Part shown: positions 1 through 43,736 of the stretch, in pieces
Layout of the letters: every line of letters begins with the position of its first letter
Numbering within the stretch: the first letter of the stretch is position 1
Assembly: GCA_022842065.1 (NCBI GenBank)
Contig: JALHQH010000076.1
Coordinates: 1-43,736 of the forward strand
From: Caldilineaceae bacterium
GTDB lineage: Bacteria; Chloroflexota; Anaerolineae; Caldilineales; Caldilineaceae
Direction of reading: 5' to 3'
Length of the DNA: 43,736 bases
The notes under the pieces: model-generated
What the model saw: the letters and a program-made list of their open reading frames with translations, nothing else
Databases searched by the model: none
Told to the model about the DNA's origin: nothing
Made by a program: the position numbers and the translations under genes

Positions 1-121
1 GGACCAAGAATATCATGATATTTCCCGGCTAAGGTCAACCGTCCCGCTGGGACGAACGCGGCTTTTAATCCAGCATAACTTAGGTAACACTGCACTAGTA
101 CAACTGGTTGATTTGCCACAG
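1..121. other. Intergenic edge with two small dyads
   Basis: This stretch lies downstream of the first minus-strand gene and has no gene that I can see. It contains a 14-bp perfect palindrome at 9-22 (AATATCATGATATT) and a 6-bp hairpin with a 3-nt loop at 40-54 (CGTCCC, GCT, GGGACG). Neither is followed by a clear T-tract, so I do not call a terminator. Confidence 0.4.
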
Positions 122-1624
122 CTAGTCCGCTTGCTCTGCTGCGTTCAGTTGGATAATGGCGAGCAGCAGCCAAGGTAGAAAGGCCAGCTTTGTTCCCCAA
201 GTAACAGCGTCCAGGGTGCCGTGGACCAGGAGCCCGCTCAGCGCGGCCAGTGCGCCTGCGCTAAGAGCCAGCGTTTCATTATGTTGGCGCGCGAGGTGGA
301 TCAGGCGGCGCTGGCGGCGGCGGTGGCTTTCATGCTCATCGTGCTGCATTACTGCGGCTGTGGCGTAGGGGCGACGTAGCGTCCTGATCGCCTGCCCAAT
401 GCTGCCCCCGATCAGAAACAGCCATGCAAGCAGGCCGGGCAATCCCAGATCCAGTCCGATTTGCAGGAACAGGTTGTGAGCATGGGTGGCCGCTTCGTGC
501 ATGATCGCGCCATTGGGATAGAGTAGCGGTATAATCGCGCGAAAGTTGCCGATCCCGATGCCGGTGTAAGGAAAATCATGGAACGCTTGCCCTGCGGCAT
601 ACCAGACTTCTGTGCGCCATTCGGCACCGCCAAAGGTATTGTCAGCACCCAATAGATCAAAGAGTGACCAGGCCCCCAATTGATAGAGGAGATAGCCGCC
701 CCCCAGCACGAGTAAGGGCAGACCATAGAGCAAGCGCGGCCAGCGCCAACTGCAAAGCACCAGCAAGACCACCCCTGTCCCCAGGTAGGCCCCACGGCTT
801 TGGGTCAACAATAAGAGGCCCAATGTCAGGAGCGCGAGCAGGGCCGCCCCTGCCTGACGCCATCGATCACGCGATTGGCGGCGGATGCGTACCCGTTTTT
901 TCTGGCCACTGTCATGCTGGCCACTGTCATCTTCTTCATCATCCTGCTGACTGGCAGAATGATGCCCGGCTTGGGTAGTGGGTATCATTGTCTGGGGTAG
1001 ACGGATGCTGCGCACCTTGGGCGGCAGGGCCAATGCCAGGCTGATCGCAAATAATTGGACCAATGCCCCCGCCAGGATGTTGGCATGGATCGTTTCGTCC
1101 AACCCACTGGGGATTGCTTGGAACCAATCATAGATCGGCATATAGAAGAGGCGAAAATTGCTCTTCCACTCGACCAGGGGCGGCGCGCTGACGACCAAGA
1201 CGCTGGTTAAGAGCAGCAGTAGCCAGCCAAAGAGCATGGTGCGTTGCTGCAGATCGCCATGGTTGATCACCGCCACATAGAGCACAAGGCCCAGCAGCAG
1301 ATAGCCGGTCGCCGCCCAGGTAGCCGGCTGATTCCCGGCGGCCAGCAGATTAACCGGTAGCCACAGCAGTAGGAGCCAGATCGGCCACGGCCCCAGGCGG
1401 AAGCGCCGCTCGACATAGGGTGCTGCCCACCAGCGGATGGGCCAGAAAAGGAAAAGGCCGGCAATGGCAAAGGGTTGTGTGGCCGGCGGCAAAAGGCCGG
1501 GTAGCGTTACCGGCACGGCCAGCAGCAGCAACCAAAACGGTTCCAAGCGGCAGAGCCAGGTCAACACGGCACGCGTTGACGAATCTTCTGCGTGGGATAG
1601 GTAAGAGTTTGCGGCTGAAAACAT
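122..1624 (-). CDS. O-antigen ligase/polymerase-like membrane protein (Wzy_C type)
   Basis: The 500-residue protein is strongly hydrophobic, with about 10-12 membrane segments over its length. The segment LLLLTQSRGAYLG followed by WRTEVWYAAGQAFHDFPYTG and then HAHNLFLQIGLDLGLPGL matches the Wzy_C / O-antigen ligase pattern: a conserved Arg after a TM, a periplasmic loop, and His-Asn before the next TM. Such enzymes polymerise or transfer lipid-linked glycans outside the membrane. A hydrophilic insert near residues 215-255 is first acidic (DDEEDD) and then basic (KKRVRIRR), which is unusual. It is the last minus-strand gene of the glycan locus. A second Wzy_C-like gene at 8331-9629 may divide the work (polymerase versus ligase); the sequence does not say which is which. 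Confidence 0.85.
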   Translation of the reverse strand: MFSAANSYLSHAEDSSTRAVLTWLCRLEPFWLLLLAVPVTLPGLLPPATQPFAIAGLFLFWPIRWWAAPYVERRFRLGPWPIWLLLLWLPVNLLAAGNQPATWAATGYLLLGLVLYVAVINHGDLQQRTMLFGWLLLLLTSVLVVSAPPLVEWKSNFRLFYMPIYDWFQAIPSGLDETIHANILAGALVQLFAISLALALPPKVRSIRLPQTMIPTTQAGHHSASQQDDEEDDSGQHDSGQKKRVRIRRQSRDRWRQAGAALLALLTLGLLLLTQSRGAYLGTGVVLLVLCSWRWPRLLYGLPLLVLGGGYLLYQLGAWSLFDLLGADNTFGGAEWRTEVWYAAGQAFHDFPYTGIGIGNFRAIIPLLYPNGAIMHEAATHAHNLFLQIGLDLGLPGLLAWLFLIGGSIGQAIRTLRRPYATAAVMQHDEHESHRRRQRRLIHLARQHNETLALSAGALAALSGLLVHGTLDAVTWGTKLAFLPWLLLAIIQLNAAEQAD

Positions 1625-1640
1625 GGGCCTTCTTTATTCT

Positions 1641-1705
1641 ATCGGCGTTACGCAGGGCTCTCTGGCTTCGACACGCTCAGCCGCCGAGCCCTGCGTAACG
1701 CCGAT
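1641..1705. repeat. Long inverted repeat, 20-bp perfect arms, conserved loop (copy A)
   Basis: Arms 1641-1660 and 1686-1705 are perfect reverse complements. The 25-nt loop carries CTGGCTTCGACACGCTCAGC, which recurs in the hairpins at 7241-7277 and 32282-32346 although their stems differ. It sits between the start of the O-antigen ligase-like gene and the stop of the GT26 gene, both minus. No run of T follows on either strand, so a simple intrinsic terminator is not evident. Confidence 0.85.
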
Positions 1706-1779
1706 GCTAGATACTTGACGCAGCGGTCTTGCGGCAAGGTATGCACGAATTCCACACGATGACACCCAACTAACCGGCC

Positions 1780-2559
1780 TTATCGCTGTTCTGCGCTTTC
1801 CATCTGAAAATGGCGCAAGCGCAGCGTGGAGAGGAGCAGCAGCCAGAGAAATTGGGGATTGTTGATCAGGTAGCGATGGGCCAAACGTCTTGGCTCACAG
1901 AGCAGGCGAAAAACCCACTCGAAGCCACTGCGTTGCAGCCAGCGTGGTGCCTGCGGTTTGCGATTGGTCAGGAAATCAAACGCGGCACCGACGCCGATCA
2001 AGGTCGCCCCTTCAATCTTGTGTACATGATCCGCCATCCACCGTTCCTGCTTTGGCGAACCCAGCCCAACCCAAACAATATCCGGGCGCGTGTGATTGAT
2101 GCGGTCAATGACTGCTTGATCTTCGGCTGGGGTCAAGGCGCGAAAGGGCGGTGAGTAGGTGCCCACCACGTTTAAGCCTGGGTAAAGTCGGCCCAGGGTC
2201 TGGGCTAACTTTTCGGGTACGCCTTCCGCACCGCCATAGAAAAAATGGCGATAGTTGGTCTCGATTGAACGCTGACAGACCGTGCGCATTAAATCCGGCC
2301 CATAGACGCGATCAACTTCTTTATGGCCATATAGTCGTAGCAGCCAAACGACCGGCATCCCATCTGGCGTGGTTAAGCCGCTATTGTTAAAGATCGGTTT
2401 AAGGCTAGGGTCATGATAACAATCCATGACGGAATGCACCGGCGTTACACAGATGTACTTTGATTGGCGTTGCGTAATCCATTCATCAATGGTCGCGACT
2501 GCCTGGGTCATATTGATGGCGCTAACGCCAACGCCTAAAATGTTGCAGCGTTTATACAT
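1780..2559 (-). CDS. WecG/TagA/CpsF family glycosyltransferase (GT26)
   Basis: The 259-residue protein has the GT26 hallmarks: LGVGVSAINMTQAV at the N-terminus, TPDGMPVVW near residue 85, a RVYGPDLM motif, FYGGAEGVPEKLA, and WVGLGSPKQERWM. This family transfers N-acetylmannosamine or related sugars to an undecaprenyl-diphosphate-linked acceptor on the inner face of the membrane (family knowledge). Length is normal. It starts 13 nt after the stop of the epimerase gene at 2573-3535, so the two are probably co-transcribed. The donor sugar cannot be read from the sequence. Confidence 0.9.
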   Translation of the reverse strand: MYKRCNILGVGVSAINMTQAVATIDEWITQRQSKYICVTPVHSVMDCYHDPSLKPIFNNSGLTTPDGMPVVWLLRLYGHKEVDRVYGPDLMRTVCQRSIETNYRHFFYGGAEGVPEKLAQTLGRLYPGLNVVGTYSPPFRALTPAEDQAVIDRINHTRPDIVWVGLGSPKQERWMADHVHKIEGATLIGVGAAFDFLTNRKPQAPRWLQRSGFEWVFRLLCEPRRLAHRYLINNPQFLWLLLLSTLRLRHFQMESAEQR

Positions 2560-2572
2560 GGCTTTCTCTATT

Positions 2573-3535
2573 TCAAATATAATGTTGGCGCTTTAGCCAC
2601 TCAGTCGTTTCTTTGATGCCTTCCGTCAACGAAAATGGTGGTTGACCAAAAGCTTGAAAGGTCGGCTCCATCGGTGTTGGATAATCGGTGACCATGCTTT
2701 GGTAGCGCGCCGAATGGATGGGGAAACGCACGCCGGTTGCTTTGAGCAGATCCCCAATCAACGCAATGCTCTGGACCATGGGCCGGGGGATGACACGGAC
2801 TTCGTGCTGCGTAATCGCTTTGGAAAATTCATTGGTCCACTCATAGATATTGATCGGCTGATCACCGACGTAGTAGACTTTTTGATCAACGAGCGCCGCG
2901 GGTGCCTGCAAGATTTGTTCGATTTGGTAAACCACATTGCCGACATAGCCATAGGAGCGCACCACCGGTTGACGGCCAGGGTGAAAATAGCGGCCTTGCT
3001 TTAACACCCGCCAAAATTCATGGGGATATCTGGGATGCCACGGTCCCCAGATATTGGTTGGCCGAATAATCGTCCAGGTGCAAGCCAAATTCGCTGTGCG
3101 TGTCATCTGTTCGGTCAGCGCTTTACTCTGGCCATAGGCGGTGTGTGGTTCAAAGTCTTGATCATGTTCGGGTAGATGGCCAGGGCGATGGACAAATTGG
3201 GTCGAAGTAATAATGACGCGCTGGACCGTAGGCGTCGCTTTGATGGCTGCCAGTACATTCGCCGTGCCCGCGGTATTGACCTGATAATCAGCCAGTGCCT
3301 CGCTGTCGGTATCGGTGCGGGCAGCCAAGTGGACCACATGGGTGGGTTGGAAGGTCGCAAAGATTTCGACTAACTGTTGTGGGTCGAGCACGGTGGCTGC
3401 TTGCCAATAGGGCAGGTGCGATTCGTCTAATGGCTTTTGGGCATCAACGTTTAAAAAGATGCGATTTTTTTCGCGTAAATAGTTGACTAGATTGGTGCCA
3501 ATAAACCCGCTGGCCCCGGTACAAATAATTCTCAT
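2573..3535 (-). CDS. NAD-dependent epimerase/dehydratase (extended SDR)
   Basis: A Rossmann start (MRIICTGASGFIGTNL, TGxxGxxG) is followed by VVHLAA and the catalytic YGQSK (Tyr-x3-Lys) near residue 155, then RPTNIWGP. This is the extended short-chain dehydrogenase family that acts on nucleotide sugars, most like UDP-hexose 4-epimerases or reductases. I chose the ATG at 3535 (320 aa) because the Rossmann motif begins at once there. An upstream ATG at 3580 would add 15 low-complexity residues and overlap the preceding gene's stop. Substrate is unknown. I considered HldD, which the locus otherwise lacks, but saw no HldD-specific features. Confidence 0.85.
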   Translation of the reverse strand: MRIICTGASGFIGTNLVNYLREKNRIFLNVDAQKPLDESHLPYWQAATVLDPQQLVEIFATFQPTHVVHLAARTDTDSEALADYQVNTAGTANVLAAIKATPTVQRVIITSTQFVHRPGHLPEHDQDFEPHTAYGQSKALTEQMTRTANLACTWTIIRPTNIWGPWHPRYPHEFWRVLKQGRYFHPGRQPVVRSYGYVGNVVYQIEQILQAPAALVDQKVYYVGDQPINIYEWTNEFSKAITQHEVRVIPRPMVQSIALIGDLLKATGVRFPIHSARYQSMVTDYPTPMEPTFQAFGQPPFSLTEGIKETTEWLKRQHYI

Positions 3536-3563
3536 GGCGATTGGCTTGCCTGTTCTATGTGCG

Positions 3564-4193
3564 CTAGGTGCGGTACACAATCAGTGATTTGGTGAGACCC
3601 ATGAAATTTTCATGGTAGAGTTCGGCGTTACGAAATAAGGTGCGCAGATCGCGTTTGCCCAGGAGCCAGATGTGCTCCGCTTCCGTGATCGGATCAAGGT
3701 TTAACATTTTGGCAAAGGAAAACGGCCAAACTTTGGCAATAAAATTGCGCGTATGGCGCGGTAAATATTGGTAAAAGGGAAAGACAAAGTGCGGTTCGAT
3801 GGGAAAGTGCTTGTAGGGCGTCTGCACCCAATACTTCTTGGCAACGCGTTGCACTTCCTGCGCAAACAGTTGCTGCCGGGCCATATCCCCAACATGCTCA
3901 ATGACACTATTGGAGAAGACAATGTCAAATTGTTGATCCTGAAACATGGTCATTGCGCAGGCATCACCTTGTACCCAGGTAAAGGGCGGCGGCTGCTGTT
4001 GCGGCAATTCAATATTGAGAATTGTGACATTCTCTGCCAGATTGCTGCCTTCCCAAAAATGTTGGTAGCCACCGACATCCAGAATTTTGTCTTGTGCCGT
4101 TACATGTAGTCTTGCCAAGAAATTTTGGAAGCGGACCTGGCGGAATTTATTGTTGATATTTATATACTTGTGCGAGTTAAAGGAGCTTTTCAT
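3564..4193 (-). CDS. Class I SAM-dependent methyltransferase
   Basis: The 209-residue protein has motif I as KILDVGGYQHFWEG near residue 37 and the post-II segment FDIVFSNSVIEHVGD near residue 110, typical of methyltransferase type 11/12 enzymes. The long segment after it (YWVQTPYKHFPIEPHFVFPF) resembles enzymes that modify glycans or their lipid carriers in polysaccharide loci. The gene lies 28 nt upstream of the epimerase start and probably belongs to the same transcript. Substrate is unknown. Confidence 0.8.
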   Translation of the reverse strand: MKSSFNSHKYININNKFRQVRFQNFLARLHVTAQDKILDVGGYQHFWEGSNLAENVTILNIELPQQQPPPFTWVQGDACAMTMFQDQQFDIVFSNSVIEHVGDMARQQLFAQEVQRVAKKYWVQTPYKHFPIEPHFVFPFYQYLPRHTRNFIAKVWPFSFAKMLNLDPITEAEHIWLLGKRDLRTLFRNAELYHENFMGLTKSLIVYRT

Positions 4194-4259
4194 TTGTCCT
4201 CACAAATTTTTAGTGACAGCATAACGGGACGACTACGGCCAGGGCAGAAAAAGCATCAT

Positions 4260-4298
4260 CCAGGGTGAAATCACTGACCACCAATGATTTCACCCTGG
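4260..4298 (-). terminator. Probable intrinsic terminator after the GT4 gene
   Basis: Perfect 14-bp arms 4260-4273 and 4285-4298 flank an 11-nt loop. Reading the minus strand, the stem is followed after about 8 nt by a run of five T. It lies in the 127-nt gap between the stop at 4321 and the next start at 4193. It would separate the transcript of genes 4321-7173 from 1780-4193. Confidence 0.6.
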
Positions 4299-4320
4299 CC
4301 AATGGTAACGGCCACGACCA

Positions 4321-5475
4321 TCAGCTTGGCGTGGCTACAGCTTGTTTGGCGATGGCTTCATCACATTGGGGGGCTGCTACAGCCTCGAATACACTTTCTA
4401 AATTTTGATAAAATTTATCGATGGTATAGTTTTCCAAATATATTTTTCTGCCCTTTTGTCCCATCGTCTTGCGGCGTTCGGGATCTTGAATCAGCAGCTC
4501 TAACTTGTCGGCAACAGCCCTACTCGCTTTAATCGGCACCAGATATCCTGACTCTCCGGCGTGGACGACCGAGGGAATCCCGCGCCATTGGGTGGCGACA
4601 ACTGGTAAACTAAATTGCATTGCTTCTAAAATCACCAGCCCAAAGGTCTCGGATTCAAAGTGGGTGGGAAAACAAAGGATATCGGCCTTGGCATAGGCTT
4701 GCCATTTGTCAGCGCCGGTTAGCACGCCTAAGAAGGTGACCTGGGCTTCAAGTTGCCAGGTTGCAATTTTATGGGTGACTTCGCTCTTGAATTCATCAGA
4801 AATAAACTTGCCCATAAATGCGAAGTGGAATTTTATATCTTTTTCCCGTAAATAGTGCGCAGCCTCCAGTGCCACCAAAACGCCCTTTGATTCGCAGAGG
4901 ACGCCGGTAAAGAGGATCATCACCTGCTCTTGTGCTGGCTTTGTTACGTGCTTATATTGCGCATAGACATCTTCAATGCCATTGGGCACGATGTAGTGTG
5001 CCCGCGCCGCCAAGCGCTCACCATCGGGTGGATTTAGCGTCGATAACTGAATCGCGGCATCAGGCTTAAAATATGCGGCGCGGAATAGGACGCGCAACCA
5101 GGGGGCGAGGGTTGGATACAACTCGGAAATGCCGGCGGCATGAAAATGGAAAATGGTTTTCTTAAATAACCACCGCGTGCAGAGCAGAATAAAGAGATCG
5201 CGATACATGGGGATCCGATCGGGACCTGCGGGTGGGTAATATAAGATATCAATGCCATGCCGGAACCGTTGATAGATGATGATGAGCACCACTTTGAAGA
5301 GATGCAGAATTTTTGTGATTTGAAATTTGCCGATACTATCCATGTCTTTTGAAAAAGCAAGCAAGGTATGGTATAGCACGATTTTTTGATAAGGCGCGGC
5401 CAATAGCTTTTGGATCATAATGGCTTGCCCGCCAAAAGGGGGCGGGGTTTGCCCAACAACGAGCACCTTGATCAT
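4321..5475 (-). CDS. Glycosyltransferase family 4 (GT-B)
   Basis: The 384-residue protein starts with VLVVGQTPPPFGGQAIMIQ, the usual GT4 N-terminal loop, and has ILFTGVLCESKGV near residue 190. The C-terminal donor-binding motif ESETFGLVILEAMQFSLPVV (EX7E) is followed by GIPSVVHAGESGYLV. These are the signature elements of retaining GT4 enzymes that use nucleotide sugars. Its start codon overlaps the stop of the upstream methyltransferase by 4 bp (ATGA), which indicates translational coupling. The sugar and linkage are unknown. Confidence 0.9.
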   Translation of the reverse strand: MIKVLVVGQTPPPFGGQAIMIQKLLAAPYQKIVLYHTLLAFSKDMDSIGKFQITKILHLFKVVLIIIYQRFRHGIDILYYPPAGPDRIPMYRDLFILLCTRWLFKKTIFHFHAAGISELYPTLAPWLRVLFRAAYFKPDAAIQLSTLNPPDGERLAARAHYIVPNGIEDVYAQYKHVTKPAQEQVMILFTGVLCESKGVLVALEAAHYLREKDIKFHFAFMGKFISDEFKSEVTHKIATWQLEAQVTFLGVLTGADKWQAYAKADILCFPTHFESETFGLVILEAMQFSLPVVATQWRGIPSVVHAGESGYLVPIKASRAVADKLELLIQDPERRKTMGQKGRKIYLENYTIDKFYQNLESVFEAVAAPQCDEAIAKQAVATPS

Positions 5476-6254
5476 TGTTTGATTCCTAACACAACTAATT
5501 GTTGAGGTAGATAATGTTTTGGTACCAAATTTTCACAAAGCTGCACCAGCCCATAGGGCAAGACGGCTAAGATGCCCCGTAAGAGTTTGAACAATAAGCG
5601 GATCGGGTCTTGCTGATGGCGCAACTCGTGTTGCAAGATAAAGCTGCTCCAGCGATCGACTTCGCGTGCTTTGACGATCTTAATCCCCACGCCAGCGAGC
5701 TTTTGGGCTAAACTTTCTGGTGTATAGGTGCGGACATGTTTGTAATCCACCCAGACCTCATTAATCGGCACATTGAGTAAGAGGTGGCCATTAGGTTGCA
5801 AGGCATCGACAAATTGCTGTAGCAGAAATTCGTCTGACTCGACATGTTCGAGCACATGCGAACAGACAATCAGGTCAAAATTATTGGGTGACAGTTTTTG
5901 ATTGTAGCTCTCCACCACCTTCACCGAGCGCCCGATAAAGGCCATGACCGCTTGCAACGAACGAACCACATTGCTGGAGATGTCAAAGCAATAAAGCTCG
6001 CTGCGCGCCTTTGGCATATTGAGCAAAAAGACGCCCCAGCCACAGCCATAATCGAGTACTTTGATTTTCCGGGTTTGGGTGACTGTTTTGATGACCGCCG
6101 CACTCATTGCATGATTGGCGCGACTTTTTGATTTTTGGTCAAAAGAAACAGTGGCATGCAATAAGTGAAAAATAGGATGATTATAGTGATATAGCTGCTG
6201 GTAATATTCTTGATTGACTAACTCGGGATTGCGGATGGTGCTTTGTTTTGCCAT
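5472..6254 (-). CDS. Class I SAM-dependent methyltransferase
   Basis: Motif I is VLDYGCGWGVFLLNMP and motif post-II is FDLIVCSHVLEHVESDEFLL, followed by NGHLLLNVPINE, all typical of methyltransferase domain 11/25 proteins. I chose the ATG at 6254 (MAKQSTIRN, 260 aa). The frame stays open to 6356, but that start would overlap the upstream gene and add a poorly composed 34-residue leader. The gene ends in a 4-bp overlap with the GT4 gene. It probably methylates a sugar residue of the locus product, but this is inference from context only. Confidence 0.82.
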   Translation of the reverse strand: MAKQSTIRNPELVNQEYYQQLYHYNHPIFHLLHATVSFDQKSKSRANHAMSAAVIKTVTQTRKIKVLDYGCGWGVFLLNMPKARSELYCFDISSNVVRSLQAVMAFIGRSVKVVESYNQKLSPNNFDLIVCSHVLEHVESDEFLLQQFVDALQPNGHLLLNVPINEVWVDYKHVRTYTPESLAQKLAGVGIKIVKAREVDRWSSFILQHELRHQQDPIRLLFKLLRGILAVLPYGLVQLCENLVPKHYLPQQLVVLGIKQ

Positions 6255-6318
6255 TGTTTTTGCTCTAAATCCGTAAAGAAGATCGTGATAATCGGTGTGA
6301 ATGCCTGACGCGCTGGGC

Positions 6319-7173
6319 TTAGATTTTCTGCAAAACCAGCTTGAAATTAGTGGCATCGCCTAGTCGATTAAGCGCAGCGTGGGTAAAGGCATAACGCCCA
6401 CCGGCATAACGATCATGCTTTAAGACTTGAAAGCCCAGCCGCTTTAAAAATGCAACCAATGCTAAATCGTCGATTCCGGTATTAACATGATATTCGGCCA
6501 GGACACCTAAATTTTCTGGGCGCAAATCCAATGCTGATTTGTCTTGGCGCTCATTACTCATCGTGCGCAAAAATCGGCGCTTGGCGGCCGCGCCAAGATC
6601 ACGTGATTGTTGTAAGATCTTAAAGAGGAAATAATCTAGTTGCAGCAAGCCTTTGGTGATGAATTTCAGGTCGTTATGTGGTGTCGGATCAAATACAGTA
6701 TATAAAATCCCCTGTGGGCGCAAACGTGTAAAAGCCAACGCCAGGATCTCTTCAATGTTTTCGAGATGGTGCAAGGCCGAAGAAAAGACAATCAAATCAT
6801 ATTTTGTCTCGCCATTACTCAGGAATTCACCGATTTCTGCGTAGACAATCTGCGTGGCAAAGCCGGCGGCTTCTGCTTTTTGTTGAAATATCGCGAGCAA
6901 GTCCGTTGAGATATCGCAGGTAGTTACATTAATGCCTCTTTGCATGAGCTTTAGGGAAATATTACCTGAGCCGCCACATGCATCAAGCGCGGTTACACTT
7001 TTGGTATAGCGTTTAATTTCTTTGACGATATAATTGAGATCATTTTCAATCAGCTGTTGTGCATGTGCATCCTTGATGCAAGTTTCCGTCGTATCATATA
7101 GATCGGCGGTCTGCGCATAGAATAGACGATTTGCTTCTACAACTTTATGATATTGTGCAGTTGGTTGCCACAT
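6319..7173 (-). CDS. Class I SAM-dependent methyltransferase
   Basis: The 284-residue protein has VTALDACGGSGNISLKLMQR (motif I), NVTTCDIS (the acidic end of beta 2) and KYDLIVFSSALHHLENIEE (post-II). The C-terminal part, with GVLAEYHVNTGIDD and FQVLKHDRY, resembles the variable substrate part of small-molecule methyltransferases. It lies 64 nt upstream of the next methyltransferase in the same orientation. It is the first gene of a three-gene cluster (6319-7173, 5472-6254, 4321-5475). Substrate is unknown. Confidence 0.82.
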   Translation of the reverse strand: MWQPTAQYHKVVEANRLFYAQTADLYDTTETCIKDAHAQQLIENDLNYIVKEIKRYTKSVTALDACGGSGNISLKLMQRGINVTTCDISTDLLAIFQQKAEAAGFATQIVYAEIGEFLSNGETKYDLIVFSSALHHLENIEEILALAFTRLRPQGILYTVFDPTPHNDLKFITKGLLQLDYFLFKILQQSRDLGAAAKRRFLRTMSNERQDKSALDLRPENLGVLAEYHVNTGIDDLALVAFLKRLGFQVLKHDRYAGGRYAFTHAALNRLGDATNFKLVLQKI

Positions 7174-7240
7174 TGGTTTCTCATCCCTGTGAACTTAAAA
7201 GGTGCTGCGCTGCAGACTAAGTAACGATAGGGTTTACCCA

Positions 7241-7277
7241 ATTACCGGTGGCTGAGTTTGTCGAAGCCAGCGGTAAT
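7241..7277. repeat. Hairpin with the conserved loop (copy B)
   Basis: Thirteen-base arms with one mismatch (ATTACCGGTGGCT against the complement of AGCCAGCGGTAAT) flank GAGTTTGTCGA. On the minus strand the centre reads CTGGCTTCGACAAACTCAGC, the same core as copies A and C. It begins 2 nt after the stop codon of the GT2 gene. No T-tract is visible. Confidence 0.75.
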
Positions 7278-7279
7278 CA

Positions 7280-8158
7280 CTATATATTTTGCGCTTTGGG
7301 GGTGAATAGATTGTCTCGCCACATAGAAACCGGATTGGCGACGCAGAATTCGCGCCGCACCTTCGGGTCGGCTGTGGCGTAGATCGCATAGTTAATTGCT
7401 TCTGGCTGCCAGTAAGCACCGGCCAGGCCTTTTTCAAGCCAGCGTGCCACATTCAGTGGCCATCCTAGCCATCGCACCCAGCTTGGCGCGGTTTGATGCA
7501 TTTGTGCTAGCTCACTCTGTGAGAGAGCATTTGCACTTAAATTGTTACCTGTCCAGGTAAATGTCGATAAAAATTTTCGACAATGGTCAAATTGATAGTG
7601 GTTACGGATCAGCTTTACCATAAAATCAGCATCACTGATGCTCTTTAAGCTTGTATCAAAGCGTAGGCCACTATTGAAGACGCGCTGGCGAAAAAAGGTG
7701 GCGCAGGTAAAAAGATACAACTGCGAACTGAGAATGTAATACCAGCGCGGTTGATGGCTCTTGCGATAGGCCAGCAGTTCGCCGGTGGGATGGACCATGA
7801 GCACATCCCCAAAGAGGACGTCGACCTGCGCTTTGTGCGCAAAGCGGTCTTTGATATAAGCTAAGGTTCCCGGCAGATACTGCTCATCACAATTTAAGTG
7901 AGCAATGAGCTGGCCAGAGGCCATGTTGATACCTTTATTGATCGCATCGTACATTCCCTGGTCGCGCTCACTCACATATTTGATGCGCGGCTGTTGTTGG
8001 AGCCATTCAACTGTCCCATCAGTTGAGCCACCATCGACAATGATGTGCTCAATGGTTACCCCAGCCTGATCGGCAACTGATGCACAACAAAGTTTCAAGT
8101 AGGGCAGCATGTTATAGCTGGGGGTAACGATGGAAAAATCTATTTGTCTAGTGGCCAT
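7280..8158 (-). CDS. Glycosyltransferase family 2 (GT-A)
   Basis: The 292-residue protein begins with FSIVTPSYNMLPYLKLCCAS and has EHIIVDGGSTDGTVEWL, the nucleotide-binding DGGSTD motif. It continues with SERDQGMYDAINKGI and HLNCDEQYLPG, where the expected DxD appears as NCDEQ. This is the family 2 inverting glycosyltransferase fold with the WcaA-like pattern common in capsule and O-antigen loci. Length is normal. It is flanked by two hairpins (7241-7277 and 8227-8292), so it may be a separate transcript. Confidence 0.9.
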   Translation of the reverse strand: MATRQIDFSIVTPSYNMLPYLKLCCASVADQAGVTIEHIIVDGGSTDGTVEWLQQQPRIKYVSERDQGMYDAINKGINMASGQLIAHLNCDEQYLPGTLAYIKDRFAHKAQVDVLFGDVLMVHPTGELLAYRKSHQPRWYYILSSQLYLFTCATFFRQRVFNSGLRFDTSLKSISDADFMVKLIRNHYQFDHCRKFLSTFTWTGNNLSANALSQSELAQMHQTAPSWVRWLGWPLNVARWLEKGLAGAYWQPEAINYAIYATADPKVRREFCVANPVSMWRDNLFTPKAQNI

Positions 8159-8226
8159 TGGATGCTCGTCTGCTTTACTATACTGAAGTCAAGTTGAGAA
8201 CCGGAGTTTTGCTGGCTAACGGGATT

Positions 8227-8292
8227 GCGTGCGTCGCACTGACCGCCAACTGTTTCCAGTCCGCTAGATGCTTTGGTCAGTGCGACGCACGC
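8227..8292. repeat. Long inverted repeat, 18-bp perfect arms
   Basis: Arms 8227-8244 and 8275-8292 are perfect reverse complements around a 30-nt loop. It lies in the 172-nt gap between the Wzy-like gene (stop 8331) and the GT2 gene (start 8158). No T-tract follows on the minus strand. The loop does not match the shared loop of copies A to C. Confidence 0.85.
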
Positions 8293-8330
8293 TGACCGAA
8301 ACTAGGGGTTTCATTCTGATTTGAGTATAA

Positions 8331-9629
8331 CTACCAAGAATAGGAAAAAGTTGGTCTGAACACATTTATGGTGCGATGTGCAAAGGCGATGGCTACCCAC
8401 GAAATACAGGCAATATCACTACTCGCCAGGACTGGATTAATCACCATTGTCAGCATATGATTTACGACTAAGGCAATTACCCAGGTTGTGAAGATGAGCT
8501 TTGGCGTGTCAAGGTTCGCCAGTGCCTGATTTCTGACAGTGTATAGTTTATACAGCAAAAAGATAAATGTCCCCGCAAAGAGCATGAAGCCAATCACTCC
8601 ACCCTGGACAAGAACTTCAAGCCAATCGTTGTGGATCGGCACATCAAGTTGCAGCGTAGAATGGATTGAGGTCGAGAAGTGGGTTGCCGTCTCACCTGTA
8701 AATAGCTGGCCATAGAGGGGCGACTGAAAAAATTCTCTGATGCCATACTGAAAAAGATATTCCCTAAAATGAGTATTGCCATCGGAGATATGGGGGCTAA
8801 GTTGAAGATAGACTAGTATGGTGATTGGGATCACAAATAGCCCGCCTAAAATGAGCATGATCAATTTGCCCTGTTTTTTTGGCGATGGTAGTAGAAAAAA
8901 TAGGCCAATGGTAGAAAAGATAAAAAGAATCGCCGTATTTTTTAGCGTTAAGACAGTAATGATGGTAATAAAAAAGAAAGCAAAGATTCTTTTACCCTTT
9001 GCCTCAAAATATAAGGCCAAAATAAGGGTTATTGCCAAAAGAAAGCTTAGATCATGATTTGATCTGGGAAAATCCTCTTTGAGGATGAGAAAAGTATAGG
9101 CGTTTTCCAACACTTTGGCGGTGGCAAAGGCTGCTGCACACCAAAAGGTGCGTAGCAGCCATTTCATCACAGTGGGCCAGGCTTCATCCGGCACGATCGA
9201 AAAAACAAAGTACGCACCGTAAAAAGAGACTGACATGATCGCTTGTGTAAAATATGATGTTTCTTGTTTTAAAACGAAACGAGCATAAGTGCTACCCACC
9301 ACTGCCAAAAATGTATAGGCCGTTAAGAAGCCATTAATGCGCAGTGTTTGCAGTAGGGTAGGTACAACATGCTGCACCGGCAAAACAGGGATGGCGATGA
9401 TTGCCGCAAAGACAATAATCAACAGTGGTAAAAATTTTACAAGATTGCTCTCGCTTTGGGCGATTCTCCACTCTACTTCATTCATCGAGATGGAGAGGGC
9501 CGCGATTAATAAGCCACTTAAAATGATTAAGGTTGGCAGGCGAAAGAAAGTAACCGCTGTGCGATGGTCGTAAATGGGTGATTGCTGCGTTAGATCTGCA
9601 GTCCTAATTTGATTTGATATAATGGTCAT
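8331..9629 (-). CDS. O-antigen ligase/polymerase-like membrane protein
   Basis: The 432-residue protein has about 10-12 hydrophobic segments. The loop with LYGQLFTGETATHFSTSIHS followed by IHNDWLEVLVQGGVIGFMLF is the His-Asn...Gly-x2-Gly pattern of Wzy_C proteins. It should act on lipid-linked oligosaccharide at the outer face of the membrane. I chose the ATG at 9629, which overlaps the upstream GT9 gene by 26 nt. A TTG at 9656 would lengthen it by 9 residues. It appears to be the last gene of the heptose operon, which suggests that it handles the heptose-containing glycan. Confidence 0.8.
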   Translation of the reverse strand: MTIISNQIRTADLTQQSPIYDHRTAVTFFRLPTLIILSGLLIAALSISMNEVEWRIAQSESNLVKFLPLLIIVFAAIIAIPVLPVQHVVPTLLQTLRINGFLTAYTFLAVVGSTYARFVLKQETSYFTQAIMSVSFYGAYFVFSIVPDEAWPTVMKWLLRTFWCAAAFATAKVLENAYTFLILKEDFPRSNHDLSFLLAITLILALYFEAKGKRIFAFFFITIITVLTLKNTAILFIFSTIGLFFLLPSPKKQGKLIMLILGGLFVIPITILVYLQLSPHISDGNTHFREYLFQYGIREFFQSPLYGQLFTGETATHFSTSIHSTLQLDVPIHNDWLEVLVQGGVIGFMLFAGTFIFLLYKLYTVRNQALANLDTPKLIFTTWVIALVVNHMLTMVINPVLASSDIACISWVAIAFAHRTINVFRPTFSYSW

Positions 9630-10926
9630 GACTTTGTCCAATCGGGCTATTGGCAATTTGGGTAATGAGTGCCTGTTTGACTTGTTGCAAGGTAACCTGT
9701 TTTATGCAATGAGCCTCATCTGCTTCACAACCATTGGTGCAAGGCGGTAGCGCTGTTTCTGGTTGCAGTACAATCGTAGGAACCTGCCACGGACCAAAGC
9801 GGATTGGCGAATTTTGATGCAAATATGAGCCAGTATGTGGGTGGCATGAAATCTCGATCACAGGCGTGCCGGCGGCAACGGCAAGATGCATAGGCCCAGT
9901 GTCATTGCCCAAATACAGCGTACAGTATTTGAAGATTGCACATAGCTGGCGTAAAGTGGTTTTTCCGGTTAAATCAATGATCGTATCAGCGGGGCTGATC
10001 GACTTTAACTTTTCGCCCAAATACCGTTCATCTTCCCCACCGACGATCAGCAACTTTGCTTGGTAAGTCGCTTGCAACCAGATGGCAATCTCGATAAAGT
10101 TATCAACTGGCCACATGCGCTTTAATTCGCGGGCACCAGGGTTAAGCGCGATTAATAGCCCTACTGGCGCATTATCCTGCTGGTTAATGATCTGCTTTGC
10201 AAAGTTTTCGTCTGCCGCCCCCAAACAAATTTCTAGCTGTTCCTCGACGACCTGGCCATTCATGAACCGCAGCAGATTAAAGGCCCGTTGTGCTTCATGC
10301 TGTACCGACGTATCCGTAATGGTCTGTGTAAAAAAGCGGTTGTAGCCATGATTGAACTTTTGTTTGTTGGGCGTAACGTTTTCTGCATAGCCAATACGTT
10401 GGGTTGCACCACTCAAGTATAAAATGGGCGCGTTATAATCAATGTCAATATCCCAACGCGGTAAGATCGCCAGATCAAACTTGGCCGCCCATAGTTTGGG
10501 CAATAGCGCGCCCATCTGGGCAACCCATTGTCGATAAGCGCTCGGTTTGTTGGTGACTAGCGTATAGACTTCATCGATATATGGACAAAGTTCAACCAGT
10601 TGATTGGCGGGCGGTTTAACCAAGAATGTAATCTTTGCGTCGGGTAGATTACGTTTTAGTTCGCGCAAAAAGGCCGTTAGAATGACAATATCACCAATCC
10701 CATCGAGACTAACGACTAGCACCCTTCTGACGTTCTGTAAGTTAAAGTCTTTACTGTTTGCGTTTGTTCTATACAAAAATGGTCTTAGCAGCAGACAGAT
10801 AAGGCGCAAGATGGCGTCATTGAGCCAATGCCACATATACCAGAGGCGCAGCTTTACTTCCGCTAACCAATTTTTGTATGCAAGCTGCGCGGTGAAGCTA
10901 GGGTGGGATAACTTGGAAGTAATCAT
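9604..10926 (-). CDS. GT9 heptosyltransferase-like glycosyltransferase
   Basis: The 440-residue protein has VRRVLVVSLDGIGDIVILTA near residue 65 and the C-terminal LGNDTGPMHLAVAAGTPVIE, both hallmarks of glycosyltransferase family 9 (ADP-heptose:LPS heptosyltransferases). GALLPKLWAAKFDLAILPRW in the middle is also typical. A roughly 60-residue N-terminal extension with a hydrophobic stretch (LRLICLLLRPFL) precedes the catalytic domain and could bind the membrane. It follows hldE by 12 nt, so it very probably uses the ADP-heptose made by its neighbours. The acceptor is unknown, and in a lineage thought to lack LPS it need not be lipid A core. Confidence 0.88.
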   Translation of the reverse strand: MITSKLSHPSFTAQLAYKNWLAEVKLRLWYMWHWLNDAILRLICLLLRPFLYRTNANSKDFNLQNVRRVLVVSLDGIGDIVILTAFLRELKRNLPDAKITFLVKPPANQLVELCPYIDEVYTLVTNKPSAYRQWVAQMGALLPKLWAAKFDLAILPRWDIDIDYNAPILYLSGATQRIGYAENVTPNKQKFNHGYNRFFTQTITDTSVQHEAQRAFNLLRFMNGQVVEEQLEICLGAADENFAKQIINQQDNAPVGLLIALNPGARELKRMWPVDNFIEIAIWLQATYQAKLLIVGGEDERYLGEKLKSISPADTIIDLTGKTTLRQLCAIFKYCTLYLGNDTGPMHLAVAAGTPVIEISCHPHTGSYLHQNSPIRFGPWQVPTIVLQPETALPPCTNGCEADEAHCIKQVTLQQVKQALITQIANSPIGQSHDHYIKSN

Positions 10927-10938
10927 ATAAATGGGCCG

Positions 10939-12411
10939 CTAATTGGCATATGTTTTCGGTAAGCTCTGAATTTTGTTGATCAAAGCACTGGTCGATTTAC
11001 CATTGACAAATTCGATTAAGCGCAGCTCGCCCCCATTGGATTCCACCAGATCTCTGCCCACAATTTGATCCGGCGTATAATCTGCCCCTTTGACGAGGAC
11101 ATCGGGTTTTAATGCTGCGATGAGCGCGTAAGGCGTATCTTCGTCGAAGACCGTGATATAGTCGATAATGTCAAGTGCTGCTAAAATCGCGGCTCTTTCC
11201 TGCTGGGGCACAATGGGGCGCGTTTCGCCTTTTAGCCGCTTGACCGACTGGTCACTATTAAGTCCGATCACGAGCAGATCACCCAATGTTTTGGCTTTGC
11301 GCAGATATTCCACATGGCCGATATGGAGCAGATCAAAACAACCGTTGGTAAAGACAACTTTTTTGCCGTGCAATTTGGCTGTAGCAACGATCTGTTGCAG
11401 GTCCGTCATTGCCAGGATTTTGCCTGAATCACCTTGGTGCATGGCCTGCAATAGCTCTTGTTTGGATACCGTTGCTGTCCCCACTTTGCCGACCACAATG
11501 CTGGCGGCAAGATTGGCCAAGCAAGCTGCTGTATAATGTGTGGCACCGGCAATAACGGCCAATGTAAATACCGCGACAACCGTATCACCGGCGCCTGATA
11601 CGTCATACACTTGGCGCGCTTGCGCAGGAATGTGCATGTGTTGATCGGCGCTAAAGAGGGAAATGCCCTGCGCCCCCCTGGTTAAGAGCAAGCTGGTTAG
11701 TTGTAGATCGCGCTGTAAGGTGAAACCTGTGTTTAGCAACTGCTCAGGTGAACTGAGCGACTCACCGGTTAACTTTTCTGCTTCGCCCATATTCGGGGTC
11801 AATGCGGTTGCCTGGCGATATTTATCCTTATCATTGCCCTTTGGATCAACAATGACGGGAATGTGATGTTGATTGCCCAGGCGAATGACGGCTTGGGCGA
11901 GCGTTGGCGTAATACAGCCTTTTAAGTAATCGGCAATAATGATGCCGTCGATCGTGTCAACTTTGCTAGTGATATAGGCAAGTAGCTGCTGCTCGGTTTT
12001 TTCGCCGATCAAATGTTTGGACTCTTGGTCAAAGCGCATAATTTGTTGATTATGCGCTTTGGAAAATAATCTTGTCTTTCGTGAAGACAACCGTTTTTCC
12101 TCACATTGAATGCCTAGCGGGTCTAACCCTAACTTTGCTGCCTCTTTGATGATGACCTCCCCGGTATCATCATCGCCAATCACACCCAGTATAATAACAG
12201 TACAGCCTAAATTTAAGAGGTTCTTGGCGACATTCCCGGCGCCGCCCAACATATTCTCAATCGAGGTGATATTCAGGACCGGAACCGGTGCTTCGGGTGA
12301 GATCCGCTCGACATCGCCCCAAAAATATTCATCAAGCATGATGTCACCGACGACGACTACCGTACTGCGCTCGAATGAATCTATAATTTGTGTCAGATTT
12401 TCTATTTGCAT
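10939..12411 (-). CDS. hldE: Bifunctional heptose-7-phosphate kinase / heptose-1-phosphate adenylyltransferase
   Basis: The 490-residue protein has the two-domain layout of HldE/RfaE. Residues about 1-330 form a PfkB-type kinase (VVGDIMLDEYFWGDVERISP, LGGAGNVAKNL, and the anion-hole motif VSGAGDTVVA). Residues about 345-490 form a cytidylyltransferase-like domain (FTNGCFDLLHIGHVEYLRKA with the HIGH signature, then LVIGLNSDQSVKRLKG). It phosphorylates D-glycero-beta-D-manno-heptose 7-phosphate and later attaches AMP to the 1-phosphate. Length matches the fused enzyme of enterobacteria. Its start overlaps the gmhB stop by 10 bp. Confidence 0.96.
   Translation of the reverse strand: MQIENLTQIIDSFERSTVVVVGDIMLDEYFWGDVERISPEAPVPVLNITSIENMLGGAGNVAKNLLNLGCTVIILGVIGDDDTGEVIIKEAAKLGLDPLGIQCEEKRLSSRKTRLFSKAHNQQIMRFDQESKHLIGEKTEQQLLAYITSKVDTIDGIIIADYLKGCITPTLAQAVIRLGNQHHIPVIVDPKGNDKDKYRQATALTPNMGEAEKLTGESLSSPEQLLNTGFTLQRDLQLTSLLLTRGAQGISLFSADQHMHIPAQARQVYDVSGAGDTVVAVFTLAVIAGATHYTAACLANLAASIVVGKVGTATVSKQELLQAMHQGDSGKILAMTDLQQIVATAKLHGKKVVFTNGCFDLLHIGHVEYLRKAKTLGDLLVIGLNSDQSVKRLKGETRPIVPQQERAAILAALDIIDYITVFDEDTPYALIAALKPDVLVKGADYTPDQIVGRDLVESNGGELRLIEFVNGKSTSALINKIQSLPKTYAN
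12031..12060. repeat. 12-bp perfect inverted repeat inside hldE
   Basis: Arms AAAGCGCATAAT (12031-12042) and ATTATGCGCTTT (12049-12060) flank a 6-nt loop within the kinase-domain coding region. On the minus strand the stem is not followed by a T-run. It may be chance or an mRNA structure. It is the only arm of this length that I noticed inside a well-conserved gene. Confidence 0.6.
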
Positions 12412-12992
12412 GCTTGATTTCCGTTTCGATCAATCTGTATAATGGTCTCAACTGCTGCCATAAGGCCCGGTACGACAATAAAATCATCTGCCGCTGGCGC
12501 AACGGTGCCGGCTGAATTGGCTGCTGCAATGATGATATTTTGGCGGCACTGCGCGGCTTGGCCGGCCAACCCATCGGAGAATCTATCCCCGACCATAAAA
12601 CAATGTTCTGGTAATAGGGCAAAATCTTTCATCGCCTGCTGTAACATCCCTGGCTTTGGTTTGCGGCACGGGCAGTCAATCCGATAGCGCTCCACTGTCG
12701 CCTCCGGGTGGTGGGGGCAATAGTAAAAGGCATCAATATACGCATGCTGTTGGGCAAGGAGGGCTTGCATGTGATCATGTAAGCCCTTAACTGCTTCTTC
12801 GGTGTAATACCCTCGCCCTACGCCGGATTGATTGGTGACGACAATGACCTTAAAGCCTGCCTGATTCAGCGCGGCAAGCGCTGTGGCGACATCTGGTAGC
12901 AACTGCAATTGCTCCGGTTGGTAGAGATAGCCGGAATCAAAATTAAGTGTTCCGTCGCGATCTAGAAAAACAGCCCTGCTCGGTTTTGTCAT
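12402..12992 (-). CDS. gmhB: D-glycero-D-manno-heptose-1,7-bisphosphate 7-phosphatase
   Basis: This is a HAD-family phosphatase of 196 residues. FLDRDGTLN near residue 9 carries the nucleophile and acid/base Asp pair, followed by VVTNQSGVGRGYY. A zinc-site pattern CPHHPEA...CPCRKPKPGM and the final FMVGDRFSDGLAG are all specific to the GmhB / histidinol-phosphatase group. It removes the 7-phosphate between the two HldE steps. Context with gmhA and hldE on either side makes the heptose role firm. It begins 59 nt after gmhA. Confidence 0.95.
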   Translation of the reverse strand: MTKPSRAVFLDRDGTLNFDSGYLYQPEQLQLLPDVATALAALNQAGFKVIVVTNQSGVGRGYYTEEAVKGLHDHMQALLAQQHAYIDAFYYCPHHPEATVERYRIDCPCRKPKPGMLQQAMKDFALLPEHCFMVGDRFSDGLAGQAAQCRQNIIIAAANSAGTVAPAADDFIVVPGLMAAVETIIQIDRNGNQACK

Positions 12993-13051
12993 TTTGATCT
13001 ACCGCTGCACCTGTGTGCACTCTGGTGGCACACTTTGTATACGGAAAAATA

Positions 13052-13675
13052 TTACGCGACCAGCTCATCTTCAAATAGATTTTCTTCGACCAACGCAGCC
13101 AAGATGTGCCCGATTAAGATATGACACTCCTGGATCCTTGGCGTTTCGTGTGAGGGCACCGTGATGCAATAATCTGCCATTGCCTGGATTTTCCCCCCAT
13201 ACCCCCCCACTAGACCAATGGTGACCAACTCTTGTGCTTTGGCCGCCTTTAGCCCTTTAACGACATTCATCGAATTGCCACTGGTGGAAATGCCAATGGC
13301 GACATCCCCACGTAAGCCAAAGGCTTCGACTTGGCGGGCAAAAATATGGTCATACGAGTAATCGTTGCCGACAGCCGTAATCGTTGATGAATTAACGGTT
13401 AATGCCAGGGCGGGCAGCGCACGGCGCTCTTTTAGAAAGCGCCCAACAAATTCGCCGGCAATATGTTGGGCATCGGCTGCACTGCCACCATTGCCAAAAA
13501 AGAGCAGCTTATGGCCGTTTTGTAAACATTCCTCAATCGTTTTTACCGAAGAATGAATTTGCTCCAATACATATTCGTCGGCCAGCAACTGTTGATGAAC
13601 TTCGATACTGCGTGTGATCAACGATTTAATACTTTGCTGACATTCTTGATGCTGTAGTAATGCACTTATTTGCAT
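13052..13675 (-). CDS. gmhA: Sedoheptulose-7-phosphate isomerase
   Basis: The 207-residue SIS-domain protein has LLFFGNGGSAADAQHIAGEF, GRFLKERRALPALALT, GNDYSYDHIFARQVEAFG and IGISTSGNSMNVV, all conserved in GmhA. It also carries RIQECHILIGHILAALVEE at the end, with the Glu and His of the active site. It converts sedoheptulose 7-phosphate to D-glycero-D-manno-heptose 7-phosphate, the first step of ADP-heptose synthesis. AAAGG stands 12 nt before the ATG. It heads the gmhA-gmhB-hldE-GT9-wzy-like run. Confidence 0.95.
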   Translation of the reverse strand: MQISALLQHQECQQSIKSLITRSIEVHQQLLADEYVLEQIHSSVKTIEECLQNGHKLLFFGNGGSAADAQHIAGEFVGRFLKERRALPALALTVNSSTITAVGNDYSYDHIFARQVEAFGLRGDVAIGISTSGNSMNVVKGLKAAKAQELVTIGLVGGYGGKIQAMADYCITVPSHETPRIQECHILIGHILAALVEENLFEDELVA

Positions 13676-13743
13676 TTTTTTTGTTACCTTTCAGTTCAAA
13701 TATAAACCGCTACTATGCTGTGCGTATTTAGACAAATTTCAGT

Positions 13744-14655
13744 TCAGTTTGTATGCAGTAGGGCTACTTGGCGATCTTTTTCAATCAGCGAAGGTTTGTG
13801 CATAAAAGTAAGCAGCATGGTGGCGATCTTCTGACGCGTAACTAATTTAAATAATGTATTAGAAATCTTTTTCTCAGTTAAAAGGTGGAAAGAAGCGCCA
13901 TTGGAATACAAATTCAGCCCTAATTTGTCTGCGATAATCCTAAGCGACTTTAATGTATACAATGAAACATGTTGGCCATGATCAAGTCCGAAATACCACC
14001 ATTGCTCTGGCAGTGGTGCCGGTGTTGGTAACAGGATTGTGGAAAATAGAATATTTCTCGATACGGCGGCCATTTGTTCAATCTCTTGCTGCGGATTGAC
14101 CAGGTGTTCAAAAACCTCGAACGCAGTCATTAAGGCAAAGCTACTGTCAGCAGATATTTTTGCCTCAAAAGTCTCAGCGAAAAGATTTTGACAGAATAAA
14201 TCGTGGCGATAAAAATCAAATCCCTTATCGCGCATAAGCCGTACAAAAAGACCATATCCACCACCATAATCCAGGAATTTTTTTTCAGAATCAAAAAAAG
14301 TGCTAATGACTGCATGCGTTAGTTTTGAAAAGATTAAATTTCGCTGTACCAGACCAATATCACCATCATTGATTGCTTTTTCATAGGCTTCGTCAAGCCA
14401 ATAAGGCGCTTCTGTCTGCATAAACCCACAATGCTGACACTGGTAAAATCGGATGGAATGTTTATTGCGTATTCTACTTGTTGCAAATTGTCTACTTGGG
14501 CTTGCACAGATTTTGCAACAGATTAATGGTTCATGCACGATGAGTCTTCCTAATTTGTTCGCGGTGGGCAGATTGACCACTTCTTCACGCTTTAACGAAG
14601 GCTTCCCCTCTCTATATTGACAACTATCGTTGCCAATGAGAAAGATCGCGACCAA
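13744..14655 (-). CDS. Zinc-ribbon class I SAM methyltransferase
   Basis: The 303-residue protein has a CCKICASPSRQF ... YQCQHCGFMQ segment (two Cys-x2-Cys knuckles near residues 46-80), then motif I KKFLDYGGGYGLFVRLMRDK and the post-II segment ALMTAFEVFEHLVNPQQEIE. This is the layout of sugar C- and O-methyltransferases with an N-terminal zinc-binding domain. The ATG at 14655 overlaps the upstream sulfotransferase by 32 nt. A GTG near 14574 is an alternative start that would remove the overlap but keep all domains. Substrate is unknown. Confidence 0.8.
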   Translation of the reverse strand: MVAIFLIGNDSCQYREGKPSLKREEVVNLPTANKLGRLIVHEPLICCKICASPSRQFATSRIRNKHSIRFYQCQHCGFMQTEAPYWLDEAYEKAINDGDIGLVQRNLIFSKLTHAVISTFFDSEKKFLDYGGGYGLFVRLMRDKGFDFYRHDLFCQNLFAETFEAKISADSSFALMTAFEVFEHLVNPQQEIEQMAAVSRNILFSTILLPTPAPLPEQWWYFGLDHGQHVSLYTLKSLRIIADKLGLNLYSNGASFHLLTEKKISNTLFKLVTRQKIATMLLTFMHKPSLIEKDRQVALLHTN

Positions 14656-15526
14656 TCAGCTGTTGTAATCGGGCAGTATCTGCTCGATATAATTCAATCA
14701 GTGATCGCCGCGTTGTTGGTTTGATTTGTGGTTTGTCCAAGTTCCAGTTGAGTAAATTGTGATTTAATTTCACTCTAATGCCTTGGGATACAAATGGCCT
14801 TAATAACGATTTTGCAAAATTTTTGTTTGACAAAAACTGGTGTATCCACTTGTTTTTGGGAACACCGGTTGCATTATATTTTGTCGACATGTTCGGTTTG
14901 AATTGTTCATCAATCTCTAAAAAGCGAAATAGCTTTTTCAGCACAACCAGTGGCGTATTTTCTAAATCATCATAGAGGAATGTAAATACTTGTTCTTTCC
15001 CAAAAACATCTATATATGCCTGTACCTGATCTGCATAAAATCCCACATCAGTATGCAGATAGCCCCACCACCAGTGGTTGTTTTTTCGCCAAGACTCAGC
15101 TTGTAGGGCATCTTCGAATGTGCCTGTCTCAATATTATCTCTAATCGTATGTAAGTAATTTGAATAGGCACGTTCAACAGGGTTACGAAGCGAAATTATG
15201 ATTTTTATATCTTTACCTAGTACTTCCAGCATTCGTGGTATCGTCAAATGGTTAAAATAGAGATACGCGTTTGAAGCTTCTCCAATTGCTTTGTGCTGTT
15301 TATCGGCCTGGTGAAATAGCTGATGGTATTCATCAATGCTATTGATTTCCGTTGGAATGAAACTTGTTTTATAGCCTGCATAGGATTCTCGTTCCCACTT
15401 GCAGAGAAAATTTGTTTCCTTTATTTGTTTCGGCATATATATGTTAGGATGCTGCATCAAATAATAATAGAGTGATGTGGTCCCAGATTTTGCAGCGCCT
15501 ACAATAATGAAACTAGGTAGGGTCAT
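14624..15526 (-). CDS. PAPS-dependent sulfotransferase
   Basis: The 300-residue protein begins with FIIVGAAKSGTTSLYYYLMQ, the 5'-phosphosulfate-binding loop. It has IIISLRNPVERAYSNYLH, the 3'-phosphate-binding motif, and a later FLYDDLENTPLVVLKKLFRF, all typical of bacterial carbohydrate sulfotransferases (Sulfotransfer_1/3). It should transfer sulfate from PAPS to a sugar hydroxyl. I chose the ATG at 15526 because AAAGGA stands about 7 nt before it. An ATG at 15550 lacks such a site. Presence in this cluster suggests a sulfated surface glycan. Confidence 0.9.
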   Translation of the reverse strand: MTLPSFIIVGAAKSGTTSLYYYLMQHPNIYMPKQIKETNFLCKWERESYAGYKTSFIPTEINSIDEYHQLFHQADKQHKAIGEASNAYLYFNHLTIPRMLEVLGKDIKIIISLRNPVERAYSNYLHTIRDNIETGTFEDALQAESWRKNNHWWWGYLHTDVGFYADQVQAYIDVFGKEQVFTFLYDDLENTPLVVLKKLFRFLEIDEQFKPNMSTKYNATGVPKNKWIHQFLSNKNFAKSLLRPFVSQGIRVKLNHNLLNWNLDKPQIKPTTRRSLIELYRADTARLQQLIGRDLSHWQR

Positions 15527-15604
15527 TCCACATTCCTTTGCACAGAACATTCTGTTTAACGGGTGCTAATTGTCTTGGTCTCTTGCTTCGATGCTGTAAT
15601 GGAT

Positions 15605-17149
15605 TTAGGATTTTCTAAGAAATTTGCCTACCCATAGATTCGTTTTATTGTAGATATTCCAAAATTCTATGCGGTAGCGGATGTACATGTAAATGAGATA
15701 GAGTGCTGATATGATACTAAAAGCTAGGATTCTTATATCTAGAGCGGCCTGTCCTGCCATATATGTTACCGCCCCCAGCCCTAGGGTCGATACAACGCAG
15801 AAAACTAGATAAGGAAAACTAAATGGACTAAAGTTGTATAACCAGACAATTTCTATGATCTGTATTATATTTAGCAGTACTGCTGACAGTAGGAAGCCAA
15901 CCGCAACCCCAATCATTCCCCATTGCCAACCTAAGAGAAATTGAAAGATGACTGTGATTACGACCATGAAGAGTGCATTCAGCGCTTCAATCTTTTGATG
16001 GTTGGTCATTGTTAAGAAAGGGCCACTCGGTCCAGTCAATGTGCTGATATACATACTAATGGAGAGCAGCGCAAGCGGAAAGAACGCATTCGAAAATTCA
16101 TTGCCAATAAACCCAAGAATATCTTGCCCAAACAGGATCAGTGTGAAGACAATACTAAGCGTTAATTGGGCATCCCATTCTGTCACTTTAATATACAAAC
16201 CTTTTGCTTCCTCTACAGAAACGCGATGAAACGTATCTGCGATCATTGGTGTAAAGGCTGTGACGATTGAACTATGAAAGAAGTTTACATAGATTGCTAG
16301 GCTTGCGGCTACGCTGTAAACACCTACTGCTTGCGAATCGACCTGTGTACCCAGCATAAAACGATCGATACGTGGTGCAATCGCATATAAAAATGATGAT
16401 GAAATGATTGGTAGTGAATAGCGGATTAATAAACTGAAACACCACTCGGTTTTTTCAACAAATACTTTTCTGAAATTCTGATTGATGTAAACTGCCCCTG
16501 CGAATAAACCTGCAATGTTGCCGAGCATATAAGAAAATGTGGCCGCATTAAGATGCGAAATCGTTGTGTTTAATAGAATGCTCCATCCGCCTAATTGGAT
16601 TGTTGGCCTAAGTACATTAATGGTTGCATCGTACTTTGTGACCTTTAGGCTGCGCAATATTGCTTTAAATAGTTCTGCAAGTGAAATAAATAAAATCAGC
16701 GGTGCAAGATAACGCAATGGCATGATCAATCGAGGTTCTCTAAAGATTTGCATTGCTATTATGGGTGCAGCATAAAATACGACTAATGCTCCCACTACAC
16801 CTGTAATTCCGGATATTATTGTTGATGAATATAATATCCCTTTGACCATCGTCATTTGCTGTTTTGCAATGTGTACAGGTAAAAATCTGATTACTGTGGT
16901 TGGTAATCCTAACGCGACGAGTGGCAATGCAATATTGATAATTGATTGTGCCAGTACAAATACGCCATAAGCATCTGCGCCCAATGTGCGGGCTATCCAT
17001 AGTGTTGTTACGACACTGAAGCCTTGTGCTAGCAAGGTTCCTAGCAGCGCGATTGCACCATTTGTTGCAACTGCACTTGCAGCCTCTTTTGCAACCATCT
17101 GTGGTGCTTCTGCAGATGATTGGGTTAGGGCAGAAACTGTACTAGCCAT
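15605..17149 (-). CDS. Wzx-type polysaccharide flippase
   Basis: The 514-residue protein has about 14 hydrophobic segments. The N-terminal ALLGTLLAQGFSVVTTLWIA then RTLGADAYGVFVLAQSIINI is the classic start of the polysaccharide biosynthesis / MATE-like flippase family. SLPIISSSFLYAIAPRIDRF in the middle, with an Asp-Arg that follows a TM, is also typical. It should flip lipid-linked oligosaccharide across the cytoplasmic membrane. Together with two Wzy_C-like proteins it makes a Wzx/Wzy-type pathway likely. Confidence 0.9.
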   Translation of the reverse strand: MASTVSALTQSSAEAPQMVAKEAASAVATNGAIALLGTLLAQGFSVVTTLWIARTLGADAYGVFVLAQSIINIALPLVALGLPTTVIRFLPVHIAKQQMTMVKGILYSSTIISGITGVVGALVVFYAAPIIAMQIFREPRLIMPLRYLAPLILFISLAELFKAILRSLKVTKYDATINVLRPTIQLGGWSILLNTTISHLNAATFSYMLGNIAGLFAGAVYINQNFRKVFVEKTEWCFSLLIRYSLPIISSSFLYAIAPRIDRFMLGTQVDSQAVGVYSVAASLAIYVNFFHSSIVTAFTPMIADTFHRVSVEEAKGLYIKVTEWDAQLTLSIVFTLILFGQDILGFIGNEFSNAFFPLALLSISMYISTLTGPSGPFLTMTNHQKIEALNALFMVVITVIFQFLLGWQWGMIGVAVGFLLSAVLLNIIQIIEIVWLYNFSPFSFPYLVFCVVSTLGLGAVTYMAGQAALDIRILAFSIISALYLIYMYIRYRIEFWNIYNKTNLWVGKFLRKS

Positions 17150-17167
17150 TGTTGAGATATTTTCTAC

Positions 17168-17207
17168 GTTATACAGACTTTGATGATTGAAAGTAGTTCA
17201 CTTTCAA
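17168..17207 (-). promoter_or_regulatory. Possible operator and -10 upstream of the flippase gene
   Basis: A dyad TTGAAAG-N7-CTTTCAA spans 17187-17207. On the minus strand a TATAAC hexamer lies at 17168-17173, so the dyad would cover the place of a -35 box. No good -35 hexamer is seen, which fits an activated or repressed promoter, but the call rests on the dyad alone. Confidence 0.3.
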
Positions 17208-17277
17208 CAATGACTTTACATAGATAACGGGCAAGGCTTGGTTCAACGTCAATTGTATCATCGCTCTCGAGGTGTTT

Positions 17278-18000
17278 TTATGCGCGATGAAACGTGCCGT
17301 CAACCTGCAATAATTGGCCCGAGCTTTGGTCAATCAGCCCGGTTTCAATTCCCAGCAAACGATAGCCTTTTTCCTGCATGAGTTCACACATTTCATTAAA
17401 TAGTAACTCGCCTTCATAGAGCGGCACGAGCGACATTTCCATTTGGATCATGTCGATCCGTTCCAGCGATTTCTCTGACCCTTTTAAGACTTTGCTCTCA
17501 AACCCCTGTGTATCGATTTTCATATAGACTCTGTTGCTTGGCTGATACCAATCACCAAAGATCGAATCCAGGGTTTTGATATCGATGACCTGTTTCCCAA
17601 CATATCTGGACTCTGGTGCTGACTTTAGGTGCGCAGGCAACATGTTGAGAAATGAGCTGCTCGTAGAATTGCCTGCAATATTTATTTCGCGTTTTTCTTC
17701 CGTGTCGCCTAGGGCAAAATTAAATACTTCCCAATCGGGATCACCTTCCGCCTGCGTTTTCAACGATGCAAAAGCTGTGTTTAATGGCTCGAATGAGAGA
17801 ATGCGGCTTTGATAGCCAAGATCCTCCCTTAGCTGTTGTGCAAATTGACCGAAATTCGCCCCAATATCAAGCACCGTGTTAATCTTATAGGATTCTAGGA
17901 TCTGCTTGCGCTGGGCAAGCGGATGGGAAGTTGGTGCGAATCTGGCAATATCATAACCAAAATTCCACAGAAATTTTCGAAATTTGTGTTTGAGACGCAT
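17278..18000 (-). CDS. FkbM family methyltransferase
   Basis: The 240-residue protein has NTVLDIGANFGQFAQQLRED (motif I) and ILSFEPLNTAFASLKTQA near residue 70. These are followed by YMKIDTQGFESKVLKGSEKS, the signature of the FkbM family, and QMEMSLVPLYEGE. These enzymes O-methylate sugars or other hydroxyls. Length is normal. It sits 114 nt downstream of the GDP-fucose synthase-like gene and may methylate a deoxyhexose, but this is a guess from context. Confidence 0.9.
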   Translation of the reverse strand: MRLKHKFRKFLWNFGYDIARFAPTSHPLAQRKQILESYKINTVLDIGANFGQFAQQLREDLGYQSRILSFEPLNTAFASLKTQAEGDPDWEVFNFALGDTEEKREINIAGNSTSSSFLNMLPAHLKSAPESRYVGKQVIDIKTLDSIFGDWYQPSNRVYMKIDTQGFESKVLKGSEKSLERIDMIQMEMSLVPLYEGELLFNEMCELMQEKGYRLLGIETGLIDQSSGQLLQVDGTFHRA

Positions 18001-18114
18001 TGGATAAGTTCCTCCTCTCTGTGCTGCTGGGGATTAATCACGATATTTCCATGCTAACAACTTGGCTTTCCCAGCGATGCCACTCACTAAAGCGCTCTTG
18101 GTGCAGCTAATCCT

Positions 18115-19170
<1,056 letters not shown>

Positions 19171-19179
19171 CTAATCTGT

Positions 19180-20460
19180 TTACTGCAACCGCTGCAAGCC
19201 ATCCTGCACATCCTGACGCAACGGATCCAACTGCTCGGCCTGTTGATAGGCTGTCACTGCCTGCTGTAAGCGGCCCGCCCATTCGTAGATCTGTCCGGCC
19301 CGTGCGTAAAAACTGACTTGGATCTGCGGTTGGCTCAGGCCACTGCTTTCCATGAGTTGCAACGCACGTTCAATGGCCGCAACTGCCTGTTCACGCGCTT
19401 CGGCTTGGCGATAGGCCCAAGCGGCTTGGAAGTGACCCTGGGCATAGTCAGGAAAAGTTTGCTGAACAGTGGTGTAGACGGCTAGGGCCAACGCCAGCTC
19501 TCCTGCTTGTTGTAATGCGCTGGCCTGGGCCAAATACCATCCTTGTTGCCCTGGTTCCCGCTCTACGGCTTGGCGATACCAGGGCACGGCCTCGGCATAC
19601 CGTTTTTCTTGCGTCAACAGCGTACCAATGGCGTAGTAACCACCGCCGGCTTGCGGCGCAATGGCGATTGCTTGCTCAAAGTGGGTCAGCGCTGCTGTGG
19701 CACCGTCCCCTCGTTGATAGTAGACCCACCCCAGGGCGATCCGGTCTTGGGCTTGGTCCGGGGCGGCGGCGACGAGTTCTTCGTAGATGGTGACAGCTTT
19801 GCCCCATTTGCCCTGGCCTTGGTAGAGGGCACCAAGTTCTCGCAGCCACTCGTAGCTATAGCGCGAGCCTTGGTAGGTTGCCAATGCCTCTACTAATAAA
19901 CGTTCCGCTGTGGTGCCGGCCGTATCGCTGCTCCACAGCAAGTGTGCCAGTGGCAGGACCGTCCGCTCGGGGGCAATTTGATAGGCGGCCCGATAAGCTG
20001 CGAGCGCTTCGGTGGTTTTTCCGGTTTGTGTGTTATCCCAGCCAGCTTGCAACAGGGCATCAACATCGCCCAGGCTTGCCCATAAGTTGTAGGCACCGGC
20101 CTGGTCACCTTGCTGGCGCAGGATCTCGGCCTGTAGGCGCAAGGCATCGCGATTGCCCTGCGCAACTGCCGGCGCGACTAACTGGGTGGCCTGCCAGTCA
20201 GCACCACGCTGTAAGGCGGCGCGGGCCTGCCAGGTAAAGCCATTAATGTGATGGGGGGGCGGTGTGGTGGCTGTACTATCAGGTAGCAAGAATTTTAGGG
20301 CATGGTCAGTTATCTGCCAGACATACCCAAGCGACCACAAATTGGTTGCTGGATCGGTCTTGAGTAAATAGCTACCGGCTGTAAGTGCGCCAACAAAGAG
20401 CAATACACGAGCAACTGTTGGTGCCTTTTGATGACGAAAGGTGGTAAGAATCGTAAACAA
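19180..20460 (-). CDS. Membrane-anchored TPR-repeat protein
   Basis: The 426-residue protein has one N-terminal membrane segment (VARVLLFVGALTAGSYLL) and then about eight tetratricopeptide-like helix pairs. Examples are GKWGKAVTIYEELVAAAPDQ, GGYYAIGTLLTQEKRYAEAV and QAVTAYQQAEQLDPLRQDVQ. I chose a TTG start at 20460 because AAGGAG lies 8 nt before it and the frame upstream lacks a supported ATG. An ATG at 20511 would overlap the leader. TPR proteins of this type often scaffold polysaccharide export or assembly complexes. Here the role is inferred only from being upstream of the glycan genes. Confidence 0.8.
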   Translation of the reverse strand: MFTILTTFRHQKAPTVARVLLFVGALTAGSYLLKTDPATNLWSLGYVWQITDHALKFLLPDSTATTPPPHHINGFTWQARAALQRGADWQATQLVAPAVAQGNRDALRLQAEILRQQGDQAGAYNLWASLGDVDALLQAGWDNTQTGKTTEALAAYRAAYQIAPERTVLPLAHLLWSSDTAGTTAERLLVEALATYQGSRYSYEWLRELGALYQGQGKWGKAVTIYEELVAAAPDQAQDRIALGWVYYQRGDGATAALTHFEQAIAIAPQAGGGYYAIGTLLTQEKRYAEAVPWYRQAVEREPGQQGWYLAQASALQQAGELALALAVYTTVQQTFPDYAQGHFQAAWAYRQAEAREQAVAAIERALQLMESSGLSQPQIQVSFYARAGQIYEWAGRLQQAVTAYQQAEQLDPLRQDVQDGLQRLQ

Positions 20461-20528
20461 AAGCTTGTTCTCCTTATTCGAAAGAATACTGGCGTTTGAC
20501 CGGCAAAACAATAAGCTATATGACTTAA

Positions 20529-20557
20529 ATTTAACTTACGGATTATTCGTATCACAA
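20529..20557 (-). promoter_or_regulatory. Candidate promoter for the TPR gene
   Basis: On the minus strand TTGTGA (20552-20557) and TTAAAT (20529-20534) are spaced by 17 nt, about 70 nt before the chosen TTG start. The region is AT-rich and lies just after the strong terminator of the upstream gene, which is where a promoter is expected. The hexamers are moderate matches to the consensus. Confidence 0.35.
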
Positions 20558-20691
20558 AATTCATATCAAATTGCTTACAGATGCAAGAAATCATGAAAAA
20601 TATTATTTTTGTTGTAGATAAGTAAGACAAAAGTAGGAGCTGGTTCAACCGAAAATCAGGACAAATCATGGAATCGACTACCATAATCAGT

Positions 20692-20741
20692 GTAAAAAAA
20701 AAGCGTCCTAGCCGAATTGTCATTTCGACTAGGACGCTTTG
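20692..20741 (-). terminator. Strong intrinsic terminator
   Basis: On the minus strand a 17-bp stem with one mismatch (AAAGCGTCCTAG core) is followed directly by a run of nine T. It stands 29 nt after the stop of the secreted protein at 20770. It marks the border between the secreted-protein region and the glycan locus. Confidence 0.9.
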
Positions 20742-20769
20742 GGCCCTGCGCGCGCAATTGCGCCACTGG

Positions 20770-22962
20770 CTACTCTGTGCTGATGAGTGGTAGATAGATT
20801 TGTCGATCCAGCTCAGTATCAGGGGTGACGGTGGGGGATGGCGTAATGGTTGGTGTGGGTGTGCTGGTGACCGCCTGGGGAGCGAGGAGGGCAAATGTCG
20901 CAACGCCTGCTGCACTATCGCGCGCCGCATGGACGTAGCTAACAACCAGTTGATCGTTCTCAATATTGCGTTCGATCAACGTCATGCCGGTGCGCGACCA
21001 GGTTGTCTGCTCTACGGCGTAGGCAAAGAGCATAACCTCATCTTCGACCAGGCCCGTGAGATTCTCGCCCTGGTAGTCTACAGTGATAACCAGCGGCGTC
21101 TGGAAGCTAAAATTCGTGATGCGTACGCCATTTTGATAGGCTTCCAGGCTGAATGCGTGGCCCGCATAGGCTAAGGCTGCCGTCTTACTTGGTAAAACTG
21201 TCACTGGCCGTAGGAGGACGGTCGTCGGTTGTTCGACCGCCCCAGCTGGGAAAAGCAGGCGAATGCTGGCCCCATCGGTACTCGTAAAGCTCAGTACGCT
21301 TGCGCTGTCAGGCTGAATTACCAGACTGCTGCCCTCATCTGGTGCAATCAAAGGTGTTGCCGTTGGGGTGACTGTTAGTGCCGGCACGGTCTGGACGCTG
21401 GTGGGTGACGCGGTGGCGGTTGGTAAAACCGGTGTTGGCGTCAAGGTAGGACCACCCGGTGTGACGGTTGGTGTCGGGGTTGCTGTGCTGGTGGGGGTTG
21501 GCGTTGATGTGGCGGTGGCGACACCTGTTACCAACAGTGTGCCGCTGGCGCGATTGTTGCCCAAATTAATCTCCTGGTTGAGATTAGCGGCTGTTAGCTG
21601 GGCATAGAGCGTATAGTTGCCATCGACGCTGGGTTGCCATAGATATTCAGCCGTCAACGTCCGGTGGCAGCCGGTCACCACTTGGGGATAAAGTGGGGAG
21701 CTGCCCAATAGCTGACCGCCAGCCAGTGGATCGCCACGCCAAAAGTTTACGCCGACCGTTTGCGCCGCAATCCCACCCTGATTGATAAACCCGGCGCGTA
21801 GGCTGACGTTGCCAGGCCCCTGTTGTGTCGTCGGATTAATGGTAAAGTTAGTAAGGGCCAGATCAATGGTGGGAATGGTTACACCCTTGGTGTAGTTCGC
21901 GTAGTCAAGACCGAGCGGCATGATCTGGCGACTATCATGATCAAAAAGGTTGCCGTTGAGCCCAAAGTAGGTATTAATGTCGAATTCCCAGTAATTGAGA
22001 CTAAACCAGGCAAACTCTTGTACCAACCGATTGCCATCACCTGGCATGCCGATCTGGCTATCGGTGGTGTTGAGCATAAAATCAAAGGTGGCCAGCATAT
22101 AATCACGCACGCGCGCATGATCATAGCCATGATATTTGGAGAGCAAGATCCCATATTCAGAGATAATCAGGGGTTGATGGCGAAATCCGCGTGCGTTCAT
22201 CCAGTGGCGGAAATTCCGGATCTGCTGTTGGAAAGTGGCAAGGTTGCCATGTTCATTAAGTGTTGCATGGCAAGGGATCGCCTCACTCATATACGCCTCG
22301 AGCCCCGGGGGAACGCTGGCCCCCCATGAACAATTTTCCGGCAGAATAAAGTTATGGATGTCCCAAATATCGACTGGCATGGGGACGCCATATTGTTGTT
22401 GATAGATCGCCAGAATCATATCCAGGTAACGAAGCCGAATGGGCGTCGGCTGTACTACCCCACCAATGGCAATCCGGCTGCTGGGATCACGGCTCTTTAC
22501 AAAGCTGTGAATTGCCTGGTAAAAGTTTGCATATTGAGTTGCCGTTAGACCATCCTGTCCATAGCGATCTGGCTCATTGCCGATGATCCAGACCACCCCT
22601 GGATTGGCGTCAACCACAGGGCCTAACAGTTCGGGTAGACGCGTGAGGTCAATGCCGGCGCGAACCATCTGGTGGTGTTGGATCCCACCTGGTTGGGCGG
22701 GGACACGGCGGGTACCATAATTGTGATACCAGCCGGCACCCAAACGGGCTGCATCATAGGAATGAATATCAATGTTGATATCGGGGGCGACATTGAAACC
22801 GATGCGCTGATGGGCGGAAGGGTAAAGTGGACATTGCTGCGCCAATGCACTGCCGGTTACGGTCAGGATAAGCAACAGGGAGAGCAGTGTGCTGCAAACG
22901 AAGCGGTGGGGCCGGTTACGTGCCCCGCCTAAAGGTTGGTTGTTGTTTTGGTTGATTGTCAT
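20770..22962 (-). CDS. Secreted clan-A-like glycosidase-fold protein with CARDB-like domain and YLPL tail
   Basis: The 730-residue protein has a signal peptide (to about residue 41, SALA/QQ). Residues about 45-390 look like a TIM-barrel glycosidase, with VWIIGNEPDRYG (Glu130) and LIISEYGILLSKYHG (Glu269) in the places of the acid/base and nucleophile of clan A. Residues about 395-505 are a CARDB-like beta domain. A Thr/Pro linker (about 510-560) leads to a ZU5-like region (SLVIQPDSASVLSFTSTDGA) and then a second short Thr/Pro linker before the end RQIYLPLISTE. I chose the ATG at 22962 with GAGG 7 nt upstream. Upstream ATGs overlap the neighbouring gene. It is a diverged paralogue of 23938-26640 and 27901-30294. 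Substrate and exact GH family are not recognised. Confidence 0.8.
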   Translation of the reverse strand: MTINQNNNQPLGGARNRPHRFVCSTLLSLLLILTVTGSALAQQCPLYPSAHQRIGFNVAPDINIDIHSYDAARLGAGWYHNYGTRRVPAQPGGIQHHQMVRAGIDLTRLPELLGPVVDANPGVVWIIGNEPDRYGQDGLTATQYANFYQAIHSFVKSRDPSSRIAIGGVVQPTPIRLRYLDMILAIYQQQYGVPMPVDIWDIHNFILPENCSWGASVPPGLEAYMSEAIPCHATLNEHGNLATFQQQIRNFRHWMNARGFRHQPLIISEYGILLSKYHGYDHARVRDYMLATFDFMLNTTDSQIGMPGDGNRLVQEFAWFSLNYWEFDINTYFGLNGNLFDHDSRQIMPLGLDYANYTKGVTIPTIDLALTNFTINPTTQQGPGNVSLRAGFINQGGIAAQTVGVNFWRGDPLAGGQLLGSSPLYPQVVTGCHRTLTAEYLWQPSVDGNYTLYAQLTAANLNQEINLGNNRASGTLLVTGVATATSTPTPTSTATPTPTVTPGGPTLTPTPVLPTATASPTSVQTVPALTVTPTATPLIAPDEGSSLVIQPDSASVLSFTSTDGASIRLLFPAGAVEQPTTVLLRPVTVLPSKTAALAYAGHAFSLEAYQNGVRITNFSFQTPLVITVDYQGENLTGLVEDEVMLFAYAVEQTTWSRTGMTLIERNIENDQLVVSYVHAARDSAAGVATFALLAPQAVTSTPTPTITPSPTVTPDTELDRQIYLPLISTE

Positions 22963-22990
22963 GTTTGCCTCGGGGGAAGCGTTATTATCG

Positions 22991-23701
22991 TTAGGGTTGC
23001 GCCATGCCCACCAATTGGGCCACAACAAAGAGATAATGTGTATCTGAAAAGTCTGGCCAGCCCGTGACCAGGGTCAACTGTGCGGCGGTGGTCGGGGCTA
23101 GATAACGCTCCGCACGCGCTGTTTCGTCAGCCGTTGCCCCTGTCGCTGGAATTGGATCAGCGATTTCACTGACGGTGTAGATGTAGGTGCGTCCCTGCTC
23201 ATCTGTCACCAAAATCTCGTCACCCAGCATCAGCTCGCCACGCGCAAGCGGTGCAAAGACGGCTGCACCTTCCAGATGGTGGCCGGAGATAATTAGATTG
23301 CCGGCTGCGCCAACCGTGGCCGAATTAAGATGCCAACCGGCGCTCTGCAGCGGAATCTCCCAGACAGCCTGCCGCTCGCCTTCAACATCGGTGACGACCC
23401 AGGCCATTGGTTGAACCGGAACAGTGACATCAAGCGCTGCCAAATTTAGCCGAACCGGAGGGGCGGTTGCTGTGTCGGTGATGGTCTCCCCTGCGGTTAT
23501 TGCCGTCGTTGTCGTCGTTGTCGTGCTGGGGTTGATGCTCGCCGTCGCCACAACCGTTGGCTGCTCAGTGGGATTAGGCGTTGCTGCTGGTGGCTGTGCT
23601 GTACAAGCTGTCACCCCAATCAGTAATGACAGGCTACATACCAACCGATTAACTGCTGTGGGCAGGTGGTGGCATTGCTGCCACCGTGAAATTTGAGCCA
23701 T
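22991..23701 (-). CDS. Sortase-fold lipoprotein, catalytic Cys and Arg apparently lost
   Basis: The 236-residue protein has a lipobox (LIGVTAC near residue 33) and a Thr-rich spacer. A sortase-like domain follows from about residue 80: LNLAALDVTVPV, then NLIISGHHLEGAAVFAPLAR with the family His, and LMLGDEILVTDEQGRTYIYT. The final strand reads LTLVTGWPDFSDTHYLFVVA. Active sortases usually have TLxTC and later an Arg before the last strand. Here Cys is Gly (codon GGC, one base from TGC) and the Arg place holds Tyr. AAAGGA stands before the ATG. It may be a pseudoenzyme that binds rather than cuts. It stands between two genes for secreted proteins. Confidence 0.8.
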   Translation of the reverse strand: MAQISRWQQCHHLPTAVNRLVCSLSLLIGVTACTAQPPAATPNPTEQPTVVATASINPSTTTTTTTAITAGETITDTATAPPVRLNLAALDVTVPVQPMAWVVTDVEGERQAVWEIPLQSAGWHLNSATVGAAGNLIISGHHLEGAAVFAPLARGELMLGDEILVTDEQGRTYIYTVSEIADPIPATGATADETARAERYLAPTTAAQLTLVTGWPDFSDTHYLFVVAQLVGMAQP

Positions 23702-23725
23702 TATTTTCCTTTCTGGTCAATCTAC

Positions 23726-23763
23726 GCAGCGATCATTTTGTGAATTCACAAAATGATCGCTGC
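23726..23763. repeat. 38-bp perfect palindrome without a loop
   Basis: The 19-base half GCAGCGATCATTTTGTGAA is followed directly by its exact reverse complement, with an EcoRI-like GAATTC at the centre. It lies 25 nt upstream of the sortase-like gene start and 175 nt after the stop at 23938. No T-tract follows. The remaining part of the 236-nt gap (23764-23937) holds only a weak GCCGACT/AGTCGGC dyad. Confidence 0.9.
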
Positions 23764-23937
23764 ATAAAGTTAGGCATTTATACTTAGCCGCTTGCCACTC
23801 TGTTCGCCACACAAATGGCTCCTCACGGTGCCGACTAGGGCTGTGAGCTGCCTGCGTGGTGTATTTGTGGCAGTCGGCTACTCCTGAACTCAGCTCAGAC
23901 TAGCTATTGGTGCTCGACGCTTTGCATTTTACACTGT

Positions 23938-26640
23938 TCATTCCGTCGTCACCAATGGCAAGTAGAGCTTGGTGACATGCGGTCTGCCTGCAAAGAGCCC
24001 AAATTGGGTCAGATGGGCGATCTCGGCGGTCACTTGATTGAGGACCGGGTTGCGACTGGTCATCGTAATTCCATCAGCTTGCCAGTCGCTGCGCGTGGCG
24101 GCATAGTAGTATAACGTCACTTCCGCTTCATTTGCTCCTGCCAGATCTTCATCGTTATAGGTAACGGTTATGGTTGCCGGCTGGCCAAAGACAAAATTGT
24201 TAATGAGTAGACCATCCTGATAGGCCTCAATGGTGAAGTGCAAGCCCAAAAAGCGCAAGGTGCCAGTGTTGCCCAACGGACCGCGTTCTTCGCGTAGCAA
24301 AAATACGGTTGGCTGATCAAGCGCGCCGGCTGGAATTGCCAACTGCAGCTGATGATCACCCGTATTGACGGTAAGCGTTCCTCCTATCTGCGGTTCGACC
24401 AGTGCGCTTGTGGCCGCCGGCTCAGGTGTTGCCGTAGGCGCTGGCGCGGTCGGGGTTGTTGTGGCCGGTAGTGGTGGCGTAAAGGTCGGCGTTGCGGTCG
24501 CGATTTGGGTAGCAGTGAAGGTTGGCGTCGGTGTGCCCGTTGCTGAAGCGGTGGGCACCAGCGTCGCTGTTGCCGCTGTCGTACTAGACACAGTGGCCGT
24601 TTGCGTCGCCGTCGCTGTGCCCGTTGCGGTTGGCGAGGGTACCAAGGATGGGGTCGGCGTTGGGGTGTTGCTTGGTGTGCCGGTGTGCGTAGCCGTTTGT
24701 GTGGCTGTCGCTGTGCTCGTCGCACTTGGCAGGGGCGTCACGGACGGTGTCAGGGTTGGGGTGTTGCTTGGTGTGCCGGTGTGCATAGCAGTTTGCGTGG
24801 CGGTTGCGCTTGGTAGGGGCGTCACGGACGGTGTCAGCGTCGGCGTGCTGTCTGGTGTGCCCGTACGCGTGGCGGTCGCTGTCCCCGTCGTAGCTGGTGA
24901 TGGGGTCAGGGTTGGGGTGTTGCCAGGTGTGTTCGTACGCGTCGCGGTGGCCGTTTTTGTCATCGTGGCCGTGGCGGTCGCTGTCCCCGTCGCCGCTGGT
25001 GATGGGGTCAGGGTTGGGGTGTTGCCAGGTGTGTTCGTACGCGTCGCGGTGGCTGTTTTTGTCGTCGTGGCCGTGGGTGTGGGTGTCCCAGTGGCAATGG
25101 GGGTTGCTGTTTTTGTGGCTGTGGCCGTTCCAGTGGCAGTGGCTAACGCGGTAGCAGTGGCGGTGGGTGTTGCAACTGACGTATTGGCGACGGTGACGAT
25201 GACGGAGCCAAAGTTGTTGGTGAGGCTGCTTTCTTTGGCAAGATTGGCAGCCTGAAAGTCAGTAAAGATGGTATAGGTGCCGGCGGCGGTGGGTGTCCAA
25301 GTGAAATCACTCTGGTAGACCGGATGGCAACCGGCGAGGGCTTGGGGGACGGCAGCGCTGGTGCCGAGCAGTTGCCCACCGTTGCGCGGATCACCCAGCC
25401 AAAAGCGGACCTGCACGTTGTTAGCCGCAACGCCACCTTGGTTGACATAGCGGCTGCGCAGCAGGAGCGGTTGATTGAGGCTGGCGGCGGGTGGGTTGGC
25501 GGTGGTCTCAACGACTTTGAGATCGGTGACTTCGATGCGAATGCCCTTGGCGTAGGTCTCATAGTCGCTGCCCAAGGGTTTGAGCTGGCGGCTGGCATGA
25601 TCAAAGAGGTTGCCGTTGAGCCCTTGGCCGGTGGTGAGGCTGTATTCATAGAAGTTGAGGCTGAACCAGGCAAATTCCTGCACCAGGCGGTTGCCGTCGC
25701 TGGGCAGACCGGTCTGGCTGTCGGTGGTGTTGAGCATGAAGTTGAAACTGGCCAGCATGTAGTCGCGCACGGTGGCATGGGGAAAGCCATGATACTTGGA
25801 GAGCAGGATGCCATATTCGGAGACAATGAGCGGGCGCTCGCGATAGCCATTCGCCTGCATCCACTGGCGGAAGGCGCGCACGCGGCTCTTGAAGGTCTCG
25901 ATGTTGCCATGTTCGGCCAGGGTGGCGGGGCAGGGGATCGCTTCGCTGGCAAAGGCGTCCAGCCCTGGTGGGATCCCCGCCCCCCAGCCACAGCTTTCGG
26001 GCAGGTTGAAGCCATGCATGGTCCAGATGTCAACCGGCATGGCGACGCCGTAGCGTTGGCGATACTCGGCCAGCACCATGCTCAGATAGCGCAGGCGGAT
26101 GGGGGTGGCTTGCACGATGGGGGCTGCGGCGATTCGGCTGGTGGGATCGCGCTGTTTGAGGAAGGTGTAGACCGTATGATAGAAGACGGCATATTGAGCG
26201 GGGGTCTGTTGATCCTGACCATAACGATCCGGTTCATTGCCGACTGCCCAGACACTACCGGGGTTGGCATCAACCTGCGGCCCGACCGTTTGTGCCAGCG
26301 TGGCGGTGTTGGTGCCGCTGCGGATCATCTGATGATATTGCATCCCACCCGGATGGCTGGGGCTAAGTTGGCGATTGTAGTCATGATACCACCCGGCACT
26401 GAGCCGCGTCGCATCATAGTTGTTGATCGTTACCCCGCCATCGCGTGCGACGTTGACGCCCATGCGTTGATGGGGGGAGGGGTAGCTGTTACAGGTATTG
26501 CTCTGCGCTGCGACAGGGGTGGGCAGCAGCGCAACCGCAAGCGTGTTCATCAATAAGAATAACAAAAGCAAACAGCATAATGGCTGAGGGCGTCGCCCGC
26601 TGCTGGTGCGGCGCGAAATGAACAGGGATAGGCGGTGCAT
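23938..26640 (-). CDS. Secreted clan-A-like glycosidase-fold protein with very long Thr-rich linker and YLPL tail
   Basis: The 900-residue protein has a signal peptide ending near residue 45 (PVAA/QS). The barrel-like domain at about 47-370 has VWAVGNEPDRYG (Glu136) and LIVSEYGILLSKYHG (Glu275). A CARDB-like domain lies at about 372-485 and a Thr/Ala/Pro repeat linker of about 250 residues follows. The C-terminal module (GGTLTVNTGDHQLQLAIPAG onwards) resembles that of 20770-22962, and the end is TKLYLPLVTTE. I chose the ATG at 26640 because GGAG lies 9 nt before it. The first 485 residues are almost identical to those of 27901-30294. The linker probably spans the cell wall or is glycosylated (inference). 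Confidence 0.82.
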   Translation of the reverse strand: MHRLSLFISRRTSSGRRPQPLCCLLLLFLLMNTLAVALLPTPVAAQSNTCNSYPSPHQRMGVNVARDGGVTINNYDATRLSAGWYHDYNRQLSPSHPGGMQYHQMIRSGTNTATLAQTVGPQVDANPGSVWAVGNEPDRYGQDQQTPAQYAVFYHTVYTFLKQRDPTSRIAAAPIVQATPIRLRYLSMVLAEYRQRYGVAMPVDIWTMHGFNLPESCGWGAGIPPGLDAFASEAIPCPATLAEHGNIETFKSRVRAFRQWMQANGYRERPLIVSEYGILLSKYHGFPHATVRDYMLASFNFMLNTTDSQTGLPSDGNRLVQEFAWFSLNFYEYSLTTGQGLNGNLFDHASRQLKPLGSDYETYAKGIRIEVTDLKVVETTANPPAASLNQPLLLRSRYVNQGGVAANNVQVRFWLGDPRNGGQLLGTSAAVPQALAGCHPVYQSDFTWTPTAAGTYTIFTDFQAANLAKESSLTNNFGSVIVTVANTSVATPTATATALATATGTATATKTATPIATGTPTPTATTTKTATATRTNTPGNTPTLTPSPAATGTATATATMTKTATATRTNTPGNTPTLTPSPATTGTATATRTGTPDSTPTLTPSVTPLPSATATQTAMHTGTPSNTPTLTPSVTPLPSATSTATATQTATHTGTPSNTPTPTPSLVPSPTATGTATATQTATVSSTTAATATLVPTASATGTPTPTFTATQIATATPTFTPPLPATTTPTAPAPTATPEPAATSALVEPQIGGTLTVNTGDHQLQLAIPAGALDQPTVFLLREERGPLGNTGTLRFLGLHFTIEAYQDGLLINNFVFGQPATITVTYNDEDLAGANEAEVTLYYYAATRSDWQADGITMTSRNPVLNQVTAEIAHLTQFGLFAGRPHVTKLYLPLVTTE
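24590..25110 (-). repeat. Tandem repeats coding the Thr/Pro linker, 102-bp unit at one end
   Basis: The core GCTGGTGATGGGGTCAGGGT occurs at 24893 and again at 24995, a period of 102 bp or 34 codons. Weaker units with the sense TxTPSNTPTLTPS lie at lower coordinates. All are in frame within the linker of the secreted protein. The plus strand is G/T-rich and open in another frame, which is a by-product of the composition. Confidence 0.8.
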
Positions 26641-26666
26641 TGGGGTTTTCTCCATAATTGCGAAAC
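25184..26666 (-). repeat. 1483-bp duplicated block, copy 1
   Basis: This block matches 28838-30320 without any gap (constant offset 3654). By eye I counted 14 substitutions, all between about 26176 and 26581, and none in the remaining 990 bp at the low-coordinate end. It encodes the signal peptide, glycosidase-like and CARDB-like domains and stops at the linker. At the other end it stops within the -10 region of the promoter. Confidence 0.95.
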
Positions 26667-26693
26667 TATCACGCAAACTGAAAAATATGTCAA
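26665..26693 (-). promoter_or_regulatory. Promoter of the secreted protein at 23938-26640
   Basis: On the minus strand TTGACA (26688-26693), a 17-nt spacer and GATAGT (26665-26670) stand about 25 nt before the ATG, with GGAG between. The -35 is a full consensus match. The duplicated block ends at 26666, so the second copy does not share this promoter. Confidence 0.65.
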
Positions 26694-27030
26694 CGAACAG
26701 AAGTCTGCGATGTAAGCTGCCGTGGATTAGGCACTAGCGGCATAAGGTGGGATAGAAGTGATGGCATAAAAGTCTTAACAACCGCGCCTATCATACATTG
26801 GTCTGATGATGCTACTTCCTCCTTGCTTTACACGTGGACGGTGTTTGGCGCTGCTCTATAGCAACTTGCAAAATCAAACACCGCTAACCTGACTGCTGCT
26901 GACTACTATTTAAAATTAAGTTATGGCATGTTCCGTTGCGCTAAGGGGATCGCCAGATCCTCGCTGTGGGATGGGGATCTGGCGATCCCCTTAGCGCAAA
27001 ATAGCTATTAAAACTTAGTTTACCGAGTAC
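26694..27030. other. Gene-free stretch upstream of the 23938-26640 promoter
   Basis: I see no gene here. It contains the long inverted repeat at 26936-26999 (listed separately) and a weaker dyad CGGTGTTTG / CAAACACCG at 26839-26847 and 26875-26883. Confidence 0.6.
26936..26999. repeat. Long inverted repeat, 25-bp perfect arms
   Basis: Arms 26936-26960 and 26975-26999 are perfect reverse complements around a 14-nt loop. It lies 31 nt past the stop codon of the gene at 27031-27480, where a terminator would be expected, but no T-run follows on the minus strand. Confidence 0.9.
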
Positions 27031-27480
27031 TTACCGCTGTGGTGTTAATTGTGCGTTGATATTGTTAACGACACTGCCTACTGCGAGGGGAATGTTAGTG
27101 GCTCTTTTCAGCGTCTTGGCATTATTGAAATATTCTGTTTTATAACGTGTTGCCTTAAATTCAATGCGAAAGATACCTGGCCGGCGATTGGTAAAGATGT
27201 AGGTGCCATTACTCGCGGTACGAACAGTAATCTCTTTCTTCCAGTTGGCTCCATTTTTGCGATAAAGGGTTACAGCGGCACGATTGATGGCTGCGCCTGT
27301 TCTTTCATTGGTTACCAACCCACTGATTGTACCACGGAGTGGGGGCAGTGTTGGCACACCGGCGGCTGTGAATTCATTGCTGCCCTTGATTTCAGCGGCA
27401 AAAGCACTGGCAATGAAGCTGGCCTGGACGAGAATAATGGCAATGATCACAAATAAACGCACTACCTTACGCGGTTGCAT
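27031..27480 (-). CDS. Secreted single-domain carboxypeptidase-regulatory-like protein
   Basis: The 149-residue protein has a signal peptide (VVRLFVIIAIILVQASFIAS, cut near AFA/AE) and one beta-sandwich domain. GTISGLVTNERTGAAINRAA then VTLYRKNG, and SNGTYIFTNRRPGIFRIEF, are typical of CarboxypepD_reg / Cna-B-like domains. The same domain is present in 27901-30294 (INRATVTLYRKQG, SNGQYTFKNRQPGTFRIRF), so it looks like a free copy of that module. AAGGGG lies upstream of the ATG at 27480; the frame extends to 27516, but that start is less supported. No YLPL tail is present (it ends NAQLTPQR). Confidence 0.8.
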   Translation of the reverse strand: MQPRKVVRLFVIIAIILVQASFIASAFAAEIKGSNEFTAAGVPTLPPLRGTISGLVTNERTGAAINRAAVTLYRKNGANWKKEITVRTASNGTYIFTNRRPGIFRIEFKATRYKTEYFNNAKTLKRATNIPLAVGSVVNNINAQLTPQR

Positions 27481-27667
27481 GGTGATGATTCCCCTTTGCA
27501 GACAGATGGCTATCAAAAATTACAACAAATTAATTAAATTTACGGTAAATGATATACTACAAGTAAATTGTATGGCAAAATTTAGGCAGGTCAAAATTTA
27601 ATATGGTTGTGAAGCGGAGTGAGGCATACACGGTTGACCATGTACCGCGTATATTTATACTTGGTTC

Positions 27668-27714
27668 TGTCACCAAGTAACATTTTATTCCGTGTAAAAT
27701 CTTACTTGGTGACA
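27668..27714. repeat. Inverted repeat, 13-bp arms extended by inner 6-bp stem
   Basis: Arms TGTCACCAAGTAA (27668-27680) and its complement (27702-27714) enclose ATTTTA / TAAAAT, separated from the outer stem by a single C-C mismatch. It is the first of three hairpins in the gap between 27481 and 27900. Confidence 0.85.
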
Positions 27715-27728
27715 ACTGCTGGACTATC

Positions 27729-27801
27729 TATACTCTGCTCTGTCATAATTTAACATTTTCTACCCAGGTAAAAATGTTAAATTATGACAGAGCAGAGTAT
27801 A
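27729..27801. repeat. Long inverted repeat, 31-bp perfect arms
   Basis: Arms 27729-27759 and 27771-27801 are exact reverse complements with an 11-nt loop. This is the longest perfect stem in the window. The sequence shares nothing with the neighbouring hairpins. The inner end is A/T-rich, but there is no plain T-run after the stem. Confidence 0.95.
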
Positions 27802-27824
27802 CATTAGCTGAGTGTGGAGCAAAC

Positions 27825-27897
27825 GCTGTGGTTGGCCATTGCGAAGCCGCTTCCGTTCGTATGACAAACAAAAGCGGCTCAGCTATCTAACCACAGC
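27825..27897. repeat. Nested inverted repeat beside the stop of 27901-30294
   Basis: An outer 9-bp stem (GCTGTGGTT 27825-27833, AACCACAGC 27889-27897) encloses an inner 8-bp stem (AGCCGCTT 27845-27852, AAGCGGCT 27872-27879). It is 3 nt from the stop codon of the gene. Confidence 0.75.
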
Positions 27898-27900
27898 CTC

Positions 27901-30294
27901 TTAGCGTTGAATCAACGGCAGATAAAGCGTGGCTGCCGGCCTCAGTGCCAGCTGTAGTTCTATCGGAGTTTCCATGAGGGCGAAGATCGCGCTCGTTGTG
28001 GTGGCATAGCCTTCGGCTGTAACCGTTATATATAAACAACCTTCTGCGGTCTCCCAGGAGAAACGCCCGTCAGCGCTCGTCATTTGAGGGTTGAGCGCCG
28101 GTATAATGGGTGTGAACTCATCATCGGTCGGCAGAATAACTTCACCCACTGTTGGTGCATCTAGCTCGGTACAACTGATGGCTGGATCATCGTCCGGCGT
28201 CAGCTCAGCAATTTCGTACAGCCTTACCTCTGCCGTTGAAACTGGCTGGCCACTATTGGCATCAATGATCTGGCCACTCACATATATGGTGTCAATGCTG
28301 GTGGCGCTATTTTCGCGTTTGATGCGTAAGAGTGCATTGACATTGTTGATCGTCCCACCACTGGGTAAAACAAGTTCAGTTGCACGATTTAATTTAGTGG
28401 CATCATTAAAGTATTCGGTCCAATAACGTGATGCACTAAATCGAATGCGGAACGTGCCTGGCTGGCGGTTTTTGAACGTATATTGCCCATTGCTGTTGGT
28501 ACGGGTGACCGCTTCACGCCGCCATCGATTACCCTGTTTGCGATACAACGTCACGGTTGCGCGATTGATCGCTACGCTATTCGCACCACCATTTACGCTG
28601 CCACTAATGCTATTGGTCGTCGTGGCCGGCGTCCGGGTCGCCGTGGGCGTTGGCGTGATCGTTGCTACCACTGTCGTTGTTCTTACTGGCGTGGCAGTCG
28701 CGGTCGCCGTCTGCGTTGCCGCGGCATTAGGTGTCGGTGTCCGCGTCGGTGTCTGGGTTTGGGTCGGGGTCACCCCCGCATTCGGTGTCGATGTCATCGT
28801 CGGTATTGTCGTGGCAGTTGGGGTGGCGGCGGGGCCGTTGGCGACGGTGACGATGACGGAGCCAAAGTTGTTGGTGAGGCTGCTTTCTTTGGCAAGATTG
28901 GCAGCCTGAAAGTCAGTAAAGATGGTATAGGTGCCGGCGGCGGTGGGTGTCCAAGTGAAATCACTCTGGTAGACCGGATGGCAACCGGCGAGGGCTTGGG
29001 GGACGGCAGCGCTGGTGCCGAGCAGTTGCCCACCGTTGCGCGGATCACCCAGCCAAAAGCGGACCTGCACGTTGTTAGCCGCAACGCCACCTTGGTTGAC
29101 ATAGCGGCTGCGCAGCAGGAGCGGTTGATTGAGGCTGGCGGCGGGTGGGTTGGCGGTGGTCTCAACGACTTTGAGATCGGTGACTTCGATGCGAATGCCC
29201 TTGGCGTAGGTCTCATAGTCGCTGCCCAAGGGTTTGAGCTGGCGGCTGGCATGATCAAAGAGGTTGCCGTTGAGCCCTTGGCCGGTGGTGAGGCTGTATT
29301 CATAGAAGTTGAGGCTGAACCAGGCAAATTCCTGCACCAGGCGGTTGCCGTCGCTGGGCAGACCGGTCTGGCTGTCGGTGGTGTTGAGCATGAAGTTGAA
29401 ACTGGCCAGCATGTAGTCGCGCACGGTGGCATGGGGAAAGCCATGATACTTGGAGAGCAGGATGCCATATTCGGAGACAATGAGCGGGCGCTCGCGATAG
29501 CCATTCGCCTGCATCCACTGGCGGAAGGCGCGCACGCGGCTCTTGAAGGTCTCGATGTTGCCATGTTCGGCCAGGGTGGCGGGGCAGGGGATCGCTTCGC
29601 TGGCAAAGGCGTCCAGCCCTGGTGGGATCCCCGCCCCCCAGCCACAGCTTTCGGGCAGGTTGAAGCCATGCATGGTCCAGATGTCAACCGGCATGGCGAC
29701 GCCGTAGCGTTGGCGATACTCGGCCAGCACCATGCTCAGATAGCGCAGGCGGATGGGGGTGGCTTGCACGATGGGGGCTGCGGCGATTCGGCTGGTGGGA
29801 TCGCGCTGTTTGAGGAAGGTGTAGACCGTGTGGTAGAAGACGGCATATTGAGCGGGGGTCTGTTGATCCTGACCATAACGATCCGGTTCATTGCCGACTG
29901 CCCAGACACTGCCGGGGTTGGCATCAACCTGCGGCCCGACCGTTTGTGCCAGCGTGGCGGTGTTGGTGCCGCTGCGGATCATCTGATGATATTGCATCCC
30001 ACCGGGATGGCTGGGGCTAAGTTGGCGATTGTAGTCATGATACCACCCGGCACTGAGCCGCGTCGCATCATAGTTGTTGATCGTTACCCCGCCATCAAGC
30101 GCGACGTTGACGCCCATGCGTTGATGGGGCGAGGGGTAGCTGTTACAGGTATTGCTCTGCGCCGCGACAGGGGTGGGTAGCAGCGCAACCGCAAGCGTGC
30201 TCATCAATAAGAATAACAAAAGCAACCAGCGTAACGGCTGAGGGCGTCGCCCGCTGCTGGTGCGGCGCGAAATGAACAGGGATAGGCGGTGCAT
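27901..30294 (-). CDS. Secreted clan-A-like glycosidase-fold protein with two Ig-like C-terminal modules and YLPL tail
   Basis: The 797-residue protein shares residues 1-485 almost exactly with 23938-26640, including Glu136 in GNEPDRYG and Glu275 in SEYG. After a shorter Thr/Pro linker (about 486-560) it differs completely. A CarboxypepD_reg-like domain (about 565-655, like 27031-27480) is followed by a second such domain (TIYVSGQIIDANSGQPVSTA ... GRFSWETAEGCLYITVTAEG). The end is ATLYLPLIQR. The ATG at 30294 has GGAG 9 nt before it. The promoter region is unrelated to that of its twin, and I saw no strong -35/-10 pair upstream. Confidence 0.82.
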   Translation of the reverse strand: MHRLSLFISRRTSSGRRPQPLRWLLLLFLLMSTLAVALLPTPVAAQSNTCNSYPSPHQRMGVNVALDGGVTINNYDATRLSAGWYHDYNRQLSPSHPGGMQYHQMIRSGTNTATLAQTVGPQVDANPGSVWAVGNEPDRYGQDQQTPAQYAVFYHTVYTFLKQRDPTSRIAAAPIVQATPIRLRYLSMVLAEYRQRYGVAMPVDIWTMHGFNLPESCGWGAGIPPGLDAFASEAIPCPATLAEHGNIETFKSRVRAFRQWMQANGYRERPLIVSEYGILLSKYHGFPHATVRDYMLASFNFMLNTTDSQTGLPSDGNRLVQEFAWFSLNFYEYSLTTGQGLNGNLFDHASRQLKPLGSDYETYAKGIRIEVTDLKVVETTANPPAASLNQPLLLRSRYVNQGGVAANNVQVRFWLGDPRNGGQLLGTSAAVPQALAGCHPVYQSDFTWTPTAAGTYTIFTDFQAANLAKESSLTNNFGSVIVTVANGPAATPTATTIPTMTSTPNAGVTPTQTQTPTRTPTPNAAATQTATATATPVRTTTVVATITPTPTATRTPATTTNSISGSVNGGANSVAINRATVTLYRKQGNRWRREAVTRTNSNGQYTFKNRQPGTFRIRFSASRYWTEYFNDATKLNRATELVLPSGGTINNVNALLRIKRENSATSIDTIYVSGQIIDANSGQPVSTAEVRLYEIAELTPDDDPAISCTELDAPTVGEVILPTDDEFTPIIPALNPQMTSADGRFSWETAEGCLYITVTAEGYATTTSAIFALMETPIELQLALRPAATLYLPLIQR

Positions 30295-30320
30295 TGGGGT
30301 TTTCTCCATAATTGCGAAAC
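28838..30320 (-). repeat. 1483-bp duplicated block, copy 2
   Basis: This is the second copy of 25184-26666, collinear and without indels. It covers the 5' region, signal peptide, barrel and CARDB-like domain. Beyond both ends the sequences of the two loci diverge at once. Confidence 0.95.
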
Positions 30321-30471
30321 AGGTGCTAAAAACAATCATGCAGCTAATCATGCGTAACGGTGCAGGCTACGCTGGATTGGCTGCAAGCAACACAGGGGGG
30401 ATGGGCATGTTGCTTGCCGTGGTGTAACGAGTACGAAAGGATAAAACGTCAAAAAGCGATTTATTTCTATG

Positions 30472-30530
30472 CAGCAGTAGGAATTCAGCCATAGAATCGA
30501 CAAGATTCTATGGCTGAATTCCTACTGCTG
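30472..30530. repeat. Long inverted repeat, 27-bp perfect arms
   Basis: Arms 30472-30498 and 30504-30530 are exact reverse complements around a 5-nt loop (GACAA). It stands 47 nt past the stop of the SH3/DUF11 gene (30578). No T-run follows on the minus strand. The rest of the gap (30352-30577) holds nothing that I recognise. Confidence 0.93.
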
Positions 30531-30577
30531 GTTAACCCTTTTTACGTGCCGTTGTGTGCGCTTAGAAGCCAATTGAC

Positions 30578-31645
30578 TTAACGGAAGCGTGGCGGCCGCA
30601 TCGGTGGCATGGCAAAGGTAAGCCCGGCCAGTGCCTCCGCACCCTCGGCAGTATCGACGACCGCCAGGTTATCAATCAGCGCACCGTTGCCCAGGCTGCT
30701 GGCAACTTGTACGGTGACCGTTGCCGTCAGGCGGCTCCCGGCGGCGATTTCCGGCCAGTTGATGGCAAAGAGCAGGCCATCGGCTACCGTACCAGTGGTA
30801 TTTACTTCGCCCTGTGCGCTGGTGCTGGTGGTCATATAGCGCAGCGTGGCGGGTAAATCGTTGCGTAGACGCACATTGGTCAACGGCTGGTCGCTCCGAT
30901 TATGAACGACAAACTGGATCTCTACCACCTGGCCTTGCCAGACAAAGGCTGGGCTAGGGCGCATCTCCAATACCAGGGGCACGGTCAGCGCGTTGGTACC
31001 AGTGATGCTCGCCGAGCCGTCAACGGCTGCGGCACTGCTATTGGCCGTCACAGGGATGGTGGCCATTGCTTCTGCATCGGCCAGCGATACAAATTGGGCG
31101 CTAACCCAGCCTGGTCGGCCAGCACCTGTGCCGCAGCAGATATACAACCAACTGCCACCGCTATCGCGGCCCAAAACTTGGACTGTTTCGCCCATAAAGA
31201 TTGTGTCAACAATGTTGGCCCCTGTGTTTGGCTCCCTGCGCACATTGAGCGTTACTGTGTTGACTGTCCCATTCACCGCCGTATCAGATGTTTGCGGTGC
31301 GGCCGGCTCTGGGCTGGTATTGCCAGTGGCGTTCCCACCAGGGTTACTGTTATTGCCGCCTGAGTTGTTGTTACCATTATTCGGTGTACGGGTTGCGGTT
31401 GGATTGGGCTGTGGTACACCACCGCCACCAGATGGTCGATCGTCGTCTGCCGGTGTAGGGCTAGGGAAGGGTGTATTGGTTGGTGTCAAAATCGCATCGG
31501 GTCTGGGTACGGTGTTAACATCGGGGGTCGGGGTGGCAGCTTGACCAAAGGTGGCATCACTGGTGTAGAGGGAGAGGAACGCAAAGGTGATGACAGCAAC
31601 TGCGATCCAGTAACGGGTGAAGAAAGTCGATAAAGCGCTAATCAT
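30578..31645 (-). CDS. Secreted SH3b / DUF11-repeat protein
   Basis: The 355-residue protein has an N-terminal membrane segment or signal (FFTRYWIAVAVITFAFLSLY) and a Pro/Asn/Gly-rich linker (about 50-130). A bacterial SH3 domain follows (TVTLNVRREPNTGANIVDTI ... GETVQVLGRD ... GRPGWVSAQFV, about 135-205) and then a DUF11-type beta domain (VEIQFVVHNRSDQPLTNVRL, about 235-355). SH3b domains often bind cell-wall peptides (family knowledge). I chose the ATG at 31645 because GGAGG lies 10 nt before it; the frame extends to 31696. It has no YLPL tail. Confidence 0.85.
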   Translation of the reverse strand: MISALSTFFTRYWIAVAVITFAFLSLYTSDATFGQAATPTPDVNTVPRPDAILTPTNTPFPSPTPADDDRPSGGGGVPQPNPTATRTPNNGNNNSGGNNSNPGGNATGNTSPEPAAPQTSDTAVNGTVNTVTLNVRREPNTGANIVDTIFMGETVQVLGRDSGGSWLYICCGTGAGRPGWVSAQFVSLADAEAMATIPVTANSSAAAVDGSASITGTNALTVPLVLEMRPSPAFVWQGQVVEIQFVVHNRSDQPLTNVRLRNDLPATLRYMTTSTSAQGEVNTTGTVADGLLFAINWPEIAAGSRLTATVTVQVASSLGNGALIDNLAVVDTAEGAEALAGLTFAMPPMRPPRFR

Positions 31646-31773
31646 AAGTTGAAAGATCCTCCAGGCATAAATAAAGCTCAATGATGGGGGCGACAATGGC
31701 TTGGCCTTGAGCTACAAAACAGTGGTTTTTAGCATCACAAGATTCATATTTCGACAATCAGACTGCGGTTGGG

Positions 31774-31800
31774 CATAAATACCAGCCTTAAGTATTTATG
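31774..31800. repeat. 9-bp inverted repeat
   Basis: Arms CATAAATAC (31774-31782) and GTATTTATG (31792-31800) flank a 9-nt loop about 130 nt upstream of the SH3/DUF11 gene. It could be an operator or chance. Confidence 0.45.
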
Positions 31801-31985
31801 GGTTGCATTTTGTGTCTGAGGTAATCAACCTTTGCTCGATGTAAGTTGTGCAGCGTAACTATATCATTATGACGTTGGCTTTGGCGAATTGTTACGGACA
31901 TGATCATGTAAGGCATTCTTTAGGCCCACACTGGAGTGGTATTGAAATAGCGAAAATTGGATGGTGCTGACAGAGTATTGAAAGG

Positions 31986-32039
31986 TTATTGTAACGCCTT
32001 TTTTGTTATACTGCTTCTTGCAGACGGTAGGTTGCGCAT
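31986..32039 (-). CDS. Possible 17-residue peptide with strong ribosome binding site
   Basis: AAAGGAG at 32048-32054 stands 8 nt before an ATG that opens MRNLPSARSSITKKALQ. The site is as good as those of the best-supported genes in the window. Just upstream (32061-32086) lies a small hairpin with CCTC/GAGG and CCGG/CCGG stems. The peptide is basic and matches nothing that I know. It may be a leader peptide, a gene remnant or chance. Confidence 0.3.
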   Translation of the reverse strand: MRNLPSARSSITKKALQ

Positions 32040-32086
32040 GGTGATTTCTCCTTTGGTTGACCTCTCCGGTTTGACGGCCGGCGAGG

Positions 32087-32126
32087 CAAAAGACCCAATC
32101 CAATCTGGATTGGGTCTTTTGTTTTT
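32087..32126 (+). terminator. Terminator-like hairpin, 16-bp arms plus T-run
   Basis: Arms 32087-32102 and 32106-32121 are perfect with a 3-nt loop (ATC), followed on the plus strand by TTTTT. No gene on the plus strand is seen upstream, so it may end an unannotated small RNA or antisense transcript. The stem itself starts and ends in CAAAA/TTTTG, so it could also work weakly in the other direction. Confidence 0.7.
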
Positions 32127-32281
32127 CCCCACTACCCTGTCCCCTTAAAACATCAGCATAATCTATCAAACTTATTGCAACTCTGCCTTTGTTACCACGT
32201 ATGGTTAGCTGGATACCACCTCCCTTTACAAGGGGGAGTATAATCAAAGCTGAGCGCTGACGAATCTGCGTCAGTTCTATA

Positions 32282-32346
32282 ATCAGTAGACCGCAATGCT
32301 CGGCGGCTGAGCTTGCCGAAGCCAGAGAGCATTGCGGTCTACTGAT
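32282..32346. repeat. Long inverted repeat, 19-bp perfect arms, conserved loop (copy C)
   Basis: Arms 32282-32300 and 32328-32346 are exact reverse complements. The 27-nt loop on the minus strand reads CTGGCTTCGGCAAGCTCAGC at its core, like copies A and B. It stands 60 nt upstream of the ABC transporter ATPase start, an unusual place for a terminator. Confidence 0.87.
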
Positions 32347-32406
32347 AATGATTATTTTAGAACTTAAAACTTGTGACAGATGAGGCGCAACTCAGAAAGG
32401 AACACT

Positions 32407-33186
32407 ATGCCAGAGCCAATTATTCTTGCACAAGGCGTCCAGAAGACTTTTCATATGGGCAAGATCGCCGTGCACGCCTTGCGTGGCATCGATTTACAAG
32501 TCGCACCGGGGGAGATGGTCGCTATTATGGGCCCATCCGGGTGCGGCAAAACCACCCTGCTGAACTGCCTCTCCGGGCTTGATGATTTTGACAGTGGGGA
32601 AGTTTTTATTGATGGGACTAACTTGCGCAATATGAACGACCGTGCGCGCACGCTCTACCGTGCCCAACAGATGGGCTTTATCTTCCAGACTTTCAATCTG
32701 CTTCCCGTCATTTCCGCCGTAGAGAATGTTGAGTTGACGCTCTTGGTCAGCGGTCTCCGTCCGGCTGAGGCGCGCAAACGTGCGCTGGCGGCCCTGGCCC
32801 AAGTTGGGCTGGCCGATCGCGCCCACCATCGGCCCGCTGAACTTTCTGGTGGCCAGCGCCAGCGCGTGACGATTGCCCGTGCCCTTGTCAACAACCCCAC
32901 CATTGTCTGGGGTGACGAACCAACCGGCAACCTGGACAGTAAGACTGCGACGGATGTGTTGACGTTGATGCAAGATCTCAACCGCGAACATGGGCAGACC
33001 TTTGTCATCGTGACCCACGATGCGGCGATTGCCCAGGTCTGTAATCGTGTGGTACAGATGCAGGATGGCTTGATTATCTCCGACGGGGCCCCACCGGCGG
33101 CGGATCTGCCGGCCGCTTCGGCTGTGCCTGCGGATAGCGTGACCCTCTGGGCGGCTACACCGCCACCCCAGGAGGTCACACCATGA
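32407..33186 (+). CDS. ABC transporter ATP-binding protein (MacB/LolD/FtsE type)
   Basis: The 259-residue protein has Walker [15 protein letters not shown], the Q-loop region [20 protein letters not shown], signature [15 protein letters not shown], Walker [15 protein letters not shown] and the switch VTHDAA. The EPTGNLD form is typical of the subfamily that works with FtsX-type permeases. I chose the ATG at 32407 because AAAGGA stands before it; the frame extends to 32380. Its stop overlaps the permease start by 4 bp (ATGA), so the two form one transporter. Confidence 0.95.
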
Positions 33187-36100
33187 CCTTACTCAATAAT
33201 ATTACGACTAACACAGCAATCGTCTTTGCCGTGGCGGTTGGCCTGATCCTGCTCTATCTCTTCTTCCTTTATGGGCGCAATCCTGTCTTGGTGAAATTGG
33301 GGCTTCGCAATATCCCACGCCGTCCCACCCAATCGATCTTAATTGTGATCGGTTTGGCCTTAAGCACGATCATTATTGTCAGCGCGCTGAGTACGGGTGA
33401 TACGCTTTCCTATTCGCTGCAACGACAAGCCGTGGCGGCTTATGGTGAGATCGACGAAATCCTGGCCCCGCCCCTGCTCTCGCTCTTTATTAGCTTGGCC
33501 GATGAGCAAGCACCGGATGCGGCCACTGGGGAAACAACCGACCCCGAAAATGCTGACCCCGAAACCGCCACAGAAACGGCGGCAATCAGTCAAAACCAAC
33601 AGCAGTTGGAAAACTTGACCGCGGGTGGCTTGACCACGGCCCTCACCGTCTTGGATGGCGGCTTGCCTGGTATCACCGAAGCGCGCTATGCCCAACTGCG
33701 TGATGAAGCTGCGGCTGACCCGTTAATCGACCGGGTGGCAGCCTCGATCCTCTTCCCAACCATTATTCGGAATCAGACCACCGGCCAAGGCGAACCACTT
33801 GGCTTTATCTTTGCGGTTGACAGCGATTATGATCAAAATTTTGGGCTGACGACGATTGAGGGTACACCAGTTGAAATGGAAGCGCTTCAACCTGGTGTTG
33901 GCAACATCTTTGGGCAGGCTTCCAATCTTTTTAACATGGCAGGTGAGTTGGCCCAAGGGGCTGGTTTGAACCTGCAACTTTCTGATGTGGCGGTGGCCAC
34001 GGCGGCGGTCGGGGCTGCCCTGACCGGGGCCACGTTAACGGATGCTGGGGGCTTGGGTCTCAACGGTACTGTTGATCTGGCGACGATCAGCATTCCGCTG
34101 GACACGATTGATCAACTGGGGCTTGATACTACGCCCCTGCGCGAGCAAGGGCTGACTGAACTTAGCTTGGAAGCCTTTGGGGTCAATACCACTACGCTCG
34201 AAAGTGATTTACGGGAAGTGGGGATTACCACGACGACCCTCTCGCTCGATAACCTGGGGTTGACCGGCGCATTGAGTGGGACCGTGAATAGTGCTCTCAG
34301 CAATACCTTGGGCATCACCTCGGTGGCCACGTTGGGGCAGGATATTCTGGCCGCGCTTAACCTGAATACCCTTAGCAGTGAGATTGATCGGGTGCTGGCC
34401 CAATATGGCCTGCAACTGCGGCAAGGCGATGTCTACCTCAACCGCCTGGGCGCTGATCAACTTAATGCCCGAGTGGGTGATGTGCTCGATGTCTATATCG
34501 GCCCGATCCCGGTGCCCTTTCGCGTGCGGGCGATTGTGGAAGAAGCCGGCCCGTTGGGGGCGCTCTTTCCTGTCGTGATGTTGCGCCTGGACGAAGCGCA
34601 GCAGTTGCTCTTTATGCAGGGCAAGGTCAATAACGTCCTGGTCTCGAACGTGGGTGATGAACTGGGTGGGTTGGTGCATACGGAGGTGGTGAGTAACCGG
34701 CTGCGCGTGTTGGCGATGGATGAAACTGCCCTCGAACGTTTGGTGGCCGTCTTACGCCGGCCCGATGTGCGCGATCGCGTGATCCAAGGCGCTAATGAGT
34801 TTGTCAATGAACTGGATGATGAGTTTGAAGGTCCCCAGATTATCGCTGATCTGATTCAGAGCGTGACCCCTGTGGGGGGGATGCTCGACGCTGCACGTGA
34901 CCTGCCGACCGAACTGGATGCTCCCGGCATCAGTACCCGGCTGCGCGAGATCATCGGCAACACCACCTTCCGCGCCCTCTTGCTTGATCTATCGATTCCT
35001 GATGAAGCGCAAGCCGAACTCACCGCGGCGCTCGGTGACCTAAATACCTTTGATGTGATCGACCCCCTGAACAAACAGACGCTCTTAACCGTAGGTACTG
35101 TTGGTGGCAGCGTCTTTACCTCGATCTTTTCGCTCTTTGGCTTCTTCTCGATCCTCGCTGGGATCCTGCTCATCTTCCTGATCTTTGTGATGCTGGCCAC
35201 CGAGCGCCGCAGCGAAATGGGCATGTTGCGCGCGATTGGGGTGCAGCGGCGCCACCTGGTGCAGATGTTTGTGGTCGAAGGCATGATCTATGACCTGCTC
35301 GCGGCGGCGATCGGCGTGTTGCTGGGGTTGGGGGTCACCTATGCTATGGTCGGCTTCTTGGGTGACATTTTTAACAACCTGGCTGAACAGATCAGCAGTA
35401 CCAGCAGCAGTATCTTCCGCTTCGAGTTTCGGGCGGCGCCGGCCTCCGTGGTGATTGGCTACTGTCTCGGCGTACTGCTCACTTTCCTGGTGGTGACCTT
35501 TTCGGCCTGGCGCGTCAGCCGGCTCAACATTGTCTCGGCGATCCGCGATCTGCCTGAGGATGCGGCCGAGGTCCAACGTTCGTGGCTCAACCGGATCTGG
35601 GGGTGGGGGATTGGGATCGGGTTGGCCGTGGCCGGCTGGTATGTCATCACCTTTGGCCTCGACGTGGAAAGGTTGGGGATCGTGCTGGCTGGCGTCACCT
35701 TTCTCTTTCTAGGTGTCATGCTGCTGATCGAGCGCATCCTGATCTTAACGCCGGTGCGCAACGAGACCGTGCGGCGGATCGTCTACACGATCATCGGGTT
35801 GGGATTACTTGCGCTGTGGGCTGTGCCCTGGCCCCAGGCACTACCCCAGATCCTGCCGCAATGGGCGGATGCCGCATTGCTAGACCTGGGGCCGGATCAG
35901 ACATTGGTGACCTTAGCGTTGGGGGGACCGCTGATTATCCTGGGCGCGATTCTGGCGATTACTTTTAATGCCGGCGCGCTGACCTGGTTTATCGGCTTTG
36001 TTCTGGGTGGGGTAGGTAGCCTGACGCCTGTTCTCAAGACGGCCATCGCCTACCCACTTAGCGCGCGCTTCCGTACCGGGATGACCATGCTCATGTTTGC

Positions 36101-37364
36101 GATGATCATCAGCACGGTTGTCATTATGGCGGTCGTCATCAGTGCCACCCAAACCGTCGTGGTGTTGGACGAAAAAGAGACCGCCGGCTTTGAGATCCGC
36201 GCGGACAGTACACTGCTCAGCTTTTTCTCGCCTTTGCGCGACTTTAATCGCGCCGTTGCTGACCAACAGGCAAATCCGGATTATCCAATGCTGCAAGCGA
36301 TCGCCGCCGTCAGCAGCATCGCCGAACAGGATCTGTGGGCCAAAGCAACGACGCAAGATTTTTGGTCCAATGTTGAAGTTGCTGGTGTTGACGCCGGCTA
36401 CTGGGAACAGGCGGCCCAAGTCTACAGCTTCCGTCAACGTGCTCCCGGCTTTGCCGATGATGCTGCCGTGTGGGCCGCATTGCAAACGCGCACCGATGTG
36501 GCGATTATCACCCCCAACGTGCTGATCACCAGTGACAGCGAAGATACTTTTCCCTTTGGTGATGGGGAGGATGGGCCACGGCGGCGGCGTTTTGAAGAGG
36601 ATGGCCAGTACTATGGCCCCTTCCGTCTGCAAAGTGCCGGCACCTCAACTGACCCCTTGCCGGAACTCTATCTCGACTTGAGTACCAGCACCGATGACAG
36701 TACGCCTCGCCAACGCGTCCAAGTGATTGCGGCCCTGGCGGAGAATACTAGCTTGGCGGGGACACGGCTGCAACTTAATCGAGGTACACTTGACCCAATC
36801 AACACCACCGCCGTGCAACCGAGTCGTTTCTATGTCAAAGTGAACGAAGGGACAGATGTGCGTGCGGTAGCGCAAGAGGTGGAGCGCGCCTTTATCGGCA
36901 ATGGCCTGAATGTTGTCGTGCTGGCCGAGAGCTTTGCCCAAGGTCAGGCTTTTGCTCGTGGTATTCTGCGCCTCTTCCAGGGCTTTATGGCGTTGGGTCT
37001 ATTGGTGGGGATTGCTGCATTGGGGGTGATCACCAGCCGTACCGTGGTGGAGCGCCGCCAGCAGGTTGGGATGTTGCGCGCGATTGGTTACCAATCCAAC
37101 ATGGTTGCGCTCTCCTTCGTGCTGGAGGCCAGCTTTATCGCTATCACCGGGCTGCTCATCGGTGCCGTGACTGGGATCGTTCTTGGCGAAAGTATCGTCC
37201 GTACTTTCTTCACTGCATTGACGCCGGGCACGACCTTTAGCTTGCCGTGGGGGCAGATTGGGCTGATCCTCATTGGTTCCTACCTGGCGGCCTTGTTGGC
37301 AACAATTGTCCCTGCTTACGGTGCGGCGCGGATTTATCCGGCGGAGGCCTTGCGCTACGAGTAG
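33183..37364 (+). CDS. Very large FtsX-type ABC permease with two FtsX domains
   Basis: The 1393-residue protein begins with two membrane segments ([18 protein letters not shown] and [20 protein letters not shown]), then a soluble region of about 550 residues. The first FtsX block follows ([20 protein letters not shown] then [11 protein letters not shown]), then several extra membrane segments, a second soluble region of about 220 residues and a second FtsX block ([20 protein letters not shown] to the end). Two FtsX cores in one chain let it pair with an ATPase dimer without a second permease. The first soluble region contains a Leu/Thr/Gly-rich insert (about residues 240-400) with no family that I know. 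Cargo or signal is unknown. Confidence 0.92.
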
Positions 37365-37405
37365 CGTAGCAATTGATTGCTCGACAATTGTATAAGTTAT
37401 TTCGT

Positions 37406-37465
37406 CATTTAGGGTCGTGTACGCCGTAACAGTCAGTGCGGCGTACACGACCCTAAATGCTTTTT
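37406..37465 (+). terminator. Intrinsic terminator after the ABC operon
   Basis: Perfect 21-bp arms (37406-37426 and 37439-37459) flank a 12-nt loop, and the plus strand continues CTTTTT. It lies 42 nt past the permease stop. Confidence 0.92.
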
Positions 37466-37491
37466 GCGGCAAGGTCACTCTGCGGTATAGT
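37464..37491 (+). promoter_or_regulatory. Promoter of fhs
   Basis: TTGCGG (37464-37469), a 16-nt spacer and TATAGT (37486-37491) form a good sigma-70-type promoter directly after the ABC terminator. The predicted start near 37498 gives a leader of about 60 nt before the GTG. Confidence 0.7.
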
Positions 37492-37556
37492 GAATAGACA
37501 GTCACTAATCCAACCATCCACCCAATATACTAACCACAGTCCAAAGGAGTACTCTC

Positions 37557-39269
37557 GTGAGCAATGCACCTAAAGTCCCTAGTGATATTGAAATTGCCCA
37601 GGCTGCAACCCTAGAACCAATTGAAGCGATTGCGGAAAAAATGGGGTTGCGTCGGCGCGATATTGAATTTTACGGCGATAGCATGGCTAAGATCAAGCTG
37701 GAGGCGATTGATGAGCTCAAAGACCGCCCAAATGCCAAGTATGTGGTTGTGACGGCTGTCACCCCGACCCCGCTGGGGGAAGGCAAATCGACCACGACGG
37801 TGGGGCTGGGCCAGGCGCTAAATCAGATCGGCAAAAAGGCCACGATCGCGATTCGACAGCCATCGCAAGGGCCGACCTTTGGTATCAAGGGTGGCGCGGC
37901 GGGTGGTGGCTACAGCCAGGTGATCCCCATGGAGCAATTCAACCTGCACATGACCGGTGATATCCACGCGATTACGGCCGCCAACAATCTGCTGGCGGCG
38001 ATGATCGACAATCATATCTACCAGGGCAATGCGCTCAACATCGACCCCTATAACATTACCTGGCGGCGTGTGCTCGACGTTAATGATCGCGAGTTGCGCA
38101 ATATTATCAGCGGCTTGGGGGCCAAGGCCGATGGCCGCCCACGCCAGACCGGCTTTGATATCACCGTTGCCAGCGAAGTGATGGCGATTCTGGCGCTCAC
38201 CACCGGCCTGCGTGATATGCGCGAGCGCTTCAGTCGCATTGTCATTGGCCAGAGTATGGACAAAAAGCCAGTGACGGCCGAGCAGTTAGGGGCAGCTGGT
38301 GCGATGACGGTGTTAATGAAAGAAGCCATCAAACCCAATCTCTTCCAAACGTTAGAGAATACCCCGGCTTTGGTTCACGCCGGCCCCTTTGCCAACATTG
38401 CCCATGGTAACAGCTCGATTCTGGCCGACCAGATCGGCATCAAATGTGGTGACTTTTTGGTGACGGAAGCCGGTTTTGGGGCCGACATCGGCGCGGAGAA
38501 GTTCTTCAACATCAAATGTCGCTACAGCGGTCTGCGTCCGGATGCGGCGGTGGTTGTCACGACGGTGCGTGCGCTCAAGTTGCATACCGGCAAATACCGG
38601 GTTGTGCCCGGCCGTCCATTACCCGAGGCAATGGTCAAGGAGAATCCTGATGATATTCAGATTGGGGCGGCCAATCTGCGCAAACAAGTGCAAAATATGC
38701 TCCGCCACGGGGTCAGCCCGGTGATCTGTATCAACCACTTTAGCAGTGACTACCAAAGTGAAATTGACGCCATCTTTGCCGTGGCGAAGGAGTTGGGGGT
38801 GCGCTGTGCATTGGCCCGCCACTGGGCAGAAGGTGGTGCTGGTGCGACTGACCTGGCGCGTGCCGTCGTTGAAGCAGCAGAGGAGCCAACCGAATTTCAG
38901 TTCCTCTACGAACTCAACCAACCAATCAAACAGAAGATTGAGATTCTGGCTAAAGAGATCTATGGCGCGGCCGATGTCTCGTTCGATGCGCAGGCCGAAA
39001 GTCAGATCAAGAGTTATGAGGCCAATGGCTTTGGCAACTTGCCGATTTGTATGGCCAAAACGCACCTCAGCCTTTCGCATGATCCAGCCTTAAAGGGCGC
39101 ACCAACCGGCTTTACCTTCCCTATCCGTGAAGTGCGCGCCAGTGTGGGCGCCGGCTTTATCTATCCGCTTGCCGGCGAAATGCGCACGATGCCCGGTCTT
39201 TCCAGCAATCCGGCTGCGGAGCGGGTTGATATCGATTTTGCGACGGGGCGCGTCGTTGGCCTCTTTTAA
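37557..39269 (+). CDS. fhs: Formate-tetrahydrofolate ligase
   Basis: The 570-residue protein has the ATP-binding TPTPLGEGKSTTTVGLGQAL, the family block FGIKGGAAGGGYSQVIPMEQ then FNLHMTGDIHAITAANNL, and LVTEAGFGADIGAEKFFNIK. Length is close to the usual 555-560. It joins formate to tetrahydrofolate with ATP to give 10-formyl-THF, used in one-carbon metabolism or the methyl branch of the Wood-Ljungdahl pathway. The start is a GTG with AAAGGAG about 8 nt before. It has its own promoter and terminator and appears monocistronic. Confidence 0.97.
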   Translation: MSNAPKVPSDIEIAQAATLEPIEAIAEKMGLRRRDIEFYGDSMAKIKLEAIDELKDRPNAKYVVVTAVTPTPLGEGKSTTTVGLGQALNQIGKKATIAIRQPSQGPTFGIKGGAAGGGYSQVIPMEQFNLHMTGDIHAITAANNLLAAMIDNHIYQGNALNIDPYNITWRRVLDVNDRELRNIISGLGAKADGRPRQTGFDITVASEVMAILALTTGLRDMRERFSRIVIGQSMDKKPVTAEQLGAAGAMTVLMKEAIKPNLFQTLENTPALVHAGPFANIAHGNSSILADQIGIKCGDFLVTEAGFGADIGAEKFFNIKCRYSGLRPDAAVVVTTVRALKLHTGKYRVVPGRPLPEAMVKENPDDIQIGAANLRKQVQNMLRHGVSPVICINHFSSDYQSEIDAIFAVAKELGVRCALARHWAEGGAGATDLARAVVEAAEEPTEFQFLYELNQPIKQKIEILAKEIYGAADVSFDAQAESQIKSYEANGFGNLPICMAKTHLSLSHDPALKGAPTGFTFPIREVRASVGAGFIYPLAGEMRTMPGLSSNPAAERVDIDFATGRVVGLF

Positions 39270-39315
39270 CTGATGCGTAATCAGTGGCGATCTCAGTGTT
39301 GATCTGGTGACGATA

Positions 39316-39363
39316 CAAAAGAGCCGCAGTTGGCGTAGTTTCACGCCAACTGCGGCTCTTTTG
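39316..39363 (+). terminator. Terminator of fhs
   Basis: Perfect 21-bp arms (39316-39336, 39343-39363) with a 6-nt loop lie 46 nt past the stop. The stem ends in CTTTTG, so the T-run is short and partly paired. AAAAG at the 5' side would pair as an A-tract. Confidence 0.8.
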
Positions 39364-39413
39364 ATTGATTGAAGAGAACTAAATCTCTGTCAAAACTGGT
39401 TCAATGGGATCTT

Positions 39414-39527
39414 AGGGGGGTGACAAGATCGCCCTGGGCTAAAGCCGCAGGGCTACCGAACAACGCTGGGTAAACCCAGCTAAGGGAGGGGGATCCGGCG
39501 TTGTTCGGTAGATCTTGTCAACCCCCT
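39414..39527. repeat. Multi-branch inverted repeat (cruciform-like)
   Basis: An outer stem of 17 bp with one mismatch (39414-39430, 39511-39527) encloses a small hairpin (GCCCTG 39431-39436, CAGGGC 39448-39453). It also encloses a second 14-bp perfect stem (39453-39466, 39498-39511), which itself encloses CTGGGT-AA-ACCCAG (39466-39479). Adjacent stems share a base. This is a folded branched structure rather than a single hairpin. It lies between the converging fhs and beta-helix genes and may end transcription from either side. Confidence 0.85.
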
Positions 39528-39604
39528 GAATTCCGGTTGTGCCTCAAAACTTAGTTGCGCGGGTGCTATTCCCGATTTAGCTTAAGGCTTCTGCTGTAGG
39601 ACAC

Positions 39605-42505
39605 TCATGGCCCCAGATTAAGGATTAAGGGGAACAGCGTAACCATGGTGACTTCTTCCCCTTCGTATGCACCCAAATCGCAGTTTGACCCCTGTGCCCG
39701 TGTTTCGCCACGCTGATCCTGGTTGTTGATGGGCGGGGCCGCGCAAACGGCTGGATCGCCGACATCAAGGGCTATGCTACCAAAGGCCAAGGCATGGGTA
39801 AGGGTTGGCCCCTCGTTATTTTGCAGCGGACTCAACCGGGGCTCCCCCGTTAGCGCGGCCTGACAACTGCCATCGCTATCCAGATTGAAATCGCCGGCTG
39901 TGACCCCATTGCAATCAGCACCGGTCGCATCCAGATGGGCGATAATGCTATTGGTGACGGTCAGCCCAGCGCTGTTGTTAATCCCTCCAGCGCCATTGGT
40001 GCTCTCATTCTCATAGATCGTCACATTGATCAGCGTCGCTGTGCCCAAGTTCTGTAGCCCACCCCCTGTTGCGACAGCCTGATTGCCACTGAGTGTGCTA
40101 TTGCTCACGACTAATGTGCCACCGTCGTTATAGAGTGCACCACCCCCTTGGTCAGCAGCGGTGCCACTGGCCAAATTGTTGCTGAGTGTCGTCTTATCAA
40201 CCACCAGTCGGCCGGTTGCCGAGTTCCAGAGGCCACCACCCTCAGCGCTGGCGCTGTTACTCATCACTGTACTGGTTGTAACCGTTACATTGCCGGCACC
40301 GGTAATATGCAAACCACCACCATTTCCAGGATTGGCCCCGGTTTCGTTTTCATTGAGCATCACGCCCGCAATAGTCACTGCGGTTGTGGTGGCTCCACCA
40401 TTATCCTCAATGCCGCCGCCGGCACGGACCGCACTGTTCCCTGTGATCGCGCCGCCATTAATGGTGAGGGTGCCTTCCTTGTTGAGAATACCACCCCCAC
40501 TGCCGGCTGTGCCCGTCGCTTGGTTGTTACGAATCTGCGCATTGAACACATTGAGGGTTCCGCCATCATTATAAAGCGCGCCACCCCCCTGATCAAGGTC
40601 ATTGCCGCTGGCAACATTACCACTGAGCACGGTATCGCTGACAATCAAGGTCCCGACGGCGGAGTTCCACAGGCCACCGCCTTCTGCACTGGCTGTGTTG
40701 CTAAGCACATTGCTGCCGCTTACTAATGCCGTACCCGGTCCAGTGATATGGAGGCCGCCGCCGTTGCCAGGGCTCGCACCTGTTGCATTGCCGATCAAAT
40801 CCACCGCCGTAATCGTAATCGCCACAGTACTTGTCACCGTAGCATTGACTTCGATGCCACCACCGGCGCGCGTCGCCTGATTGTTTGCCAGCGTGCTGTC
40901 GCTAAGATCGAGCGTACTGCCAGGCACAACGAGAATACCACCGCCGCTGCCTGCCGTGCCGGTTGCCCGGTTGTTGCTGATCGTGCTATTGCGCACAATC
41001 AACGGGCCACCATCACTAAAGAGGCCGCCACCACCTTGGTCAAGCGCATTACCATCTGCGCGATTGTTGCTGACCACCGTGCCACTGATCGTTAAGGTGC
41101 CCACCGCCGAGTTCCAAAGGCCACCGCCCTCGGCGCTCGCCGTGTTACTGATCACTTCACCACCAGTCACCGTGACGGTGCCGGGGCCTGTAATATGGAG
41201 CGCACCACCATTGCCAGGATTACTGCCTGTCGCATTAAAGTTCAAGGACACACCAGCGAGCGCTGCCGTTACACTGTCGGTGATCGTGGCGTTGACTTCA
41301 ATGCCACCACCGGCGCGGCTGGCGCTGTTGTTGCTGATAATCCCACCGGTGACAGTCAGGGCACTGCCGGGGACAACCAAAATGCCACCACCACTACCCG
41401 AGGTACCCAGTGCGGTATTGCTAATAATCGTGGTATTGCTAATGGTTAGGGGACCACCATCGCTGAAAATGCCGCCACCCCCTTGATCGGGGCTATTGCC
41501 GGTGGCACTATTGCCACTGATCGTGACATTTTCAACTGTAAGCAAGCCTGGCTGCGAATTCCACAGCGCACCCCCTTCTTGCACAGCCAGATTGCCGCTG
41601 GCGCTCCCCGCCGTCATCGTCACGACCCCGTTGGCAGAGATATGCAAGCCCCCGCCATTAATACCGGCGGTATTGTTGTTAAGACCAATGGCCGTAAAAG
41701 TGACAGTGCCGCCATTGGTTTCAACGCCACCACCAGCCCGCGCTGCTCTGTTATTGGCAATCTCGCCACCCTGTACGGTTAGGCTACCGGCATTGAAAAT
41801 CCCGCCCCCATTACCAAGACCAATGACTGCACTGTTGCTAATGACGTTAGTGTTAGAGAGAATCAGCGTACTCGCAACGCCATTAAAGATCCCACCACCG
41901 CCTTCACCGGGCGCATCGCCTTGGCTGACATTGCCACTGACGACACTGTCAAATAGGCTCAGGGTTGCCCCGCCCAGATTGGCAATCCCACCACCATTTT
42001 CATCGGGGGTGGCGGTGACCCCATTGCGGATGGTAACCCCTGTAATCGTGATCTCGACACTGTTGGAAATCTGCAAAACGCGGTCGAGTCCCGGCAGCGG
42101 CAAGATGCCACTTTGGATAATACTTTGCTCAGCGCCTGCCCCGCTGATGGTCATGGACGCACGCAGATCCAAATCGCCAGTCGCATTGACATCTTCACTT
42201 GCACCAGGCAAGAGGAGCTGATGTTCCCCTGCTGGCAGCGCAACGGTGTAAGGGGCCGTCCCCGTCCGTGTGCAGCCACCAAAATCACTATCGCTATTGG
42301 CACTTTCCACCGCTTCGCGCAATGCACAAGTCGTTGGATCGATGCCAAAATCGTCTGTTGGCGTATCGACGGTAATCGTGCCGGCTGCATAGGCTGCGGT
42401 TGGCAGTAAGAGCAGGCAGATGATGATCAATCCAGCAATTGGGGTAAGCAAGTAAGTATAGGGGCGACGTGAGTTGTCTCGGCTCAATTGAGATACAGAG
42501 AGCAT
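39605..42505 (-). CDS. Giant secreted beta-helix surface protein (CSLREA / choice-of-anchor type)
   Basis: The 966-residue protein has a signal peptide (LTPIAGLIIICLLLLPTAAY, cut near AYA/AG). A CSLREA-like start follows (ITVDTPTDDFGIDPTTCALR), then many right-handed beta-helix coils rich in Gly-Gly and Asn. The C-terminal cap NNQDQRGETRAQGSNCDLGA is the choice-of-anchor Q motif. The end VTLFPLILNLGP resembles the YLPLI tail of the other secreted proteins with Tyr replaced by Phe. Units of about 147-150 residues repeat at least four times. The ATG at 42505 has AAAGGAG before it. Such proteins are adhesins or polysaccharide-binding surface proteins (family knowledge); the ligand is unknown. 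Confidence 0.9.
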   Translation of the reverse strand: MLSVSQLSRDNSRRPYTYLLTPIAGLIIICLLLLPTAAYAAGTITVDTPTDDFGIDPTTCALREAVESANSDSDFGGCTRTGTAPYTVALPAGEHQLLLPGASEDVNATGDLDLRASMTISGAGAEQSIIQSGILPLPGLDRVLQISNSVEITITGVTIRNGVTATPDENGGGIANLGGATLSLFDSVVSGNVSQGDAPGEGGGGIFNGVASTLILSNTNVISNSAVIGLGNGGGIFNAGSLTVQGGEIANNRAARAGGGVETNGGTVTFTAIGLNNNTAGINGGGLHISANGVVTMTAGSASGNLAVQEGGALWNSQPGLLTVENVTISGNSATGNSPDQGGGGIFSDGGPLTISNTTIISNTALGTSGSGGGILVVPGSALTVTGGIISNNSASRAGGGIEVNATITDSVTAALAGVSLNFNATGSNPGNGGALHITGPGTVTVTGGEVISNTASAEGGGLWNSAVGTLTISGTVVSNNRADGNALDQGGGGLFSDGGPLIVRNSTISNNRATGTAGSGGGILVVPGSTLDLSDSTLANNQATRAGGGIEVNATVTSTVAITITAVDLIGNATGASPGNGGGLHITGPGTALVSGSNVLSNTASAEGGGLWNSAVGTLIVSDTVLSGNVASGNDLDQGGGALYNDGGTLNVFNAQIRNNQATGTAGSGGGILNKEGTLTINGGAITGNSAVRAGGGIEDNGGATTTAVTIAGVMLNENETGANPGNGGGLHITGAGNVTVTTSTVMSNSASAEGGGLWNSATGRLVVDKTTLSNNLASGTAADQGGGALYNDGGTLVVSNSTLSGNQAVATGGGLQNLGTATLINVTIYENESTNGAGGINNSAGLTVTNSIIAHLDATGADCNGVTAGDFNLDSDGSCQAALTGEPRLSPLQNNEGPTLTHALAFGSIALDVGDPAVCAAPPINNQDQRGETRAQGSNCDLGAYEGEEVTMVTLFPLILNLGP
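40224..41700 (-). repeat. Four in-frame repeats of about 437-450 bp in the beta-helix gene
   Basis: The segment coding EGGGLWNSA recurs with its markers at about 40224, 40661, 41108 and 41557, spacings of about 437, 447 and 449 bp. Neighbouring blocks (GSGGGILVVPGS, RAGGGIE, GNGGGLHITGPG, DQGGG) keep the same order in each unit. DNA identity between the two middle units is high. Confidence 0.85.
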
Positions 42506-42923
42506 GAAGTGAGTCTCCTTTGGTATTGAATTCTTGATCCACAGTCGTGAGGCTGACTATGTGGTATACCGTGCGAGGGCATAGGCACGACTATATCATC
42601 ACAGAAAACAATCCATACCGACATACATAAGGGTACAAAACGGGGTATAGAGTAAGGCATAGATTGGACTAATGCACGTTTGACGGCAACGCATAAACAC
42701 TCTTTCAACATAGTTGACGTAGCGCTGCGCGATTTAGATCATATTAAAATTATGTCTGGTGTAGATTGCGGGCAACAGATCACAGCAGACGCGGTTTTCG
42801 TCCGGCACAATCGATTGTGTCGAACGAAAACCGCGTCTGCTGCGCATGTTCCACTAAAAATGGTGTATCAGTTGGGTTGTTAGCAATGGGCGCGGCAGTA
42901 GTAGCGCCGGGGGAGCGATGACT
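42506..42923. other. Gene-free stretch upstream of the beta-helix gene
   Basis: I see no gene. It holds the inverted repeat at 42783-42842. A TATAGT hexamer on the minus strand near 42590 could be a -10 of the beta-helix gene, but I found no matching -35. Confidence 0.5.
42783..42842. repeat. Long inverted repeat, 19-bp perfect arms, palindromic centre
   Basis: Arms 42783-42801 and 42824-42842 are exact reverse complements. The loop contains CACAATCGATTGTG, itself a palindrome, so nearly all 60 bp can pair. It lies about 80 nt past the GNAT gene stop; no T-run follows. Confidence 0.9.
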
Positions 42924-43481
42924 TTAGGAATGCAATAGGGGCAATATCATACAAATTCGGTGGTTCATATCGAGGCCGTCAGCCGCTTCATGTTGTCGCA
43001 CTTCCTGTAGCCCTGGCCCTAGTTCTTCGGGCTGCAGGGGGCGGAAGCCAAGTGACGCGTAGTAGGGGGCATTCCAGGCGACATTGTCAAAGGTCGAGAG
43101 GGCGACTGCGGCAACCTGGCGGCTCTTTGCCCATTCGATCACAGCTGCGATCAGGTGCCGGCCTAGACCCTGGCGGCCATGATCAGGGGCCACATCGATT
43201 TCGTGTAGATACACATTGTCGTCAAGCAGGCGCGCAACGGCAAAGCCCACGGGTTGATCGCGCTGATCAACTGCCACCCAGACGCGGTTATGCGCGAAGT
43301 GATGTTCAAAGCTAGTGAGAGACATCCCTTCGTGATCCACAATAAACGCATATGGTGTGTTACCAAAGCGTTGTGCCGCGGCGTGTTCAATGGCCGGTAA
43401 ATCGGGTAGGTCGCTGGCGCGGGCCGGCCGGATCTGATAGTGGTGGGTAGGTGTACTCATCTGATTGGGATAATTACCCAT
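42924..43481 (-). CDS. GNAT family N-acetyltransferase
   Basis: The 185-residue protein has the GNAT fold: YQIRPARASDLPDLPAIEHA at the start, then VGFAVARLLDDNVYLHEIDV and the acetyl-CoA loop APDHGRQGLGRHLIAAVIEW, ending with AWNAPYYASLGFRPLQPEEL. The substrate is unknown. The start is uncertain: the ATG at 43481 has GGAG too close to it, and the ATG at 43460 (MSTPTHHY, 178 aa) starts just before the domain but has no clear binding site. Confidence 0.88.
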   Translation of the reverse strand: MGNYPNQMSTPTHHYQIRPARASDLPDLPAIEHAAAQRFGNTPYAFIVDHEGMSLTSFEHHFAHNRVWVAVDQRDQPVGFAVARLLDDNVYLHEIDVAPDHGRQGLGRHLIAAVIEWAKSRQVAAVALSTFDNVAWNAPYYASLGFRPLQPEELGPGLQEVRQHEAADGLDMNHRICMILPLLHS

Positions 43482-43527
43482 TCTCCATTTTCTGGGCGCA
43501 TGATCTAGATAGGTGCGGTAAATAAAT

Positions 43528-43561
43528 AAAAGAGCCCCAACATATTATTGGTGCTCTTTTT
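43528..43561 (-). terminator. Terminator of the rRNA transcript
   Basis: A 13-bp stem with one mismatch (AAAAGAGC...GCTCTTTT) and a 7-nt loop stands about 80 nt past the 5S 3' end. On the minus strand the stem ends in CTTTTATTT. On the plus strand the stem is also followed by T, so it may act both ways. Confidence 0.75.
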
Positions 43562-43640
43562 GTGATTGGTCCATAAAAACCAACCGTTCAAATATAAATT
43601 TAAGAATAGGGGAATAAAAAAGGTAAAGTGGTTAAAGTTA

Positions 43641-43736
43641 GCAATGGTCTACTCTCGCATGCAGCGACCCGCATACTACCATCGACGCTGGTGGACTTAA
43701 CTGCCGGGTTCGAGATGGGACCGGGTGTACCTCCAC
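43641..43736 (-). rRNA. 5S ribosomal RNA, 3' part (5' end beyond window)
   Basis: The minus strand reads GTGGAGGTACACCCGGTCCC, then ATCTCGAACCCGGCAGTTAA, and GCGAGAGTAGACCATTGC at the end, the conserved core and 3' part of bacterial 5S rRNA. About 20 nt of the 5' end are missing at the window edge. The 3' end is placed near 43641 by the pairing of the terminal helix, which cannot be checked without the 5' strand. Confidence 0.93.

What the first reader, a model, noticed from the sequence alone, without database searches (positions are those of the whole stretch)
20770..42505. Shared C-terminal YLPL[IV] tail on secreted proteins: a possible sorting signal
Three secreted proteins end RQIYLPLISTE, TKLYLPLVTTE and ATLYLPLIQR although their C-terminal modules differ, and a fourth, unrelated beta-helix protein ends VTLFPLILNLGP. 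The tail lies within 8 residues of the end in the first three and is not followed by a membrane helix, so it is not an LPxTG signal. Keeping the tail while domains are exchanged suggests selection for sorting or anchoring. From memory, similar tails occur widely in Chloroflexota; I cannot search to confirm.
Basis: partly seen in the sequence, partly recalled or inferred. Interest (0 to 1): 0.75.

Follow-up and report, generated by a model that had tools for sequence, protein, structure and literature searches.

The report
Chloroflexota YLPL tail on exported proteins
Many unrelated exported proteins in several Chloroflexota genomes end in the same seven or so residues (Tyr-Leu-Pro, two hydrophobic residues, any residue, Arg or Lys), which looks like an undescribed address tag for the cell surface, although its receptor is not known.

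Summary
Three proteins sharing an N-terminal domain end YLPL[IV]; two are 99% identical over 1,483 bp, then carry unrelated C-terminal modules, yet both end YLPL. The fourth (LFPLIL) is a variant of its relatives' tails. In 17 tail-rich Chloroflexota genomes 216 of 520 DNA matches to Y-[LF]-P-hyd-hyd-x-R are followed by TRR (a stop or TGG); in 17 tail-poor genomes, 1 of 179 (both sets mostly picked by tail number). Tailed proteins carry signal peptides (39 of 47; neighbours 84 of 276) and come from 27 homology clusters. In one beta-helix family the tail takes the slot held in other members by the T9SS sorting domain or a membrane helix. No family model or paper was found for it. Best reading: a short C-terminal surface-sorting or retention tag read by an unidentified receptor. 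Omp85 is absent (0 of 47); sortase and exosortase do not track the tail. Beside the first tailed gene lies a sortase-fold lipoprotein whose catalytic Cys is Gly in 108 of 108 homologues: a lineage-specific candidate partner, not the general receptor.

The parts
20770..23028 (-). Exported protein, glycosyl-hydrolase-like domain + CARDB-like domain + Thr/Pro linker + C-terminal module; ends YLPLISTE
   Evidence: Pfam matches of the two domains are below the curated cut-offs
20773..20796 (-). C-terminal tail YLPLISTE (before the stop at 20770-20772)
22991..23701 (-). Sortase-fold lipoprotein with the catalytic Cys replaced by Gly (TLVTGWP); lineage-specific candidate partner
   Evidence: Pfam Sortase 52 bits; 108 of 108 homologues have TGWP; invariant lipobox-type Cys33 in 37 aligned; AlphaFold model mean pLDDT 82.9; the 50 Foldseek matches listed are sortases
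23938..26676 (-). Exported paralogue, 99% identical to the next over its N-terminal part; shares a distant C-terminal module with 20770-23028; ends YLPLVTTE
23941..23964 (-). C-terminal tail YLPLVTTE
27901..30351 (-). Exported paralogue with a CarboxypepD_reg-type C-terminal module; ends YLPLIQR
27904..27924 (-). C-terminal tail YLPLIQR; no confident structure predicted (pLDDT about 30)
39605..42505 (-). CSLREA / beta-helix protein with a choice-of-anchor Q domain at residues 889-949, then the variant tail
39608..39637 (-). Variant tail LFPLILNLGP

Best explanation
The tail is a short C-terminal address tag, roughly (V/I/L)-(Y/F)-(L/F)-P-(L/I/V/M)-(V/I/L)-x-(R/K)-COOH, with looser endings (STE, TTE, NGQ, QQ) in the family to which the window's proteins belong. 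It is carried by large exported proteins that mostly lack another anchor. After export the tail is read as a linear peptide by an extracytoplasmic receptor or transferase that holds the protein at the cell surface. Shown: conservation, position at the very end, export bias, independence from the preceding domain, varied synonymous codons (selection on the peptide rather than the DNA), and its place in the slot of known sorting signals in a homologous family. Inferred: that the tag sorts or anchors, that a receptor exists, that the tail is unstructured, and that the cells have no outer membrane. Unknown: the receptor, and whether the tail is cleaved or linked.
For: Position: 216 of 520 motif sites are followed by TRR (stop or TGG; about 1 in 16 expected if bases were random) in 17 tail-rich genomes, 1 of 179 in 17 tail-poor ones; both sets were picked mostly by tail number. 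G002 to G004, not picked for tails: 43 of 92. In the 40 regions fetched around hits, 44 of 44 pattern matches end in a true stop. In 251 Chloroflexota genomes 15 have 6 or more hits and none has 6 or more of the backwards control; those 15 hold 182 hits against 15 control hits. Signal peptides: 39 of 47 tailed ORFs against 84 of 276 others in the same regions, p=1e-11. In regions not chosen for tails, a looser motif (set after seeing the tails) is at the C-terminus of 9 of 161 exported against 4 of 536 other ORFs. Among signal-peptide ORFs, tailed ones rarely have 3 or more membrane helices (1 of 43 against 94 of 330). 49 tailed proteins fall into 27 homology clusters, 36 for the 130 residues before the tail, with several synonymous codons at each position; scanning 44 of them gave matches to 95 Pfam families. 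Of 120 beta-helix homologues 51 carry the T9SS domain PF18962, 17 the tail, 4 a C-terminal hydrophobic helix and 48 none of these; no tailed one carries either of the others. A Lys-ending form exceeds its control in four genomes with 0 or 1 Arg-form hits.
Against: No experimental localisation. No receptor, protease or transferase was found that tracks the tail. The tail lacks the membrane helix usual in bacterial C-terminal sorting signals, so retention before processing is unexplained. 236 of 251 sampled genomes show only background for the Arg form (112 hits against 156 control). In regions not chosen for tails the strict motif is rare: 2 of its 15 sites lie at a C-terminus (p=0.03), and the tail's bias to signal-peptide ORFs is not significant in either set of such regions alone (2 of 104 against 0 of 187; 2 of 146 against 0 of 260; p=0.13 each). 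With the looser motif 13 of 551 sites are terminal over all ORFs (p=0.14), and the reversed motif, which some of the same tails also match, is likewise biased to exported ORFs (5 of 161 against 1 of 536). The scarcity of lipoboxes among tailed proteins is weak: 2 of 43 against 45 of 330 (p=0.14), or 2 of 41 against 39 of 202 among those with at most one helix (p=0.02).
Confidence: 0.6

Rival explanations
1. The Cys-less sortase-fold lipoprotein beside the window's first tailed gene binds the LP-containing tail in its former substrate groove and holds the protein without covalent linkage.
For: The gene overlaps the start of the 20770-23028 ORF. The Gly is in 108 of 108 homologues and the fold is kept. 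22 values of longest-contig length occur in both the sortase-like table (108 rows) and the tailed-protein table (120 rows), compared by eye, which suggests conserved linkage. Canonical sortases read an LP-containing peptide (recalled).
Against: Strong homologues (over 200 bits) occur in 4 of 47 genomes searched, all four fetched because of this gene; the best in any other genome is 90.8 bits. One of the four (G001) has no Arg-form tail. In the 11 genome loci of the distant branch a tailed gene lies in 1 (L007; a second regex hit, in L006, is a membrane protein and I dropped it).
Confidence: 0.12
2. The tail is a substrate of ordinary sortase or exosortase.
For: All 19 genomes that I classed as tail-bearing have sortases.
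Against: 24 of the other 28 have them too (four of these 28 proved to carry the Lys form). Exosortase: 3 of 19 against 6 of 28. In 40 sortase regions the sortases I could read mostly keep Cys (one shows Ser), and in five of the regions the ORF next to the sortase ends in an LPxTS-like motif, a hydrophobic helix and basic residues, i.e. a different signal; tails there are no denser than in random regions (2 of 172 against 2 of 85 exported ORFs). The window's tails have no membrane helix.
Confidence: 0.06
3. The tail acts after export in another way: as a strand that plugs into another subunit or an S-layer, as a folding or quality-control mark, or as protection of the C-terminus from proteases.
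For: A hydrophobic strand-like heptamer with a conserved Pro could add to a beta sheet; the stretches before many tails look Ig-like by eye. Nothing here separates this from anchoring.
Against: It occurs on proteases, propellers, lectins and beta helices alike and takes the slot of known sorting domains in one family.
Confidence: 0.16
4. The tail is a remnant: the last strand of a shared C-terminal domain, or chance.
For: Some tailed proteins share C-terminal modules, including two in the window.
Against: 36 C-terminal clusters among 49 proteins; Thr/Pro linkers precede many tails; 99%-identical copies with unrelated C-terminal modules both have it.
Confidence: 0.04

Closest known systems
LPXTG / sortase cell-wall sorting signal
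   Same: Short C-terminal motif on exported proteins, contains Leu-Pro, often follows linkers
   Different: No membrane helix or basic tail after the motif; no Thr-Gly; no link to sortase genes in the tests made
PEP-CTERM, GlyGly-CTERM and MYXO-CTERM tags with their processing enzymes
   Same: One C-terminal tag on many unrelated exported proteins in a genome; what looks like a polysaccharide locus lies next door in the window
   Different: GlyGly-CTERM is motif + hydrophobic region + basic residues and MYXO-CTERM is called tripartite (starts of abstracts in the listing, PMC6219818 and PMC11980579; the rest, and PEP-CTERM's helix, recalled); here about seven residues and no helix; exosortase in 3 of 19 tail-bearing genomes
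Type IX secretion C-terminal domain (PF18962)
   Same: Occupies the same slot in the same beta-helix family
   Different: PF18962 is a whole domain and its system needs an outer membrane (recalled); Omp85 in 0 of 47 genomes here
Outer-membrane beta-signal read by BamA
   Same: Short aromatic/hydrophobic C-terminal peptide (recalled)
   Different: No Omp85 in 47 genomes searched; the Pfam matches shown for tailed proteins are of soluble extracellular types
Choice-of-anchor domains (NCBIfam)
   Same: The fourth window protein carries choice-of-anchor Q, and among 44 other tailed proteins two match Q, one D and one T; such domains lie before varying anchors (recalled)
   Different: The tail is not one of the anchors I know to be described for them (recalled)

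Membership tests
LPXTG sorting signal | LPxTG-like motif followed by a membrane helix and basic residues | tested here: not met
   No helix in the last 60 residues of the four window proteins; tails end 3 to 7 residues after Pro in 107 of 110 tailed homologues
LPXTG sorting signal | Linked to or co-occurring with sortase | tested here: not met
   Sortase in 19 of 19 tail-bearing and 24 of 28 other genomes, so it does not discriminate; no neighbourhood enrichment
PEP-CTERM / exosortase | Exosortase in the genome | tested here: not met
   3 of 19 tail-bearing genomes, 6 of 28 others
Type IX secretion cargo | C-terminal Por-type domain PF18962 | tested here: not met
   0 of 17 tailed beta-helix homologues are listed with it
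Type IX secretion cargo | SprA translocon in the genome | tested here: inconclusive
   0 of 47, but no control genome rang either
BamA beta-signal | Omp85 / outer membrane | tested here: not met
   0 of 47, control rings in 7 of 14
Shared C-terminal sorting tag (general kind) | One short C-terminal motif on many unrelated exported proteins of one genome | tested here: met
Shared C-terminal sorting tag (general kind) | Dedicated processing enzyme or receptor | tested here: inconclusive
   Sortase, exosortase, Omp85 and SprA searched; none explains it, others not searched
Shared C-terminal sorting tag (general kind) | Tag needed for localisation | not testable with these tools
   needs experiment
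Sortase (for 22991-23701) | Sortase fold | tested here: met
Sortase (for 22991-23701) | Catalytic Cys in TLxTC (Cys-His-Arg triad, recalled) | tested here: not met
   Gly in 108 of 108; the residue I take for the catalytic His, and the Arg, are not invariant

The most novel reading that the evidence does not exclude
Several Chloroflexota lineages that lack Omp85 have their own class of C-terminal surface-sorting signal: a seven-residue tag without a membrane helix, read by an unknown extracytoplasmic receptor; in the Caldilineaceae-type lineage of the window part of the reading has been taken over by a lipid-anchored sortase fold that lost its catalytic Cys and became a binding protein.
Probability: 0.15. 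Interest if true: 0.9.

Novelty: new variant of a known kind. Interest (0 to 1): 0.72.

Why it matters
How bacteria of this deep and abundant phylum place proteins on their surface is, to my knowledge, little known. A short tag shared by many unrelated exported proteins would let surface proteins be listed from sequence alone, would give meaning to many 'hypothetical' exported proteins, and points to an undiscovered receptor or enzyme. A sortase fold that has lost its Cys throughout a family is a second, separate lead.

Tried and rejected
Tried and rejected or inconclusive. (1) Sortase as the machinery: present in tail-bearing and other genomes alike, and sortase neighbourhoods are not enriched in tails. 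(2) Exosortase: does not track the tail. (3) Outer-membrane beta-signal: no Omp85 in 47 genomes. (4) T9SS by SprA: nothing rang even in the controls, so no conclusion. (5) A recurrent neighbour of tail genes: only generic families, such as response regulators, ABC transporters and glycosyltransferases (names read from the sequences), recur in 40 regions. (6) The Cys-less sortase as the general receptor: strong homologues in 4 of 47 genomes only. (7) The first genome-contig scan found nothing; the second gave 11 loci of the distant branch of the sortase-like family, where a tailed gene lies in 1 of 11. (9) Papers: searches gave no paper on this tail among the titles and abstract starts I read (one search listed 20 of 167, 25 of 40); no paper was opened. 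(10) The first run of the clustering script failed on a command-line error; its cluster counts are void and were redone. (11) A looser motif was set after seeing the tails; its reversed form is a poor control because some of the same tails match both.

Rows dropped before counts and choices that bias them: ORFs cut by a region end were left out of the signal-peptide counts; one chance hit ending YLPIF, itself cut by a region end, was dropped from the tail lists; three tailed ORFs of 1,800 residues or more were left out of the reference list, and 44 of the remaining 46 were passed. The 32 rows of the alignment were picked after the tails had been seen and all have one. Signal peptides were called by a crude hydropathy rule of my own, not by a trained predictor. 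The 47 genomes and the 34 were chosen by hand, mostly by tail number. The pattern ends in TRR, which also allows TGG (Trp): one such match is seen among the listed hits of the tail-rich genomes, but not all their hits are listed. My list of PF18962 carriers was copied by hand.

Full report
What is in the window. On the minus strand three exported proteins (20770-23028, 23938-26676, 27901-30351) share a glycosyl-hydrolase-like and a CARDB-like domain (weak Pfam matches) and end YLPLISTE, YLPLVTTE and YLPLIQR. A 161-residue exported protein between them (27031-27516) is a free relative of the third protein's module (56% identity over 95 residues) and has no tail, so the tail is not part of that module. 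The fourth protein (39605-42505) is a CSLREA / beta-helix protein with a choice-of-anchor Q domain just before its tail.

The tail is conserved where its surroundings are not. The homologue search found 351 proteins and listed 120; where named by organism, these come from Caldilineaceae, Caldilinea, unplaced Chloroflexi or soil metagenome. Of the 120, 102 match a strict and 110 a looser tail pattern; several of the rest look like fragments or weaker variants. Among the 110, four residues follow the Pro in 67; the last residue is Arg or Lys in 49, Gln in 26, acidic in 18. In an alignment of 32 of them no column after residue 476 is invariant except the Pro of the tail; those 32 were picked after the tails were seen and all have one, so this shows the poor conservation of the rest rather than that of the Pro.

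The fourth protein belongs. Its relatives include proteins ending RYLPLLYFNAGP, KYFPLIYFNAAP, TYLPLVNR and the like; the 71%-identical relative ends TLFPLILNDGP. Of the 120 relatives listed (of 3,152 found), 51 carry the T9SS sorting domain PF18962, 17 a strict tail and 4 a C-terminal hydrophobic helix, and 48 none of these; no tailed protein carries either of the other two (one of the four helix calls, P0245, looks to me more like a weak tail variant). Two of the 17 tailed ones are named, both Caldilineaceae; a third named Caldilineaceae member (P0234) has no tail. The tail thus sits in the slot of known sorting and anchoring devices. This is the strongest hint of function.

Beyond the window. 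A DNA pattern for Y-[LF]-P-hyd-hyd-x-Arg followed by TRR (a stop, or TGG) was run over 251 Chloroflexota genomes. 236 have 0 to 4 hits; 15 have 6 to 23 (no backwards control reaches 6). Those 15 hold 182 hits against 15 control hits; the other 236 hold 112 against 156. Without the last codon, 520 sites were found in 17 tail-rich genomes, 216 of them followed by TRR, against 1 of 179 in 17 tail-poor genomes. Fourteen of the first 17 were picked for their tail number and most of the second 17 for lacking hits; G002 to G004, fetched for another reason, give 43 of 92, while G001, fetched likewise, gives 0 of 11. In the 40 regions fetched later, 44 of 44 pattern matches end in a true stop. A Lys-ending form exceeds its control (5 or 6 hits against 0 to 2) in four genomes with 0 or 1 Arg-form hits.

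What carries it. In 40 regions around hits, 39 of 47 complete tailed ORFs have a signal peptide by my crude rule, against 84 of 276 other ORFs (p=1e-11). Among signal-peptide ORFs the tailed ones are long (median 780 residues) and rarely multi-pass (1 of 43 with 3 or more helices against 94 of 330); lipoboxes are fewer, but weakly so (2 of 43 against 45 of 330, p=0.14; 2 of 41 against 39 of 202 among those with at most one helix, p=0.02). 49 such proteins fall into 27 homology clusters, or 36 for the 130 residues before the tail, and scanning 44 of them gave matches to 95 Pfam families, among those shown clostripain, subtilase, propellers, lectin-like and beta-helix families. Synonymous codons vary at every position, so the peptide and not the DNA is selected. 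In 60 regions not chosen for tails the strict tail is found in 2 of 104 and 2 of 146 signal-peptide ORFs and in none of 447 others (p=0.13 for each set); a looser motif in 9 of 161 exported and 4 of 536 other ORFs (p=0.0005), with the caveat that the motif was loosened after the fact, that its reversed form is also biased (5 of 161, 1 of 536), and that over all ORFs its position is not significantly terminal (13 of 551, p=0.14).

What reads it. Omp85 is absent from 47 genomes (control rings in 7 of 14), which argues against an outer membrane and a BamA signal. Sortase is in 19 of 19 tail-bearing and 24 of 28 other genomes; exosortase in 3 of 19 and 6 of 28; four of those 28 later proved to carry the Lys form. 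Forty sortase regions are not enriched in tails, and the sortases readable there mostly keep Cys. Only generic families recur as neighbours. AlphaFold gives the tail of the third protein no confident structure (pLDDT about 30; shallow alignment), which fits, but does not show, a free peptide. I therefore propose a tag read by an unknown extracytoplasmic receptor.

The sortase-like neighbour. ORF 22991-23701 overlaps the first tailed ORF and encodes a sortase fold (Pfam 52 bits; model mean pLDDT 82.9; the 50 Foldseek matches listed are sortases). Its catalytic Cys is Gly in 108 of 108 homologues, the residue I take for the catalytic His and the Arg are not invariant, and a lipobox-type Cys is invariant in 37 aligned. 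It looks like a lipid-anchored binding protein. It could read the tail in the window's lineage, where the two are often on contigs of the same length (22 shared values), but strong homologues are in only 4 of 47 genomes (G001 to G004, fetched because of it), one of which has no Arg-form tail.

Known or new. The NCBIfam and Pfam scans gave no model for the tail of the window's proteins, and none among the best-populated families shown for 44 others (25 of 54 and 25 of 95; short motifs can escape hmmscan). Seven paper searches gave nothing on it (listings only, no paper opened). C-terminal sorting tags are a known kind; one without a membrane helix in genomes lacking Omp85 is, to my knowledge, a new variant. 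Function remains inferred.

Noticed in passing
22991-23701: Sortase-fold lipoprotein family with Gly in place of the catalytic Cys (TGWP) in 108 of 108 homologues; seemingly non-catalytic and conserved.
   Followed up: partly
30578-31696; L001 to L007, L010, L011: Near the Cys-less sortase in the distant branch lies a protein that ends G[LM]PPxxxPxF and one more residue, in 9 of 11 loci; the window's SH3/DUF11 protein ends AMPPMRPPRFR. A second conserved C-terminal tail, close to the sortase-like gene.
   Followed up: no
23938-26676 and 27901-30351: Recent duplicate: 99.06% DNA identity over 1,483 bp, then unrelated C-terminal modules, as if modules were swapped by recombination.
   Followed up: partly
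122-18000: What looks like a polysaccharide locus (glycosyltransferases, flippase-like, heptose-phosphate genes, ligase-like membrane proteins; names from reading the sequences) with G+C down to 0.395 at 14-16 kb, beside the tailed genes.
   Followed up: no
G242:C1:822316-830446: Four near-identical tail DNA sequences about 2.7 kb apart, probably a run of four tailed genes.
   Followed up: no
L026: A tailed protein with two tail-like motifs in series (VLYLPVVVYDESKPNEMYLPLIQR).
   Followed up: no
P0136, P0141: Two homologues of the tailed protein end instead in a short Asp/Asn-rich, Cys-containing stretch that looks dockerin-like by eye; Pfam gave no dockerin hit.
   Followed up: partly
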